From Prosthecobacter sp. (GTDB lineage: Bacteria; Verrucomicrobiota; Verrucomicrobiia; Verrucomicrobiales; Verrucomicrobiaceae), in contig JAIPJY010000047.1 in the NCBI GenBank assembly GCA_021733925.1, forward strand, positions 1 to 55,483: DNA of 55,483 nt, in the 5' to 3' direction. Shown piece by piece: positions 1 to 55,483 of this stretch. Each line of letters begins with the position of its first letter. Positions within the stretch are counted from its first letter, which is position 1. Under the pieces are notes generated by a model. That model was not told the DNA's origin and searched no databases. It was given only the letters and a program-made list of their open reading frames with translations. A program made the translations under genes and the position numbers.

Positions 1-1
1 C

Positions 2-1294
2 CACGATCTTGGCGAGGCCATCTGGCGCGATGACCAGCAGGCTTCGATGTACCGCTTGATCGTTGAGGGAGCCATCCGCGTCACGCAGGGCACCGGCGGT
101 GCGCTCTACCTCTATGACGAGGCCACCCAGCAGCTCGTTCCACGGCACTATTCCGACTTTTGCGCCCCGCTCATCAGCCTGCCCGAGCGCGTGCGCGAGC
201 AGATGAAGGAGAATTCCGCCACTCTCCTGAGCACACTGCGCATGCAGACAGAAACAGTGCAGTCAGGTCTTCTCGGCAGTGTTTTCGCGCAGCAAAAGAC
301 CGAATTGCTGCCGGATCTCGGCACTGACACGCGCCTGGGCGAGCACTTGGTTTCCTCCCAGAAGCATGTCACCGCCATGATCGGCCCCCTGAGCTTTGGT
401 CTTCGCAGGCTCGGTGTACTTGCCGTCACTTCTCCCAAAGATGGCCGCAGCTACAACGCCAACGACTTCGAAGTCTTCAACTCCCTCATTGAGCAGTCCG
501 CCTTCGCCCTCGCGAATGCCATGTCGCATCAAGAAGCAGCCAAGAACCGCATGGATCAGCAGGAACTGCAAAACGCCAGTCAGATCCAAAAGGTGCTGCT
601 CCCAGAGCGCGACCCGGAGGTCCCGGGCTTCATCATCGCCGGCAGAAACATCCCCGCCCGCACGCTCAGCGGCGACTACTTCGACTATTTGCCCCTGCCC
701 GACGGTCGCTTTGGCGCCGTCATTGCCGACGTTTCAGGCAAAGGCCTCGGTGCCGCCATGATCACCGTCATGTGCCGTACCCTCATGCGGGCCAAATCGC
801 AGACCTCCGAATCCCCCAGCGTCGTTCTCGCGGCGGTGAACCGCCAGATCGCCCCGGACATCCGCGAGGACATGTTCATCACCATGTCCTACGTCGTGGT
901 CGAAGAGGACGGCTCCAGGCTCACCATCTCCCGTGCCGGCCACAACGCCGCGCTGCTCTGGCGCAAAGCCACCGGCAAGGTCGAATCGATTCACCCCCCC
1001 GGACTCGGCGTCGGCATCGACAAGGGCGCGGTCTTTGAACGCGTCACCAAAGATGAAAGCTTCCAGATGGAGCCGGGCGACTGCCTGCTGCTCTACACCG
1101 ACGGCGTCAACGAGGCCATGGACCCCAAAGGCATCGAATTTGGCGAGGAACGCGTTGAAGAAGAACTCGCCAAACATGCCCCGAACGGGCCGAAAGCGGT
1201 CATTGGCGGCATTATTCTTGATTTGGAGCACTTTTTGAAGGGGCGGCGCTCCCACGACGACATCACCTTGATTGCTATCCAGAAGACGGCATAG
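2..1294 (+). CDS. GAF-SpoIIE (PP2C-type) serine phosphatase, 5' end outside window
   Basis: The frame is open to the left edge, so the true start is upstream; the first internal ATG is at 47. The N-terminal part (about 150 residues after that ATG) looks like a GAF sensor domain. The C-terminal part (about residues 190-415) is a SpoIIE/RsbU-type PP2C phosphatase, with a metal-binding GDYFDY block near residue 208, VSGKGLGAAM, LLYTDGVNEA, and a final SHDDITL near 402. Such proteins dephosphorylate anti-anti-sigma factors in partner-switching cascades; the partner is not in the window. It ends 30 bp before grpE on the same strand. The phosphatase family is near certain; the GAF assignment is a little less so. 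Confidence 0.88.
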   Translation, partial: HDLGEAIWRDDQQASMYRLIVEGAIRVTQGTGGALYLYDEATQQLVPRHYSDFCAPLISLPERVREQMKENSATLLSTLRMQTETVQSGLLGSVFAQQKTELLPDLGTDTRLGEHLVSSQKHVTAMIGPLSFGLRRLGVLAVTSPKDGRSYNANDFEVFNSLIEQSAFALANAMSHQEAAKNRMDQQELQNASQIQKVLLPERDPEVPGFIIAGRNIPARTLSGDYFDYLPLPDGRFGAVIADVSGKGLGAAMITVMCRTLMRAKSQTSESPSVVLAAVNRQIAPDIREDMFITMSYVVVEEDGSRLTISRAGHNAALLWRKATGKVESIHPPGLGVGIDKGAVFERVTKDESFQMEPGDCLLLYTDGVNEAMDPKGIEFGEERVEEELAKHAPNGPKAVIGGIILDLEHFLKGRRSHDDITLIAIQKTA

Positions 1295-1324
1295 TCGCGG
1301 CCCCCCAAAACACCGCGAAATCCT

Positions 1325-1891
1325 ATGACCGAGCCGAGTCCCGATACGACCCCGCAACCCTTTTTCGAAGAAGTTCCCAATCCTGAAGCCACCGCTCCGA
1401 TGGAGGAGGCAGCGCCGCTTGATCCCATCACGGCACTGACCCAGGAAGTCGAACGCTGGAAAGACATGGCCTACCGCAGTCAGGCCGAGCTGGACAACTT
1501 CCGCAAACGCTCCGCCCGTGAGGCCCAGGAAACCCGCGCCTACGCCAATGGCGATCTCCTGCGCGCCTTGTGCCCCATCCTGGATAATTTCGACATGGGC
1601 CTCGAAGCCGCTCGTCAGGAGTCTGAAAAGTCCATGGTCTTCATGGGCATGAGCATGGTGAACCGCCAGATTCAGGACTTTTTGCGCGACAATGGCGCTT
1701 TGGAAATTGAGGCCCAGGGCAAAGTCTTTGATCCCAATCTTCATGAGGCCGTCGCCCAGGAAGCCAGCGCCACCGTCCCCGAAGGCACCGTCATCCGCGT
1801 CACCCGTCGTGGCTACAAGCTCAAGGACCGCCTCCTCCGTGCCGCCAGCGTCATCGTTTCCAGTGGTCCCACGGCCCCTGCAGGGGCGTAA
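1325..1891 (+). CDS. grpE: Nucleotide exchange factor GrpE
   Basis: 188 residues. GrpE releases ADP from DnaK in the Hsp70 chaperone cycle. The N-terminus is acidic and proline-rich (about 1-40), followed by the long helix with the family pattern around YRSQAELDNFRKR and a C-terminal beta domain with FDPNLHEAV and GYKLKDRLLRAA. Length is normal for the family. It is followed 18 bp later by dnaJ, so the two are probably co-transcribed; dnaK is not in this window. I see no CIRCE operator (TTAGCACTC inverted repeat) upstream. The start has no Shine-Dalgarno sequence. Confidence 0.96.
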   Translation: MTEPSPDTTPQPFFEEVPNPEATAPMEEAAPLDPITALTQEVERWKDMAYRSQAELDNFRKRSAREAQETRAYANGDLLRALCPILDNFDMGLEAARQESEKSMVFMGMSMVNRQIQDFLRDNGALEIEAQGKVFDPNLHEAVAQEASATVPEGTVIRVTRRGYKLKDRLLRAASVIVSSGPTAPAGA

Positions 1892-1909
1892 CCCTCTTTT
1901 TACACAGCT

Positions 1910-3061
1910 ATGGCCGACAAACGCGATTATTACGAAGTCCTTGGCGTTTCCCGTGACGTTTCGGACGAGGAGTTGAAAAAAGCCTACCGCAAGCTCGCGG
2001 TGAAACATCACCCCGACAAAAACCCGGACGACAAATCGGCCGAAGGCAAATTCAAGGAAGTCGGCGAAGCCTACGACGTCCTCAGCGACGAGCAAAAACG
2101 CGCCGCGTATGACCGTTACGGCCACGCCGCCTTTGCCGGTGGCATGGGCGGCCCGTCCGCCGGTGGGCACGATCCCTTCGACATTTTCCGCGAAGTCTTC
2201 AGCGGTGGTGGCGGCGGCATCTTCGAGCAGTTCTTCGGCGGCGGTGGTGGCGGAGGCGGCGGTGGCCGTCGTCGCGATGGCCCGCAACGCGGCAGCGACC
2301 TGCGCTACGGAATGGAAATCTCCCTCGAAGACGCCGCGCATGGCGTGGAGCGCGAGATCGAGTACGAGCGCAGCGCCTCCTGCAAACCCTGCTCCGGCTC
2401 CGGCTCCGCCAGCGGCGGCGGCGGTAAAAAAACCTGCCGCACCTGCGGCGGTGTCGGCCAGGTCATCAGCTCACGTGGCTTCTTCCAGATTCAGCAGACT
2501 TGCCCGGATTGCAGTGGCAGTGGCGAAATGATCAGCGACCCCTGCCGCAGCTGCCACGGCACCGGACGTTCCAAGGAACGCACCAAAGTCCGCGTCAAAG
2601 TGCCTGCGGGCATCGAAGACGGCTCCCGTCTGCGCTCCACCGGCAACGGCGATCTCGGCGTGAAAAACGGCCCTGCCGGCGATCTCTACATCGTCGTCCA
2701 GGTCAAATCACACGAGATCTTCGAGCGCGAAGGCAATGACCTCCACTGCGACATCCCTCTCTCCTTTGGCACCGCCGCTCTCGGCGGAGAGCTCACCGTC
2801 CCCACCATGGAGGCCAAGGCTTCCGTCAAAGTGCCCGCTGGCACCCAAAACGGCACCACCTTCCGCCTTCGCGGCAAAGGCATGAAAATCCTCGGCGAAG
2901 ACCGCTTTGGCGATCTCTACGTCCACGTCCAGATCGCCGTGCCGACAAAGCTCAATGCCGAACAGCGCGAGAAGCTCGACGAATTTTCCAAATCCCTTGG
3001 TGAACAAACCTCTCCCATGGAGGAAACCTTCTTCGAAAAAGCGAAAAAGTTTTTCCGCTGA
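1910..3061 (+). CDS. dnaJ: Chaperone protein DnaJ
   Basis: 383 residues, full-length type I DnaJ. It stimulates DnaK ATPase and hands over unfolded clients. The J domain is N-terminal with HPD at residues 34-36. A glycine-rich linker follows to about residue 130 and includes a run of ten or so glycines. The zinc domain has four CxxCxGxG units ([32 protein letters not shown]), and the C-terminal substrate-binding domains end the protein. It lies 18 bp downstream of grpE. A small unknown gene starts 17 bp after its stop and may share the transcript. Confidence 0.97.
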
Positions 3062-3078
3062 ACGGCAGTAGCCCTCCA

Positions 3079-3303
3079 ATGAACGCCACGCTGGATGCCC
3101 AAACTGCTGATGGCCGTGTCGTGATCACATTCCCCGAATCCGCCGTCCCAGCACAGGAACGAGAGAGCTTCATTGCCTTCATCAAAGCTGAGTGGGAGGC
3201 ACGCCAAAATCGCTTCACGGAGAAAGACGCCCGTGTCCTCGCCGACGAAGTGGACACCAGCTGGTGGGATAAGAATCGTGAGCGCATTCTCCGCAGCATC
3301 TGA
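3079..3303 (+). CDS. Small hypothetical protein downstream of dnaJ
   Basis: 74 residues, soluble, acidic, no signal peptide or membrane segment. I do not recognise the family. The start ATG is 17 bp after the dnaJ stop and the reading frame has chromosome-like codon use, so it is probably a real gene at the end of the grpE-dnaJ operon. The middle is helical and charged (ESFIAFIKAEWEARQ), and the C-terminus has WWDKNRERILRSI. The size and the tail resemble small antitoxin-like or addiction-module proteins, but no toxin gene follows, so no function is assigned. Confidence 0.6.
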   Translation: MNATLDAQTADGRVVITFPESAVPAQERESFIAFIKAEWEARQNRFTEKDARVLADEVDTSWWDKNRERILRSI

Positions 3304-3331
3304 TGAAGCATGAGCCGCCGCTTCGCTCCGC

Positions 3332-3487
3332 TCCATACCAGCCCCAAAGGGGCTGCGGAATATAGCCCAGGGTCGCCGAGCCTAAGCGAGGCCACCCTGG
3401 GTAATCAGCACACGATCGGAAAGCAAAGCCAGCGCTCCGCCGCACCCCATGCCCACCAGCAGCGTCTGCAACAACCTCCGCCACGCC
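3332..3487 (+). repeat. Dispersed intergenic repeat, copy R1
   Basis: First of seven copies in this window. It opens with a hairpin (AGCCCC-AAA-GGGGCT), then a longer stem (CCCAGGGT pairing with ACCCTGGG about 20 nt later, enclosing a GCCGAGCC…GCGAGGC core), then a conserved tail with GGAAAGCAAA, CCCACCAGCAGCGTCTGCAA and CTCCGCCAC. It fills most of the 316 bp spacer between the small gene after dnaJ and the heme O synthase gene. Open frames running through it are products of the repeat and should not be annotated. Confidence 0.9.
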
Positions 3488-3619
3488 ATAGCGCCGCGAT
3501 CAAACAACGCTCTAATCCCCTCCCAGCCGACTCTATTGCCCCACTCATTTAAACCCTCCACAGGACATGCGGCTTGCGACGACGCCATCCCTTCACATGA
3601 TCAATCAGCCCCCAAATTC

Positions 3620-4522
3620 ATGACCACCCGCGACCTGCTGACCCTGACGAAGTTCCGCCTCAGTGCGCTCGTCATCGTCACCACGTTTGTGGGGTTCTGG
3701 CTGCGTGCTCCCAAGGGCTTCGACATCTGGCTGCTGTTTCACACCATCATTGGCAGCACCCTCGCCGCCTTCGGTGCGGCGGTGTTCAATCAGCTCATGG
3801 AAATCGAGCCCGACTCGCGCATGCAGCGCACGTCGGATCGTCCCCTGCCCTCCGGGCGCGTGAGTCCTTCAGCCGCCTTCGGCATCGGCTGGCTCCTCAG
3901 CGCCTGGGCGCTCATCCACCTGACCATCACGGTGAACATGGAGGCCGCAGCCCTCACCGCGCTCACCCTCGCGGTGTATCTCTTCATCTACACCCCGCTC
4001 AAGCGCCAAAGCGCTACCAACACGCTCGTCGGTGCCGTCTCCGGCGCTCTGCCGCCGCTCATCGGCTGGGCCGGTGCCGCCGGCCCCCTGCCTGCGGGTG
4101 CCGCCCCCCATTTCCGCTGGGAGCTCATGATCGAGCCCGGTGCCATCTACCTCTTCCTCCTCCTCTTCCTCTGGCAGCTCCCCCATTTCCTCGCCATCAA
4201 CTGGATGTATCGCGACGAGTACCGCAAAGGCGGCTTCGTCATGCTCGCCAACGACGATGAGCACGGCGCACGCACCTCGAAGCACGCGCTTGCCTACGCC
4301 GTCAGCACCGTCCTGCTGATGTTCTACCCCGTGTATGCCGGTGCCGCCTATGCCTGGTGGTTCCTGCCTCCGGCCCTGCTGCTCAGCGGCTGGCTCTGCG
4401 TCCTGGCGCTGCGCTTCAACCGCCACCCGGAACGGGCAACCGCTCGCAAACTTTTCTTCTGCACGCTGATGTATCTCCCCGGCATTCTGACCGTATCTAT
4501 CATCGCCTGGAAACACGCGTAA
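3620..4522 (+). CDS. ctaB: Protoheme IX farnesyltransferase (heme O synthase)
   Basis: 300 residues from the chosen ATG. The frame is open much further upstream, but that part is repeat R1, so I start at MTTRDLLTLTKF, which matches the usual family N-terminus. The enzyme adds a farnesyl group to heme b to make heme O for terminal oxidases; it is a polytopic inner-membrane UbiA-family protein. The prenyl-diphosphate motif is NQLMEIEPD (about 57-65) followed by RTSDRPLPSGR. The second conserved block, YTPLKRQSATNTLVGAVSGA, is near 124-143. Eight or nine hydrophobic segments are visible. It is 10 bp upstream of the SCO gene and forms an oxidase-maturation operon with it. Confidence 0.95.
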   Translation: MTTRDLLTLTKFRLSALVIVTTFVGFWLRAPKGFDIWLLFHTIIGSTLAAFGAAVFNQLMEIEPDSRMQRTSDRPLPSGRVSPSAAFGIGWLLSAWALIHLTITVNMEAAALTALTLAVYLFIYTPLKRQSATNTLVGAVSGALPPLIGWAGAAGPLPAGAAPHFRWELMIEPGAIYLFLLLFLWQLPHFLAINWMYRDEYRKGGFVMLANDDEHGARTSKHALAYAVSTVLLMFYPVYAGAAYAWWFLPPALLLSGWLCVLALRFNRHPERATARKLFFCTLMYLPGILTVSIIAWKHA

Positions 4523-4532
4523 CTGCACCGCC

Positions 4533-5243
4533 ATGAACGAATCTCCCGCCAAAGCCAAGCTCAGCCCCTGGACCATCTGGGTGCCCGTCATCATCGCCGT
4601 CCTCGGCCTCGTCGTCTTTTACAACTACCTCATCTACCGCTCACGCATCGACAACGACGTCAACCGTCCGCCCATCCTTGGCCGCCTCGAAAAAGACCTC
4701 GAACTCACCGAGCGCAGCGGCAAGACCGTCCACCTCGAAGATTTGAAAGGTAAGGTGCTCGTCGTCTCCTGGGTTTTCACCCGCTGCCCGCGCGGCTGTG
4801 CGGCGGTGATCGCCAAACTCATGAAGCTTCAGTCGGAATTCGCCAACGAGCCCGGCCTCCACTTCGTCAGCTTCACCCTCGACGCCGACGACACACCGGA
4901 AATGATGAAGAAATTCGCCAGCGGCCTCGGCATCAAGGACGACGCCAACTGGTGGTTCGTGAACGGTGACAAGGACGCCGTGCGCAAGTTCATGACCAGC
5001 CAGGTCCAGTTCCGCCCCGTGCAGGACATGCCCGAGGCCGATCGTCTCTCCCCCGACGACAAGTACATCCACGATCTCCGCGTCGCCGTCATCGACCACC
5101 TCGGTCACGTGCGCAGTCTGGCCGATATTCTGAATACCGACCCCGAATTCGCCAAATTCTGGGATGAAAAAATCCGCAAAGACCTGCACTACCTGCTCAA
5201 CGAACAGAAAAAATCCCCCTACATTCCCGCTGGATCGAAATAA
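4533..5243 (+). CDS. SCO1/SenC copper chaperone for cytochrome c oxidase
   Basis: 236 residues. SCO proteins deliver copper to, or reduce, the CuA site of cytochrome c oxidase. One N-terminal membrane anchor (about 14-36) places a thioredoxin-fold domain outside the inner membrane. The copper ligands are visible: CPRGC (C85, C89) and the distal histidine H180 in DDKYIH. Gaps to its neighbours are 10 bp (ctaB upstream) and 3 bp (DUF420 downstream), so translation is probably coupled. No oxidase subunit genes are in the window. Confidence 0.94.
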   Translation: MNESPAKAKLSPWTIWVPVIIAVLGLVVFYNYLIYRSRIDNDVNRPPILGRLEKDLELTERSGKTVHLEDLKGKVLVVSWVFTRCPRGCAAVIAKLMKLQSEFANEPGLHFVSFTLDADDTPEMMKKFASGLGIKDDANWWFVNGDKDAVRKFMTSQVQFRPVQDMPEADRLSPDDKYIHDLRVAVIDHLGHVRSLADILNTDPEFAKFWDEKIRKDLHYLLNEQKKSPYIPAGSK

Positions 5244-5246
5244 ACC

Positions 5247-5681
5247 ATGGACGTCACCGAACTCCCCAAGCTCTACACGATTTTCAACGCCTGTGCGCTC
5301 CTGCACATCATCCTCGGTCTGACGATGATCAAGCTCGGCCACAAAAAGCCGCACATCGTCAGCATGATCATCGCGCTGTTGTTCTCCACGGCCTTCCTCG
5401 GCTGCTACCTCTACTACCACTATCACGCAGGCCACGTGAAGTTTGCCGGCACCGGCCTCACCCGCCCGATCTACTTCACCATCCTCTTCACGCACATCCC
5501 GCTCGCCGTGCTCAGCCTGCCGATGATCATCATGACTGTCGTCCCAGCCCTGCGCAGCCGTTTCGACAAGCACAAGCGCATGGCCAAGTGGACCGTCCCC
5601 GTCTGGCTCTACGTCTCCGTCACCGGCATCATCGTCTATCTCATGTGCTACGTCTGGTACGGCCCGCCCATCCGAGCGTAG
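5247..5681 (+). CDS. DUF420 membrane protein (YozB/CtaM-like)
   Basis: 144 residues with four hydrophobic segments. Family signs are an N-terminal FNACALLHI, the block YLYYHYHAGHVKFAGTG, the TRPIYFTILFTHIPLA stretch, and FDKHKRMAKWTVPVWLYVSV near the end; the histidines in these blocks are the conserved ones of DUF420. Members are linked to maturation of aa3-type oxidases in Firmicutes (CtaM in Staphylococcus, from memory). Its position 3 bp after the SCO gene supports a role in heme-copper oxidase assembly here. Family is sure; function is inference. Confidence 0.88.
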   Translation: MDVTELPKLYTIFNACALLHIILGLTMIKLGHKKPHIVSMIIALLFSTAFLGCYLYYHYHAGHVKFAGTGLTRPIYFTILFTHIPLAVLSLPMIIMTVVPALRSRFDKHKRMAKWTVPVWLYVSVTGIIVYLMCYVWYGPPIRA

Positions 5682-5706
5682 TGGAAGAGATCGTAGCGAA
5701 ACGTCC

Positions 5707-5806
5707 CCATTTGGACTGCGGTCGCGCAGCGAGGAACGAGCGCAGCTACCGCTTTCCGCTGGCCGTTTAGATCACGCACACCAAGAAACGCTCGAAAGCA
5801 GCAGCT
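5707..5806 (+). repeat. Dispersed repeat, second family, copy A
   Basis: About 100 bp that match positions 48314-48412 closely over the first 53 bp (from CCATTTGG through GCGGTCGCGCAGCGAGGAAC to CGCTTTCCGC) and more loosely after that (ACTCGAAAGCA-like tail). Both copies have the same orientation. It sits just after the DUF420 stop and gives rise to spurious frames. Confidence 0.8.
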
Positions 5807-5846
5807 AGGCAGTCGTGCTCCAAAGTCGTCTCCTCTACGGCAAGCC

Positions 5847-6155
5847 TCACTCCTCAAATTTCCACGACTTCCGCTTCGCCGGTTTGAGATCCGTCCTCCC
5901 ATACCTCTTCCGAAACACATCAAACGCGCTGTCAGACCCGTCCGCCTTCATCTGGTGCACCATCTGCAACAAGACCCCCAGCCGCCCCTTCGGAAATCCG
6001 GCCTTGTTCGCAAACCACCCAAGGTATTCCGCCGGAATATCATAAATCGGCACCCCGTTCGGCGGAAAATGCTGCGGCCCATACTTCCCAAACGGCATGA
6101 ACGTCCGCCCGATCTCTTCCAGATCAGCGCGCATGCGTGCAGCAAGGTCGTCCAT
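5847..6155 (-). CDS. DUF3820 family protein
   Basis: 102 residues. It shows the DUF3820 pattern: MPFGKYGPQHFPP followed by IYDIPAEYLGWFANKAGFPKG and a helical tail LGVLLQMVHQMK. This family is sometimes labelled putative quorum-sensing-regulated virulence factor; its biochemical role is not known to me. The C-terminal tail is basic (RKRYGRTDLKPAKRKSW). It is transcribed away from the DAHP synthase end; the spacer contains a very long inverted repeat (6180-6279). Confidence 0.8.
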   Translation of the reverse strand: MDDLAARMRADLEEIGRTFMPFGKYGPQHFPPNGVPIYDIPAEYLGWFANKAGFPKGRLGVLLQMVHQMKADGSDSAFDVFRKRYGRTDLKPAKRKSWKFEE

Positions 6156-6179
6156 GCTCGGACGATACCCCTGGTAAAG

Positions 6180-6279
6180 AATGACGAAACCAGAATGATG
6201 AATGACGAATCAATGACAAAGCCCGAAGCTCTATGACATTGGGATTTCATTCGTCATTCGCCATTCTGGTTTCGTCATT
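6180..6279. terminator. Long inverted repeat / giant hairpin between DUF3820 and DAHP synthase genes
   Basis: Two 31 bp arms (6180-6210 and 6249-6279) are inverted copies with two mismatches; each contains AATGACGAAACCAGAATG. The 38 bp between them has a further short pairing (CAATG with CATTG). The right arm includes the TGA stop codon of the DAHP synthase gene. It could terminate transcription of that gene, but there is no T-tract. It is built from a GAATGACGAA unit found at other sites in this window (27940-27980, 40049-40079, 45153-45213). Confidence 0.65.
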
Positions 6280-7318
6280 TTAGGCAGGCATGCGCCTCGC
6301 GCAGCAGCGCCTCCGTCGTCTCCCAGTCAATGCACGCATCCGTGATCGACTGCCCTCGCACCAGCTGATCCAGCGGCTGCGGAAATTTCTGGCTGCCGCC
6401 GACGAGGTTGCTCTCAAGCATCGCTCCAATAATCGCCTTCTGCCCCGCCACTCGTTGCCTCACGATCTCCCGAAATACATCCGGCATCCGGCGGTGATCC
6501 TTCGCGCAGTTGCCATGGCTGGCGTCGATCATGATCGCTGCCTTGAGCTTCGCGGACTCAAGTCCGTCGATGGTCTCCCGCACATCGTCCGCCCCATAGT
6601 TCGGCCCGTCTTCCCCACCCCTCAGAATGATGTGGCAGTCCGGATTGCCACTCGTCGTGACGGCAGAGGCGACACCCTCCTCACTCACACCCAGAAAAGT
6701 CTGCGGCTGCATCGCCGCCTTGATCGCATTGATCGCCGGCGTGATGTGCCCAAACGTCCCATTCTTAAATCCCAGCGGCATCGACAAACCCGACGCCATC
6801 TGCCGGTGCGTCTGCGACTCCGTCGTGCGTGCACCGATGGCGCTCCAACTGATCAAATCCGCAATGTACTGCGGCGTGATCGGGTCCAGCAGCTCCGTGG
6901 CCGTGGGCAGTCCCAGATCGAGCACATCACGCAAAATTTTCCGCGCTAGCCTCAACCCCTCTGGAATGTCGCAGCTGCCATCAAGCCGTGGGTCCATGAT
7001 CAGCCCCTTCCAGCCCACCGTCGTGCGCGGCTTTTCAAAATACACACGCATCACGATGCACAGCCGGTCCTTCAGTTCCTCCGCCAGCGCCGCCAGCTTC
7101 CGTGCATACTCCAGACCCGCCTCAGGATCATGAATCGAGCACGGCCCCAGCACGACGAGAAAGCGTGAATCACTGCCAAAGAGAATGTCGCGAATCTCCT
7201 GCCGCGAACGGGCCACGAAGGCGGCTTGCGCCTCCGTCGGCGCGATGTCGCTCATCATGTCCCGCGGTGACGGCAGCGGAATGTTGGAGGCGATGTGAAG
7301 ATTGGCAGTCTGGCTCAT
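6275..7318 (-). CDS. aroG: 3-deoxy-7-phosphoheptulonate (DAHP) synthase, class I
   Basis: 347 residues. It condenses phosphoenolpyruvate and erythrose-4-phosphate in the first step of the shikimate pathway. Class I (AroF/G/H) signs are LVVLGPCSIHDP, VMRVYFEKPRTTVGWKGL, GARTTESQTHRQMASGLSMP, GFKNGTFG and IMIDASHGNC; the metal-binding C, H, E and D positions of these blocks are present. Length fits the E. coli-type enzymes. Which of AroF/G/H regulation applies cannot be told, so the symbol is generic. The stop codon lies in the long inverted repeat. The APC permease gene upstream ends 34 bp before its start. Confidence 0.95.
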   Translation of the reverse strand: MSQTANLHIASNIPLPSPRDMMSDIAPTEAQAAFVARSRQEIRDILFGSDSRFLVVLGPCSIHDPEAGLEYARKLAALAEELKDRLCIVMRVYFEKPRTTVGWKGLIMDPRLDGSCDIPEGLRLARKILRDVLDLGLPTATELLDPITPQYIADLISWSAIGARTTESQTHRQMASGLSMPLGFKNGTFGHITPAINAIKAAMQPQTFLGVSEEGVASAVTTSGNPDCHIILRGGEDGPNYGADDVRETIDGLESAKLKAAIMIDASHGNCAKDHRRMPDVFREIVRQRVAGQKAIIGAMLESNLVGGSQKFPQPLDQLVRGQSITDACIDWETTEALLREAHACLK

Positions 7319-7352
7319 GGGGAACCTTCCATAAAGCCGGAACCGACTATCT

Positions 7353-8738
7353 TCAATCTTCCTGCACCACCGGATTCTTCGGCTTCAGCACCAGGTACAG
7401 CACCAGGCTCACAACCACGATCCCCCCCGCAATGAGCGGAGCCGTTTGCTGGGAGGTATCCGAGCTGGTGACCGCGCTGTAAATGCGCGCATAGATGAGC
7501 GAGGCGCAGGTCAAGGCTCCAAGAAGCGGCACAATCATCGGCGGCTCAAAACCGCCCCGGGGTTCATCCGGACGACGCTTCAGCACCAGCAGCGCAATGT
7601 TCACAATGGTGAAGACACTCAGAAGCAGCAGCACGGTGGATTCGGCGAGTTGTTTCACGCCACCGCTGAGGATGAGCAAAGCAACAATGCCAAACAGCAC
7701 AAACACCGCGATGTGCGGCGTATGACGCTTGGGATGGATGCGCCCCAAGATGGCGGGCAGCAGCCCCTGGCGGCTCATGCCATACAAAAGGCGCGAGCCC
7801 ATGATGTAGTTCAGCAGCGCAGTGTTGCCGATCGCAAAAATGGTGATGCCCAGATAAAGACGATCAATGCCTCCCAGCCACGGAGCGGCCCTGTGCGCCA
7901 CGTCCATCAGCGGCGTTTTGCTCGCCGCCAGTTCACGCCATGGGATTACCGAAACCGCCGTGATCGCCACCGCCATATAGATGATCGTCGCGAGGATCAT
8001 GGCACCAATCAGGCCAAACGGCACATTCTTCCGCGGGTTCTTCACCTCCTCGCTCACGTTCAATATGTCCTCGAAGCCGATGAAGGAATAAAACGTCAGC
8101 ACCGCCCCCTGCATGACCAGCGCCAGGGTGATGCCCGAGCCGGGACCGCCCGCCACCGTGTCGCCCGCTGTTTCCAGGTAGTTCACACTGCCCCAGTAAC
8201 GGACCCCGACCGCGATGATGAACAGCAGACCGGAAGCCTCCACGACGGTGCAGAGGATGTTCAACCACATGCTTTCACGCAGGCCACGATAGATCACGCA
8301 CCCCACGAGAAACACGATGCCGATGGCGACGAGCTTGATGTCGAGAGCAAACCCCAGCGCCTTTTCCAACTGTTCAGCAATAGCCTGTGCGCCAGTGGCC
8401 ATGCTGGTCAGACCGCTCATCATCACGGCAAGTCCCACCACGTAACTGAGCAGCGGTTTGCGCAGCCCCTTCTGGGTGACATACGCCGCGCCTCCCGCTT
8501 TGGCGTAACGGCTGCCAACACAGGCATACGACAGGCCCGTGAGCATCGCGGCGATCATCGCGGTCAAAAACGCGAGCCATACCGCATTTCCCAAGGAGTC
8601 TGCAGCCCGTCCGATGAGCGCATAAATGCCCGCTCCCAGCATCGATCCAAGTCCATAAAACAGCACCTGCCAGCCGCCGATCGTTGGCTGAAGAGAAGGC
8701 GGTGCGTCGGTTTTTGAAGAAAGGGCGGCGGGTTCCAT
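7353..8738 (-). CDS. APC family amino acid permease
   Basis: 461 residues with about 12 hydrophobic segments. The N-terminal helix has the APC signature GLGSMLGAGIYALIGRAADSLG, and the consensus FYSFIGFEDILNVSEEVKNPRKNVP (helix 6 region) is very clear. Such proteins import amino acids or polyamines with protons or by exchange. Substrate cannot be read from sequence. It is followed by DAHP synthase on the same strand, which may or may not be functionally meaningful. The upstream hsp20 operon is cut off from it by a strong terminator at 8772-8820. Confidence 0.92.
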   Translation of the reverse strand: MEPAALSSKTDAPPSLQPTIGGWQVLFYGLGSMLGAGIYALIGRAADSLGNAVWLAFLTAMIAAMLTGLSYACVGSRYAKAGGAAYVTQKGLRKPLLSYVVGLAVMMSGLTSMATGAQAIAEQLEKALGFALDIKLVAIGIVFLVGCVIYRGLRESMWLNILCTVVEASGLLFIIAVGVRYWGSVNYLETAGDTVAGGPGSGITLALVMQGAVLTFYSFIGFEDILNVSEEVKNPRKNVPFGLIGAMILATIIYMAVAITAVSVIPWRELAASKTPLMDVAHRAAPWLGGIDRLYLGITIFAIGNTALLNYIMGSRLLYGMSRQGLLPAILGRIHPKRHTPHIAVFVLFGIVALLILSGGVKQLAESTVLLLLSVFTIVNIALLVLKRRPDEPRGGFEPPMIVPLLGALTCASLIYARIYSAVTSSDTSQQTAPLIAGGIVVVSLVLYLVLKPKNPVVQED

Positions 8739-8771
8739 GCTCTGCTACTAGCCGAGAACGTGCCGCCCTGG

Positions 8772-8820
8772 AAGATAAAAAGCAGCCGCCCCCGTCGCGT
8801 GTTTCAGCGATGGGGGCGGC
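8772..8820 (-). terminator. Rho-independent terminator of the hsp20 operon
   Basis: On the minus strand, a 14 bp stem (plus-strand arms 8785-8798 GCCGCCCCCGTCGC and 8807-8820) with one G-T pair and an 8 nt loop is followed by a T-rich run (complement of 8772-8782). It starts 23 bp after the stop of the second hsp20 gene and ends before the APC permease start, so it separates the two units. Confidence 0.88.
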
Positions 8821-8842
8821 GTCATTTTCAAGCACCGGTCAA

Positions 8843-9223
8843 TTACAGCACCGGGATCTGTCGTGGCTTCGCCACTTCCTTGAGCGGCAGGCGCACGGTG
8901 AGCACGCCGTCTTCAAGCTTCGCAGTCATCTGATCCTCATTCACCGGCGTGTTGAGACGCAGACGGAGTTGGTAGCTGAGCGGTGACAGCTCGCGATGGA
9001 TCGCCTTCATGCCTTCCGGCACGTTCGTGCTGCGTTCGCCGCGAACGGTGAGGATGTTCTCATCAAGATCGAGCTTCACGCCGCTCTTCGGCACGCCCGG
9101 CAGCTCGACGCGTACTTCATACGCTTCGGCGTTGCCATTGACGTTGTAGAGCGGCTTGCGCAGGGATTCAGTGACACCGGAGGTGGCAGGGGTGCTGGTG
9201 CGGGGGGAACAGGTGGTATTCAT
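8843..9223 (-). CDS. Small heat-shock protein, Hsp20/alpha-crystallin family (second of pair)
   Basis: 126 residues. The alpha-crystallin domain runs from about residue 30 (NAEAYEVRVELPGV) to the family end pattern LEDGVLTVRLPL near 110, with a C-terminal IPV anchor (RQIPVL). These ATP-independent holdases bind unfolding proteins as oligomers. The N-terminal arm is short and Thr/Pro-rich. It is 40 bp downstream of another hsp20 gene on the same strand, and the pair shares one terminator. The two proteins differ clearly, so this is not a fresh duplication. Confidence 0.93.
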   Translation of the reverse strand: MNTTCSPRTSTPATSGVTESLRKPLYNVNGNAEAYEVRVELPGVPKSGVKLDLDENILTVRGERSTNVPEGMKAIHRELSPLSYQLRLRLNTPVNEDQMTAKLEDGVLTVRLPLKEVAKPRQIPVL

Positions 9224-9263
9224 GGTTTGTTTGGAATGGGCTTTTGGTATGGTGTTGATCAGA

Positions 9264-9701
9264 TCAGTTCAAGGTGATGGAGCGTGGTTTGCTGCGTTCC
9301 TGCTTCGGCAGGGTCACAGTCAGGATGCCGTCCTCGAGTTTCGCGGCGATGGCTTCAGCATTGACGCCATCAGGCACGGACACGGAGCGGGTAAGGCTGA
9401 AGGAGCTTTCTTTTTCGCCGTCCTTCTCGCGCTTTTCAGCGGCGACGGTGAGCAGGCCGTTGTTCAGCTCGATTTTGACATCTTCCTTCTTCACGCCCGG
9501 CACTTCAAAGCTGGCGAAGTAGTTGTCTTTGTCTTCATGCACATCCACGGCCAGCTTGTCACCGGCCACGCCGGGGAAGACTTCGCCGAGGTTGTTGATG
9601 AAGCTGCTCAAAGACGGCAGTCCGGCCAGCGGATGGCGGAACCATTCGTCGAAGTCGGAGACGCGGTTGATGCTGAAGGGGTTGGTTCGGATGAGTTTCA
9701 T
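9264..9701 (-). CDS. Small heat-shock protein, Hsp20/alpha-crystallin family (first of pair)
   Basis: 145 residues. N-terminal arm about 45 residues (FDEWFRHPLAGLPSL), then the alpha-crystallin domain (VDVHEDKDNYFASFEVPGV to LEDGILTVTLPK) and a short basic tail with RSITLN in place of a classical IxI motif. It closely follows the Hsp16-type consensus. It is the promoter-proximal gene of the pair. The long upstream region contains a cluster of TGGCAC inverted repeats (9864-9950) that could be regulatory. Confidence 0.94.
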   Translation of the reverse strand: MKLIRTNPFSINRVSDFDEWFRHPLAGLPSLSSFINNLGEVFPGVAGDKLAVDVHEDKDNYFASFEVPGVKKEDVKIELNNGLLTVAAEKREKDGEKESSFSLTRSVSVPDGVNAEAIAAKLEDGILTVTLPKQERSKPRSITLN

Positions 9702-9863
9702 AGCTTGGATAGTTTGATTTAAGTTTTGGGGGGTTGGAGTGATGTTCCGCCCACTACTTGTGCATCAGCCGTGCCAGCCGCCATCCGTGCACGTGGAAGC
9801 CTTGTAGAATCAGGGATCCAGCCTGTTCAGCGCATTTTTACCCACCTCAGGATGAGTCGTTTT

Positions 9864-9950
9864 GTGCCATGCAAATGGCACGTCTTGTCACTTCATTGGG
9901 ACATTTCGTGCCAATTCCACCGCTTCAAAAAAGACTGTCTTAAATGGCAC
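9864..9950. promoter_or_regulatory. Cluster of TGGCAC inverted repeats upstream of hsp20 pair
   Basis: GTGCCATGCAAATGGCAC at 9864-9881 is a perfect 7 bp inverted repeat around 4 bp. A second inverted pair, GTGCCA (9908-9913) and TGGCAC (9945-9950), follows. Thus four half sites lie in 87 bp, 160-250 bp upstream of the first hsp20 start. Some half sites match a sigma-54 -24 box, but none has a good -12 box at the right distance. A repressor or activator site is possible; no regulator is identified. Confidence 0.4.
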
Positions 9951-10044
9951 TCGTTAAGACCCGGATTCGTACACTTTGCACCTCGGCGCATCGTTCACTG
10001 CGCCCTGAATTTCCTTGCCTGCATGGCGTGATCCTTCGCCACTC

Positions 10045-10207
10045 CACTCCGCAAAACACCAGCCCCAAAGGGGCTGCGTATCAAAGCGAAGGGTTGCCGA
10101 GCCTAGGCGAGGCTACCCTGGTACCCGCCATCAAATCCGGAAAGCAAATCCAGTACTCCGCCACACCCCACGCCCGCCAGCAGCGTCTGCAATGAGCCCC
10201 GCCACAT
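10045..10207 (+). repeat. Dispersed intergenic repeat, copy R2
   Basis: Copy of the R family with hairpin AGCCCC-AAA-GGGGCT, second stem AGGGT…ACCCT, and the tail GGAAAGCAAA / CGCCAGCAGCGTCTGCAA / CCCCGCCAC. It lies in the 600 bp spacer between the terC stop and the hsp20 start. It is the only copy not located just 3' of a plus-strand gene. The rest of the spacer (9702-9863, 9951-10044, 10208-10301) shows nothing I can name. Confidence 0.88.
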
Positions 10208-10301
10208 CAAGAGAGCGCCGCCTGCTCCAAAGTTCACGACCAATGCTATGAACCTTCTCCACTCCGCCGCCGGACAATGCGGCAGGCTTTTGAGCACCTG
10301 T

Positions 10302-11078
<777 letters not shown>

Positions 11079-11208
11079 CGGGCAGCGATGGTAGCGGGAA
11101 ATGCCGTCTCGGCAAACACTGGGACAATTTTGCTGAAAGTACCCGCCTTGGTCACAGCCAATGCAGCAAAGGCTTTTCCATTGTCGAAATCCGTTCATAG
11201 ATTCGTCC

Positions 11209-12231
11209 ATGCCGCCCGCCAGCCTCGCAGATCTTGAAGAACGCCTCAGCCGTCCCACCCCTGCGGTCATCGAAATGATGAGCCGGCTTCCCGGCGACAT
11301 CATCGTTCTCGGTGCCGCCGGCAAGATGGGCCCCTCCCTCGCCCGCATGGCCAAACGTGCCAGTGACGAAGCAGGCACCCACCGGCGCGTCATCGCCGTT
11401 TCACGCTTCAGCTCACCGGGCGCGGCGGAGGAATTTCAGCAGCATGGCATCGATGTCATCGCCAGCGATCTCCTCTCCGCCAACGCCGTCGCCTATCTCC
11501 CCCATGCGCCGAACGTCATCTACATGGCGGGCATGAAATTCGGTGCCACCGGCCAGGCACCCATGACCTGGGCCATGAACGCCTGGCTGCCCGGCCTCGT
11601 CTGCGAGCGCTACCACCGCAGCCGCATCGCCGCCTTTTCCACCGGCAATGTCTATGGCCTCGTTCCCGTGGAGCGCGGCGGCAGCCGCGAGGAAGACACG
11701 CTCAATCCCACCGGCGAATACGCCATGAGCTGCCTCGGCCGCGAGCGCATCTTCGAGCACTTCAGCCAGACCCGCGGCACCCCCGTCTCCCTCATCCGCC
11801 TCAACTACGCCTGCGACCTCCGCTACGGCGTCATGGTGGACATCGCCCGCCAGGTCTGGAACGGCGAGCCCGTCGATGTCACCATGGGCTACTTCAACAC
11901 CATCTGGCAGGGCGATGCCAACGCACTCTCCCTCCTCAGCCTCGCCAAAGCCAGCAGCCCCCCCTGGGTCGTCAATCTCACCGGCAGCGCCACCCTCAGC
12001 GTCCGCGAAGTCGCCACCCGCTTCGGCGAACTCTTCCGCAAACCCGTGCAGATCACCGGCAAAGAAGCCCCCGACGCCCTTCTCAGCAATCCCTACCGCA
12101 GCTTCGTCGAACTCGGCATCCCCTTCATCCGCGACGAAGAACTCACCGAATGGGTCGCCACCTGGATCTCCTCCGGCCGCGAATCCCTCGGCAAACCCAC
12201 CCACTTCGAATCCCGCGACGGGAAGTTTTGA
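11209..12231 (+). CDS. NAD-dependent epimerase/dehydratase family protein
   Basis: 340 residues from MPPASLADLEERLSRP; an in-frame ATG 48 bp upstream (11161) is possible but gives a non-family extension. N-terminal Rossmann fold with GAAGKMG (35-41) as the dinucleotide motif. The later STGNVYG and GEYAMSCLGRERIFEH blocks correspond to the SDR catalytic Ser and Tyr regions, with the Tyr present but the Lys replaced, so the catalytic set is unusual for extended SDRs. It may act on a nucleotide sugar or a carboxylic acid sugar. Divergent from terC. Confidence 0.82.
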   Translation: MPPASLADLEERLSRPTPAVIEMMSRLPGDIIVLGAAGKMGPSLARMAKRASDEAGTHRRVIAVSRFSSPGAAEEFQQHGIDVIASDLLSANAVAYLPHAPNVIYMAGMKFGATGQAPMTWAMNAWLPGLVCERYHRSRIAAFSTGNVYGLVPVERGGSREEDTLNPTGEYAMSCLGRERIFEHFSQTRGTPVSLIRLNYACDLRYGVMVDIARQVWNGEPVDVTMGYFNTIWQGDANALSLLSLAKASSPPWVVNLTGSATLSVREVATRFGELFRKPVQITGKEAPDALLSNPYRSFVELGIPFIRDEELTEWVATWISSGRESLGKPTHFESRDGKF

Positions 12232-12252
12232 GAAACTCACCTCGAAGAGAAT

Positions 12253-12897
12253 ATGCGCAATCTTCTTGCCATTGCTGCCTTGGTAATCTTCGGCCTCGGT
12301 TGTCATAAAACCGTCAAACAAGAGATGGCACCTGAATTGAACGAAACAGACAAATACATTCTCGGTGCCATCCACAAATGGGTCTGGTCGGGATTTTATT
12401 CTCCTGAAGAGGTGGATCAAATGATCGACGATATCCTCGAGGAGGATGCAAATGAGCAGATGTTGCGAGCAGCCGTGTCGCCAGAGTTCACAAAGAAACA
12501 AGCGGCGGAGAAGGATTGGCCGAAGATTACCGATTGTGACCGCCTAAACACAGTCTTTGCTGCGCTGGACAAACGAGGTGTCCTTTGTTTACACAACTCC
12601 GGTTTCGAAATGTCAGATGGGCACACCGACGCTTTTGAAACGCTTTCCAAACAACCCAAGACTCGTTACTTCGGCTATTGTTTCTATCATGGACAAGATG
12701 TTGAACGTGCCATGGAGTCAGGGGGATTGATGCTGGCCTTTGATCATGTAAAAGACGAAGATCCCGACAAACTGAAGGTGGGCCTGGCTTTGAAAGAAGA
12801 ATTGGAACGCGCTGGATTTGCGTTGGAGTGGAATGGCACAAGCGACCAACGCATCAACATTCCAAAGTTTGATTGGAAGCGCAGATACAAGCCATAG
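12253..12897 (+). CDS. Putative lipoprotein with DUF6891-like domain
   Basis: 214 residues. The N-terminus is a lipoprotein signal ending in a plausible lipobox (FGLGC, C at 17). The remainder resembles DUF6891-type proteins: YFGYCFYHGQDVERAMESGG, LMLAFDHVK, a helix ending in GFALEWNGT, and a final FDWKRRYKP. That domain is normally cytosolic in other bacteria, so a lipidated form is odd, or the start may be further in. GC is lower than that of its upstream neighbour. It starts 21 bp after the epimerase gene, and a pyrB 3' fragment follows 6 bp after its stop. Confidence 0.65.
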   Translation: MRNLLAIAALVIFGLGCHKTVKQEMAPELNETDKYILGAIHKWVWSGFYSPEEVDQMIDDILEEDANEQMLRAAVSPEFTKKQAAEKDWPKITDCDRLNTVFAALDKRGVLCLHNSGFEMSDGHTDAFETLSKQPKTRYFGYCFYHGQDVERAMESGGLMLAFDHVKDEDPDKLKVGLALKEELERAGFALEWNGTSDQRINIPKFDWKRRYKP

Positions 12898-12903
12898 TCA
12901 AAA

Positions 12904-12939
12904 TCACTCCACCGCCCCCGGCCTTAGTCAGTAGAGTAG
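12904..12939 (-). pseudogene. Short remnant of pyrB 3' end (first copy)
   Basis: Read on the minus strand, these 36 bp translate to LLY-stop-LRPGAVE-stop; the intact pyrB at 19367 ends VLYWLRPGAVE-stop. The Trp codon TGG has become TGA and the terminal stop is TGA rather than TAG. It is in the same orientation as pyrB and 6.4 kb from it. It is short, but the agreement in frame, orientation and stop position, with a second longer remnant at 14584, makes chance unlikely. Nothing else is seen in the spacer apart from repeat R3. Confidence 0.65.
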
Positions 12940-13008
12940 CTTGCCTGGCTTTCAGCGCCTCCTGAAGTGAGATCATTCTACCTATGACACTCAGGTCAAC
13001 GAGCGACT

Positions 13009-13158
13009 CCAGCACCAAAGGTGCTGCGGATTACAGCCCAGGGTCAGCCGAGCCTCAGCGAGGCGACCCTGGGTACAGCAGCGCAATCGGAAAGCAAACC
13101 CATCACTCCGCCGCACATCGCGCCCACCAGCAGCGTCCTCAACCAGCTCCGCCGCACC
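13009..13158 (+). repeat. Dispersed intergenic repeat, copy R3
   Basis: Copy of the R family. The first hairpin is AGCACC-AAA-GGTGCT: both sides of the stem differ from R1 (AGCCCC/GGGGCT) in a compensating way. The second stem is CCCAGGGT…ACCCTGGG around GCCGAGCC…GCGAGGC. The tail has GGAAAGCAAA, CCCACCAGCAGCGTC and CTCCGCCGCAC. It lies between two plus-strand genes in a 402 bp spacer. Confidence 0.88.
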
Positions 13159-13299
13159 CACGCGCCTCCATCACACAACGCTCCAATACCGCCGATCTCC
13201 CGCACCGCAAAATTCACACCCTGTAGATTTGCTCACCCGTGTCAGATATTTCTTTATTGCCTTGTTGAGGGCAATGGGCTGCTTAACATAAATCATGAA

Positions 13300-14166
13300 A
13301 TGCAGTTCTTCATACGAGCCATCGTTCTTCTCTTTATAATCCCTGTCTGCACCTTGCTCGCTGGGGTGGTTATAATGTTTGTGGTGCTGCCAAGTCTAGG
13401 CGTGGTGGAAACCAAGAGCGGGCGTTACATCGAATTAGCGCTTCTTTTGGTGATGCTTGTCGGCTCGACTTGGCTGTATGTGCGCTCTTGGAAAAAGCCC
13501 GATGGGCAATCAGCTCCTCCCAGATCTTCCACATCTATGCGCAGCGGTTTTATCTTGGCACTTGCCATGGTCATCGGCGTCCCCTTTTACTATTTGAAAT
13601 ACAAATCCTCACGGGAGGATGCCGCACTTCAGCAGCGGCCTGGTCACGCCGCCTTTCTAGCCGCCAATGATTTGGTGGCGGGAAGCAGCCAGGGCATCGC
13701 ACATGGCAACAGTCCCGAAGCACAAGAACTGGCAAAAGCTCTCTCCTCCAGACTTAAAGAGGCCCGCGAAATGGGAATCGATAGCCGGAAATCAGCACCG
13801 ATCGTTTCACTCACGCACGGCCAGTTCCTCACCTACTGCCTGCTCACAAAGGACAGCTGCGTGTTCATGGTGCATGTTCCCGAATTGAGAAAATACTCAT
13901 CTGAGGCCAAGGATTTCATCACCAAAGCCGCTTGGGTCGCGGCCTTGGACATCACCCAGCCGCACCAAGCCGATCTTCGGAAGCTCGCTGTCGGTCTTCG
14001 TGGTGTGCTCCTGTATGACCGCGTAGCCGCTGCACATCTGAACCCTGCGGAAGACCAGCCTTCGATCAAACCTGGGTATGTCATCGGCGACACCGAATGC
14101 CGGAAATTCCTTCAGGGCTTCTTCACATCAGCTTCTGCAGCTTTGGATGTCTCGTCCACGGAGTAA
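13300..14166 (+). CDS. Hypothetical membrane protein
   Basis: 288 residues from MQFFIRAIVLL; the frame runs further upstream only because it passes through repeat R3. Three hydrophobic segments lie in the N-terminal third (about 5-30, 46-62, 83-99), followed by a soluble domain of about 190 residues with LTHGQFLTYCLL, CVFMVHVPEL, and KLAVGLRGVLLYDRV. I do not recognise the family. GC is lower than in the housekeeping genes. The gene is bracketed by repeats R3 and R4 and by two pyrB fragments, which suggests an inserted or rearranged segment. Confidence 0.65.
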   Translation: MQFFIRAIVLLFIIPVCTLLAGVVIMFVVLPSLGVVETKSGRYIELALLLVMLVGSTWLYVRSWKKPDGQSAPPRSSTSMRSGFILALAMVIGVPFYYLKYKSSREDAALQQRPGHAAFLAANDLVAGSSQGIAHGNSPEAQELAKALSSRLKEAREMGIDSRKSAPIVSLTHGQFLTYCLLTKDSCVFMVHVPELRKYSSEAKDFITKAAWVAALDITQPHQADLRKLAVGLRGVLLYDRVAAAHLNPAEDQPSIKPGYVIGDTECRKFLQGFFTSASAALDVSSTE

Positions 14167-14535
14167 TACCACGATCAATTGAAAACAGGTCTGTCCCCAG
14201 ATCGAATCAGCTGCACTAACTGGGATCATTCACCTGCGGAGCCCCTCTCCTGTCTTGAAGGCCAACGGCCTTCCGTATCATAGCGAAGGGATGCCGAGCC
14301 TCGGCGAGGCTTCCCTGGTACTGGCCGACACCCTCCGGGCAGCAAACCCAGCGCGCCCTTCGCACGCCGCGTCCACCAGCAGCGCCTGCCCGCCATTCCG
14401 CCGCACGCAGGCAGTGCTCCCGCAAGCCCCCATGTCTGCTCTCGATGCCTCCACCCAGTTCATAGGGGATCACTCGGTCGCACAAATCTCGTCAGTCGGC
14501 TGAATGACAGACCCGTTTTCAATCCAGTGTGGTAT
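14166..14535. mobile_element. Inverted-repeat-bounded 370 bp element (MITE-like)
   Basis: Left end 14166-14195 and right end 14506-14535 are inverted copies: both contain ATTGAAAAC-A/G-GGTCTGTC (one mismatch in 18) and an outer ATACCAC, with a few mismatches between. The left end begins at the last base of the preceding gene's stop codon. No gene lies inside; repeat R4 (14256-14406) does. The structure fits a non-autonomous element mobilised by a transposase elsewhere. No target-site duplication is obvious. Confidence 0.55.
14256..14406 (+). repeat. Dispersed intergenic repeat, copy R4
   Basis: Divergent copy of the R family with hairpin AAGGCC-AAC-GGCCTT and second stem AGGGA…TCCCT (AGGGT…ACCCT in R2): both changes preserve pairing. 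The tail keeps CAGCAAACCCA and CCACCAGCAGCG. It lies within the inverted-repeat-bounded element 14166-14535. Confidence 0.8.
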
Positions 14536-14583
14536 AAACTGCTCAAGCAGAGACCCGATAAATCAGCTTCTCCGGGAAATCTC

Positions 14584-14662
14584 TCACTCCACCGCCCCCG
14601 GACTCCGCCAGTACGGCACGCTCATCCTCACCGCGATCCCATTTTCCACCTCATCCCCGCAC
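14584..14662 (-). pseudogene. Remnant of pyrB 3' end (second copy)
   Basis: Minus-strand translation of 14584-14649 gives VENGIAVRMSVPYWRSPGAVE and a stop; the intact pyrB ends VENGIAVRMSVLYWLRPGAVE and a stop. About 55 of the last 66 bp are identical. The next bases (TCATCCCCGCA) match pyrB again after a gap of roughly 20 bp, so the copy has an internal deletion. It lies next to the 3' end of the beta-propeller gene and has no 5' part. Confidence 0.85.
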
Positions 14663-14682
14663 ATCCATCGCGTTCGCAGGTC

Positions 14683-15939
14683 TCACCGCTTCACTCCAAA
14701 ACAATACGCAAACTTGTCCGAGCGCAAAAATATCTGCCCATCCGACACTCCCAGGCTCGCGTTCGTCACATTGACATCATCCGCGATCACATTCGTTGCC
14801 AGCACCTCAAATTGCGGTTTGGCGGCCAGAACCACGGAACCTGACTGGCGGCTCGTGTAGTACAACCGGTCGCCGCTGAGCAGCGGCGTCGCATACCAGC
14901 GCGCGCGCGTCCCCTTCAACAGCGGCTGCTCATAGACCACCTCCCCCGTCTTCGCATCCAGGCATGTCGCGGTGCCGCGCGTGTCATTGACGAAGTAAAG
15001 ATGCCCATCGTGATACACCGGCGAGCCGACGTTCGAGCCCTTCTGCACCTGCCAGACGATGTGAGTCGCGGTGACGTCGCCTTTGCCACCCGCGCGCACG
15101 GCGAAGGCCTTGCCTCCGCCACCGAGCACAAACACCACGCCATCATGCGCCACCACCGATGGGCACAGCTCCGCAGCCTTGATGCCGTCGCAGGACCACA
15201 GTTCTTTGCCGTCCTTCGGATCAAAGGCGCGCAGTTTGCCGCTGGAGTTCACCACGAGTTCATCGTGATCCCCCACCTTCACAATCGTCGGCGTGTTCCA
15301 TGAAGCCGGAAAGCCCGTCGCGCTCCAGACCGTCTTGCCCGTCTTGCGATCCAGCGCGAGCAGTTGATTGCTCTCCAGCGCGGCGTTCACGATCAGCAGA
15401 TCGCCATACAGGATGGGCGATGTCCCGACACCCCAGGGATGCGGCTTTTCACCCACACTCACATCCCACACCTTCTTGCCGTCCATGGTGAAGGCAAAGA
15501 TTCCCGCGTTGGCCATGAAGAAAAACACGCCTTTGCCATCGGTAACCGCTGAGCTTGATGCATAACCATGCATGGTGATGTAGCTGCCGTTGTAAGCCGT
15601 TTCCGGCAGGTCGGTCTTCACCGGGTAGTCCCACAGAATCTTGCCGCTGCGCTTGTCGAGGCACAACGCATGCCGTGTCAGATCGCTCATCTCTCCAGGC
15701 GCTTTGATGTCCACTCCATAGCCGCTGTAGCTGGTGAGGAAGACCCGCTCCCCGCTCACGATGGGGCTTGAGGAACCCGGTCCCGGCAGCTCGGTGCGCC
15801 AGACTAGGTTGTCCTTCTCACTCCAGTTCAGCGGCAGGTTCGTCTCCGTGGTCACACCGTCGCCAGTGGGACCTCGAAACTGCGGCCAGTCGGCGGCAAA
15901 GCAAGGCAGAGAGAGGGCGGTCAGGAGCAGCGCACGCAT
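14683..15939 (-). CDS. Secreted PQQ-type beta-propeller repeat protein
   Basis: 418 residues. Signal peptide 1-15 (MRALLLTALSLPCFA), then the planctomycete/verrucomicrobial start motif DWPQFRGPTGDGV. Blade repeats carry the PQQ-like/BamB-like pattern: LVWRTELPGPGSSSPIV, LDKRSGKILWDYPV, LDRKTGKTVWSATG, FDPKDGKELWSCDG, LDAKTGEVVYEQPL. Probably eight blades. These periplasmic proteins are usually annotated as BamB-like; a scaffold or sugar-related function is possible and no catalytic site is visible. A paralog lies at 17815-19125. Confidence 0.88.
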   Translation of the reverse strand: MRALLLTALSLPCFAADWPQFRGPTGDGVTTETNLPLNWSEKDNLVWRTELPGPGSSSPIVSGERVFLTSYSGYGVDIKAPGEMSDLTRHALCLDKRSGKILWDYPVKTDLPETAYNGSYITMHGYASSSAVTDGKGVFFFMANAGIFAFTMDGKKVWDVSVGEKPHPWGVGTSPILYGDLLIVNAALESNQLLALDRKTGKTVWSATGFPASWNTPTIVKVGDHDELVVNSSGKLRAFDPKDGKELWSCDGIKAAELCPSVVAHDGVVFVLGGGGKAFAVRAGGKGDVTATHIVWQVQKGSNVGSPVYHDGHLYFVNDTRGTATCLDAKTGEVVYEQPLLKGTRARWYATPLLSGDRLYYTSRQSGSVVLAAKPQFEVLATNVIADDVNVTNASLGVSDGQIFLRSDKFAYCFGVKR

Positions 15940-16060
15940 GGCAGGGAATGGGTTGGTTGGTTGGTTAATGTCACAACGGTTAAATCCCAGATTGCTTGCA
16001 TCCAGAACTCCCGTACGCAGACCCAGATGCGTGGACTCGCAGCGAGGGCGGCACCGGCGT

Positions 16061-16936
16061 TTACTGAACGCCGCTCAAGGGATGCGATTTCACCGCGTCC
16101 CACGCCAGCTCTTGCAGCAGGCGGTTGAGCGCTTCTCCGTGTGTGTCTTTGCTCAGCGCCGGCGGACAAGGCAGGCCGGCGGGCGAACGGCGGTAGATCA
16201 CCGCGAAATGGCAGTAGGCGGTCAGCCATTGCAACGGGGGTGTCGCATGGCCGATCGCATCAGTGAACAGATCGTTCTGCTGCTTCAATCCCGGTGCCTC
16301 GCCCGCAATGATTTTCGCGCGCAAGGCCAGTGACGCCTGCCCGACAGGGACGACGAACACCACCTGCCTGCCCAACTTTTGATTCAGCTCCCGGGCATGG
16401 TCGTCCATGCTCTTGTAGTAAGGTTCATTGATCGAGCGCAGCTCCGCGACCGTGCGTGCGTTCCGGTCCACAAGCTCCGGGCGCTTCTTCTTGTAGTTCA
16501 GGTCAAAGACATCGAATGGCAGCCAGAACTCCTGGATCGTGACGCGGATGTCAGGCCGATGCTCCAGACCCAGCTTCGCGAAGTTTTCGATCCCGTCGTC
16601 CGGCAGATAGATGGGTGACAGCGTGAGAACGTCCACCTGACCGCCACGCAGGGCCGTCTTGAGGATGTTTTTCTCGTCCGCCACGTTCCAATGCTGATAG
16701 ACATAGGAGCCGCCGATCGAGCTGACGCCTGCCTGCTGGTGATCAGGAATGCCCGCCGCCTTGGCCAGATCAGCCAGCATCTTCGGCATAAACATATGGA
16801 AGCTGTGCCCCGCCGAGAAGACGCGCACACCTTTGTCCACCGGCTTGACTTGCGCCGTCGCTGGCAGCCATGCGCCGGCAAGCAGGATCACCGCCAATAG
16901 CGATGTGGGGATTCGGAGGTGCGGTGCAGGTTTCAT
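16061..16936 (-). CDS. Secreted SGNH-hydrolase-like protein
   Basis: 291 residues from MKPAPHLRIPTSLL; an ATG 27 bp further upstream (16963) is possible. Signal peptide 1-28 with an ATA-Q cleavage site. Just after it comes VRVFSAGHSFHMFMPKML, which resembles SGNH block I (G-x-S-F) with His in place of Asp/Asn. The region GGSYVYQHWN fits the oxyanion area, and a block like GGQVDVLTLSPIY follows. A D-x-x-H block near the C-terminus is not obvious, so activity is uncertain. Its neighbours are other exported proteins on the same strand. Confidence 0.65.
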   Translation of the reverse strand: MKPAPHLRIPTSLLAVILLAGAWLPATAQVKPVDKGVRVFSAGHSFHMFMPKMLADLAKAAGIPDHQQAGVSSIGGSYVYQHWNVADEKNILKTALRGGQVDVLTLSPIYLPDDGIENFAKLGLEHRPDIRVTIQEFWLPFDVFDLNYKKKRPELVDRNARTVAELRSINEPYYKSMDDHARELNQKLGRQVVFVVPVGQASLALRAKIIAGEAPGLKQQNDLFTDAIGHATPPLQWLTAYCHFAVIYRRSPAGLPCPPALSKDTHGEALNRLLQELAWDAVKSHPLSGVQ

Positions 16937-16973
16937 GGCAGGGAGAGACAAAGACAGATTCATGGCAAAGATA

Positions 16974-17168
16974 TCACGGTTGGCGTGGCGAAGTCTTCCA
17001 CGGGTCGCCTTCTTTGACCGTCTCGGCGCCAGAAGACTGGCGTTTCGCGGGTGTGCCGTGGTCGAACCACCAGTGATCGTTCTCGATCGGCTGGCCGTTG
17101 TTGAAGCCAAAGTGAAGGGTCTCAGTGATGAAACCGTCCGCGGCGAAAACTGTGCGCGGTGGTTTCAT
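16974..17168 (-). CDS. Possible small ORF or gene remnant
   Basis: 64 residues, no signal peptide, rich in aromatic and charged residues (HFGFNNGQPIENDHWWFDHG, then a polar tail). I cannot place it in a family. It lies between two secreted-protein genes on the same strand and could be a small gene, or the leftover end of a larger one. Composition is coding-like, but evidence is weak. Confidence 0.3.
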   Translation of the reverse strand: MKPPRTVFAADGFITETLHFGFNNGQPIENDHWWFDHGTPAKRQSSGAETVKEGDPWKTSPRQP

Positions 17169-17196
17169 CCGTGGAGTTTCAGGTGAGAAAGTTTGC

Positions 17197-17808
17197 TCAG
17201 CGAACTGAAAATGCTGTCTTCAGTTCAACTGTCTTGGCGTTGCCAGGCTGGGCGTCGAGGGGCCAGTTGGTCTGGTAGTCCTTCATGGCCTCACGCGGCT
17301 TTTCGAGCTGCTTGAACACAAGCGGCTTCACGATCCACCGAACGCTGTAGTCACCCGGTGGCAGTTTGCCGAAATTTACGGCGCTGACCTCGTAATAGGT
17401 GAAGGTCTTGAAGTAGTTTCCTTGCCAGATCGCCTCGTGCATCGTCACCGTGAATTCATTGCCGCGTCTCTCGATCTTCTCGATCCACATGCGGTCGTTG
17501 TCGTCGAACTGGCGGGAGCGGAAGATGAGCCAGTTGTCGTCGGTGGCGGTGGTTGCGGTCTTTTTCTCCGCCAGTTGCTCGGACCATTCGTCCAGCGACA
17601 GGCCCTGCGGCTTCCGCGCGATCGGCGGGACGTGCTGCAGCGTGGCGGCATCGCTCCACTTGCCAGTGTCGCCGCGCACGAACTGGCGCTGATCGCTCAG
17701 CGTGCCGCGCTGGGCGCGGTCCTTCACGGCTTTGATCACCGTGGGTTCCTGCGCCTGCAGCAGGGTGCTGACGACCACCGGGATGAGGAGAATGTGGGCT
17801 GCTTTCAT
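17197..17808 (-). CDS. Hypothetical secreted protein
   Basis: 203 residues with a signal peptide (1-19, LLQAQ). The mature part has WLIFRSRQFDDNDRMWIEKIERR and YFKTFTYYEVSAVNFGKLP, a beta-rich pattern. I do not recognise the family. The gene begins 6 bp after the stop of the second beta-propeller gene, so the two are almost certainly one transcript and may act together in the periplasm. Confidence 0.75.
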   Translation of the reverse strand: MKAAHILLIPVVVSTLLQAQEPTVIKAVKDRAQRGTLSDQRQFVRGDTGKWSDAATLQHVPPIARKPQGLSLDEWSEQLAEKKTATTATDDNWLIFRSRQFDDNDRMWIEKIERRGNEFTVTMHEAIWQGNYFKTFTYYEVSAVNFGKLPPGDYSVRWIVKPLVFKQLEKPREAMKDYQTNWPLDAQPGNAKTVELKTAFSVR

Positions 17809-17814
17809 GGCGGG

Positions 17815-19125
17815 TCACTTCTTGCTCTGGAGCCGGAACAGCGCCGAGTAGGTGCGGATGAACAGACTGCCGCGCGCAATGGCTGGCGTGGCCCATGCCG
17901 TGTCACCCAGGGAGTTTTTGCGCACGAGCTTGTATTCGGAGGCGTCCTCGATCACCCAGGTGTCGCCGCTTTCATTCAGCATGAACACGCGCCCGTTGTA
18001 GGCCCAGGGCGAGGCGTAGAAACGCCCCCCCTTCGTGTTCATCCGCTGTTTGGCGATGATCTCCTCGCCGGTCTTTGCATTGAAGCAGCCCAGAAGGCCG
18101 GAGTCATAGCAGACAAAGAGCCGCTCTCCGCTGATGAGGTAGCCGGGGTGGATGCTCGATCCACGTTTCTGCGACCACGCGATGAACTTGCTGCCCGTCG
18201 CGTCACCAGCTGGCGTGATGTCGCCCTGCGCACCAGGACGGATCGCGTAGAGCGGGCCGTAGTGATAGCCCGCTCCCGCGTACAGCAGCCCATGCTTTGA
18301 CAGCGGGGTCTGGCTGACCAGCCCCGCAGTCCCGCTCAGCTCCCAGATCACGCGGCCGTCCTCCGGCGCGTAGGAGCGGATTTTATTCATGCCAATGGTC
18401 ACCAGTTCGGTGCGTCCACCGCTTTCCCACACATACGGCGTGGACCAGGTGCTGCGTTCCTCACGCGCCACACGCCACAGCGTCTTGCCGGTAAGTTTAT
18501 CGAGTGTTTCGAGGAAGGATTCCTGCTCGTTGTCATTCTGGATGAAAATGCGGTCACCATGCAGCACCGGCGAGGTGCCGGTGTTCCAGCCGTCGCGCAT
18601 CGGGTAGCTGGGCCAGCGGCGCTCCCACAGCTTCCGGCCGTTCATGTCACAGCAAAACAGCCCGATGTTCGCAAACCAGGCATACACACGCCCGCCATCC
18701 GTCACCGGTGTCTCAGAGGCAAAGGAATTGCGCGGATGCCTCATCTGCGGCGGGATGCCTTGGTGCGCCTCAAACTCCCACAGGATTTTTCCTGTCTCAA
18801 AATCGAGGCAGTACAGCATCCAGCGATGCACCTCGCTGGTGCCGACATGTCCACCCGGATAGCCGCCCAAAATCGGCGTGGGCAGTTCCTTCTCGCCCAC
18901 TGCCGAGGTGACAAAAATCTTGTCTCCCCACACAATCGGCGACGACCAGCCCCAGCCCGGCACTTTCGTCTTCCACACCACATTCTCCGTCTCGCTCCAT
19001 GTCTCCGGCAGCGTCGCTCCTTCGCCAAGGCCGTCGGAGTTCGCACCGCGATACTGCGGCCAGTTTTCAGTATCCGCCGCCATCAGCGAAACGGTCAGAC
19101 ATAGACCAAGGAGGCAGCGTTTCAT
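17815..19125 (-). CDS. Secreted PQQ-type beta-propeller repeat protein (paralog)
   Basis: 436 residues. Signal peptide 1-17, then ENWPQYRGANSDGLG, the same opening motif as the protein at 14683. Blade repeats include VVWKTKVPGWGWSSPIVWGD, LDFETGKILWEFEAH, NGRKLWERRW, LDKLTGKTLWRVARE, YAPEDGRVIWELSGT and FNAKTGEEIIAKQRM. Overall similarity to 14683 is clear but not close, so the duplication is old. It is the first gene of a unit with 17197-17808. The 241 bp upstream to pyrB holds nothing that I can name. Confidence 0.88.
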   Translation of the reverse strand: MKRCLLGLCLTVSLMAADTENWPQYRGANSDGLGEGATLPETWSETENVVWKTKVPGWGWSSPIVWGDKIFVTSAVGEKELPTPILGGYPGGHVGTSEVHRWMLYCLDFETGKILWEFEAHQGIPPQMRHPRNSFASETPVTDGGRVYAWFANIGLFCCDMNGRKLWERRWPSYPMRDGWNTGTSPVLHGDRIFIQNDNEQESFLETLDKLTGKTLWRVAREERSTWSTPYVWESGGRTELVTIGMNKIRSYAPEDGRVIWELSGTAGLVSQTPLSKHGLLYAGAGYHYGPLYAIRPGAQGDITPAGDATGSKFIAWSQKRGSSIHPGYLISGERLFVCYDSGLLGCFNAKTGEEIIAKQRMNTKGGRFYASPWAYNGRVFMLNESGDTWVIEDASEYKLVRKNSLGDTAWATPAIARGSLFIRTYSALFRLQSKK

Positions 19126-19366
19126 AAAATGAGCTCGGGTTTAAGTGACGCAGCACGGCTCTATACTTCACGGTCAATTGGCAGAAAATCTTTCCGGCGG
19201 CATCCGACCGATACGCTTCGTACGAAGAGCCCGCTCGATTGCCAAAGTGATGGCTGTCATCTTTAAGTCTCGTCCAGACCAGTCTTCCTTCAGCAAAGGT
19301 GGTCCTTTCCGTCCTCAAAAGCACGTGCTGATCGCTGGCCTGTGATTGGTCCGTGCCGCTCAGATT

Positions 19367-20293
19367 CTACTCCACCGCCCCCGGCCTCAACCAATACAGC
19401 ACGCTCATCCTCACTGCGATCCCATTCTCCACCTGCTGGTTGATCAGGCACTTCTCATAATTCATCCCCGCATCCGTGATCTCCACCCCGCGATTCACCG
19501 GCCCCGGATGCATGAGGTGAAGCCCACGCTCGCGCAGCACTTCCACACGCTCGTTCGTCAGGCCATAATTCCGGTGATATTCCGCAGCGCTGGGAATGAA
19601 CGGTTCGTCCATGCGCTCGCCCTGCACGCGAAGAAGATAAATGACATCCGGCTTCCACTCAAAGGCATCATTCCAGTTGCCGAACTGCGGGATCTCCTCC
19701 GGCACCTCACGCGGCATCATGGACCCCGGGGCGAGATAAGCCACCTGCATGCCCAGTCGACGAAAAATCAGGCTGGTGCTGCGCGCCACACGCGAGTGCT
19801 GGATGTCCCCGACGATCAGCGCTCGGCAGCCACGCAGGTCCTTGTGAATCTCACGCAGCGTAAACGCATCCAGCAGCGCCTGGGTCGGGTGCGCATGCCA
19901 GCCGTCTCCGGCATTGATGACACTCGCACGCGTGTTCTTCGCGATGAGATTTGGCGTGCCGGCCTGCTTGTGACGCACCACAATGTAGTCCACCCGCATC
20001 GCCTCCAGCGTCTCCACCGTGTCGAGAATGGACTCGCCCTTCACCACACTGCTCGATTCGATGTCAAAGTGCGTCACGTCCGCAGAGAGGCGGCTCGCAG
20101 CCACTTCAAAGCTCGACCGCGTCCGGGTGGAAGGCTCGTAAAAGAGCGTCAGCATCGTCTGCCCCTTCAGCGTGGGCACCTTCTTCACGCTGCGTTTGAA
20201 GAGATCCTTGAACGGCCCGGCGTTGTCGAGCACGAAGGCGATTTCCGCGTCCGTGAGCGAGGCGATGTCGAGGAGGTCTTTGCGCGGGGTCAT
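19367..20293 (-). CDS. pyrB: Aspartate carbamoyltransferase catalytic subunit
   Basis: 308 residues, normal length. It makes N-carbamoyl-aspartate, the committed step of pyrimidine synthesis. The carbamoyl-phosphate site STRTRSSF is at 55-62, and HPTQ at 135-138; RVQGERMDEPF and the LHPGPVNRGVEI-type block near the end are present. Its start overlaps the pyrR stop by 4 bp (ATGA), so translation is coupled. No dihydroorotase gene follows. The last 60-70 bp recur as decayed copies at 14584 and 12904. Confidence 0.96.
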   Translation of the reverse strand: MTPRKDLLDIASLTDAEIAFVLDNAGPFKDLFKRSVKKVPTLKGQTMLTLFYEPSTRTRSSFEVAASRLSADVTHFDIESSSVVKGESILDTVETLEAMRVDYIVVRHKQAGTPNLIAKNTRASVINAGDGWHAHPTQALLDAFTLREIHKDLRGCRALIVGDIQHSRVARSTSLIFRRLGMQVAYLAPGSMMPREVPEEIPQFGNWNDAFEWKPDVIYLLRVQGERMDEPFIPSAAEYHRNYGLTNERVEVLRERGLHLMHPGPVNRGVEITDAGMNYEKCLINQQVENGIAVRMSVLYWLRPGAVE

Positions 20294-20841
20294 CTCGTTG
20301 TGGCTTGGGTTTGCACGGTGCAGGCGTCCTCGCCGTCCACTTCGGTAAAACGCACCGCCACCCGCTCTCCGGGTGCCAGCGTGACTTTGAGGGCGGAAAA
20401 ATCCGGCTGCACAGGAAATTCACGGCCGCAGCGGTCCACCAGCACCGCCAGCTGCACGCGTTTGGGACGGCCAAAATTAAGCAGCTCATCCAGCGCCGCG
20501 CGCACACTGCGGCCGGTGTAGATCACTTCATCACAGAGCACCACGTTGAGGTCGTCGATGTCGAAGGCAATGTCGGAGCCTTCCAGCTTCGGCACCATCT
20601 GAAAGGTGTTCAGGTCATCCCGGTACTGCGTGATGTCGATGGTCCCGACCAAAACCTGGACGCCCCCGAGTTTCCCGATCTCCGCCGCAATCCGTTTCGC
20701 CAGCGGCACGCCTCGCGTGAAAACACCGACCAGGGCGATGCTCTGCGCGCCTGGGTTGGCCGTCAGGATGCTCCTGGCCAAAGCCTGCACCCCTGCGGCC
20801 ATCTGGGCCTGTGTGAGTAGCGTACGTTCATTGCCTGGCAT
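20290..20841 (-). CDS. pyrR: PyrR bifunctional pyr operon regulator / uracil phosphoribosyltransferase
   Basis: 183 residues from MPGNERTLLT; an ATG 36 bp upstream is possible. The PRPP-binding loop is NVVLCDEVIYTGRSVRAALD (about 99-118), with the Cys-Asp-Glu form of the usual VDDVLYTG. Also visible are GVFTRGVPLAKRI and GTIDITQYRDDL. In Firmicutes PyrR binds pyr mRNA in response to UMP. Here no long leader or anti-terminator structure is seen: only 137 bp separate this start from the divergent lipoprotein gene. It is therefore unclear whether it attenuates transcription or acts only as an enzyme. Confidence 0.93.
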   Translation of the reverse strand: MPGNERTLLTQAQMAAGVQALARSILTANPGAQSIALVGVFTRGVPLAKRIAAEIGKLGGVQVLVGTIDITQYRDDLNTFQMVPKLEGSDIAFDIDDLNVVLCDEVIYTGRSVRAALDELLNFGRPKRVQLAVLVDRCGREFPVQPDFSALKVTLAPGERVAVRFTEVDGEDACTVQTQATTR

Positions 20842-20978
20842 GGTGGAAAAGGGTGCGCGGACAGTCCGGCGATTCACCGTGTTGTCAAATCAGGGGATGG
20901 CAGCACCCGCACAGAAGTTTCGCACCCATCTCCGCCTCCAGGGTTGCAAAGCAGGCGCGTCTTTGGTTTGATGCATGC

Positions 20979-21647
20979 ATGCAAAGATTTCCCCGCGCCT
21001 TTTTGATGCTGGCCCTTTCTGGACTGCTGGCCAGTTGTGACACTCTCCGCGAGAACAAGCTGCTCATCACCACCCACGTGCAGACAAACCAAATCGAACA
21101 TCCCCGGGAGGTCATGAAACTGCCGATCAGTGGTCAGGAGATGATTTTCAAAAAGAGTCCCGAGTTCAGCCAGCGCAGCATTTCGGCCTTCGAACCCTTT
21201 GTGGCGGAAAACCCCGAAGATGGCTACGGTGCACTGCTGCAGCTCGATACCAAGGGCAAGGATGCGCTCATGATCGCCTCCCGCGAATACCGTGGCAGTG
21301 TCTTGCTCACCATGGTCAACGCCACCCCCGTTGACATGGTCGAAATTGACCAGCCCATCGACGACGGTCGTTTCACCATCTGGCGCGGGCTGACCAAAAA
21401 GACGATTGATGAGATGGACAAATTTTATCCGCGCCTCAAATACATGAAATCGTCTTCGCGCTTGATGGAAGGCATGCTGCCCTCCACCGATGCGGAAAAA
21501 ATGAACTCGCGCAGGGACGCCAAGGCCATGGAAGCCGCCGAAAAAGCCGCGGCACGTGACAAAGAACGCGGAAAGCTCCCCCCTGTGCCCAAGCCGCGCA
21601 AGGACATCATCCCGCTCGAAGGCTACAAACTGCCCGGCACCCGATGA
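20979..21647 (+). CDS. Hypothetical lipoprotein
   Basis: 222 residues from MQRFPRAFLML; upstream in-frame sequence is not signal-like. Lipobox LLASC puts the lipidated Cys at 18. The mature part begins with DTLRENKLLITTHVQTNQ and has a basic, alanine-rich C-terminal third (about 168-198) with a proline/lysine tail. Family not known to me. The stop overlaps the M23 peptidase start by 4 bp (ATGA), so the two are translationally coupled, and it may anchor or guide that peptidase in the envelope. Confidence 0.8.
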   Translation: MQRFPRAFLMLALSGLLASCDTLRENKLLITTHVQTNQIEHPREVMKLPISGQEMIFKKSPEFSQRSISAFEPFVAENPEDGYGALLQLDTKGKDALMIASREYRGSVLLTMVNATPVDMVEIDQPIDDGRFTIWRGLTKKTIDEMDKFYPRLKYMKSSSRLMEGMLPSTDAEKMNSRRDAKAMEAAEKAAARDKERGKLPPVPKPRKDIIPLEGYKLPGTR

Positions 21648-22663
21648 TCCGTCTCGCCCTTTCATTGTCGCTGCTCGGCTTGCTCACCGGAGTCATGCCG
21701 GCGCAGCAGTTGCAGCTGCCCACCGCCAACCACTCGCTGTTTGGAGCGCCTGCGGATTTTTTCCAGTTCGTGGACCGCAATTTCGACGGTGCCAAGACCA
21801 CCCCGTGGGAGGGCGGTCAGTTCGGCTTCGTCCGCGATCCCCGTCGCATCGGCAACCGTATCGCCTATGCACGTTTCCACGAAGGCCTCGACATCAAACC
21901 TCTCCAGCGGGATGCCACTGGCAATCCCCAGGACGAAGTCGGGGCCATCGCCGATGGTGTCGTGGTCTATGCAGCGGCGGCGGCCGGTCTGAGCAACTAC
22001 GGCCGCTACATCGTGGTGCGCCACGACTGGGGTGGCAGTCTGTTTTTCTCGCTCTACGCGCATCTGGCCTCCGCGCAGGTCAGTGCCGGGCAGAAGGTCA
22101 AGGCGGGCACCACACTGGGCATCCTCGGTTACACCGGCAGCGGCATCGACCAGCGCCGGGCGCATGTGCATGTCGAGCTCAACCTGTTTCTCTCCAGCCG
22201 CTTTGAGGCTTGGCATAACGCGAATTTCCCCACCCCAAATCATCATGGCGTCTTCAACGGCCTGAATCTCATCGGGCTCGATCTGCAGTCGCTCTACCTC
22301 GCGCAGCAGAAAAATCCGGGTCTCACCGCCGCCAGCGCCGTGCGTGCGACGGAAAGCAGCTACCGCGTGGCCATTCCAGGGGATGCCGAGATGGAGATCG
22401 TGAAAAACTACCCCTGGCTGCTGGATGGCCCGCGCCCCTTGCGCAAGCCCGCGAGCTGGGAGGTCACCTTCAGCCGCTGGGGCCTGCCGCTCGCGGTGAA
22501 GGCCTCTTCGACAGCAGTCTCAGCCCCTTACGTGACCTGGGTGAAGGACGTCGGCATTCCCCACTACACCCACACCCGCGGCTGCGTCACCGGCAGCGGC
22601 AGCACCGGCAAGCTCACGGTTGAAGGCCTGCGCTTTGTGAAGCTGGTCTGCGGCTGGTTTTAA
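21644..22663 (+). CDS. M23 family (LytM-type) metallopeptidase, secreted
   Basis: 339 residues. Signal peptide 1-20. The zinc site is complete: H79 in FHEGLDIKP with D83, H140 in LYAHL, and H174/H176 in AHVHVEL. The domain normally cuts peptide bridges in peptidoglycan. The C-terminal 150 residues are an extra domain (SYRVAIPGDAEMEIVKNYPW and onward) of unknown role. Coupled to the upstream lipoprotein by a 4 bp overlap. Confidence 0.92.
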   Translation: MIRLALSLSLLGLLTGVMPAQQLQLPTANHSLFGAPADFFQFVDRNFDGAKTTPWEGGQFGFVRDPRRIGNRIAYARFHEGLDIKPLQRDATGNPQDEVGAIADGVVVYAAAAAGLSNYGRYIVVRHDWGGSLFFSLYAHLASAQVSAGQKVKAGTTLGILGYTGSGIDQRRAHVHVELNLFLSSRFEAWHNANFPTPNHHGVFNGLNLIGLDLQSLYLAQQKNPGLTAASAVRATESSYRVAIPGDAEMEIVKNYPWLLDGPRPLRKPASWEVTFSRWGLPLAVKASSTAVSAPYVTWVKDVGIPHYTHTRGCVTGSGSTGKLTVEGLRFVKLVCGWF

Positions 22664-22704
22664 GCTGGACAACACAAGGCGGTTCATTTCATCTTGTGCC
22701 TGCC

Positions 22705-23238
22705 ATGACTGATCCCATCAATCCTTATGCTCCGCCGCAGTCGAACATCCTTCCTGCGGGCAACCCCGATGACATTCAGCAGCTCGCCTCTCCTTGGCGA
22801 CGCCTGGGCGCCAGCATTCTGGACTCCCTGATCATGATGGTGGTAGTCTTGCCCATCATGTGGTTCAGTGGTTATTTCACCCGCATCATGGAACAAGCAG
22901 GAAGGGCGGGCTCTTGGAACATGGAGCAGCTGCTATGGGCTGTCGTCGGCCTTGTCGTCTTGATCGCCATCAACTGGAATCATCTGGGTCGGGGCCAGAC
23001 CATCGGCAAGGGCATCATGGATCTGCGCATCGTTCGGAAAAACGGCACTCCCGCTGATCGGTCTCAGATCATCCTCAAGCGCATCCTGCCGCTCCAGCTC
23101 ATCGCTCAGGTGCCGTTCCTGGGAGCGATTTTTGCCTTCGTGGATGCTCTTTTGATCTTCCGTGCCAAGCACAACACGATCCATGACGACATCGCTGACA
23201 CCAAGGTCATCGACCTCCGTCAGCTGCCTGCCGTCTAA
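22705..23238 (+). CDS. RDD family membrane protein
   Basis: 177 residues from MTDPINPYAPPQ; a GTG 9 bp upstream is also possible. The first membrane segment carries WRRLGASILDSLI, matching the RDD pattern (Arg, then Asp) though the final Asp is Ser. The second segment is followed by GQTIGKGIMDLRIV, a typical RDD block, and the end has FRAKHNTIHDDIADTKVI. The proline-rich N-terminus (NPYAPPQ) is common in such proteins from PVC bacteria. Transport role unknown. It converges with the thioredoxin-like gene, with only 6 bp between the stops. Confidence 0.85.
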   Translation: MTDPINPYAPPQSNILPAGNPDDIQQLASPWRRLGASILDSLIMMVVVLPIMWFSGYFTRIMEQAGRAGSWNMEQLLWAVVGLVVLIAINWNHLGRGQTIGKGIMDLRIVRKNGTPADRSQIILKRILPLQLIAQVPFLGAIFAFVDALLIFRAKHNTIHDDIADTKVIDLRQLPAV

Positions 23239-23244
23239 TCCGGC

Positions 23245-24456
23245 TCACGGCTTCACCTCCGGCTCCGGCACATAAAACCGGCCCATGTGCTCCAATATCT
23301 TGGCCCGCAGTTCATCGCCATCGACCGGGCCATTGTGGCGGAAAATCACCTCACCACCCGGCGCGACGACGAGCGTGTGCGGGATCGGGCCGGGCCACTC
23401 GGAATCCAGCGCCTTGATGAGATCATCGTGGCTCGATTCATTGAAGACGTAGGCGTTCCCCTTGCGGCCCTCCGCTTTGAGAGAGGGCTTCAACTTGTCC
23501 GACACCACGGCGTTGTTCTTCTCCAGAAACTCCTTCACCTCGTCGATGGTCTGGGGATCGTCGATGCTGATGCTGATAAACTCGAAATCACGCAGGCCAA
23601 ATTTGCGCGACGTGGCCACGAGTTCTGGAAACTCTTCCACACACGGCCCGCACCAGGTGGCCCAGACGTTGAACATGCGGACCTTCTTCGTCTCGTTCTT
23701 GCGCAGCGCCGCGATGCCTTTGGAATCGATCAATTCCACCTCCACCTCGCCCTTCTCCCACTTTTCATTGTCGGCGGCCAGCTGCTTGCGTTTCTCGATC
23801 CACTTGGTGGAGCAGCCATGCGGCTTGGTAATCTCCGCCGGCACCGGCTTGCCTGCCAGCAGCGCCTCGATGGCATTACGCGCATCCGGCGCGGTCACCG
23901 TGGCCTCATCCGCATAGCGTGAATCATCCAGCCGCCCCTGGTAGCGCAGCTTGCGCTCCTTGTCGAAAAGGAAGACATGCGGCGTCGCCAGGCAGCCGTA
24001 GGCCAGCGCCGTCTTCTGCGTTTCACCATCGTAGAGGTAGGGAAAAGTAAAACCCTGCTCCTTCGCGTGCAGCTTCATCTCCGGAAAACTGTCGTTGTAC
24101 TTCGAATACCCGAGCTCATCCGGCCGCAGCGCAGCCGGATCATTCGGATTGATCGCCACCACCTTCAGCCCCTTCCCCTTGAACTCCTTGACCAGCTTCT
24201 TGATGCGTCCTTCCACCGCCTGCGAAGTCGGGCAGTGATTGCTCAGAAACGCCACCATCAGCAGATCGGCGTCTTCATAATTCTTCAGCGTATGCTTCTC
24301 CTCATCAATCCCTACAAGATCAAAATCCGGCGCGGCATCGCCGATCTTGAGTTCATGAAAACCCTCCGGCATCGCCGACTTCTTCGCCTTCGGCGTTTCG
24401 GCATGGCTGAGGGCCGGAAGCAACGCTGCCAGCAGGGTGAGAGTAAGCTTGTTCAT
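23245..24456 (-). CDS. Double-domain thioredoxin-fold protein (redoxin plus TlpA-like), exported
   Basis: 403 residues from MNKLTLTLL with a signal peptide (1-19). Domain 1 (about 35-200) is an AhpC/TSA-like redoxin with SNHCPTSQ (C75) that has lost the second Cys, followed by LAYGCLATPHVFLFD with the usual cis-Pro. Domain 2 (about 235-400) is TlpA-like with WATWCGPC (C269, C272) and a cis-Pro near PIPHTLVV. Probably a periplasmic thiol oxidoreductase. The tandem of an unpaired CPxS domain with a full WCGPC domain is notable. Confidence 0.9.
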   Translation of the reverse strand: MNKLTLTLLAALLPALSHAETPKAKKSAMPEGFHELKIGDAAPDFDLVGIDEEKHTLKNYEDADLLMVAFLSNHCPTSQAVEGRIKKLVKEFKGKGLKVVAINPNDPAALRPDELGYSKYNDSFPEMKLHAKEQGFTFPYLYDGETQKTALAYGCLATPHVFLFDKERKLRYQGRLDDSRYADEATVTAPDARNAIEALLAGKPVPAEITKPHGCSTKWIEKRKQLAADNEKWEKGEVEVELIDSKGIAALRKNETKKVRMFNVWATWCGPCVEEFPELVATSRKFGLRDFEFISISIDDPQTIDEVKEFLEKNNAVVSDKLKPSLKAEGRKGNAYVFNESSHDDLIKALDSEWPGPIPHTLVVAPGGEVIFRHNGPVDGDELRAKILEHMGRFYVPEPEVKP

Positions 24457-24464
24457 GGTCGCGA

Positions 24465-24776
24465 TCATTCAGGTTTGGCCGCCTGGCATTTCCAACACAC
24501 TTCAAACGAGGCTGGATTCGATTCTTTGCAGGCAGGACAGAGCCATTCTTCAGAGGAGCAAGCTCCCTCCGACTGGTGCGGCCTGAGCAAAGCGCTGGCC
24601 TGCTCATAGTCATCGTCATTCACCAAGCAAAGCGTCGGTTGCAGCGGTCCGATGAAAATATTGGTCAGCTGCGAGGTCGTTTCATTCCGAATGAAACAGG
24701 AGATCTCCGCCTCTTCGAGGATCGACCTGAAAAAACCAAGCCGTGTGGAGTCGATGCTGGTGATGAGGTCACGCAT
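24465..24776 (-). CDS. DUF2007 domain protein with C-terminal zinc ribbon
   Basis: 103 residues. The first 70 residues fit DUF2007 (signal-transducing, ferredoxin-like fold): RLGFFRSILEEAEISCFIRNE and the PTLCLVNDDDYEQASALL end pattern. The C-terminus is a zinc ribbon, WLCPACKESNPASFEVCWKC (CxxC…CxxC). Such proteins are often near PII-like regulators; no partner is seen here. It lies 8 bp after the cupin gene, and the downstream thioredoxin-like gene starts 8 bp after its stop, so all three may share a transcript. Confidence 0.85.
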   Translation of the reverse strand: MRDLITSIDSTRLGFFRSILEEAEISCFIRNETTSQLTNIFIGPLQPTLCLVNDDDYEQASALLRPHQSEGACSSEEWLCPACKESNPASFEVCWKCQAAKPE

Positions 24777-24784
24777 AAAATAAG

Positions 24785-25132
24785 TTACACCTCAAATTCA
24801 TCCGCCGGATCAAACGGCGGCATCGGCACATTGATGATTTTGAGCTTCCCCACCGCCCGGTGCACACACCCAGGCCGGATCATGACGGAAGTCATCGGCT
24901 TCAGCGGAATGATCTGCCCGTCCACCTCCAGATGCCCCTCTCCCTCCAGCACAATGTAGATCTCCGTCATCTTCTTGTGGTAGTGCGCCTTCGAATCCGC
25001 GTGGATATCCGTGAGATGCACCGTCGCCAGGGTGTTCCAGTCCTCCTTAAACGCCCTCCGCGCCTGACCACAAGGACAAGGCGTCGGTGGAATTTCATCC
25101 AGCTGGGCAACGGCAAAACGGGGGGAGGACAT
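24785..25132 (-). CDS. Cupin domain protein
   Basis: 115 residues, single small cupin. Metal-site pattern: HYHKKMTEIYIVLEGEG (H-x-H…E) and PGCVHRAVG (H of the second motif). An N-terminal CPCGQARRAF could add a Cys pair. Typical role is binding of a small ligand or a dioxygenase/isomerase step; substrate unknown. It is the first gene of the cupin-DUF2007 pair. Confidence 0.88.
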   Translation of the reverse strand: MSSPRFAVAQLDEIPPTPCPCGQARRAFKEDWNTLATVHLTDIHADSKAHYHKKMTEIYIVLEGEGHLEVDGQIIPLKPMTSVMIRPGCVHRAVGKLKIINVPMPPFDPADEFEV

Positions 25133-25176
25133 GACGTGAACTTATAGGGAGATAAGACAATTCCAAGATTATGTGG

Positions 25177-25530
25177 CTATGGGCCGGTCATCTTCCAAAC
25201 GGCTCCATCGCAAACGACACCAAGGCCAGCAGATACGAAAGCTAACCCCGAATGAGAGATCACTAAAACCGCCATTTGGGCTCGGTGCCATGCTTTTGCG
25301 AATATAGATCGCATGATTCCAGCGCCTGCCAGGACAACCAACACCTGCACAAGCACATACCCCTCCACTCCTGACCGAAATCGCGGCGTGTCCCACATTG
25401 CTTCCACGGCAACCCCAACCCCCCACTTGGCACAACAAAACGACACAATTGCAATATCATAGACCAACCATGCGATGATCAGGGAGACCATCGCATACTT
25501 CGCATTGTCAGTCATTTTCATCGCAACCAT
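25177..25530 (-). CDS. Hypothetical small membrane protein
   Basis: 117 residues from an ATG that shares one base with the hemL stop; internal starts exist at 25515 (MTDNAKYAM). Three hydrophobic segments are present (about 15-35, 52-72, 83-105). No family recognised. It has lower GC and different codon use compared with hemL. The 1 bp overlap with hemL suggests coupled translation. Confidence 0.6.
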   Translation of the reverse strand: MVAMKMTDNAKYAMVSLIIAWLVYDIAIVSFCCAKWGVGVAVEAMWDTPRFRSGVEGYVLVQVLVVLAGAGIMRSIFAKAWHRAQMAVLVISHSGLAFVSAGLGVVCDGAVWKMTGP

Positions 25531-26816
25531 CAAAGCGCCGCCAGCGCCGCCGCAGCCACCTCCGCCGTCTGCTCCAGGTCATCCCGGCTGTGCGCCATGC
25601 TGATGAATCCCGTCTCAAACTGGCTCGGCGCAAAGTACACCCCGTGGTCCAGGCAGTGGTGGAAGAACTTGCGGAAAGCCGCGAGATCCGAAGTCTTGGC
25701 ATCCTGCAGATTATGCACCTCCTTCTCGGTAAAGAAGAGACAGAACATGCTCCCCTTGCGATACCACCGGTAGTTCAGCCCCTTCTTTTTGAGCACCTCC
25801 AGCACCGCGTCCTCCATGATTTGCCCCAGGTTCTCCAGCAACGCATAGCCGTTCTTCTTCTCCAGCTCGCGCAACTGCGCCAGACCCGCCGCCATGGCCA
25901 CCGGGTTGCCGCTCAGCGTGCCGGCCTGATACACCGGGCCAAGCGGCGCGAGGTAATCCATGATGTCAGCACGCCCGCCAAAGGCCCCCACCGGCAGCCC
26001 CCCGCCAATCACCTTGCCGAGGCAGGTCAGATCCGGCGTGATCTTCTCCAGCTCCTGCACCCCGCCTTTGGCCAGACGGAAGCCGGTCATGACCTCATCG
26101 AAAATCAGCAGCGCACCATGCTTCGTCGTGATGTCGCGCAGCTTCTGCAGGAACCCCGGCTTCGGCAGAATGAGACCCGCATTCGCCGGATACGGCTCGA
26201 CGATGACACACGCGATCTCATGCCCCTGCTTCTCAAACAGCTCTTCCAGCGCAGCCTCGTCGTTGAACGGCAGCACGCTCGTCAGCTCCGCAAACGCCTT
26301 TGGCACCCCGGCGCTATCCGGATTCCCATGCGTCAGCGCCCCACTGCCCGCAGCGACGAGCAGGCTATCCGAATGCCCATGGTAGCAGCCGTCAAACTTC
26401 ACCAACCGGTCACGCCCCGTGAACCCACGTGCCAGACGGATCGCGGACATCGTCGCCTCCGTGCCACTGCTGACCATGCGCACTTTTTGAATGCTGGGCA
26501 CCCATTCACAAATCGTGCGCGCCATTTCAATCTCATAGAGATTCGGAATACCGAAGCTCACACCATCCTTGGCCGCATTGTGGATCGCCTCAATCACGCT
26601 GATCGGCGCATGCCCCAGAATCGCCGGCCCCCAGGTGCCAACGTAGTCGATCATGCAGCGGTCATCCACATCGTAGATGCGGCAGCCTTTGGCACGCTTC
26701 ACGAAAAAAGGGTCGCCGCCGACATTGCGAAAGGCGCGCACCGGCGAGTTCACTCCTCCGGGAATGTACTGTTTGGCGAGGTCGAAGAGCTTGGTGGAAA
26801 GGGGTCCGTTTGGCAT
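25530..26816 (-). CDS. hemL: Glutamate-1-semialdehyde 2,1-aminomutase
   Basis: 428 residues from [11 protein letters not shown]; upstream open frame is unlike the family. PLP enzyme that makes 5-aminolevulinate from glutamate-1-semialdehyde, the C5 route of heme synthesis. The PLP lysine is K268 in [13 protein letters not shown]; also [17 protein letters not shown] and AGTLSGNP. Length is normal. It supplies heme for the oxidase pathway suggested by ctaB, but the two loci are 21 kb apart. No riboswitch or recognisable regulator is seen upstream. Confidence 0.96.
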
Positions 26817-26922
26817 GGTTAGGGTGGAAAGGGATACGCGGGAGATTTTATGCGTCGAACAAAAGGTTGCCCGGAACCGTCTGAGTCGGCTATTCTCAGC
26901 CTTAACCCCGACCACCCTGCCT

Positions 26923-27648
26923 ATGAAAGCGTTCTGTTTGGTTCTCCTCGCCCTTGGCATCACGCAGGCCGCCCAGTCACAGTCGGCCACCTCTTCCCCA
27001 CGGAATCGATCCACGCTGGCCACGGTGGAGCCCGGCACCTTTGCTCTGGAAGGCATGACACCCAAGCCGATCGTGCTCAAAGTACAGATCGAAGCCCCAG
27101 TCTATCCCACCAGCAAGCTCCAGGGTGCCCTAGGCTCCTTTGCCCCCGGCACCCTCGTCACCCTGCTGGCGATGTCAGAAACGGCCTACCGCGTGCGCGG
27201 CCGCGCCCGGCACGGCGATGTCGCAGGCTGGGTGCGCATGGCCGAAGTGAAGTCCGCTGTCCCGGATCTGAATGCGAACCTCAAAAAACTCTACGAGCGC
27301 ACCAAGATGGTCGATGAGCTCATCCAGCACAAGCAGGTCGCCCTCGGCATGACCAGCCAGGAAGTACACGCCTCCATGGGCAAGCCCTCACGCAAGTCCA
27401 GCAAGATCACTGCGGCAGGCAAGGAAGAGCGGCTGGAATACGCCGTCTATGATCAGGTCCCGCAGACCAGCACCGGGGTCAATGCCTTCGGCCAGATCGT
27501 GCAGACAGTCGTCTACATCCGCGTGGAAGTCGGCACCCTGAGCCTCGCCTTCAAAGACAACGTCGTCTCCGAAATCACCGAGACCAAGGGCAATCCCCTC
27601 GGCGGCGGCGGTGCCATCACCGTCCCACCACCCGTGGGCGGCTTCTGA
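26923..27648 (+). CDS. Secreted SH3-like domain protein
   Basis: 241 residues from [16 protein letters not shown] (signal peptide 1-18 or so). The region 45-105 resembles a bacterial SH3 domain ([24 protein letters not shown] and AGWVRMAEV). The C-terminal half (125-225) looks like a SmpA/OmlA-type segment: [20 protein letters not shown] and a beta-rich end NVVSEITE. The last residues are Gly/Pro-rich. The role is probably envelope-related. It is divergent from hemL, with a 106 bp gap. Confidence 0.75.
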
Positions 27649-27655
27649 CAGTAGC

Positions 27656-27674
27656 CATCTCGCTCCGCGAGATG
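27656..27674. terminator. Hairpin after the SH3-like gene
   Basis: Perfect stem CATCTCGC / GCGAGATG with a 3 nt loop, 7 bp after the stop. No T-tract follows, so it may be a weak terminator or an mRNA-stabilising hairpin. Confidence 0.45.
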
Positions 27675-27724
27675 AGCCCAGCGCCCACGCCACTGGGTGC
27701 TTTCCCACGCTTCGAGCCCCTATC

Positions 27725-27937
27725 CTCCCGAATAACGCTCCCGGCAATTCTGAGTACGTAGTTCGGGCTTTAGCCCGTTCCAGAATCCCCACTTCACCCC
27801 AGATCTGAAACCAGCCAGAGCACGTTTTGTAGTCCCGGCTTTAGCCGGAATCTGGGAAGCTTAGTTTGTGCAAACGGCTGCCAAATAAACTCCCCCTGTG
27901 ACCCTCCGTTCCACAATCCAGCCGCCTTGAGTTCAGG
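27725..27937 (+). repeat. Long direct repeat, copy 1 (left of gluQ)
   Basis: About 210 bp that align from CTCCCGAATAAC to ATCCAGCC-x-CCTTGA with 28976-29251. It includes CTGAGTACGTAGTT, a hairpin GGGCTTTAGCCC, and a second hairpin CCGGCTTTAGCCGG. Both copies are direct and flank gluQ at 28 bp and 167 bp. The remainder of the 317 bp spacer contains the hairpin above and GAATGACGAA-type units (27940-27980), which also supply the last codons of gluQ. Confidence 0.88.
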
Positions 27938-27965
27938 CAATTCGCCATTCGTCATTCGGATTGAC

Positions 27966-28808
27966 TCATTCGTCATTCCGCCCCACCACCTCCCTCACCC
28001 TCTCCGGCGTCCACCCCGCCGCACGAAGGCTGCGCAATGACCGCGCATCATCCCGCTTCGCCAGCCGCTTCCCACTTTCATCCGTGATCAGCCCATGGTG
28101 CCGCCACTGCGGCACCGGCAGCCCCAGCAGCGCCTGCAGCAGCCGGTGCAGATGCGTCGCCTCCAGCAGATCCTCCCCCCGCGTCACCAGCGTGATGCCC
28201 TGCAGCGCGTCATCCACCACCACCGCCAGATGGTAGCTCGCCGGCGTGTCCTTGCGCGCCAGCACCACATCCCCAAACACCCCGGGCTGCGCCTTGAAAA
28301 CCCCACGCCCACGGTCCGTCCACTCCAAGCCCCCTTCGACAAGCCCCACCGCCTTCGCCACATCCAGCCGCAGCGCATACGACTCCCCTGCCGCCATGCG
28401 TTGCGCACGCTCACCCGCATCGCGATTCCGGCACGTCCCCGGGTACAGCGGCCCGTCCGGCCCCTGCGGCGCATTCCCCGCCCGCGCGATCTCCTCCTGA
28501 ATCTCACGCCGTGTGCAAAAACACGGATACAGCACCCCCAGGTCCTCCAGCTTCCCCAAAGCCACGCGATAGTCCTCAAAGTGATCCGACTGCCGCCGCA
28601 CCGGCTGCTCCCACTCCAATCCCAGCCACGCCAGATCCTCAAAAATCGCCTCCTCATACTCCGGTCGCGCCCGCGTTCCGTCGATGTCCTCCAGCCGCAC
28701 CAAAAACCTCCCGCCCGCCGCCTGCTCCTGCGCAAACAACGCCGCATACGCATGCCCCAGATGCAGCCATCCGGTGGGACTTGGGGCGAATCGTGTGACT
28801 TCAGGCAT
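27966..28808 (-). CDS. gluQ: Glutamyl-Q tRNA(Asp) synthetase
   Basis: 280 residues from MPEVTRFAPS; the upstream open frame is not family-like. A shortened GluRS without the anticodon-binding domain that attaches glutamate to queuosine in tRNA(Asp). HIGH-type motif is HLGH (16-19) and the KMSKS-type motif is KRLAKR. The zinc-binding-like region is CFCTRREI with CRNRD. The final residues RNDE and the stop are encoded by a GAATGACGAATGA repeat unit. The gene lies between two long direct repeats. Confidence 0.94.
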   Translation of the reverse strand: MPEVTRFAPSPTGWLHLGHAYAALFAQEQAAGGRFLVRLEDIDGTRARPEYEEAIFEDLAWLGLEWEQPVRRQSDHFEDYRVALGKLEDLGVLYPCFCTRREIQEEIARAGNAPQGPDGPLYPGTCRNRDAGERAQRMAAGESYALRLDVAKAVGLVEGGLEWTDRGRGVFKAQPGVFGDVVLARKDTPASYHLAVVVDDALQGITLVTRGEDLLEATHLHRLLQALLGLPVPQWRHHGLITDESGKRLAKRDDARSLRSLRAAGWTPERVREVVGRNDE

Positions 28809-28975
28809 GGAAATCAAATTGTCACAACCCGCACCTCTTGGCCTCTTTTTTTGCACAGCTCGACATCTGATCCAAAACATTTTCCAGAAAGCGATTGAGC
28901 CCTCCACCGCCGTGTCGTCTGAAAGTCATAGAGACCTTCAACACTGCCACAGAGAGTGCAGAGCTTACGTTGCCT

Positions 28976-29251
28976 CTCCCGAATAACATATCATCAGCTC
29001 CTCTGAGTACGTAGTTGATGCGCTTCGCTTCCCTTCGGGCTCACTTCGTTCGTCTGTCTCGCTTCGCTCGGCTCGGGCTTTAGCCCGTTCTGGAAGCCCC
29101 GCATCTCCCCAAACCTAAAACCAGCCAGCGCATGTTTTGTAGTCCCGGCTTCAGCCGGAATCTGGAAGCTCAGTTCGTGCAAACCGCTCCCGAATAAACT
29201 CCCCAGTGACTCTCCCTCTCCCTCTCACTATCCAGCCACCTTGAATTCTGG
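28976..29251 (+). repeat. Long direct repeat, copy 2 (right of gluQ)
   Basis: Matches 27725-27937 but has an extra 56 bp block (a CGCTTCGCTTCCCTTCGGGC-type stretch) inserted between CTGAGTACGTAGTT and CGGGCTTTAGCCCG. The shared tail continues through CCGGCTTCAGCCGGAATCTGG and AATAAACTCCCC. It lies in the 529 bp spacer between gluQ and the Nif3-like gene; the bases 28809-28975 show nothing I can name. Confidence 0.85.
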
Positions 29252-29337
29252 TGCTCTGCGGCAAACCGAACATCACCAAACTCGCCATCCCGGAAATGAG
29301 TTTTGCGAATCACTACAAACCACCCAAACTAACCCCC

Positions 29338-30093
29338 ATGAATCTCGCCGACCTCGTCTCCCACCTCGACACCGAACTGCGCATCGCAGAGATCGCCGAC
29401 TACTCCAACGCCCTCAACGGCCTCCAGCTCGAAAACCGCACAGGCAAAGTCACCAAGATCGTCGCCGCCGTGGATGCCACCCTGCCCGTGATGAAAAAAG
29501 CCATCGCCGCAGGTGCCGATTTGCTCATCGTCCACCACGGCCTCTTCTGGACCGGCCTCCAAACCTGGACCGGCCCCGTCTTCCAAAAAATCAAAGTCGC
29601 CTTGGATGCCGGCCTCGCCGTTTACAGCTCCCACCTCCCGCTCGATTTCCACCCCACCCTCGGCAACGACGCCGTCCTCGCCCGCGCCCTCGGCTTCGAA
29701 CCCTCCGGCAATTTCATGAAGACCAAGGGTTCCGAAAACGGTGCCAAAATCGAAACCGAAATCGACCGCGATGAACTCGTGCAGCGCCTCGCCACTGCCA
29801 CCGGCGCCCGCGTCCACCTCTGCCCCGGCGGGCCCACCACCTGCCGCAAAATCGGCATCATGACCGGCGGCGCAGGATCCGAAGTCGCCACCGTCGCCAA
29901 GGCCGGTATCGACACCTTCATCACCGGCGAAGGCCCCCACTGGAGCTACACCCTCGCCGAAGAAATCGGCGTCAATCTCATCTACGGCGGCCACTACGCC
30001 ACCGAGACCTTCGGCGTCAAAGCTCTCTCCGCCTACATCGAAACGAAGTTCGGCATCCCTTGGGAATTTGTGGATCATCCCACCGGTTTGTGA
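29338..30093 (+). CDS. Nif3-like dinuclear metal center protein
   Basis: 251 residues from MNLADLVSHLDTE; an ATG 42 bp upstream is less family-like. Metal-binding pattern: LLIVHHGLFWTG (HH), VYSSHLPLDFHP (H and D), and near the end GGHYATETFGV (H and E). NIF3/YbgI proteins form toroidal hexamers with two metal ions; the substrate is not settled. It leads a three-gene unit with a VanW-type gene and a glycosylase gene. Confidence 0.9.
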   Translation: MNLADLVSHLDTELRIAEIADYSNALNGLQLENRTGKVTKIVAAVDATLPVMKKAIAAGADLLIVHHGLFWTGLQTWTGPVFQKIKVALDAGLAVYSSHLPLDFHPTLGNDAVLARALGFEPSGNFMKTKGSENGAKIETEIDRDELVQRLATATGARVHLCPGGPTTCRKIGIMTGGAGSEVATVAKAGIDTFITGEGPHWSYTLAEEIGVNLIYGGHYATETFGVKALSAYIETKFGIPWEFVDHPTGL

Positions 30094-30105
30094 GAAACTT
30101 CGGCC

Positions 30106-30849
30106 ATGAATGCCGCAGCCGTCCATCCGCCTCTGCATGCACATCCTGAGCCGACACGCTGGACCACGCTGGTGTTTCTCGCCAAAGCGAAAGTCCACCA
30201 GTTGCGCCGCAGCATCAAAAACCGTCGCGACGGCATCCAACCACACGCGAAGAGCCACACACTGGCAGATCTGCCCGTCGTAGCGCAGTGGCAGTCTGAT
30301 CTTCGACGTGGTGAGTACACCTCCCCGCGTGAAAAAGAACTCCAGGAGGGCAAAGTCCAAAATCTGCGCGTGGCCGCGACCATGCTGCATGGCGTCGAAG
30401 TACCTGCAGGTGAAGTCTGGAGCTTCTGGATGCATCTCGGCCGCATCACCCGCCGCAAAGGTTATGCCGAAGGCCGCGAACTCCGCGAAGGCTGTCTCAT
30501 CCCTCAGATCGGCGGCGGTCTGTGCCAGCTCTCCGGCGCCATTTACAATGCCGCTCTCGAGGCCGGGTTGGAAATCGTCGAACGCCATGCCCATACCAAT
30601 TCATCCGTCGGCTCCCTCGCGCGCATCGGCCGGGATGCGACCGTGTTTTGGAACTACGTCGATCTGCGCATGCGTGCGCGCCTGCCCTGGCGCATGGAAG
30701 TCGTCGTGACCGACACCCAGCTTCAAGTGCGCATCCGCTGCTCGGAAAAACTGCCCCGGGGTCCCATCGAACCCGCCGAGCCCTCCCCGGCCACGCCGTT
30801 GAACTCATGCGCCACCTGCGGCATCGGCTCCTGCTTCCGCAGTGAGTGA
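30106..30849 (+). CDS. VanW family protein
   Basis: 247 residues. The VanW domain is clear: NLRVAATMLHGVEVPAGEVW, RITRRKGYAEGRELREG, IGGGLCQLSGAIYNAALEAG and IVERHAHT. VanW is named from vancomycin gene clusters, but its function is unknown; no van genes are near. The C-terminus has a CATCGIGSC cysteine cluster (three Cys), possibly metal-binding, which is not typical of the core family. It starts 12 bp after the Nif3-like gene. Confidence 0.9.
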   Translation: MNAAAVHPPLHAHPEPTRWTTLVFLAKAKVHQLRRSIKNRRDGIQPHAKSHTLADLPVVAQWQSDLRRGEYTSPREKELQEGKVQNLRVAATMLHGVEVPAGEVWSFWMHLGRITRRKGYAEGRELREGCLIPQIGGGLCQLSGAIYNAALEAGLEIVERHAHTNSSVGSLARIGRDATVFWNYVDLRMRARLPWRMEVVVTDTQLQVRIRCSEKLPRGPIEPAEPSPATPLNSCATCGIGSCFRSE

Positions 30850-30857
30850 CCCCCGGC

Positions 30858-31472
30858 ATGCCCTATCTCGGGACAGCATTCTTCGAGCGCGACGTCCTCA
30901 CCGTCGCCCGTGACCTCATCGGCGTGGAACTCGTCTGGAAAGGCTGCGCCGGCATCATCGTCGAAACCGAAGCCTACTCCGTCGAAGGCGACCTCGCCGC
31001 CCACACCGCCACCCGCCCCAGCGCCCGCGAGTTCGTCAAAAAGCAGCCGCCCGGCACCGCCTACGTCTATTTCAACTACGGCATGTACTGGCTCTTCAAC
31101 CTCCTCGTCAAAGGCGGTTCCCAGGACGGCCTCATCCTCATCCGCGCCCTCGAGCCCACCTGCGGCATCCCGCAAATGCAGCAGCGCCGCCACCGCGAAA
31201 AACTCCACGAACTCTGCTCCGGCCCCGGCAAGCTCGCCCTCGCTCTGGGCATCGACGGCACCCATCACGGTCTCCCCATGGCAGGCAAAGGCCGCCCCGC
31301 AGGCTGCGGCCTCCTCCAGCCCACCTCCGCCCCCTACGAAGTCGTCACCGACATCCGCGTCGGCATCAGCCAGGCCGTCGATTTCCCCTGGCGCTTCCTC
31401 TCCCGCCACAGCCCCCACCTCAGCGTCAAGCACGGCAAAGTGAAACTGCCTGCAAAGAAAAGCCTCAGTTAA
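30858..31472 (+). CDS. DNA-3-methyladenine glycosylase (AAG/MPG type)
   Basis: 204 residues from MPYLGTAFFERDV; a GTG at 30846 overlapping the vanW stop is also possible. It removes alkylated purines from DNA by cutting the N-glycosidic bond. The catalytic block IVETEAYSVEGDLAAH has the key Glu (E38) and Tyr (Y40). Also YFNYGMYWLFNLLV and CSGPGKLALALGI are typical. Normal length. The unit ends here, followed by a 536 bp spacer holding only repeat R5. Confidence 0.93.
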   Translation: MPYLGTAFFERDVLTVARDLIGVELVWKGCAGIIVETEAYSVEGDLAAHTATRPSAREFVKKQPPGTAYVYFNYGMYWLFNLLVKGGSQDGLILIRALEPTCGIPQMQQRRHREKLHELCSGPGKLALALGIDGTHHGLPMAGKGRPAGCGLLQPTSAPYEVVTDIRVGISQAVDFPWRFLSRHSPHLSVKHGKVKLPAKKSLS

Positions 31473-31768
31473 ATCCCTGCGGACACCTCCACCCCTTGCC
31501 AGCCTGTGGGCCAACGGCCCTGGGTCACACATGAAGACTCTCTTCCTGCTCAACGTCGCGCTCTGAAGGAGCGCAGGAGACGGGACGAGCACAATCCCAC
31601 CCCATTCAACGGCCCGCCCCACCAGCGTTAGGCATGCAAGCACCCATCAAAAGCTGTCCTCAAGCCTCCGTCGGTCGTCTCTACGCGTGTATCCAAAAAT
31701 GAGTTTTGCAAAACGCTCTACCTCATCGTCCCGAACGTCCTTGGTGCAAGCCGCGATCTTCCACCCTT

Positions 31769-31935
31769 CCACTCCGCAACACACCAGCCCTGAAGGGGCT
31801 GTGTAATATAGCCCAGGGTTAGCCGAGCCTCAGCGAGGCAACCCTGGGTTTTCGCCATCAAATCCGGAAAGCAAACCCACGACTTCGCCACATGCTACGC
31901 CTGCCAGCAGTGCCTTCAAAGAGCTCCGCCGCGCA
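31769..31935 (+). repeat. Dispersed intergenic repeat, copy R5
   Basis: Copy of the R family with hairpin AGCCC-TGAA-GGGGCT, second stem CCCAGGGTT…AACCCTGGG, and tail GGAAAGCAAACCCA / GCCAGCAGTGCC / CTCCGCC. It lies between two convergent genes. The remaining spacer (31473-31768) has a short GCTCTGAAGGAGCGC hairpin and nothing else I can support. Confidence 0.86.
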
Positions 31936-32008
31936 TCATCGCCCACAGCATCCGATCCCCCTGAAAGGACACGATCACTCCGGTGGATTTCCCACAGACC
32001 TCTGACGC

Positions 32009-32230
32009 CTACACAAAACCACCCCCGAGGAACAACCGCAGCGCCGCGACCACGGCGACGGCGATGTTGATCGTCAGGCCGATTTTGCGCTGGCAAAACG
32101 AACCAAAGATAATGCCGACCACGCAGCCAGCCAGCACAGCCCATTGCAGCCACCCGAGCAGCGGGATGAGCCCAGGAATCAGCAGGACCGCACACACCAG
32201 CCCGATAATAACAGAGAGGATTTGCATCAT
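32009..32230 (-). CDS. Small hydrophobic membrane protein
   Basis: 73 residues from MMQILSVIIGLV; upstream sequence in this frame is not membrane-like. Two or three hydrophobic segments (about 3-40 and 52-70), with a polar CQRKIG turn between. It resembles small GlsB/YeaQ/YmgE-like or YqaE-like membrane proteins only in size. The stop is 73 bp to the right of repeat R5. Function unknown. Confidence 0.65.
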   Translation of the reverse strand: MMQILSVIIGLVCAVLLIPGLIPLLGWLQWAVLAGCVVGIIFGSFCQRKIGLTINIAVAVVAALRLFLGGGFV

Positions 32231-32298
32231 GGCTCCACAGAACACCACCTGCCGGTGAACACCACTGCAATTCTCCATTGCCATTGTAAAGCCGCGCC

Positions 32299-32326
32299 TT
32301 GCATTCAGGCGCGAACGCAGTACGAT
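32299..32326 (+). promoter_or_regulatory. Putative sigma-70-type promoter of tRNA-Ser
   Basis: TTGCAT (32299-32304), 16 bp, TACGAT (32321-32326), ending 19 bp before the tRNA. Each box has one or two mismatches to consensus. Confidence 0.5.
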
Positions 32327-32345
32327 CCCGCCTCGCAAAATGAAA

Positions 32346-32435
32346 GGAGAGGTGGCTGAGTGGTTGAAGGCACCTGACTCGAAATCAGACGTTGTCGTAA
32401 GGCAACCGTGGGTTCAAATCCCACCCTCTCCGCCA
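32346..32435 (+). tRNA. tRNA-Ser (anticodon CGA)
   Basis: Acceptor stem GGAGAGG (32346-32352) pairs with CCTCTCC (32425-32431), followed by G and an encoded CCA. The anticodon stem-loop is CTGA-CTCGAAA-TCAG with anticodon CGA at 32380-32382, reading UCG. The long variable arm (about 20 nt) is class II, as expected for Ser. T-arm loop contains GTTCAAAT. Its 3' end is duplicated at 35611. Confidence 0.96.
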
Positions 32436-32462
32436 TTTTTGCCTCCCCAAGGAGGCAAAAAT
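32435..32462 (+). terminator. Hairpin directly after tRNA-Ser
   Basis: Perfect 12 bp stem (ATTTTTGCCTCC with its complement) and loop CCAA; it starts with the A of the CCA end. It likely ends tRNA transcription. A copy with a different stem (TTTTCGCCGC with its complement, loop TCAA) is at 35624-35647, followed by the same downstream bases. Confidence 0.7.
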
Positions 32463-32861
32463 GCCCTCCGTAGCTCGCAGAGCACAAGACGCCCCCCTTC
32501 CTCCAAGTTTAAAAGGACTTTGCCTTCTTCTGCCTCATTGCCCGGATTGAGGCACCATGTTCTATGTTTACTTCTGCGCAACCTAGCTTACTTTGTTCGC
32601 TGGCGGAGGGCTTAAGTGAAGCCAGCGTAAACCTGCGAGGGATGGGACTCCCGGCACTGTCAAAATTTGGGAGTCCCCCCAGCAATGCTGGGGGGTTTGC
32701 CTTCATAAATAAAGCGGCCTGACTTGGGAGAAACAGATTTCCCAGAGGCAGCCGCCACCTGACAAGCACGTTGCCACCTGCGCAAAGAAGAGCACTCCAT
32801 GAAGGTCGTCGGTTTACACTCATCAGGACGAAGAATCCACGCTTTGCTTCGTCGAGAACGA

Positions 32862-33302
32862 TTACTCCTCTACCTGAATCGTGATTACTGTGGATTCTGT
32901 GCTGATTCTCGCTGCACGACCGTCTTTCGCCAATAGTTTTATCTGAGTTCTGGCAGTATCGGAAGCAACAGTTTTGAAGCCGCATTTAATGAGCCATTCT
33001 TCACTCCGATCAACCATTAGTGGGTCAATTTTCTCTACATCGATGCGTAGAATGTTAGAACTTTTGCCAGTGGGTTCGCCTGTTGTGTAAAAGTAGCGAC
33101 GTGTTCCCACTACAGCGCTCTCAGGGAAGTTACGAACAGCTCCGCTAGTCAGCAAAAATTCATCAATCAAGTGTCCACGCCGAAGCTCTTTGGTCGAGTC
33201 GATAAAGAAAACTGAATAGCAGTAAAGCGCGATGCCCCCAACTCCGGCAATCACACAAACCAACATCAGCGCAAACAATACTTTCCGCATAAATCGAAGC
33301 AT
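32862..33302 (-). CDS. Hypothetical membrane-anchored protein, possible immunity protein
   Basis: 146 residues from MLRFMRKVLFALML (an internal ATG at residue 5 is also possible). One N-terminal membrane segment (about 7-31) and a soluble domain with GHLIDEFLLTSGAVRNFPE and EWLIKCGFKTVASDT. No family recognised. It is 36 bp downstream of the RHS-tip gene on the same strand. Size, membrane anchor and position are those of many toxin immunity genes, but this is inference. Confidence 0.65.
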   Translation of the reverse strand: MLRFMRKVLFALMLVCVIAGVGGIALYCYSVFFIDSTKELRRGHLIDEFLLTSGAVRNFPESAVVGTRRYFYTTGEPTGKSSNILRIDVEKIDPLMVDRSEEWLIKCGFKTVASDTARTQIKLLAKDGRAARISTESTVITIQVEE

Positions 33303-33338
33303 TAAATCAGTTGTTTGAGACTAGCTACGAGTTGGGAA

Positions 33339-34169
33339 TCAACCATCGGTCTCACGCCTCCAATCATCCCAAGTAGTGCCTTTGGCGGCCTCTTTGATTG
33401 TACTGAGTTGCTTGGGCCAACTGTTGTCCTTATCTTTACACGGGCTGCAATCGTGCTGGATTGGAGTAGTTGTCATGTTTTTTCTGAGACTTCCGTCAGT
33501 TCCATATGCAAAATCCCAAACCTTGATTGATTCAGGCGTTCCCACGGCTCGGCACATTAGCTTCACGGTTCGCTGGGTCATACCCTCAGCGACCATGTAG
33601 AAGGCGATCAAATCAGACACTAGGTCTTCCTCAGAGAAGCCCGATGATTGGCCCAAGTTTGATTGCGAGGTCTCGAACCTCCGAGAGACGTCCATCCATA
33701 TTGCAAGCCCTGCTGATTTCTTATCCGCAGCATTGCTCACAAAATACATGCCTCCACCAAATGGCACTCTGAAGCCCCAGCGCCCCTGCTCTTGAACAGC
33801 CCATACTGAAAAGCCTTGCCTCCCCCTTGATCGAACTCCATGCGGGGCAAGTCCACCATGTTGCAGTTGCTGCCAAAGTGACCGAGGCGCTTCAGGAGTA
33901 GCATGACTCCAGTCAATCCAGCCACACTTGCAGCTATACTCTAGTCGACCACTTTCAACGTCAGATCGGCCCGACAAGCCCAATACATCGACACGATTCA
34001 CAGAATCGTTGCTGACAAAACCATACAGATTCAATCCTCCTGCTTCTTCAATGGGATCGCGAGAAAGCCACCTGCCAGATGATGGGTTATAGTAAGCGGA
34101 AGCGTCAGATACAGACAAGATGCATCCAAGAAGGGCAATAAGTCGGAGACAGATGAAGAGACTTTTCAT
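33339..34169 (-). CDS. Sec-exported RHS-tip protein with unknown C-terminal domain
   Basis: 276 residues. Signal peptide 1-25 (cleavage ASA-Y). Residues 26-65 are exactly the conserved end of the RHS core: [35 protein letters not shown]. There is no RHS barrel. Residues 66-276 are a cysteine-containing domain with [32 protein letters not shown] and IKVWDFAYG. The CGWIDWSHA part recalls DUF4056-like domains, but I am not sure. In RHS proteins this position holds the variable toxin tip. It sits 24 bp after the transglutaminase-like gene. Confidence 0.82.
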
Positions 34170-34193
34170 GGGATTAAAAAGAGGAGGGGGGCG

Positions 34194-35402
34194 CTATCGT
34201 GGAAATTTTCCGAAAGACGGTGTTCTCGGCTGATTCCTCGGATTTGGTGGAGGTTGCCAACGGTGCTGATTTCGAGCATTGAATTCGTTGAGGGCTTGCA
34301 GTTCTGCCAACGGATCGCTGTTCCTTTGGGAATAAACCATTGGTGCCTCTGCTGGACCAGAACTCATCAAGACCGCGCTCTCTCGGCGGCTGGCTTCTGC
34401 CAGTCCGATCTGGTAATTTGGATGCCCTGGATGCAGAATATTCGCCTGTGCATGGGCCACGATTGCTTCAACAGTTCGCTTGTGAAAGCTCAGCACCTGC
34501 CCACGCAAAGCCATGAATGCCGCCAATTCTTCACGCGGTGAAAGAGAACGCAGATACCAGCCTGCTTTGACCTCTTCATCCGTGACAGGAAACGGCCAAT
34601 TCCGATAATGGGAATCGGGATAGCAGGAAATGCCATTGGTGCATTCAAAATTGCGTCGGACTTTGCCATCGTCCCACCGACAAAACAGATGTCCCTTCGC
34701 GGCAACGAGCTTTAACGGATACCCCAACCTTCTGCCGATTGCGACGAGCAGCACCGGCATCGAAGAGCAGGTGCCCATTTTGTGCTCACTGAGCAACCCT
34801 GACACAAAGACATCATCAGCCCTCTCAAAAAAGGATTTGTCCCGCAAATTCTCGATTGTTGGGGCAGCAATTTTATCTGGATTATAGCGAAGGCCAAAAT
34901 CCTGCCCCAGCACCGTGTTCATCAACACAACCTTGTAAAACTCTTCTGAATTTTCGTATTCAGCCGGTTTCTGAACGAAACGGTGATAGTTCCGAACCGT
35001 CTCTGCTTGCACCGCCTTTGCCATGCGGTCAAGCGCCAGCATGTAGCTGCTAATCGCTGTCTGCCCTCGGCCCGGCAATCCCTCCGAGCACAGCAAATTC
35101 ATTAACGCCACATCCACAGAGTTGAGTTCGTTTTCCGATAACTCGGTGAGGCGTCCAAGCGTGAGCGGTGTGTGATCCTGCTCTTTGCTCACTGTCTGAA
35201 CTGGCACGGGTTCAATTTTCTTGTTGGATGACATCCAAAAGCCAATTCCAATGCCAAGGATCACGCCCGTCAAGAAGGTGCCCGCGAAACGGAAAGAACG
35301 AGCACCGGAGGGAGAATTTGGAGACGCGGCTTCATCCACAGGCTGTTCAGCCTTGCGGTTGACCCGTGCAAGAGCACGGCGCTCACGGCGGGATTGGCTC
35401 AT
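34194..35402 (-). CDS. Membrane-anchored transglutaminase-like protein
   Basis: 402 residues from MSQSRRERRALARVNRKA; an ATG 30 bp upstream exists. One membrane segment (about 40-57) and an extracytoplasmic domain. The papain-like triad looks present: C212 in MGTCSSMPVLLV, H238 in KGHLFCRW, and an acid near E253 (NFECTNG). This pattern is of SirB1/transglutaminase-core proteins. The C-terminal tail is Pro/Asn-rich. It is the first gene of the island unit and may process the RHS-tip protein or its target; that is speculation. Confidence 0.78.
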   Translation of the reverse strand: MSQSRRERRALARVNRKAEQPVDEAASPNSPSGARSFRFAGTFLTGVILGIGIGFWMSSNKKIEPVPVQTVSKEQDHTPLTLGRLTELSENELNSVDVALMNLLCSEGLPGRGQTAISSYMLALDRMAKAVQAETVRNYHRFVQKPAEYENSEEFYKVVLMNTVLGQDFGLRYNPDKIAAPTIENLRDKSFFERADDVFVSGLLSEHKMGTCSSMPVLLVAIGRRLGYPLKLVAAKGHLFCRWDDGKVRRNFECTNGISCYPDSHYRNWPFPVTDEEVKAGWYLRSLSPREELAAFMALRGQVLSFHKRTVEAIVAHAQANILHPGHPNYQIGLAEASRRESAVLMSSGPAEAPMVYSQRNSDPLAELQALNEFNARNQHRWQPPPNPRNQPRTPSFGKFPR

Positions 35403-35610
35403 ATCAAAGTCGATACTAGTGGTTATCGCCATTGGTTACAAGCAAAATGAACTACCAAGAATGCAACACAATCCCGCCTTGCAGGCATCGCGGCCTTAAA
35501 TTCACCACAGGGAGTTTGCATTTCTCACACCGAAGCGGCACACTGACCCCGATTTCACTGACTTAAGCCCTTGATTTCCAAGGAAAAGGCGGTGACTGGG
35601 TTTTTCCCCC

Positions 35611-35671
35611 TCTGTCTCCGCCATTTTCGCCGCTCAAGCGGCGAAAAATGCCCTCCACAGCTCGCAGAGCG
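35611..35671 (+). repeat. Imperfect copy of tRNA-Ser 3' end and following hairpin (att-like)
   Basis: CTCTGTCTCCGCCATTTT, a hairpin (35624-35647), AAAAATGCCCTCC and AGCTCGCAGAGC repeat the order found at 32425-32482. Just before it, GGGTTTTTCCCC resembles a decayed T-arm. It could be the right junction of an insertion or the remnant of a second tRNA-Ser. The rest of the 309 bp spacer (35403-35610) shows nothing clear. Confidence 0.65.
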
Positions 35672-35711
35672 AAGGACACACCTTTTCCCCGCCACTCTGG
35701 CCGGTCTCCGA

Positions 35712-36038
35712 CTAGCGCCCCTTGCCCACAAACGGCTCCGGCGTGTCCGCAAAAAACTCGCCCACATCCCCGTCCGGCATCCCGTGATTGCGGATGCCTT
35801 CCAGCCTGCGGCGGCTGCCACGTTCACTGCCCGGACGGTTCGCCGTCCGCTGCACCAGCTCAGTGATCACCGGCGCGGCGATGGCAGCGCTGGCGGCCAG
35901 CAAAGTCAGCGCGATAATATTCGAAGATCCACGGCGCATTCCACGCCCAAACAAGATTCCCAGCGCGCAGCCAGCGGCGGCAGGGGCAATGAGTGAGGCA
36001 TAGGTTTCGTAGCCGTGGGTGGAGCGTGTTTCTTGCAT
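35712..36038 (-). CDS. Hypothetical small membrane protein
   Basis: 108 residues. Two hydrophobic segments (about 15-32 and 40-60), glycine/alanine-rich with GILFGRGMRRG between, then a basic and polar tail (NRPGSERGSRRRLEGIRNHG). No family recognised; the layout resembles YtxH-like proteins loosely. High GC as in the chromosome, so it is outside the island. Divergent from manC. Confidence 0.6.
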   Translation of the reverse strand: MQETRSTHGYETYASLIAPAAAGCALGILFGRGMRRGSSNIIALTLLAASAAIAAPVITELVQRTANRPGSERGSRRRLEGIRNHGMPDGDVGEFFADTPEPFVGKGR

Positions 36039-36133
36039 GAATCACCATAGCCTCTCCGTGAGAATCACCAAAGAGGAATTTGCCCGCATCCGGCTTTCCG
36101 GCTAAGGAGAGCTGTCCCCAAAAACCACTGCAC

Positions 36134-37216
36134 ATGTCCCAAGCCGCATCCAAAAAACGTTACGCTCTAATCCTCGCCGGAGGCAGTGGCCAGCGCTTCT
36201 GGCCCATCAGCCGCGATGCTCAACCCAAGCAACTGCTGAAACTCTTCGGTGAAAAAACTCTGCTCGAGCTCACCATTGAGCGCCTCGATGGCTTCGTGCC
36301 CAAGGAAAACATCCTCATCCTCACCAACAAACAGCAGGAAGCCTCCGTGCGTGCACTGATAAAGGATCTGCCCGCAGAGAACATCGTCGCCGAGCCCGAA
36401 AAGCGCGACACCGCTCCCGCCATCGCCCTCGCCGTCGGCTGGGTCGTCACCCGTGAACCCACCGCCACCATGATCGTGCTGCCTGCCGATCACCTGATTC
36501 AAAACCACGCCGAGTTTCAGCGCGTTCTCTCCAACGCCTCTCTCGCCGCCGAAAACAGCGGCAGCCTCGTCACCGTGGGCATCACCCCCACCTGGCCCTG
36601 CCCCAGCTACGGCTACGTCGAGCGCGGACGCCGCGCCAGCATCGGCGGGCTCGATGACCTCCCTGTCTGGGAAGTCGCCCGTTTCCGTGAAAAGCCCAAT
36701 CCCGACCTCGCCGAGCACTTCATCAGCCAGGGCAATTTCCTCTGGAATGCCGGCATGTTCATCTGGACCATCCCCGCCATCTTCAGCGAACTCAGCCGCC
36801 ACTGCCCCGTGCTCGCAGATTTCATCTCCGAACTCCGCGGCTCCAAGGACTTCAGCGCCACCGTGGATAAACAGTTCGGCAAGCTGCCAAAGCTCTCCAT
36901 CGACTACGCCCTCATGGAGCGTGCCTCTCGCGTGCTCAACATCGAGTCCACCTTTGACTGGGATGACGTCGGCAACTGGACCAGCGTCGGCCGCTATCTC
37001 GACACCGACACCGATGGCAACCAGCACAACTGCGCCCTCTCGCAGCAGGATTCCCTGAACAACATCGTCTTCACCCAGACCGGCCAGCACGTGGCCCTCA
37101 TCGGTGTGCAGGATCTCATCGTCGTCGCTTCCAAAGATGGTCTCCTCGTCGCCACCCGCAACAAGGCCGAGAACATCAAAAAAATCGTCGACACCCTGCC
37201 GAACGAGCTGCGCTGA
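36134..37216 (+). CDS. manC: Mannose-1-phosphate guanylyltransferase
   Basis: 360 residues from MSQAASKKRYALIL; upstream bases in frame are not family-like. It makes GDP-mannose from mannose-1-phosphate and GTP for surface polysaccharides. The nucleotide site is LAGGSGQRFWP (14-24) with PKQLLKLFG; also VLPADHLIQN, FREKPNPDLAEHF, FLWNAGMFIW and FDWDDVGNW. It is the short form without the C-terminal isomerase domain. It ends 30 bp before ruvX, with the CATCTAG unit in between. Confidence 0.94.
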   Translation: MSQAASKKRYALILAGGSGQRFWPISRDAQPKQLLKLFGEKTLLELTIERLDGFVPKENILILTNKQQEASVRALIKDLPAENIVAEPEKRDTAPAIALAVGWVVTREPTATMIVLPADHLIQNHAEFQRVLSNASLAAENSGSLVTVGITPTWPCPSYGYVERGRRASIGGLDDLPVWEVARFREKPNPDLAEHFISQGNFLWNAGMFIWTIPAIFSELSRHCPVLADFISELRGSKDFSATVDKQFGKLPKLSIDYALMERASRVLNIESTFDWDDVGNWTSVGRYLDTDTDGNQHNCALSQQDSLNNIVFTQTGQHVALIGVQDLIVVASKDGLLVATRNKAENIKKIVDTLPNELR

Positions 37217-37243
37217 TCCAGCATCTAGGATCCAGCATCTAGT
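37217..37243. repeat. Short tandem unit (ATCCAGCATCTAG), two copies
   Basis: ATCCAGCATCTAG occurs twice with one base changed, between manC and ruvX. The same unit is expanded at 44252-44291 at the end of coaB. Confidence 0.7.
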
Positions 37244-37246
37244 CCC

Positions 37247-37738
37247 ATGCCTCGCATTCTCGCCATTGATCACGGCACCGTGCGCATCGGTCTCGCCCTC
37301 AGCGACGAGACCGAGATCGTCGCCACCCCCTTCAAAACGATCGACGCAAAGCACGAGCCCGAGCGCACCCTCGCACGCATCGTGCAGGAGAAGCGCATTG
37401 GCAAAATCGTCATCGGCATGCCTTTCCGCATGAGCGGAGAGAAAGGCAGCGCCGCAGAGCGCGTCGAAAAATTCGCCCTCAGCCTCGGCAAGGAACTGCA
37501 GCACTCGGTTCCCATCGAGTTCGTCGATGAACGCCTCTCCTCCGTCGAAGCCGAAGCCTCCATGTCCCGCGCCGGCATCACCGGAAAAAAGGAGCGCAAC
37601 GAGATCGTCGATCAGCTCGCCGCCGTCGTCATCCTCCAGGAGTATTTGAACCAGCAGCGCGGCCCCGAAGGCTTCCTGCTCCCCGACGCCTCTTACGAAA
37701 TCCCATGGACCGATGAGCCGAAGCGACGTCGAAAGTAA
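37247..37738 (+). CDS. ruvX: Putative Holliday junction resolvase / pre-16S rRNA nuclease (YqgF family)
   Basis: 163 residues, RNase H-like fold. RILAIDHGTVRIGLALSD (catalytic Asp at 8), GKIVIGMPFRMSG, and FVDERLSS (Glu) are the family motifs, with the final Asp in NEIVDQLAAVVILQEYL. In E. coli YqgF trims 16S rRNA ends; the resolvase name is historical. It overlaps truA by 26 bp, so the two are co-translated. Confidence 0.94.
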   Translation: MPRILAIDHGTVRIGLALSDETEIVATPFKTIDAKHEPERTLARIVQEKRIGKIVIGMPFRMSGEKGSAAERVEKFALSLGKELQHSVPIEFVDERLSSVEAEASMSRAGITGKKERNEIVDQLAAVVILQEYLNQQRGPEGFLLPDASYEIPWTDEPKRRRK

Positions 37739-38546
37739 GGCCGGTAAAAATCGCGGCCCCGAGCCCGGCTTCAAACGCCTGCGCTTCACCATCGCCTACT
37801 GCGGCACCCCATGGCGCGGCTGGCAGAGCCTCGAAGGCGGCCGCACCGTCACCGACGAGCTCCACACCGCCATCCGCCGTGCCACACGCATCGACACCCG
37901 CGTGCATGGCAGCGGCCGCACCGATGCCGGCGTACACGCTCTCGCTCAGACCGCCCACTGTGATGTCCCCGACACCGTGCGCATGACCACGGAAGCCTGG
38001 GCCCATGCAGTGAACGCCTGCCTCCCCCTCACCATCCGCATCCTGCAGGTGGACGAATGCCCCCCCAGCTTCCACGCCCGCTTTGACGCCATCGGCAAAA
38101 CCTACCGCTACCGCATCTGGCGCCCGCGCATGCTCTCCCCCTTCGAAGCCGAGCGCGCCTGGCACATCTACGGTCCGCTCGATCTCGACGCCGTCCGCTG
38201 GTGCTGCCAGCAACTCGTCGGCACCCACAACTTCGTCCGCCTCTCCGCCAATCGCGGCGACATGCCCGAAACCCAGCGCCGCCTGCACACCGAAAAAACC
38301 ACCCGCACCATCCACCGCGCCGAACTCCGCGAACTCGGCGACTTCATCGAACTCGAATTCTCCGGCGACGGCTTCCTCTACAAAATGGTCCGCCTCATCG
38401 TCGGCAGCCTCATGCACGTCGCCCGCGCCCGCGAACCCAAAGAATGGTTCGCCCAACTCCTCACCGACCCCACCGGCCCCCAAAGCAACCAGACCGCCCC
38501 CGCCTGCGGCTTGTATCTGGTCAACGTGACCTACCCGGCGGAGTGA
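37713..38546 (+). CDS. truA: tRNA pseudouridine(38-40) synthase TruA
   Basis: 277 residues. It modifies U38-U40 in tRNA anticodon stems. The catalytic Asp is D71 in GSGRTDAGVHA. Also FHARFDAIGKTYRYRI, GTHNFVRLSANRG and FSGDGFLYKMVRLIVG. The N-terminus has 20 extra basic residues encoded in the ruvX overlap; a later start would lie near residue 20, but no ATG is available there. Normal otherwise. Confidence 0.94.
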   Translation: MSRSDVESKAGKNRGPEPGFKRLRFTIAYCGTPWRGWQSLEGGRTVTDELHTAIRRATRIDTRVHGSGRTDAGVHALAQTAHCDVPDTVRMTTEAWAHAVNACLPLTIRILQVDECPPSFHARFDAIGKTYRYRIWRPRMLSPFEAERAWHIYGPLDLDAVRWCCQQLVGTHNFVRLSANRGDMPETQRRLHTEKTTRTIHRAELRELGDFIELEFSGDGFLYKMVRLIVGSLMHVARAREPKEWFAQLLTDPTGPQSNQTAPACGLYLVNVTYPAE

Positions 38547-38578
38547 CACCGGCTGGCGTTGGTGTACCCTTTCCCTGG

Positions 38579-39436
38579 TCATGAAACCACGCCTTTCCTC
38601 AGGCGCAGCCACCCCGCAGGGACCAGCCCGACGAAGAAGAACAGAGCATTCACCACGAGCACCAGCAGAACGGGCCAGTGTGAGAGCAGGGCGCGGCCAT
38701 ACATGTGAGTTCCCCATTCGAACAGTGGCGGACCGGACACCGCCAGCAGAACGACGCTGCTGCCGGCCAGGCTCGCCACAAACAGGCTGCTCACGCTTAA
38801 CCGGCGGAAGCGCTGCACGGCCAGAAAACCTGCCTGCCACAGCACCACGCACAGGCCTCCGACTTCTCTGGGACTCCAGCCCCACAGGCGACCCCATTCC
38901 CGCTGCGAATACACCATGCCGAGAATCACTCCCAGGGTCGTGAACGCACAGCCCCAGGCGGCGAAACGACCGACCGCACGAGCGAGAGCCTCCGCGCGAC
39001 GCGTCGAAAACTCCGCAAAGCTGCGCTGGATGACAAAGCAAATTCCCAGCACTCCCAGCAGCACTCCCGCTCCGAAGCCCAGCAGCAGCAGGTAGACATG
39101 CGCGGCCAGCAAAGAGTCCAAGGGACGAAGCTGAGGGAGGACGACCCCACAGGCCGACCTCACCAATAAAAACACCCCGGCGATCACCGTCACTATCCTC
39201 AACGGCAGCCAGGTGGCTGGGCTTAATTTTTGAAACTCAGCAGTGACCTCGCCCACCAGCCCGAGCTGCTCCATCGCCTTCTGCACAGCCTCCCGCTCCG
39301 GCGTTCCGGATTCCACCAGTTCGCTGATTGTCTCGCGCAGATGGTTTTCGAGTTCGTCGAGCGTGTCCGGCCCGAGGCCTGGCATACGCGAGATGTTTTT
39401 GCGCCATTCCGCAATGGATTGATCGAGGTTATGCAT
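38579..39436 (-). CDS. HAAS (permease prefix) domain fused to CcsA-like heme-handling membrane domain
   Basis: 285 residues. Residues 1-75 are a HAAS/permease-prefix domain (WRKNISRMPG, LDELENHLRETISELVESG, AVQKAMEQLG). The rest has seven hydrophobic segments and a cytochrome c assembly (CcsA/CcmC) signature: WGRLWGWSPREVGG at 181-194 matches the tryptophan-rich WG-x-x-WGWDPKE loop, with His at 113 (AAHVYLLLLGF) and H244 (GTHMYG) where CcsA has heme-ligand His. The aspartate of WGWDPKE is Ser. It overlaps the padR stop by 8 bp. Function: heme binding or handling is inference. Confidence 0.75.
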   Translation of the reverse strand: MHNLDQSIAEWRKNISRMPGLGPDTLDELENHLRETISELVESGTPEREAVQKAMEQLGLVGEVTAEFQKLSPATWLPLRIVTVIAGVFLLVRSACGVVLPQLRPLDSLLAAHVYLLLLGFGAGVLLGVLGICFVIQRSFAEFSTRRAEALARAVGRFAAWGCAFTTLGVILGMVYSQREWGRLWGWSPREVGGLCVVLWQAGFLAVQRFRRLSVSSLFVASLAGSSVVLLAVSGPPLFEWGTHMYGRALLSHWPVLLVLVVNALFFFVGLVPAGWLRLRKGVVS

Positions 39437-39764
39437 GGCTGGGGCTCCAAAGTTGGTTCAAGACGTTGTTAACAAGTGTCCACTGCTCCTGTTGCTGCCG
39501 GAGGGCCTGCTTGCCTTCGGTTTTCAAATGGTAATACTTTCGTTTTCGGCCCGTCGGCGAGTCCACCCATTTGCTGCGCACCATGTCGTGGTCCTCCAGC
39601 CAGTGCAGCACGGGATACAGCATGCCGTCGGTCCATTCAATCTCTCCCCCGGAAAGCTCCTTCACCCGTTGGATGATCGCATAGCCATAGCTGTCGCCCT
39701 CAGAAAGTATCGACAGGACAAGGGGAACCGAGGAAGCAGCCGTGAGTTCTTTCTGAAGCTTCAT
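39429..39764 (-). CDS. PadR family transcriptional regulator
   Basis: 111 residues from MKLQKELTAASSV; an upstream ATG is inside the promoter. Winged-helix domain: VPLVLSILSEGDSYGYAIIQ, GMLYPVLHWLEDHDMV, and the wing GRKRKYYHLKTEGKQAL. Short PadR-s2 type. HAAS proteins are commonly encoded beside PadR regulators in this and other phyla, which fits its overlap with the HAAS gene. A palindrome within its own promoter suggests autorepression. Confidence 0.92.
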   Translation of the reverse strand: MKLQKELTAASSVPLVLSILSEGDSYGYAIIQRVKELSGGEIEWTDGMLYPVLHWLEDHDMVRSKWVDSPTGRKRKYYHLKTEGKQALRQQQEQWTLVNNVLNQLWSPSHA

Positions 39765-39770
39765 AGCACT

Positions 39771-39799
39771 ATGATGCATTGCAGTGCAATGTATGTCAA
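39771..39799 (-). promoter_or_regulatory. padR promoter with palindromic operator in the spacer
   Basis: On the minus strand: TTGACA (39799-39794), 17 bp, CATCAT (39776-39771). The spacer and boundary hold a perfect 15 bp palindrome CATTGCAGTGCAATG (39777-39791). Transcription would start at about 39764, the first base of the ATG, so the mRNA is probably leaderless. The operator lies between the two boxes, as for a self-repressing regulator. Confidence 0.68.
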
Positions 39800-39917
39800 A
39801 CAAGTTTTCACACTCACCATTCGCCCCACGGGTTCTAAACCCACCTCCTGTCCTTCCAGAGTCGAAGCATGAACAGCAGGCAAAAAAAACCTTCCTGCCG
39901 CAAACCAGTCACCTCAA

Positions 39918-40079
39918 TTCATCCTGTTAATTCTGTCATCTTGTTAATCCTGTCCACTCTCTCCGCTCCCCCGCCAATTGACCATTCTCGGTTTCACTTC
40001 CCATCCCGTTCATCCTGTCCACCCACTCCGCTCACCTCCCGCCCCCCTTCGTCATTCGGATTTCGCCATTCGTCATTTG
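39918..40079. repeat. Degenerate short-repeat region before prfC
   Basis: Contains several versions of TTCATCCTGTTAATTCTGTC and CATCCTGTCCAC, followed by GTCATTCGGATTTCGCCATT-like units that belong to the GAATGACGAA group. No gene is seen in the 358 bp between padR and prfC. Confidence 0.6.
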
Positions 40080-40122
40080 AAACACACCTCGCTCTGCGGC
40101 ATGAAGACCACCCCCTGTCCCC

Positions 40123-41733
40123 ATGCCCTACGAAGCCCAAATCGCCCGCCGTCGTTCCTTCGCGATCATTTCGCACCCCGACGCCGGTAAAACGACGCTC
40201 ACCGAAAAGCTCCTGCTCTACGGCGGCGCCGTCGCGCTCGCGGGTTCCGTGACCGCCCGCAAAAACCAGCGCGCCACCACCTCCGACTGGATGGAGCTCG
40301 AAAAGCAGCGCGGCATTTCCGTCAGCTCCACCGTCCTCCAGTTCGAGTACAAAGGCAGCGTCGTAAACCTCCTCGACACCCCCGGTCACAAAGACTTCTC
40401 CGAAGACACCTACCGCGTGCTCACCGCTGTCGATGCCGCCATCATGGTCATCGACGCCGGCAAAGGCATCGAAGCCCAAACCCGCAAGCTCTTCGAAGTC
40501 TGCCGCCGCCGTGGCGTGCCCATCTTCACCTTCATGAACAAGCTCGACCGCCCTGCGCGCGAGCCCCTCACCCTCCTCGACGAACTCGAAACCGTCCTCG
40601 GCATCGGCGCCTGCGCCATCAACTGGCCCCTCGGTCTCGGCCAGCAGTTTCGCGGCGTCTATGACCGCCGCAAAAACGATGTCCACCTCTTCGAGCGTAC
40701 CGTCCATGGTGCCTTCCGCGCCCCCGAAAAAGTCGGCGGCCTTGATGACGAATTCGTCGCCAAGCACACCGTCCCCGAAGCCCTCGAACAGGCCAAGATG
40801 GAACTCGAAATGCTCGACGGCGCAGGCCACGCCTACGACCGCACCAAGATCGATCGCGGCGAACTCACCCCCGTCTTCTTCGGCAGCGCCAGCAACAACT
40901 TCGGCGTCCAGATGCTACTCGACGGCTTCCTCGAACTCGCTCCCCCGCCCGAGCCACGCATGGCCGCCGACGGCCGCGTCATCGAGCCCACCGACGAAGG
41001 CTTCTCCGGCTTCGTCTTCAAGATCCAGGCCAACATGGACCCCCGCCACCGCGACCGCATGAGCTTCGTCCGCATCGTCAGCGGCAAGTTCGAACGCGAC
41101 ATGCAGGTCACCCACACCCGCACCGGCAAAATCGTCCGCCTCGCCAACTCCCAAAAGCTCTTCGCCCAGGATCGCGAGACCGTGAACGAAGCCTACGCAG
41201 GCGATGTCGTCGGCATCGTCGGCAATCACGGCTTCGGCATCGGCGACACCCTCGCCATCGACCCCAAGCTCAAGTTCGACGAAATCCCCCGCTTCGCCCC
41301 CGAAGTCTTCGCCTACATTCACAACCCCAGCACCGCCCACTACAAGCGCTTCCGCGACGGACTGGAGCAGCTCCTCAGCGAAGGCGTCGTGCAGCAGTTC
41401 ATCCAGCCCCACGCCGGCCAGCGCGTCCCCCTCCTCGGAGCCGTCGGCCCCTTGCAGTTCGAAGTCGTGCAGTTCCGTCTCGAAAGCGAATACAACGCTC
41501 AAAGCCGCATCGAAACTGCCCCCTACACCGTCCTCCGCTGGGTCCGCACCAAAGACGGCGGCGCCATCGAAGACTTCGACATCCCCGGCGGCGTCACCAC
41601 CGCCCAGGACAGCGACGAACGCTGGGTCGTCTTCTTCAGCGACCAATGGGCCATCAACTACTTCGAACGCCGCAACCCCAACGCCGAACTCTCCGAAATC
41701 CCCTGGGACGAAGTGGAGAAAGCCAAGGCGTGA
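40123..41733 (+). CDS. prfC: Peptide chain release factor 3
   Basis: 536 residues, full length. A GTPase that recycles RF1/RF2 from ribosomes. G1 is SHPDAGKTT (17-25) and G2-G5 follow in order: RGISVSST, DTPGHKDFSED, FMNKLDRPAREP. Typical RF3 blocks include GLGQQFRGVYDR and GAVGPLQFEVVQFRLESEYN. The last codons (IPWDEVEKAKA) reappear in part at 42512. A downstream spacer of 486 bp holds repeat R6 and otherwise nothing I can name. Confidence 0.97.
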   Translation: MPYEAQIARRRSFAIISHPDAGKTTLTEKLLLYGGAVALAGSVTARKNQRATTSDWMELEKQRGISVSSTVLQFEYKGSVVNLLDTPGHKDFSEDTYRVLTAVDAAIMVIDAGKGIEAQTRKLFEVCRRRGVPIFTFMNKLDRPAREPLTLLDELETVLGIGACAINWPLGLGQQFRGVYDRRKNDVHLFERTVHGAFRAPEKVGGLDDEFVAKHTVPEALEQAKMELEMLDGAGHAYDRTKIDRGELTPVFFGSASNNFGVQMLLDGFLELAPPPEPRMAADGRVIEPTDEGFSGFVFKIQANMDPRHRDRMSFVRIVSGKFERDMQVTHTRTGKIVRLANSQKLFAQDRETVNEAYAGDVVGIVGNHGFGIGDTLAIDPKLKFDEIPRFAPEVFAYIHNPSTAHYKRFRDGLEQLLSEGVVQQFIQPHAGQRVPLLGAVGPLQFEVVQFRLESEYNAQSRIETAPYTVLRWVRTKDGGAIEDFDIPGGVTTAQDSDERWVVFFSDQWAINYFERRNPNAELSEIPWDEVEKAKA

Positions 41734-41931
41734 TCTGATACCGCTCTGCGGTCAAAGTCCGGCACTTCAAAAATCAAAAATCGATTGCTCATCAATCGGC
41801 AATCACTCACACCCAAGGCCCCCTTGAGTTGAGAAATTACCAACGTGTCCTTGTTGCGTTCGCTGCTCCCTGGAAACCCGTTCCGCCCCGCAGCATGATT
41901 TGAGTTGCCCCACGGCCCCTTCTTCCACCAC

Positions 41932-42098
41932 TTCACTCCGCGATACACCAGCTCCAACGGAGCTGCGTAATACAGCCCAGGGGTGCCGAGCTTTAGCGAG
42001 TGCTCCCCTGGGTTAGTAAGAGACGACTGGGAAGCAAACCCAGAATTTCGCCACACTCAACGCCCACCAGCAGCGTCTGCAACAAGCTCCGCCACATT
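41932..42098 (+). repeat. Dispersed intergenic repeat, copy R6
   Basis: Copy of the R family with hairpin AGCTCC-AAC-GGAGCT and second stem CCCAGGGG…CCCCTGGG (R1: CCCAGGGT…ACCCTGGG), both compensatory changes. The tail has GGGAAGCAAACCCAG, CCCACCAGCAGCGTCTGCAA and CTCCGCCAC. About 35 bp further on, TTAACTGAGTGCCATTCG also follows copy R7. Confidence 0.9.
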
Positions 42099-42219
42099 GG
42101 CTCCGCGATCAGACAGCGCTTCATGCCCGCGTTTAACTGAGTGCCATTCGTTCATCCCGTCAAAGGATGCGCTAGTCGGACGGGTGGCAAAATTCAAGTG
42201 CTGAGCTAAACTCCTTTAC

Positions 42220-42438
42220 ATGACGCCCTCGAAACTCAAATCCAGCCCCGAGCGTACCTGGACTTGGGATCAATGGCAGGCTGGCCGCGCCGAGCGCCGC
42301 CGCGTGGGCAATCTCGTCGCGCCAAAAAACATCCGCCGCGAAAAAAGCGAAGGCGACGAATACCTCCGCGAAACCTACGGCGGCGAGCGCGGTCCTCCCT
42401 TCAACAAGCCCTTTGATCCTTCCGCAGACGAGAAGTAA
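42220..42438 (+). CDS. Small hypothetical protein
   Basis: 72 residues, very polar and basic/acidic (WTWDQWQAGRAERRRVGN, then REKSEGDEYLRETYGGE, ending FDPSADEK). No signal or membrane segment. I do not recognise it. Codon use is like that of the chromosome. It lies between repeat R6 and a chimeric gene remnant, so its reality is moderately supported. Confidence 0.5.
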   Translation: MTPSKLKSSPERTWTWDQWQAGRAERRRVGNLVAPKNIRREKSEGDEYLRETYGGERGPPFNKPFDPSADEK

Positions 42439-42450
42439 CGGTTGGGGAAA

Positions 42451-42536
42451 ATGAACCCCAAAACCGTCGTCATCACCGGCTGCGGCTACGCCATGCCACC
42501 GCTCTTTACCCATCCCATGGGACGAGGTGGAGAAAA
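42451..42536 (+). pseudogene. Chimeric remnant: start of the SDR gene joined to end of prfC
   Basis: 42451-42483 reads M-N-PKTVVITGC, matching the SDR start MPPKTVVITGC at 42724 with only two changed bases. 42512-42536 reads IPWDEVEK, matching the prfC end at 41698 with synonymous differences in two codons. The order is the reverse of the intact genes (prfC then SDR). This fits a past tandem duplication of prfC-SDR followed by deletion of the middle. Confidence 0.8.
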
Positions 42537-42542
42537 GTTCGG

Positions 42543-42699
42543 GCGGTGTTTTAGACAGGATTAACAAGATTACAGGATGATGCAGGATCGCCCGTTCAGC
42601 TCTTCCAAGAGCCGACTTTTCGCGACGCCACTCTCAAACCACGCCCGCGCAAATCTTGTGAATCCCGCAATCCTGTAAATCCTGTCAAAACAGCACCGC
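42543..42699. repeat. Inverted repeat with GACAGGATT-type units
   Basis: Left arm (42543-42562, GCGGTGTTTTAGACAGGATT) and right arm (42678-42699, complement with two small differences) enclose 115 bp. Units AACAAGATTACAGGAT and AATCCTGTAAATCCTGTC resemble those at 39918-39957. Confidence 0.6.
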
Positions 42700-42723
42700 G
42701 CAACCCAAAGCCCCGCCTCCCCC

Positions 42724-43413
42724 ATGCCCCCCAAAACCGTCGTCATCACCGGCTGCACCCGCGGACTCGGCCGCGCCATGGTCCCCCTCTTCATCAAAGC
42801 AGGCTGGCACATCGCCGGCTGTGGCCGCAACGCCGCCCAAATCGCCGAACTCTCCCACCAGTTCCCCGCGCCTCACCATTTCCAAACCTGCGATGTCTCC
42901 AGCGAATCCGACATCGCCGCCTTCTGCGCCACCATCCTCGAAAAATTCGGCCCACCCGACCTCGTCCTCAACAACGCCGCCATCATCACCCCCAACGCCC
43001 CCCTCTGGGAAACCAGCGCCGCAGACTTCAGCCGCATCATCAACATCAACATCAAAGGCCCCGCCGCCATGATGCGCCACCTGCTCCCCGCCATGCTCAA
43101 ACGCGGCAGCGGCGTCATCGTCAATTTCTCCTCCGGCTGGGGCCGCTCCACCGCCTCCGACGTCGCCCCCTACTGCGCCACCAAATACGCCATCGAAGGC
43201 CTCTCCATGGCCACCGCCCAGGACACCGGCGGCAAAGTCGCCGTCATCCCCATGAACCCCGGCATCATCGACACCGACATGCTCCGCAGCACCTTCGGCA
43301 CCGGTGCCGGCGATTTCCCCGACGCCAATGACTGGGCCCGCCGCGCCGTCCCCTACTTCATCAAACTCGCCCCCAAAGACAACGGCAAACCCCTCACTGT
43401 CCCCGGAGGATAG
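42724..43413 (+). CDS. Short-chain dehydrogenase/reductase (SDR)
   Basis: 229 residues, classical SDR. Cofactor motif TGCTRGLG (9-16), NNAA (83-86), and the catalytic set S136/S137 in FSSGWG, Y150 and K154 in YCATK. The region PGIIDTDM after the active site is typical. Substrate unknown. A decayed copy of its first 33 bp lies 273 bp upstream. No Shine-Dalgarno; the start is preceded by CCTCCCCC. Confidence 0.92.
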   Translation: MPPKTVVITGCTRGLGRAMVPLFIKAGWHIAGCGRNAAQIAELSHQFPAPHHFQTCDVSSESDIAAFCATILEKFGPPDLVLNNAAIITPNAPLWETSAADFSRIININIKGPAAMMRHLLPAMLKRGSGVIVNFSSGWGRSTASDVAPYCATKYAIEGLSMATAQDTGGKVAVIPMNPGIIDTDMLRSTFGTGAGDFPDANDWARRAVPYFIKLAPKDNGKPLTVPGG

Positions 43414-43635
43414 GCCTCCTGGCCTGTCAACGGCTCGGGGCGTCTCGCCTCCGTTCAGTCAGGATTGAAGCCTCACCAGCCGCCAATCATCCGGCCACCA
43501 CACAATCCCAAGTCCTTTCAGGCCTTCTACCAAGCCCACCCTTGTCTCCCACTTCATTCAGCAGCCCCAAAAGAAACACCCTCTGAAAAATCTCTGCGGC
43601 GTTCCAATCTCTGCGGTGTAAAATCAGTGCCTCCC

Positions 43636-44268
43636 ATGCGCCTCCTCATCACCGCCGGCCCCACCCGCGAGCCCATCGACCCCGTGCGCTTCCTCTCAAA
43701 CCGCTCCTCCGGCCGCATGGGCTACGCCCTCGCCGAAGCCGCCCACGCCGCCGGACACGAAGTCCTCCTCATCTCCGGCCCCGTCACTCTCCCGCCACCC
43801 TCCGGCATCCAACTCATCCACGTCGAAACCGCCCGCGAAATGTTCGACGCCGTTCGCACCCACCTCCCCGGCTGCGCCGCCGCCATCTTCAGCGCCGCCG
43901 TCGCCGACTACCGCCCCGCACAAGTCGTCCCCCAAAAGCTCAAAAAGTCAGCCGCCACCCTCACCCTCGAACTCGAACGCACCGAAGACATCCTCGGCTC
44001 CGTCCGCTCCCAGTTCGCCTTCACCGGCTTCCTCGTCGGCTTCGCCGCCGAAACCGAAAACCTCATCGCTCACGCTCAGGACAAGCTCCAGCGCAAAGGC
44101 TGCGACCTCATCATCGCAAACGACGTATCCCAGCCGGGCATCGGGTTTGACAGTCCAGAAAACGAAGTCACCCTCTGCCTCCCCGGCGGCACCACGATTC
44201 CCCTCCCCAGGCAGTCGAAAACCTCCCTCGCCCACGAATTGATCCAATTCATTTCATCCAGCATCTAG
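43636..44268 (+). CDS. coaB: Phosphopantothenate-cysteine ligase (CoaB domain only)
   Basis: 210 residues from MRLLITAGPTREPIDPVR; the upstream frame is not family-like. CoaB joins cysteine to phosphopantothenate in coenzyme A synthesis. SNRSSGRMG (21-29) and SAAVADYRP (86-94) are the nucleotide and active-site motifs, then KKSAATLTLELERTEDIL and FAAETENL, DLIIANDV. Most bacteria fuse it to CoaC; the CoaC half is missing here. The last codons (ISSSI-stop) come from CATCTAG-type repeat units. Confidence 0.93.
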   Translation: MRLLITAGPTREPIDPVRFLSNRSSGRMGYALAEAAHAAGHEVLLISGPVTLPPPSGIQLIHVETAREMFDAVRTHLPGCAAAIFSAAVADYRPAQVVPQKLKKSAATLTLELERTEDILGSVRSQFAFTGFLVGFAAETENLIAHAQDKLQRKGCDLIIANDVSQPGIGFDSPENEVTLCLPGGTTIPLPRQSKTSLAHELIQFISSSI

Positions 44269-44291
44269 CATCTAGCATCTAGCATCCAGCC
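44252..44291. repeat. CATCTAG short tandem repeat over the coaB stop
   Basis: CATCCAGCATCTAG followed by further GCATCTAG units and CATCCAGC. It supplies the coaB stop codon (TAG) and reaches 5 bp before the next start. Same unit as at 37217-37243. Confidence 0.75.
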
Positions 44292-44295
44292 CCCA

Positions 44296-45054
44296 GTGAA
44301 CGAACTCCTCGCCACCGCCACCGAAGCCGCCCACGCCGCCGGCAAACTCATCAAAGACAACTTCGGCTCCGATCTCACCGTCAACGAAATGCAGCGCCAC
44401 GACATCAAGCTCGAGCTCGACGTCCGCAGCCAGCAGCTCATCACCGACATGATCCTCGCCCGCTTCCCCGACCACGCCATCCTCGGCGAAGAAGGCGGCG
44501 AAACCGGCGGCAACGGCGATGTCGAATGGATCGTCGATCCCATCGACGGCACCGTAAATTACTTCTTCAGCATCCCGCACTTCTGCGTCTCCATCGCCGC
44601 CCGCAACCGCGAATCCAAAGAGCTCCTCATCGGCGTCATCTTTGACCCCATGCAGAACGAAACTTGGACCGTCATCCGCGGCGAAAAAACCCATCTCAAT
44701 GGCAAACCCATCGCCGTGAGTGATCGCGCCAAAATGTCCGAAGCCGTCGTCACCGTCGGCTTCTCCAAGAGCAAAGAAGCCCTCGATCTCGGCTTCGACC
44801 GCTACAAGCGCATCGCCTACGAAGTCCGCAAAACCCGCATGCTCGGCAGCGCCGCCCTCGCCATGGCCTACATCGCCTCCGGCCGTCTCGATGCCTACGT
44901 CGAAGAGCAAATCAGCCTCTGGGACATCGCCGCCGGCCACCTCATGGTCGAAATGGGCGGCGGCAAAGTCACCCTCAAGCCCAGCACCACCAAGCCCGGC
45001 ACCATGTTCATCTGCGCTTCCAACGGCAAGCTGCCCATCGAGGACTATCTCTGA
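44296..45054 (+). CDS. Inositol monophosphatase family protein
   Basis: 252 residues with a GTG start. Mg-dependent phosphatase of the IMPase/CysQ superfamily. Metal ligands: E65-E66 (LGEEGGE), D81 and D84 in DPIDGT, and a late WDIAAGHLMVEMGG (Asp). Substrate could be inositol-1-phosphate or another small phosphate ester such as PAP; sequence alone does not decide. It starts 27 bp after coaB. Confidence 0.93.
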   Translation: MNELLATATEAAHAAGKLIKDNFGSDLTVNEMQRHDIKLELDVRSQQLITDMILARFPDHAILGEEGGETGGNGDVEWIVDPIDGTVNYFFSIPHFCVSIAARNRESKELLIGVIFDPMQNETWTVIRGEKTHLNGKPIAVSDRAKMSEAVVTVGFSKSKEALDLGFDRYKRIAYEVRKTRMLGSAALAMAYIASGRLDAYVEEQISLWDIAAGHLMVEMGGGKVTLKPSTTKPGTMFICASNGKLPIEDYL

Positions 45055-45069
45055 GAAAGCACCCGCGCT

Positions 45070-45107
45070 CTGGCTCAGCCAGGTAGCCTTGTTGCTGTGC
45101 AACAAGG
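45070..45107. terminator. Two adjacent hairpins after the IMPase gene
   Basis: CTGGC-TCA-GCCAG (45070-45082), then CCTTGTTGC-TGT-GCAACAAGG (45087-45107), 16 bp after the stop. No T-tract, so termination is uncertain. The following 45153-45213 holds GAATGACGAA-type units. Confidence 0.5.
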
Positions 45108-45152
45108 ACCCATCTCAAACAATCCCCACCACCTCCCGCGCACCCCAGGTCC

Positions 45153-45213
45153 CGATTCATCATTCGGTCTTCGTCATTCATTCGTCATTCGGACTTCTGA
45201 TTTCGTCATTCTG
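45153..45213. repeat. TCATTCGTCATTC-type repeat units
   Basis: Five or six degenerate copies of CATTCGTCATTCGG / TTTCGTCATT, the same group as at 6249-6279, 27940-27980 and 40049-40079. No gene in this spacer. Confidence 0.7.
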
Positions 45214-45278
45214 ACACCGCCATTTCTTCCCTGCTTGCAGGACCTTGCATCGACTGGCGCTCCCTCTTCACACCGCGC

Positions 45279-46061
45279 ATGCCCCCCTCCCCCGACACCC
45301 GCGAAGTCATCCTCGAAGCCATCGAACTCACCCGAGAGTTCGACGGCGTCAAGGCTCTCGACCGCTTCAGCTTCAAGCTGCATCGCGGTGAAGTCCTCGG
45401 CCTTCTCGGTGCCAACGGTGCCGGCAAGACCACCGCCATGAACTGCCTCCTCGGCCTCACCCTGCCGACCTCCGGCGAATTGAACGCCTTCGGCCTCCCT
45501 TTGCAGGCCAACCGCATCAGCATCCTCCAGCGCGCCAATTTCTCCTCCGCCTACACAGCCCTGCCCGGCAATCTGCTCGTGTGGCAAAACCTCCTCGTCT
45601 TCGCCCGCATCTACGGCGTCCCAAATCCGAAGAAAAAAATCGCCGAGCTCATGGAGCTCCTCGAAATCTCCCACCTCAGCAAACGCGTCACCGGCCAGCT
45701 CTCCGCAGGTGAGTCCACCCGCGTCAACCTCGTCAAAGCCTTCCTCAACGACCCCGAGCTCCTCATGCTCGACGAGCCCACCGCCAGCCTCGACCCCGAC
45801 ATCGCCGACAAAGTCCGCAAAGTCGTCCGCAAGGTCCAGCGCGAGCGCAACATCGGCATCCTCTACACCTCCCACAACATGCGCGACATCGAGGAAGTCT
45901 GCGACCGCGTCATCTTTCTCCACAAAGGCAAGATCGTCCGCGAAGGCACCCCGTCAGACATCGTCGCCCAGTCCAGCAGCGACAACCTTGAAGATGTCTT
46001 CATCAAGATCGCCCGCGACGGCGAACTCCTCGACGAACCGAAGAAAGAGTCAGCCGTATGA
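45279..46061 (+). CDS. ABC transporter ATP-binding protein
   Basis: 260 residues. Walker A GANGAGKTT (44-52), signature LSAGESTRV (a variant of LSGGQ), Walker B LLMLDEPTASLD, and a switch His in YTSHNMRDIEE. It energises an ABC-2 type exporter encoded by the next gene (4 bp overlap). The closest look is to the DrrA/NodI group. The substrate is not known. Confidence 0.93.
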   Translation: MPPSPDTREVILEAIELTREFDGVKALDRFSFKLHRGEVLGLLGANGAGKTTAMNCLLGLTLPTSGELNAFGLPLQANRISILQRANFSSAYTALPGNLLVWQNLLVFARIYGVPNPKKKIAELMELLEISHLSKRVTGQLSAGESTRVNLVKAFLNDPELLMLDEPTASLDPDIADKVRKVVRKVQRERNIGILYTSHNMRDIEEVCDRVIFLHKGKIVREGTPSDIVAQSSSDNLEDVFIKIARDGELLDEPKKESAV

Positions 46062-46855
46062 ATTTTCGCATCATCAGCGCCCTCGTGATGCGCTACCTCT
46101 TCCTTTACACCCGCAGCCCCATGCGCCTCGTCGAGCTGGCATTCTGGCCGGTGTTGGACCTCATCGTCTGGGGAAACGTGACCGTCTTCATCCAAAAAAA
46201 CACCGACCCCGAATTCGGCCACTACGTGCTCTTCTTCCTCGGCGGCATGATCCTTTGGGACATCATGTTCCGTGCCCAGCAGGGCGTCGCCATTTCCTTC
46301 CTTGAAGACGTGTGGACGCGAAACCTCCTCAACATCTTCGTCGCTCCCGTACGTTCTTCGGAGTACATCAGCTCCACCTTCATCGTCGGCTTCTTTCGCA
46401 TTCTCATCACCGCCGTCGTGCTCAGTTTCATTTCCTGGTTCGGTTATGCCTTCAATGTTTTTCAGCTCAGCTGGTGGCTCATTCCCTTTTTTGCCAACCT
46501 CATGCTCTTTGGCTGGTCCCTCGGCATGATCTCCACGGCGTTGATCCTGCGCTGGGGACTCGCCGCCGAATCTCTCGCCTGGGCCATCCCCTTCCTTTTC
46601 CAGCCCGTCGTTGCCGTGTTTTACAATGTCGAAGACATGCCCGCCTGGTCTCAGCCCATCGCCTGGTGCTTCCCGCCCACCTACATTTTTGAAGGCATGC
46701 GTTCCGTCATGAAATCCGGCACCATGAACTGGAATTACCTCGGGTACGCAGCCGCCCTGAACATCCTCTACCTCGCCCTCGCCGGCTGGCTCTTCGTCTG
46801 GGTCCTCAATCTCACCCGCAAACGCGGCCTCCTCACCAAGTTCGCCACGCAGTAA
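46058..46855 (+). CDS. ABC-2 type transporter permease
   Basis: 265 residues with six hydrophobic segments. Early motif SPMRLVELAFWPVLDLIVWG, then FLEDVWTRNLLNIFVAPVRSSEY, which matches the coupling region of ABC-2 permeases. After segment five: WCFPPTYIFEGMRSVM, typical of NodJ-like proteins. Overlaps the ATPase gene by 4 bp (ATGA). Together they form a simple exporter. Ends 53 bp before repeat R7. Confidence 0.92.
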   Translation: MNFRIISALVMRYLFLYTRSPMRLVELAFWPVLDLIVWGNVTVFIQKNTDPEFGHYVLFFLGGMILWDIMFRAQQGVAISFLEDVWTRNLLNIFVAPVRSSEYISSTFIVGFFRILITAVVLSFISWFGYAFNVFQLSWWLIPFFANLMLFGWSLGMISTALILRWGLAAESLAWAIPFLFQPVVAVFYNVEDMPAWSQPIAWCFPPTYIFEGMRSVMKSGTMNWNYLGYAAALNILYLALAGWLFVWVLNLTRKRGLLTKFATQ

Positions 46856-46908
46856 AAACTGCCGCAGGCACGCATGCGCCCCAAGACGACGGAGTCTCCC
46901 GACCCCGT

Positions 46909-47056
46909 CCTACCCCAACGGGGTTGCGTCATGAAGCCCAGGGCCGCCGAGCCTCAGCAAGGTGCCCCTGGGTCAGCACACCCCCATCCGGAAAGCCAAC
47001 CCAGCACTCCGCCACATCCCAAGCCCACCAGCAGCGTCGGCCATGAGCCCCGCCGC
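46909..47056 (+). repeat. Dispersed intergenic repeat, copy R7
   Basis: Copy of the R family with hairpin ACCCC-AAC-GGGGT, second stem CCCAGGG…CCCTGGG, and tail GGAAAGCCAACCCAG / GCCCACCAGCAGCGTC / CCCCGCCGCAC. About 80 bp further on, TTAACTGAGTGTCATTCG matches the distal block of R6. It lies between two convergent genes; the rest of the 362 bp spacer shows nothing else. Confidence 0.86.
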
Positions 47057-47217
47057 ACGCCTCCGGCCAATTTGCAATTCTCAGTTTTCAGTTCCCAGTT
47101 TACAATCCCCACACCCGCCGACCACCCATCAACCACCATGCTTAACTGAGTGTCATTCGATGTAGGCACTCATGCTCGCAAAAAAAAACGCGCTCTCATC
47201 TGGCAGTCGTTCCCTCC

Positions 47218-48231
47218 CTACCCCCACACCCCCGCCGCCCGCAGCACCGTCTCATGCACCGCGATGTCATGCGCCGCATCCCACGCCAGCTTCTTCTCCC
47301 CGCGCACCACCCGCGCCAGATCCGTAAACTCCCCCGCATACCGATCCTTCGGCACCTCCAGCTGGAATGACTGCGTCCCCTTCTTGTAGGCACCACGCGC
47401 CTTCGTGATCGACAGATTCACCTTCCCGCTTTCCAGCGGCAGAATCTCAAACGTCCCCTCCGTCCCCGTCACATTAAACCGCCGCCTCGGCCCGCCAAAC
47501 GGGTCCGTATGGTTGCAGCGAATCACCGCCGTCGCCTTCGCATACTGCAGCACCGCCATCTGGTTGTCCTTCACGCCATCATCGCGTGTCGGCGTCGAAA
47601 ATCCCGTCACACTCGCCGGTTTGCCCAGCAGCGTCACCACCGCATCCATCACATGGCAGGCCAGTTCAAACATCCCACCGCCTTCGAGCTTCCCGATCAC
47701 ACCCCGCTGGCCCTTGTCCGCCAGCTTCCCCATCGCCGCATCGATTTCGGTGATCTCCCCCAGCCACCCCTCACGCACCGCCTGAAACAGCAGCTCAAAC
47801 GCCGGATTATACCGCAGCATATAACCCATCTGCACCGTCAGCCCACGCTTCTCGGCCTCCAGCCGCATCGTCTTAAATTCGTCATGCCCCAGCGCCCCCG
47901 GCTTGTCCAGATGCACATGCTTCCCCGCCTCGATGCACCGCAGCGCCGTTGCACATGAGTCCTCCACGCGCGTCTCCACCGCCACCGCCTTCAAATCCGC
48001 CGTACCCAGCAGCTGAGCCTCCGTCATCAACGGCACCCCCTCATACCCCTTCTCCCCCGCGACTCCCACCACCTCCCACAGCTCCGGCAAAGCACGCATC
48101 GCCGCCATCTTCCCCGCCGCATGCGCATGCTCCGTCCCAATCTGCCCAATGCGCAGTCTGGCACCACCTCCGCCACCAGCAGCAAAAGCAGTGGAACCAC
48201 ATGCAAGAAGGAAGGCGCGTCGTTTCATCAT
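47218..48231 (-). CDS. Gfo/Idh/MocA family oxidoreductase with Tat signal
   Basis: 337 residues from MMKRRAFLLACG. The N-terminus has a twin-arginine type signal (KRRAFLLACGSTAFAAGG). The Rossmann part begins at RLRIGQIGTEHAHA, which replaces the usual GxGxxG, and the usual EKP motif is DKP (HVHLDKPGA). The C-terminal part has GGGMFELACHVMDAVVTLLG, a typical family helix. Such exported members are very common in Planctomycetes and Verrucomicrobia and act on sugars; the altered motifs leave catalysis uncertain. Confidence 0.88.
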   Translation of the reverse strand: MMKRRAFLLACGSTAFAAGGGGGARLRIGQIGTEHAHAAGKMAAMRALPELWEVVGVAGEKGYEGVPLMTEAQLLGTADLKAVAVETRVEDSCATALRCIEAGKHVHLDKPGALGHDEFKTMRLEAEKRGLTVQMGYMLRYNPAFELLFQAVREGWLGEITEIDAAMGKLADKGQRGVIGKLEGGGMFELACHVMDAVVTLLGKPASVTGFSTPTRDDGVKDNQMAVLQYAKATAVIRCNHTDPFGGPRRRFNVTGTEGTFEILPLESGKVNLSITKARGAYKKGTQSFQLEVPKDRYAGEFTDLARVVRGEKKLAWDAAHDIAVHETVLRAAGVWG

Positions 48232-48313
48232 AGTCCCTCTCAAACGCCACGAGCGCCCTGTTCTTCACACCAAGATCCGCCGCATACCACGAACCGTGGC
48301 GAAAGCAGCAGCT

Positions 48314-48412
48314 CCATTTGGAGTGCGGTCGCGCAGCGAGGAACGAGCGCAGCTACCGCTTTCCGCAGGCAACTCACCTCACGAACACCACAAAACACTC
48401 GAAAGCATCATC
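48314..48412 (+). repeat. Dispersed repeat, second family, copy B
   Basis: Close match of 5707-5806 over 53 bp (CCATTTGG, GCGGTCGCGCAGCGAGGAAC, CGCTTTCCGC) and a looser match after that (CTCGAAAGCA). Same orientation as copy A. It is located in the 214 bp spacer upstream of the oxidoreductase gene. Confidence 0.8.
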
Positions 48413-48445
48413 CAGCGCCGCCGCATGGATACATTGCCACCCCTT

Positions 48446-48646
48446 TCACTCGGAAAGCTTCATCGCCACAATAACCGGCAGTTGCACCGGCAGCGTCACC
48501 ACATCAAAAGCTCCCGCCGCAATGCGCTCACCCGGCGTCACGCTGCCTCGGAACGAATTGCGAAACTCCAGCCCGGCACTGGCACAGCTGCTCAGATTCA
48601 AACCGGCAATGAGTAAAAGGAGCGGGCGGACAAGTTTCGTTTTCAT
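48446..48646 (-). CDS. Small lipoprotein (YceK/YidQ-like)
   Basis: 66 residues from MKTKLVRPLLLL; an ATG 21 bp upstream is possible. Lipobox LNLSSC puts the lipidated Cys near 21. The mature part is about 45 residues: FRGSVTPGERIAAGAFDVVT followed by LPVQLPVIVAMK. The layout (short lipoprotein, FD…LPVQLP end) resembles YceK/YidQ family proteins. Role unknown. Confidence is moderate because of its size. Confidence 0.6.
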   Translation of the reverse strand: MKTKLVRPLLLLIAGLNLSSCASAGLEFRNSFRGSVTPGERIAAGAFDVVTLPVQLPVIVAMKLSE

Positions 48647-48812
48647 GATGCGAAAGGTGCTTTTCATGCACCCCAGAGCATTTCCCAGCTCTCGCCAATC
48701 TCCTCATTGATTCTCTGCATGCTTGCATTGCTATGACGAATCCACCGGTGTCATTGGCCAAACGGCATGGCCGAAGCTCCCGTGAAAAATGCCCCGGGAG
48801 CTCCGTCAGCAC

Positions 48813-50522
48813 TCATGGCTTCTTCACCCCCGCCTTCGGCTCCGGCAGCACCTCGGCCATCTGCGCAGCCGTCAGTTCAAACTCCACCACACCACGCTCT
48901 TCCGCGTGCCACACACTGGCCTTCTGCGCGTCGATCCACTCATCCCGCGTTCGCTTGAGGATCACCTCCTGCTCTCTCGGCGTCCACATTCGAATTTCGA
49001 AGCCCTGGTTTTCATCCGTCTGCCACTGGTAGCTGCGGTCCCGGTAGCTCGACCACTGCTTCTCCCGCTGCACGAGGCCCAGGGAAAGCGCCTTGTTCTC
49101 CTTCAGCTCCAGGTCTTCTAGCACGAGAAAAAAATCATCGCTCAGTTCACGACCGCGCACATTCGCACCACGGTGCGCATCGGCTGACAGCACACTGGAG
49201 TGCAGGCGGTGCGCCCGTCCATGCATCTCCCACGCCTCACGCAGCCAGGCATAGGCATTGAACTCCAGGCGCAGTCCCGGACGGATGAGAAACTCATTCT
49301 CCTGCGTCCAGAACTGCCGGAACGGCAGCGTCGCCACACGCTTCATCTCATGCACCACCAGCCGCAGCCGCCAGCGGGTTTTGATGGCACCCTCACGTTT
49401 CAACCGCAGCCCCTGGATCACTTCGTTGAGTGATTGCCGGCCGTTGTACATCGCATTGTTCCCAATCTGCTGCCGCCACAGCGTCGTCGCGGGGTAGTGT
49501 TTGAAAAGCGCGCGCGTGTGTTCGTGATGCAGCCATGAGTCATAGCCGCCGTCATTGTCTTTCAGATCGCTGTAGCTTCCCTCGGGCGGCCAGGAGGCTT
49601 TGTCATCAATGGGCGCAAATTCCGCGATGCTCGCCACCTCGTCTTTGCCCAGACCCGTGATCCGCAAAGTGGGCCACAGACCACGCCCGGGCGTTTTGTC
49701 CGCAGGGTCCGCCTTCCCGACTATCAGCCCGAGTTTCGGTGCATTCGCATACTCCAGCACAGGCGGTGTGATCCAGTCAGTTCGCCATGCACTGGCAATC
49801 AAAGGCGCAGCCACCAGCGTCCCAGTCATGCAGCATGCAGCCAGCACCCGCCGCCTTGGCACCGTCGCCAGCCACCAAGCCCCCAGCAGCCCGGCCAGCG
49901 CACTCACAGCAGCGACGAAACTTCCGCACAGCTCCGCATGATGCTGCTCCAGCGTGATCACTTCCTGATCCCCCGCTCTCCCCGGCATCACCATTTCAAT
50001 GCCTGCGCCGATGACCGCCAGCACCGCCAGAGCAAACACTTGCCGCGATGTCGATGTCAGTGCGGTCAGCGCTCCTGCAATCCCGCATACCAGCCCGCCA
50101 GTGAGCAGCACCGTCCCGGTCATGGCCGCCCATTGCCCCGCTCCAAAACCAAATCCTTGCCAGCTCCTGCTCACAACGAGTGCGGCCGGCAAGATCACCG
50201 AACTCAACAGAAAGAGCAGCTTCCCGCACCAGAGCGCTGCCTGCCCCACAGGCCGCGTGAGACTGAAGGTGTCGGTGTTCGAAGGCGTGTCGGCGCTCAC
50301 GCTGCGCCACGCCAGCGCCGCCGCCACCAGCAGCGCACCGACTTCCAGCCACAGGTCAAACCCGGCGATGGACAGCTTTGAAAACGTGACCCTCGCCTCA
50401 TGCGCACGATGCCACTGCCTCATCAGGAGCACCGCCAGCCACAGCAGCACCATCCCGTACTGGTGCCGCCACTCAGCACGGCATTGGTGAAACATTCGGG
50501 AAGAAAAAGATGTCGCGTTCAT
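48813..50522 (-). CDS. Large ABC-operon membrane protein with extracytoplasmic domain (569 aa)
   Basis: 569 residues. Six hydrophobic segments in the first 240 residues, arranged like an ABC-2 permease, with the RPVGQAALWCGKLLFLLS-type early loop. Then about 320 residues of soluble, likely extracytoplasmic, sequence (YANAPKLGLIVG to the end) with no recognised domain. It is the last gene of the GntR-ABC operon and overlaps the 846-residue gene by 4 bp. I infer a permease half; the big soluble part is unusual for this transporter type. Confidence 0.75.
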   Translation of the reverse strand: MNATSFSSRMFHQCRAEWRHQYGMVLLWLAVLLMRQWHRAHEARVTFSKLSIAGFDLWLEVGALLVAAALAWRSVSADTPSNTDTFSLTRPVGQAALWCGKLLFLLSSVILPAALVVSRSWQGFGFGAGQWAAMTGTVLLTGGLVCGIAGALTALTSTSRQVFALAVLAVIGAGIEMVMPGRAGDQEVITLEQHHAELCGSFVAAVSALAGLLGAWWLATVPRRRVLAACCMTGTLVAAPLIASAWRTDWITPPVLEYANAPKLGLIVGKADPADKTPGRGLWPTLRITGLGKDEVASIAEFAPIDDKASWPPEGSYSDLKDNDGGYDSWLHHEHTRALFKHYPATTLWRQQIGNNAMYNGRQSLNEVIQGLRLKREGAIKTRWRLRLVVHEMKRVATLPFRQFWTQENEFLIRPGLRLEFNAYAWLREAWEMHGRAHRLHSSVLSADAHRGANVRGRELSDDFFLVLEDLELKENKALSLGLVQREKQWSSYRDRSYQWQTDENQGFEIRMWTPREQEVILKRTRDEWIDAQKASVWHAEERGVVEFELTAAQMAEVLPEPKAGVKKP

Positions 50523-53059
50523 GGTTGGCGAAACTTCCAGGCTCGTTTTTCAGGCACGTATTCAAACTCGCTCACCTTCAGGCGGCGAAAAAACGGCCAC
50601 TGTTCATGCTCCGGCATCCGCTTCTTCCAGAAGTCGCTGCCATCAGTGGCAAGCAGTTTCGGGTAGGGAAGAACGGTATTTCGTGGGGGCAGATCGCCGC
50701 CGATGGACAACCAGCGCAAGCACAGGTCGAAAGCCTCCCCCGATCCAAAATCCGCAGCACGGCTCAAGGCACGCGAGCTTTTTAAAGAGGGGATCAGCGG
50801 CACCGTCTCTTCAAACTGCTCGCTCACCTGGGCCTCAATCGCGGGCCGGGTCTCCGGCAGCTTGTCCAGTGCGTGGATAAACACGCCGTTGAAATCATTG
50901 GGCACTTCCTTCAGCATCCGTGCCACAGCATCAGGATCATCCTTCCAGGCGAGCAGCAGTTCGTCCGCACCGGGTGGCAGTACCGGGCTGGACAAAATCT
51001 GCGGCTTCAGCCGTTTGGCCGCCTCCGCCCAGCCTTTGCGCACCACCAGATCGGCCAGCATGGCCTGACTCGGCGCACGGTCGATCAACACCTCCCGCTG
51101 CTCCTCGGTCACGTACCGTCCCAGCTGGTTGTTAGGTGGCTTGTTCGACCAGCCAGGCCACGATTCCGAGCGCAGATCCAGCATCAGCGGCAGCTCGTGG
51201 CGTCCCAGTGGCTCAAACGCCCCGGCGATCAGCGGATGCGCCGCATACGTGTACACCGCCTGCGTCACGGAGGCAGCGGAAAACAGGTCATACGCATACC
51301 GGCGTGCCTCCTTCTCCGTGCTCTCCGCCGTCGGCGGCGTGAGGGTGGCCATGCGTTCCTGAAAGGCTTTAACCTCACGCCCCCCATACAACGCCTTCGA
51401 CTCAAACCACTGCAGATCCTTGCCCCAGTTGGAAGGAATGTCTGCCAGCCGCATTTCCGGCGACTTCCAGTGCCTCTGGCTTTGTCCCAAAAACCGGCTG
51501 CGCAGCAGAATGAGCCGCGCTTGGGAGGTTTCAACTCCCGTTGGCTCACCATCCGCATGATAGAAAATGTGATTCCACGTGAGATCGATCTGCTGGTGAC
51601 GCCAGCCCGTGTGATCCCCACGCTCGCCCACGATCACCTGCTTGCTCGGCTCCAGCCGCACGCTGCGCTGCTGCGGCAGATGCAGCAGGATGGCATGACC
51701 GTTTTCAGCATCCCAGTGCGAACGCGACTCCATGCGCAGAGAAATCGTGAGCGCGCCGGGCTGAGGTCCTGCCGCAGGAGTAACCCGCAGAATTTCCCAG
51801 CGCACGTCTTCGCAGCCGCCCCGAGCTCCCGCTCTCACCGGAAAATCCAGCGCCAGATCACGCTGATACCAGTCCACCAGAAAATCCGTGTCAATGCTCA
51901 GTGGTTCGTCAAATTTGGCATACGGTTTGGAGAAAGTGGCCAGTTCAGTGTTCGGCTGCTCCAGCCGCGTCCATTTGGGGAAATACTCGTCATTGGAGAT
52001 GATCAGCGTGCCCTTGGGAAAAAAGTCGCGCAGATTCCTGTCCCCGCGAAAAACCTCCATCTGCGGAGTGTCAAACGGTGAGCGGCGGTAGGGGTTCCGT
52101 TCCGTGCTTTCGCTATGTCGCGTGCTTCCCCCTTGCACAAAGTCACTTCGTTGGGGCCGGAAGACCACATGCACCCCCTGCATGTGCGTGTTTTCATCCA
52201 CCTCCGCAGTCAGTCTCGGACCATAGCTTGTTTCAGCACCCTCGAAGCGTGCCCGTGACAGCACCACATTGAAATGAAGCTCGGGCGAAAGCTTCTCCAC
52301 CAGAGCCGCATCCCTCGCCACGGGCGGCGAATCTTTCCACGACCAGAACCGCGCCGTGAGCAGTGCCACAAATCCCGTCAGCAGCGTCATCGCCAGCCGT
52401 CGCCTGAAAGGGAGCCTCTGGGCCAGATGCCTCCACGCCAGCACACCGCTCAGCACCGCAAACACTGCCCATCCTGCGGCCCGGCCCGGCCATGTCTGGT
52501 AGTAGCTCGGAAAATACTCCAACCACGCTGCCGCTGCGGCGTCCAGCACCTTGGACACCAGCCCCAGCGTCAGCGCTACCGTCAGCATCATCTTCCAGAC
52601 CTCGCTGCGGTTCCACAGCGCCAGCGTCGGCAGCAGCCACGCGGAGAAGCCTGCCGCAAAGCACAGCCTCTCCCACATGCCCCTCATCACGTCCGCCGCA
52701 GGACGCCCGGACATCACAAGATAAAGCCCGTTTTGCAGCACCACCGGCAGCACAATCAGCAGCAGCCACATCAGCACCCGCGCCATCCAGTACGCCTGCA
52801 CCGGCATCGGCCTCGTGCTGATAAAACTCCGGTCACTCCCCGGCCTGTCCTCCGGGCAGGACAGCAGCAGCGACAGCCCCGCCAGCAAAATCACCACCGG
52901 CAGATAGCTCAGCCACCCCGCCGTCGCCACCCCGGCCCGCATCGGCAGCAGCCATTCCAAATTCACCGCCAGGTCAAAACCCAGCAGCACCAGAAACGCC
53001 AGCCAGCGCAGCCGCAGGTAATGAAACTCTTTTCGAAAGTGATGAAGCGTCAGGTTCAT
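50519..53059 (-). CDS. Large ABC-operon membrane protein with extracytoplasmic domain (846 aa)
   Basis: 846 residues. N-terminal permease-like part with six hydrophobic segments (about 15-240), including FDLAVNLEWLLPM and FISTRPMPVQAYWMARVLMW, which resembles the next-gene protein. The remaining 600 residues are soluble and likely extracytoplasmic (beta-rich first, then a helical end with VAFARMLKE-like repeats). No catalytic motif seen. Starts 3 bp after the ATPase stop and ends in a 4 bp overlap with the 569-residue gene. Confidence 0.75.
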   Translation of the reverse strand: MNLTLHHFRKEFHYLRLRWLAFLVLLGFDLAVNLEWLLPMRAGVATAGWLSYLPVVILLAGLSLLLSCPEDRPGSDRSFISTRPMPVQAYWMARVLMWLLLIVLPVVLQNGLYLVMSGRPAADVMRGMWERLCFAAGFSAWLLPTLALWNRSEVWKMMLTVALTLGLVSKVLDAAAAAWLEYFPSYYQTWPGRAAGWAVFAVLSGVLAWRHLAQRLPFRRRLAMTLLTGFVALLTARFWSWKDSPPVARDAALVEKLSPELHFNVVLSRARFEGAETSYGPRLTAEVDENTHMQGVHVVFRPQRSDFVQGGSTRHSESTERNPYRRSPFDTPQMEVFRGDRNLRDFFPKGTLIISNDEYFPKWTRLEQPNTELATFSKPYAKFDEPLSIDTDFLVDWYQRDLALDFPVRAGARGGCEDVRWEILRVTPAAGPQPGALTISLRMESRSHWDAENGHAILLHLPQQRSVRLEPSKQVIVGERGDHTGWRHQQIDLTWNHIFYHADGEPTGVETSQARLILLRSRFLGQSQRHWKSPEMRLADIPSNWGKDLQWFESKALYGGREVKAFQERMATLTPPTAESTEKEARRYAYDLFSAASVTQAVYTYAAHPLIAGAFEPLGRHELPLMLDLRSESWPGWSNKPPNNQLGRYVTEEQREVLIDRAPSQAMLADLVVRKGWAEAAKRLKPQILSSPVLPPGADELLLAWKDDPDAVARMLKEVPNDFNGVFIHALDKLPETRPAIEAQVSEQFEETVPLIPSLKSSRALSRAADFGSGEAFDLCLRWLSIGGDLPPRNTVLPYPKLLATDGSDFWKKRMPEHEQWPFFRRLKVSEFEYVPEKRAWKFRQP

Positions 53060-53062
53060 GGC

Positions 53063-53965
53063 TCATTTCCCCTCCAGTCGGTAAGCCCTCGCCAGCGCCA
53101 CAAAAATCTCCCGCAGGCTCATCGGCCTCACCTCATGATGCGCCGCCATCGGCATCGCCTCCCGCAGCGCAGCCGCAAACACCTCCTCATTTGCAAACCG
53201 GCTCTCCGTAAACCGCAGCGTGCGCCCCGCTTGCTCAGCATGCAGCCAGTCATTCGGCAGATTCACCGGCGCTTTCACTTCATCCGGCAGCACCACCTCA
53301 ATCGCACGAAACCTCGCCTGCAAACTGTCGCTCGTTTCATCCAGCGCCAGCTTGCCGCGATTGATGATCGCCACCCGATCCGCCAGCCGCTGCACTTCTT
53401 CAATGTCATGCGACGACACAAACACCGTCCACCCCTCCTGCTCCGTCAGCTCAAGCAGCCCACGAATAAATTCATCACGCACCAACGGATCCAGTCCGCT
53501 GAACGGCTCATCCAGCACCACCAGTTTCGGCCGATACGCCAGACTGCTCAGCAGCGCCGCCTTCATCCGCATCCCGCGCGAGAGATCCTTCAGCTTCGTC
53601 CCAGTCGGCAGATCAAACTGCGTCAGCAACTGCTTCTCAAAAGCCGCGTCCCAGTTCGGATACAACGGCCTGCAGTAATCAAAGAACTGCTTCACCGTCA
53701 TCCACAGCGGCAGCTCCATGTTTTCAGACACATACCCAATCTGCGTAAACTGCGCCGGCCCCAGCTTCCGCGAATCCCCGCCCATCACCTCTATCCTCCC
53801 GCTGTCCGGTCGATGCAAATTGAGGAGGCATTTGATCGTCGTGCTCTTCCCCGCGCCATTCGGCCCTAGGAAAGCCGTCACCTGTCCCTCTGGCACCTCC
53901 AAGCTCAAACCGGCCACGGCTTCGGTCTTGCGAAAGCGTTTGTGCAAATCAGTGATCGTGATCAT
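53063..53965 (-). CDS. ABC transporter ATP-binding protein (YtrB-like)
   Basis: 300 residues from MITITDLHKRFRKTE; the upstream frame overlaps gntR and is not family-like. Walker A GPNGAGKST (34-42), signature DLSRGMRMK (the form typical for YtrB/EcsA-type ATPases), Walker B LVVLDEPFSGLDP, and switch VSSHDIEEVQ. The C-terminal 75 residues are an extra domain. It pairs with the two large membrane proteins downstream. The start overlaps the gntR stop by 4 bp. Confidence 0.93.
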   Translation of the reverse strand: MITITDLHKRFRKTEAVAGLSLEVPEGQVTAFLGPNGAGKSTTIKCLLNLHRPDSGRIEVMGGDSRKLGPAQFTQIGYVSENMELPLWMTVKQFFDYCRPLYPNWDAAFEKQLLTQFDLPTGTKLKDLSRGMRMKAALLSSLAYRPKLVVLDEPFSGLDPLVRDEFIRGLLELTEQEGWTVFVSSHDIEEVQRLADRVAIINRGKLALDETSDSLQARFRAIEVVLPDEVKAPVNLPNDWLHAEQAGRTLRFTESRFANEEVFAAALREAMPMAAHHEVRPMSLREIFVALARAYRLEGK

Positions 53966-54324
53966 AGGCTTTTGAGATGCTGAATGACTTGGTTGAGCGT
54001 GAGATTCAAATCCGCCGCCTCCTTGAGCAGCGCCCGACATTCCGGCGTGATCTGCGCCAGCCGTTCCGCGAGATCCGGCTGATCCGGCACCGTCACGACC
54101 ATGCCGATGCCAGGCCGTGAATTGAGCCACCCCGCATCCTTCAGCAGCAGCACCACCTTATGCGCCGTCGTCGGGCTGATTCGCAGCTCCTGGCTTAGCG
54201 TCCGCACACTCGGAAACGCATCCCCAGCCCTCATCTGCCCAGTCAAGAGCGCCTTGCGCACAGCCCCAAGAATCTGGTCAGAGACCGGACTCCCATCCTG
54301 AAGCTGGATCGAAAAAGGCAGCAT
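53962..54324 (-). CDS. GntR family transcriptional regulator, YtrA type
   Basis: 120 residues from MLPFSIQLQDGSPVSDQIL; the upstream extension lies in the operator. The winged helix shows RKALLTGQMRAGDAFPSVRTL and LRISPTTAHKVVLLLKDAGWL, typical of GntR. It lacks a large effector domain and has only about 45 residues after the DNA-binding part, as in the YtrA subfamily, which usually represses its own ABC operon. A palindromic site directly upstream fits this. Confidence 0.93.
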   Translation of the reverse strand: MLPFSIQLQDGSPVSDQILGAVRKALLTGQMRAGDAFPSVRTLSQELRISPTTAHKVVLLLKDAGWLNSRPGIGMVVTVPDQPDLAERLAQITPECRALLKEAADLNLTLNQVIQHLKSL

Positions 54325-54341
54325 ACGCGAAGTGTCACCAC

Positions 54342-54362
54342 TGTAACAGCACATCTGTTACA
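54342..54362 (-). promoter_or_regulatory. Operator of the GntR-ABC operon
   Basis: TGTAACAG (54342-54349) and CTGTTACA (54355-54362) are a perfect inverted repeat with a 5 bp gap, 18 bp upstream of the gntR start. On the minus strand it lies between TTGCAG and TACAGT (18 bp spacing) and overlaps the -10 box, as expected for repression. Confidence 0.72.
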
Positions 54363-54987
54363 CCTGCAAGAAAAATTCACCCCCCTTCCGTTTTCAAGCC
54401 ATTTAGAGCTCGTTTCCCCGCGCTTGATCTTGGAGAAAATCATCAACTATCGCGGAATGGGCTCCTGAGCCTTCCCCTATCGTTGGGTTCAAATGTACAG
54501 TGAAAAGTGGACTCCACTGCCAAAACTGTCTGCCACAGTGTGCTTGTAAATTGGGGAAGGCCGCACATTATCCCAGAATGCAAGTCTCATTCCGATTGTG
54601 CCATCCGGCTTTTGAATGCGTAATCAAAGGCCACGCTGACCACGACTTTGCCAACGTTCACCATCGGCTGAATCGAAGACGATATCTTCATCAAAACTTG
54701 CCCTCACCCATCGCTCCAGCACGATTGACTTGAAGGAAATAAGACGTTGAAACCGACGTCAACTCCCTGATCGACAAGCACTCACGCACGACTTCAATAG
54801 AAATCTGTCTCAAGTTATGTTCACACTTTCGTCCCATCATTGACCGCTCCGCACAATGCGCGATTCAGCACTAAAAACGATCAATTTATTCTAGGTGTAG
54901 GGGTGACAGCGAGGCCCTAAATATTTTCCACTAAGAGCCGCTGATAAACTCACGAGTTATTCAAATAACAGAAAACCAACTTCTTCT
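54363..54987. other. Low-GC spacer without recognisable genes
   Basis: About 625 bp. GC is visibly lower than in the upstream operon and codon-like structure is absent. A 77-residue plus-strand frame at 54500-54733 has no start context or family and is not accepted. No tRNA, known ncRNA or repeat of the families above is seen. It may be part of an acquired segment that continues past the window. Confidence 0.5.
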
Positions 54988-55404
54988 ATGGCACGAAAAC
55001 AATCATTCCGAGCACGGAATGCCAAGCCACTGGACACAGTAAATCAGGTGCCCACTACAGCTTCTTTGCCAATTTCATTGACGCAAGCGCAGTCAGGCAT
55101 TGCTTCCTTAGAAAATATTCCACGGCCAGTTTCTACTGAAGCCGAGAGCAACAAAATAGTCGATCCAGGTGCGAACATAGTCTCAAGCAGCACAAGGCGT
55201 TCTCTCAAAATCCGCCCGCCTACCGAAGAACCGTTTCAAATCCATGATGGACGGGCCATGGTATCATTAGGCCCTGTCGGAGACCCATCCAAATCCCAAG
55301 TCCATTGCGCGTATCGATGTCCCTTCTGTTACGTAAACTCAGCCTTTTTTTGGCCATTCAAACATTTCCGTGTGATGCGGAGTGACGAAAAGAGAACCAA
55401 GTAG
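54988..55404 (+). pseudogene. Radical SAM protein, truncated by insertion element
   Basis: 138 residues. The N-terminal 80 residues are Ser/Thr/Pro-rich and unlike any family I know. C107, C111 and C114 (CAYRCPFC in QVHCAYRCPFCYV) form the radical SAM CxxxCxxC motif, directly after SLGPVGDP. Then the reading frame loses protein-like character (FFWPFKHFRVMRSDEKRTK) and ends, 5 bp before the transposase start. It probably represents a radical SAM gene interrupted after the cluster motif by the element at about 55338. Low GC. The original function is not known. Confidence 0.6.
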
Positions 55405-55483
55405 CCAGAATGGACACAAAAGCATGGGAAGAGTTGTTGGGTGTAGCCGCGCCTTGGAGGGTAGTGGGCATGGAAATCAATGT
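55338..55483 (+). mobile_element. Left end of an ISL3-like insertion sequence (runs off window)
   Basis: From about 55338 (after TGTTACGTAAAC) the sequence changes from the radical SAM gene to TCAGCCTTTTTTTGGCCATT and leads to a transposase start at 55410. The exact end is not defined because the right end is outside the window. Confidence 0.5.
55410..55483 (+). CDS. ISL3-family transposase, N-terminus only
   Basis: The 24 residues visible begin MDTKAWEELLGVAAPWRVVG, then MEIN. ISL3 transposases typically begin with a short helix followed by an LG-x-x-x-PW-x-V pattern, which this matches (LGVAAPWRVV). The remainder is off the window, so the DDE triad and zinc finger cannot be checked. Confidence 0.6.
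   Translation, partial: MDTKAWEELLGVAAPWRVVGMEIN

What the first reader, a model, noticed from the sequence alone, without database searches (positions are those of the whole stretch)
3332..47056. Seven-copy intergenic repeat with two covarying hairpins
Copies R1-R7 (3332, 10045, 13009, 14256, 31769, 41932, 46909) share one design: short hairpin, long stem-loop, conserved tail. Stem bases change between copies, but pairing is kept. First hairpin arms: AGCCCC/GGGGCT, AGCACC/GGTGCT, AAGGCC/GGCCTT, AGCTCC/GGAGCT, ACCCC/GGGGT. Second stem outer pairs: CCCAGGGT/ACCCTGGG, AGGGA/TCCCT, CCCAGGGG/CCCCTGGG. That is strong covariation over a small set and suggests that the folded RNA or single-stranded DNA matters, rather than simple copying. 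The tail (about 60 bp with a near-invariant CCACCAGCAGCGTC) is conserved in sequence. I know similar paired-stem repeats from PVC bacteria, but know of no described role.
Basis: seen in the sequence. Interest (0 to 1): 0.72.

Follow-up and report, generated by a model that had tools for sequence, protein, structure and literature searches.

The report
Replication-oriented hairpin repeats in Verrucomicrobia
A repeat made of two DNA hairpins and a conserved tail is scattered between the genes of a verrucomicrobial genome, points almost always the same way relative to DNA replication, resembles hairpins beside small single-strand DNA transposase genes, and seems to have hairpins swapped in place as whole units, which makes it a testable case of how such repeats spread.

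Summary
The seven copies are real and belong to a large family: 125 model hits in this 7.3-Mb Verrucomicrobiaceae genome, 93 copies counted in the stretches I fetched. The pairing changes are real too. The most striking property is orientation. Copies lie on the C-rich strand in 88 of 93 cases here, 32 of 32 in a relative, and 52 of 57 listed hits in a single-contig genome of another family. Gene direction explains little of this. The two hairpins have the design found beside small Y1 (IS200-like) transposase genes in PVC and some other bacteria, so they are REP-like elements, probably handled as single-stranded DNA at replication forks. In this genus hairpins and tail often sit in a longer unit with terminal inverted repeats (47 of 87 copies with at least one arm); one repeat type matches an IS4-like insertion sequence. 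Hairpin 2 exists as two block types. Of seven copies matched on both flanks to the same site in a relative, three carry another type there (five of ten if one long flank suffices). Much of its covariation is therefore block replacement. The tail shows no sign of coding; its role stays unknown. Mobilisation by the transposase and hairpin exchange are inferred, not shown.

The parts
3335..3487 (+). R1 core; hairpin 1 3339-3355, hairpin 2 (type II) 3365-3402, tail from about 3418
10056..10208 (+). R2 core; hairpin 1 10060-10076, hairpin 2 (type I) inner stem 10090-10119, tail from about 10139; type II at the matching site in G001 and G022
9943..9958 (+). TIR-A-like 5' arm of R2 with one base missing (AATGGCACTCGTTAAG)
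13005..13158 (+). R3 core; hairpin 1 13010-13026, hairpin 2 (type II) 13036-13074, tail from about 13089
14252..14407 (+). R4 core; hairpin 1 (GAAGGCC variant) 14257-14273, hairpin 2 (type I) inner stem 14287-14316, tail from about 14337
14178..14195 (+). TIR-C 5' arm of R4 (ATTGAAAACAGGTCTGTC)
14506..14523 (+). TIR-C 3' arm of R4 (GACAGACCCGTTTTCAAT)
31781..31935 (+). R5 core; hairpin 1 31785-31801, hairpin 2 (type II) 31811-31849, tail from about 31866
41943..42098 (+). R6 core; hairpin 1 41949-41965, hairpin 2 (type II) 41975-42013, tail from about 42029
42133..42148 (-). TIR-A 3' arm of R6 (AATGGCACTCAGTTAA on the - strand)
46905..47059 (+). R7 core; hairpin 1 46910-46926, hairpin 2 (type II) 46936-46973, tail from about 46990; at the matching G001 site hairpin 1 is of another block type
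47142..47157 (-). TIR-A 3' arm of R7 (AATGACACTCAGTTAA on the - strand)

Best explanation
The repeat is a non-autonomous mobile element of the REP kind. Its two hairpins are read as single-stranded DNA by a small Y1 (HUH, IS200-like) transposase encoded elsewhere in the genome (contig C104). That enzyme, or a relative, cuts and joins hairpins on the lagging-strand template exposed at replication forks, which fixes the orientation of copies relative to replication. Once a copy is in place its hairpins can still be overwritten as units by hairpins of the prevailing type. In this genus the hairpins plus an added tail were also built into longer units with terminal inverted repeats, some sharing an end with an IS4-like insertion sequence. 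Shown: copy number, pairing, orientation relative to GC skew, hairpin design beside transposase genes, TIRs, block differences at shared sites. Inferred: that skew marks replication direction, that the Y1 enzyme moves or rewrites the hairpins, and that it does so on the lagging-strand template. Unknown: what the tail does.
For: Orientation: 88 of 93 copies on the C-rich strand in G000, elements masked; 32 of 32 in G022; 52 of 57 listed hits in single-contig G028. By TIR class in G000, identical cores dropped: none 36/37, one arm 31/33, matched pair 20/21. Majority gene strand within 10 kb fits only 56 of 92. Y1 link: the C104 gene (Y1_Tnp E=2.1e-21) lies between hairpin pairs of the family, in both orientations. 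Of 80 fetched loci with relatives of this protein, the 63 with enough flank hold 127 hairpin pairs of this geometry within 600 nt and 31 in equal stretches 1.2-1.8 kb away; 52 versus 17 loci. Element and protein agree in presence in 29 of 37 genomes, own one included, Fisher p=0.006, relatedness not corrected. Hairpin type I is 61 of 89 typed pattern hits in G000 and 13 of 17 in G005, which carry the C104-type protein (itself, 80%); 25 of 72 in UBA7681 (95%) and 13 of 36 listed in UWPOB_VERRUCO4 (92%); but 7/63, 11/52, 1/45, 4/26 and 0/27 in G001, G002, G012, G020 and G022, whose best match is at most 59%. 87 of 92 copies do not overlap a called gene; of 72 with both neighbours called, 2 lie between divergent and 33 between convergent genes, as reported for REPs (PMC3733652, passages).
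Against: The hairpins lack the GT[AG]G foot of canonical REPs. There is no direct evidence of movement by the Y1 enzyme. Copies bounded by TIRs, which a DDE transposase could move, are oriented just as strongly, so orientation alone does not single out the Y1 enzyme. Other repeats of this genome are also oriented (CAGCTACCGCTTTC 19/21, CCCGAACTACGTAC 14/15 the other way, TCTCGATGCCTCCA 15/18, elements not masked), so a general cause such as orientation-dependent loss is possible; one family is not (8/17). One of the five exceptions in G000 (C68, skew -0.146) lies in a strongly skewed contig. In G028 the element switch near 0.60-0.71 Mb does not coincide with the skew switch at 0.35-0.5 Mb. Five genomes have a related protein and no model hit, three the reverse. 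G023 has 3 type I and no type II pattern hits with only a 49% protein.
Confidence: 0.58

Rival explanations
1. They are MITEs: short transposons moved as double-stranded DNA by DDE transposases (an IS4-like one for TIR-A), with the hairpins as passengers. Orientation comes from transposase contact with the replication machinery.
For: Matching TIR pairs in 25 of 87 copies and at least one arm in 47 of 87, against 0 of 87 for reversed motifs. The element end shares about 44 nt with the left end of an IS4-like element (IS4 family E=9.8e-6, far below NCBIfam's cut-off). Compact TIR-to-TIR copies in G012 and one unoccupied site. In contigs with |skew|>0.05, a threshold chosen after seeing the data, the IS4-like element has its transposase on the G-rich strand in 7 of 7 cases. 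Several IS families are reported to be oriented through the beta clamp (PMC5371812, passages).
Against: 40 of 87 copies show no TIR, and TIR-less copies are as oriented (36/37). The same core carries four unrelated TIRs. Hairpin pairs of G028 are oriented too, and the two I read (L052, L319) have no recognisable tail or TIR. I found no transposase for TIR-B, C or D, but searched the genome only with the TIR-A and TIR-B patterns. Over all 17 contig ends the IS4-like element is 10 to 7, not biased.
Confidence: 0.2
2. Random orientation at insertion followed by orientation-dependent loss, or a host function in which polar motifs mark replication direction (as recalled for KOPS or Chi).
For: Bias is near total (32 of 32 in G022) and shared by several repeat families. 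Some copies are kept at the same site in sister species.
Against: Copies are sparse (93 counted in 7.3 Mb), and three G001 copies and one G012 copy are absent at the matching G000 site. Sequence changes while pairing is kept, unlike a fixed recognition word. No listed G028 hit lies between 2.09 and 2.65 Mb around the inferred terminus, where a segregation motif would be wanted.
Confidence: 0.12
3. A transcribed RNA element, for example a terminator or 3'-end stabiliser of the upstream gene.
For: Of 72 copies with both neighbours called, 2 lie between divergent and 33 between convergent genes; stable folds.
Against: Orientation follows GC skew, not genes: 24 copies have both neighbours on their strand, 13 both on the other. 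No Rfam family in the window at the gathering score except a tRNA. Terminator features were not scanned.
Confidence: 0.06
4. The tail encodes a small membrane peptide on the reverse strand.
For: One reverse frame reads RSSLQTLLVGVVCGGVLGLLS in the consensus and has stops in only 10 of 108 copies over 65 nt.
Against: Two forward frames have fewer stops (5 and 4 of 108). No codon-phase signal: mean entropies 0.72, 0.71, 0.65 in 108 ungapped of 136 tails. Over 135 nt every reverse frame has stops in 74-99 of 131 copies. No Pfam match up to E=0.01.
Confidence: 0.01

Closest known systems
Class 3 TnpA-Y1 genes with atypical REP-like structures (Quentin et al. 2018, PMC6006769; passages and sections 12 and 27 read)
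   Same: Y1 proteins with a class-1-like Y...Q signature, genes flanked by several atypical structures without GT[AG]G, structures in high copy elsewhere in the genome; described mainly from Planctomycetes, Acidobacteria and Proteobacteria.
   Different: Class 3 was described with a CnGA foot, which I could not confirm. No two-hairpin-plus-tail unit, TIR-bounded form, replication orientation of copies or in-place hairpin change appears in the parts I read.
Canonical REP/REPIN with RAYT (PMC3116915, PMC3733652; passages read)
   Same: Intergenic, high copy, mostly between convergent or unidirectional genes, linked to a Y1 protein flanked by the repeats.
   Different: No GTAG tag seen at a hairpin foot; an asymmetric pair of unlike hairpins instead of one REP or an inverted pair; one orientation per replichore.
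IS200/IS605 (IS608, ISDra2)
   Same: Hairpins recognised by a Y1 enzyme; orientation that follows host replication (PMC5371812, passages).
   Different: No transposase inside; dispersed non-autonomous copies.
MITE of an IS4-like insertion sequence
   Same: TIR-A and about 44 nt of end sequence shared with an IS4-like element in the genome.
   Different: Only part of the copies; the same interior occurs with four unrelated TIRs.

Membership tests
REP sequence of a Y1 (RAYT/TnpA-REP) system | Dispersed intergenic hairpins in high copy | tested here: met
   125 model hits; 87 of 92 copies not overlapping a called gene by more than 50 nt
REP sequence of a Y1 (RAYT/TnpA-REP) system | A Y1 gene in the genome flanked by the same hairpins (REPtron) | tested here: met
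   C104 gene with family members at L001:1227-1317 -, 1317-1437 + and 1949-2086 -; pairs of this geometry near relatives in 52 of 63 loci, 17 of 63 in control stretches
REP sequence of a Y1 (RAYT/TnpA-REP) system | GT[AG]G tetranucleotide at the hairpin foot | tested here: not met
   Read by eye from the sequences and alignments; no automatic scan was run
REP sequence of a Y1 (RAYT/TnpA-REP) system | Cleavage or mobilisation by the enzyme | not testable with these tools
   Needs biochemistry
Class 3 TnpA-Y1 system (Quentin 2018) | HUH plus Y...Q signature, class-3 core profile | tested here: inconclusive
   DHVH and YVHHQ; Tyr and Gln align with YIENQ of PDB 2fyx, E=0.009. Their class profile was not available. 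NCBIfam IS200 model 53.3 bits against cut-off 55, REP model 24.3 against 80
Class 3 TnpA-Y1 system (Quentin 2018) | CnGA foot of the flanking structures | tested here: inconclusive
   CCGA/GCGA words lie in the hairpin-2 tip, not clearly at a foot (by eye)
MITE | Terminal inverted repeats | tested here: met
   47 of 87 copies with an arm, 25 with a matching pair; reversed motifs 0 of 87. None seen in 40 of 87
MITE | Ends shared with an autonomous IS in the genome | tested here: inconclusive
   Yes for TIR-A (IS4 match below cut-off, full element not assembled); no partner found for B, C, D
MITE | Target-site duplication | tested here: inconclusive
   Unoccupied sites too diverged to read it
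IS200/IS605 insertion sequence | Transposase gene within the element | tested here: not met
   The unit is at most about 370 bp and its tail shows no coding signal
Known structured RNA family | Match to an Rfam family | tested here: not met
   Window: only a tRNA reaches a gathering score

The most novel reading that the evidence does not exclude
The Y1 enzyme rewrites hairpins in place. When a lineage gains a new Y1 gene, the enzyme replaces resident hairpins at old sites by its own hairpin type, as units of about 60 nt on single-stranded DNA at the fork. REP families would then spread partly by conversion of existing copies, not only by new insertions, and hairpin covariation would be a by-product of swapping ready-made hairpins.
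Probability: 0.25. Interest if true: 0.82.

Novelty: new variant of a known kind. Interest (0 to 1): 0.6.

Why it matters
How REP-type repeats spread, and whether their Y1 enzymes move them, is an open question. Many REPs are symmetrical or come as inverted pairs, so their orientation says little (recalled). This family is asymmetric, so its orientation relative to replication can be read directly from genomes, and it is nearly total in the three species of one order tested. Sister species in which the hairpin type differs at the same site give concrete events in which to look for the mechanism. If hairpins are exchanged as units, covariation in such repeats cannot be taken by itself as proof of selection on a folded RNA.

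Tried and rejected
Coding tail: a reverse frame looked like a membrane peptide; rejected by stops over the longer stretch and flat codon phase. Rfam: no family. Tandem G.A motif (CGAG...CGAG) in the hairpin-2 tip: 65 of 98 copies under a strict pattern, but not enriched beside Y1 genes (14 versus 12 of 55 loci), so not used. A TIR as a requirement: rejected, 40 of 87 copies show none. A single IS as parent: only TIR-A could be tied to one. Orientation by gene direction: 56 of 92, nominal p=0.047, too weak to explain 88 of 93. A 378-aa RAYT-like protein family beside TIR-A elements was considered as partner; in the two places I read there were element fragments rather than a set of hairpin pairs, so the C104 protein was preferred. 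Pure compensatory mutation for hairpin 2: disfavoured because the 3' spacer differs with it.

Limits. Model hits per genome were capped at 150 scored candidates (82). GC skew stands for replication direction; no origin was mapped by genes. The gene caller is a simple one of my own. Copies dropped before counting: under 90 bits; under 75 bits; under 60 bits; under 40 bits. Searches also dropped copies with identical cores; this removed the C68 exception. Searches needed flanks inside the fetched stretch. One search used 63 and one search used 55 of the 80 loci (which itself kept the best 80 of 138). One search used the 57 listed of 60 G028 matches. Orthologous comparisons were few. Type counts for UBA7681 (all 76 rows) and UWPOB_VERRUCO4 (40 of 47 rows listed) were made by eye, four other-word rows in each left out. 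The type comparison uses nine genomes with at least 17 typed hits; the rest had few (for example G018 2 type I to 6 type II, G023 3 to 0, G017 2 to 0, G011 2 to 1), G039 (protein 80% identical, 5 matches) was not listed, and G041-G043 had few. Pattern hits may include words outside the element.
Full report
What is there. The window holds seven copies of a 153-156 nt unit, all on the + strand: hairpin 1 (7-bp stem, 3-nt loop), about 10 nt, hairpin 2 (stem with a conserved tip), a spacer, and a conserved tail with near-invariant CCAGCAGCG. The profile finds nothing at E<=10 in 20 shuffled windows. The whole genome (G000, 7.3 Mb, 127 contigs; the window is C87) has 125 matches to the covariance model, partial ones included; only 150 of 2174 candidates were scored, so this is a lower bound.

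The host. The closest matches to the linked transposase lie in Verrucomicrobiaceae. The same-genus genome G005 has the same match coordinates as Brevifollis gellanilyticus, and G011 the same as a Prosthecobacter isolate, so the genus is of that group.

Pairing. On 98 copies aligned to the model, 18 of 31 pairs have two-sided changes, 242 cells against 68 in shuffles, and the score drops when partner columns are slid. The alignment was fitted to the structure, which leans this way, and related copies inflate such counts. Read without the alignment, 80 of 97 hairpin-1 regions have all seven standard pairs and 12 have six. Hairpin 1 is well supported; the outer four pairs of hairpin 2 form in 37-43% of copies.

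Orientation. With elements masked, 88 of 93 copies lie on the C-rich strand of their surroundings (p=1e-20); in the 21 contigs with several copies 71 of 73 agree (0 of 20000 random draws). Four of the five exceptions lie where the skew is at most 0.05; one, in C68, does not. In G022 the count is 32 of 32. In G028, a single 3.5-Mb contig from another family of the order, 52 of 57 listed hits agree with the nearest sampled skew, and a two-switch model misfits 4 of 57 (0 of 2000 random sets). Its element switches fall at 0.60-0.71 and 2.09-2.65 Mb, the sampled skew switches at 0.35-0.5 and 2.2-2.3 Mb, about half a chromosome apart; the first pair does not coincide. Taking the leading strand as the G-rich one (established knowledge), the reverse strand of the element is the lagging-strand template. 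Gene direction explains little: 56 of 92. A control family (ATCGTGCCTCTGTG) is 8 of 17, but some other repeats are oriented as well.

The Y1 link. G000 has 21 matches to the Y1 transposase family. The best, in C104, is a 144-aa protein with DHVH and YVHHQ motifs between hairpin pairs of the family in both orientations; its hairpin 2 is of type I. Of 80 loci with relatives of this protein from a genome collection, mostly PVC, 63 had enough flank: hairpin pairs of this geometry occur 127 times within 600 nt and 31 times in equal stretches 1.2-1.8 kb away. Some are close in sequence, for example on both sides of the gene in Verrucomicrobium sp. BvORR106. Eleven of the 63 have none nearby. Presence of the protein and of the element agree in 29 of 37 genomes (21 both, 8 neither, 3 element only, 5 protein only).

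The longer unit. Extending the copies shows terminal inverted repeats of four kinds, A to D. Of 87 copies with enough flank, 25 have a matching pair, 22 one arm or a mismatched pair, and 40 none; reversed motifs give 0 of 87. TIR-A is also the end of a high-copy element collapsed at contig ends of G000, whose homologue in G018 begins an IS4-like transposase (IS4 family E=9.8e-6, below the cut-off). In the window, R4 has a TIR-C pair, R2 a damaged TIR-A 5' arm, R6 and R7 a TIR-A 3' arm. A TIR-bounded G012 copy is absent at the matching G000 place; target duplications could not be read.

Hairpin types. Hairpin 2 comes as type I (AGCGAAGGG...CCCTGGTA) or II (AGCCCAGGG...CCCTGGG), with both arms of one kind in 72 of 83 G000 copies and one mixed. 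I compared G000 copies with copies at the same place in relatives. Seven have both flanks matched: L099:12816, L078:12319, L078:12533, R2, R5, R7 and L081:378 (the two L078 copies and R5 face tandem copies in G001, so the pairing of copies there is by order). Three of the seven, L099:12816, L078:12319 and R2, are type I where the relative has type II; at L099:12816 (G001, G002) and R2 (G001, G022) two relatives agree on type II. Three more have one long flank matched: L099:18798 (I versus II), L085:11998 (mixed versus II) and R3 (II in both). At L099:12816 the tail is 65 of 69 identical to G001. R2 and L099:12816 share a 56-nt tract from AGCGAAGGG through ATCCGG with two differences, both in the loop, while their counterparts differ there. 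Over G000, 34 of 49 type I and 12 of 30 type II copies carry the same kind of spacer, so the link of type and spacer is partial. At R7 hairpin 1 is of another block type in G001. Copying of a hairpin block into an existing site explains this better than a series of compensating changes. Type I is the majority in G000 (61 of 89) and G005 (13 of 17), about a third in two further genomes with a close C104-type protein, and at most 21% in five genomes without one; genomes with few typed hits were left out, and one of them (G023, 3 to 0) does not fit. This is the basis of the most novel reading; ordinary ectopic gene conversion, with type I amplified for other reasons, is the simpler alternative.

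The tail. It has the most conserved primary sequence, but codon phase and stops give no sign of a protein. It may be needed by whatever copies the unit; nothing here tests that.

Literature. Orientation that follows replication is known for IS200/IS605 and for several IS families (PMC5371812, passages; two primary papers it cites were not held). Class 3 Y1 genes with atypical flanking structures are the nearest described system (PMC6006769). My searches for Verrucomicrobia intergenic repeats, RAYT in PVC, and REP with strand or replichore bias listed no paper that describes this unit or its orientation, as far as titles, abstracts and the passages I read show (an open-access library only).

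Noticed in passing
window 27763-27855 and 29073-29165; 32437-32501 and 35624-35688: Two other two-copy repeat families with paired hairpins (TCGGGCTTTAGCCCG...CCCGGCTTTAGCCGG; TTTTGCCTCC...GGAGGCAAAA).
   Followed up: no
G000 C49:5730/5943, C108:12317/12530; G012 C166:75571/75784; G002 C213:68870/69083: Pairs of copies exactly 213 bp apart recur in three genomes; the C108 pair has a matching pair in G001 (L205), 269 bp apart.
   Followed up: partly
L204:2450 (G001) and L079:9051-9160 (G000): At a shared site G001 has the whole element, G000 only the tail end with another hairpin repeat in place of the hairpin half.
   Followed up: partly
G028 C1:2.09-2.65 Mb: No listed hit around the inferred terminus, although about nine would be expected at even density.
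   Followed up: no
L116:15561-16697, L113:1064-2200 and nine G000 frames of 388-404 aa: A family of RAYT-like proteins, 378 aa in the two read (NCBIfam REP_Tyr_transpos 1.9e-17, below cut-off), next to a TIR-A end in L116 and to a tail fragment of the element in L113.
   Followed up: partly
G000 contig ends C35, C36, C37, C39, C54 and others: The IS4-like element has its transposase on the G-rich strand in 7 of 7 contig ends with |skew|>0.05, but 10 of 17 overall.
   Followed up: partly
L001:1910-2302 and similar: Hairpin pairs create open frames (ARQPFAMMRKPFGL...) that could be annotated as hypothetical proteins.
   Followed up: no
L021 and L104 (G000), L128 (G020): TIR-A also bounds short elements with quite different interiors, so the ends seem to take up various contents.
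   Followed up: no
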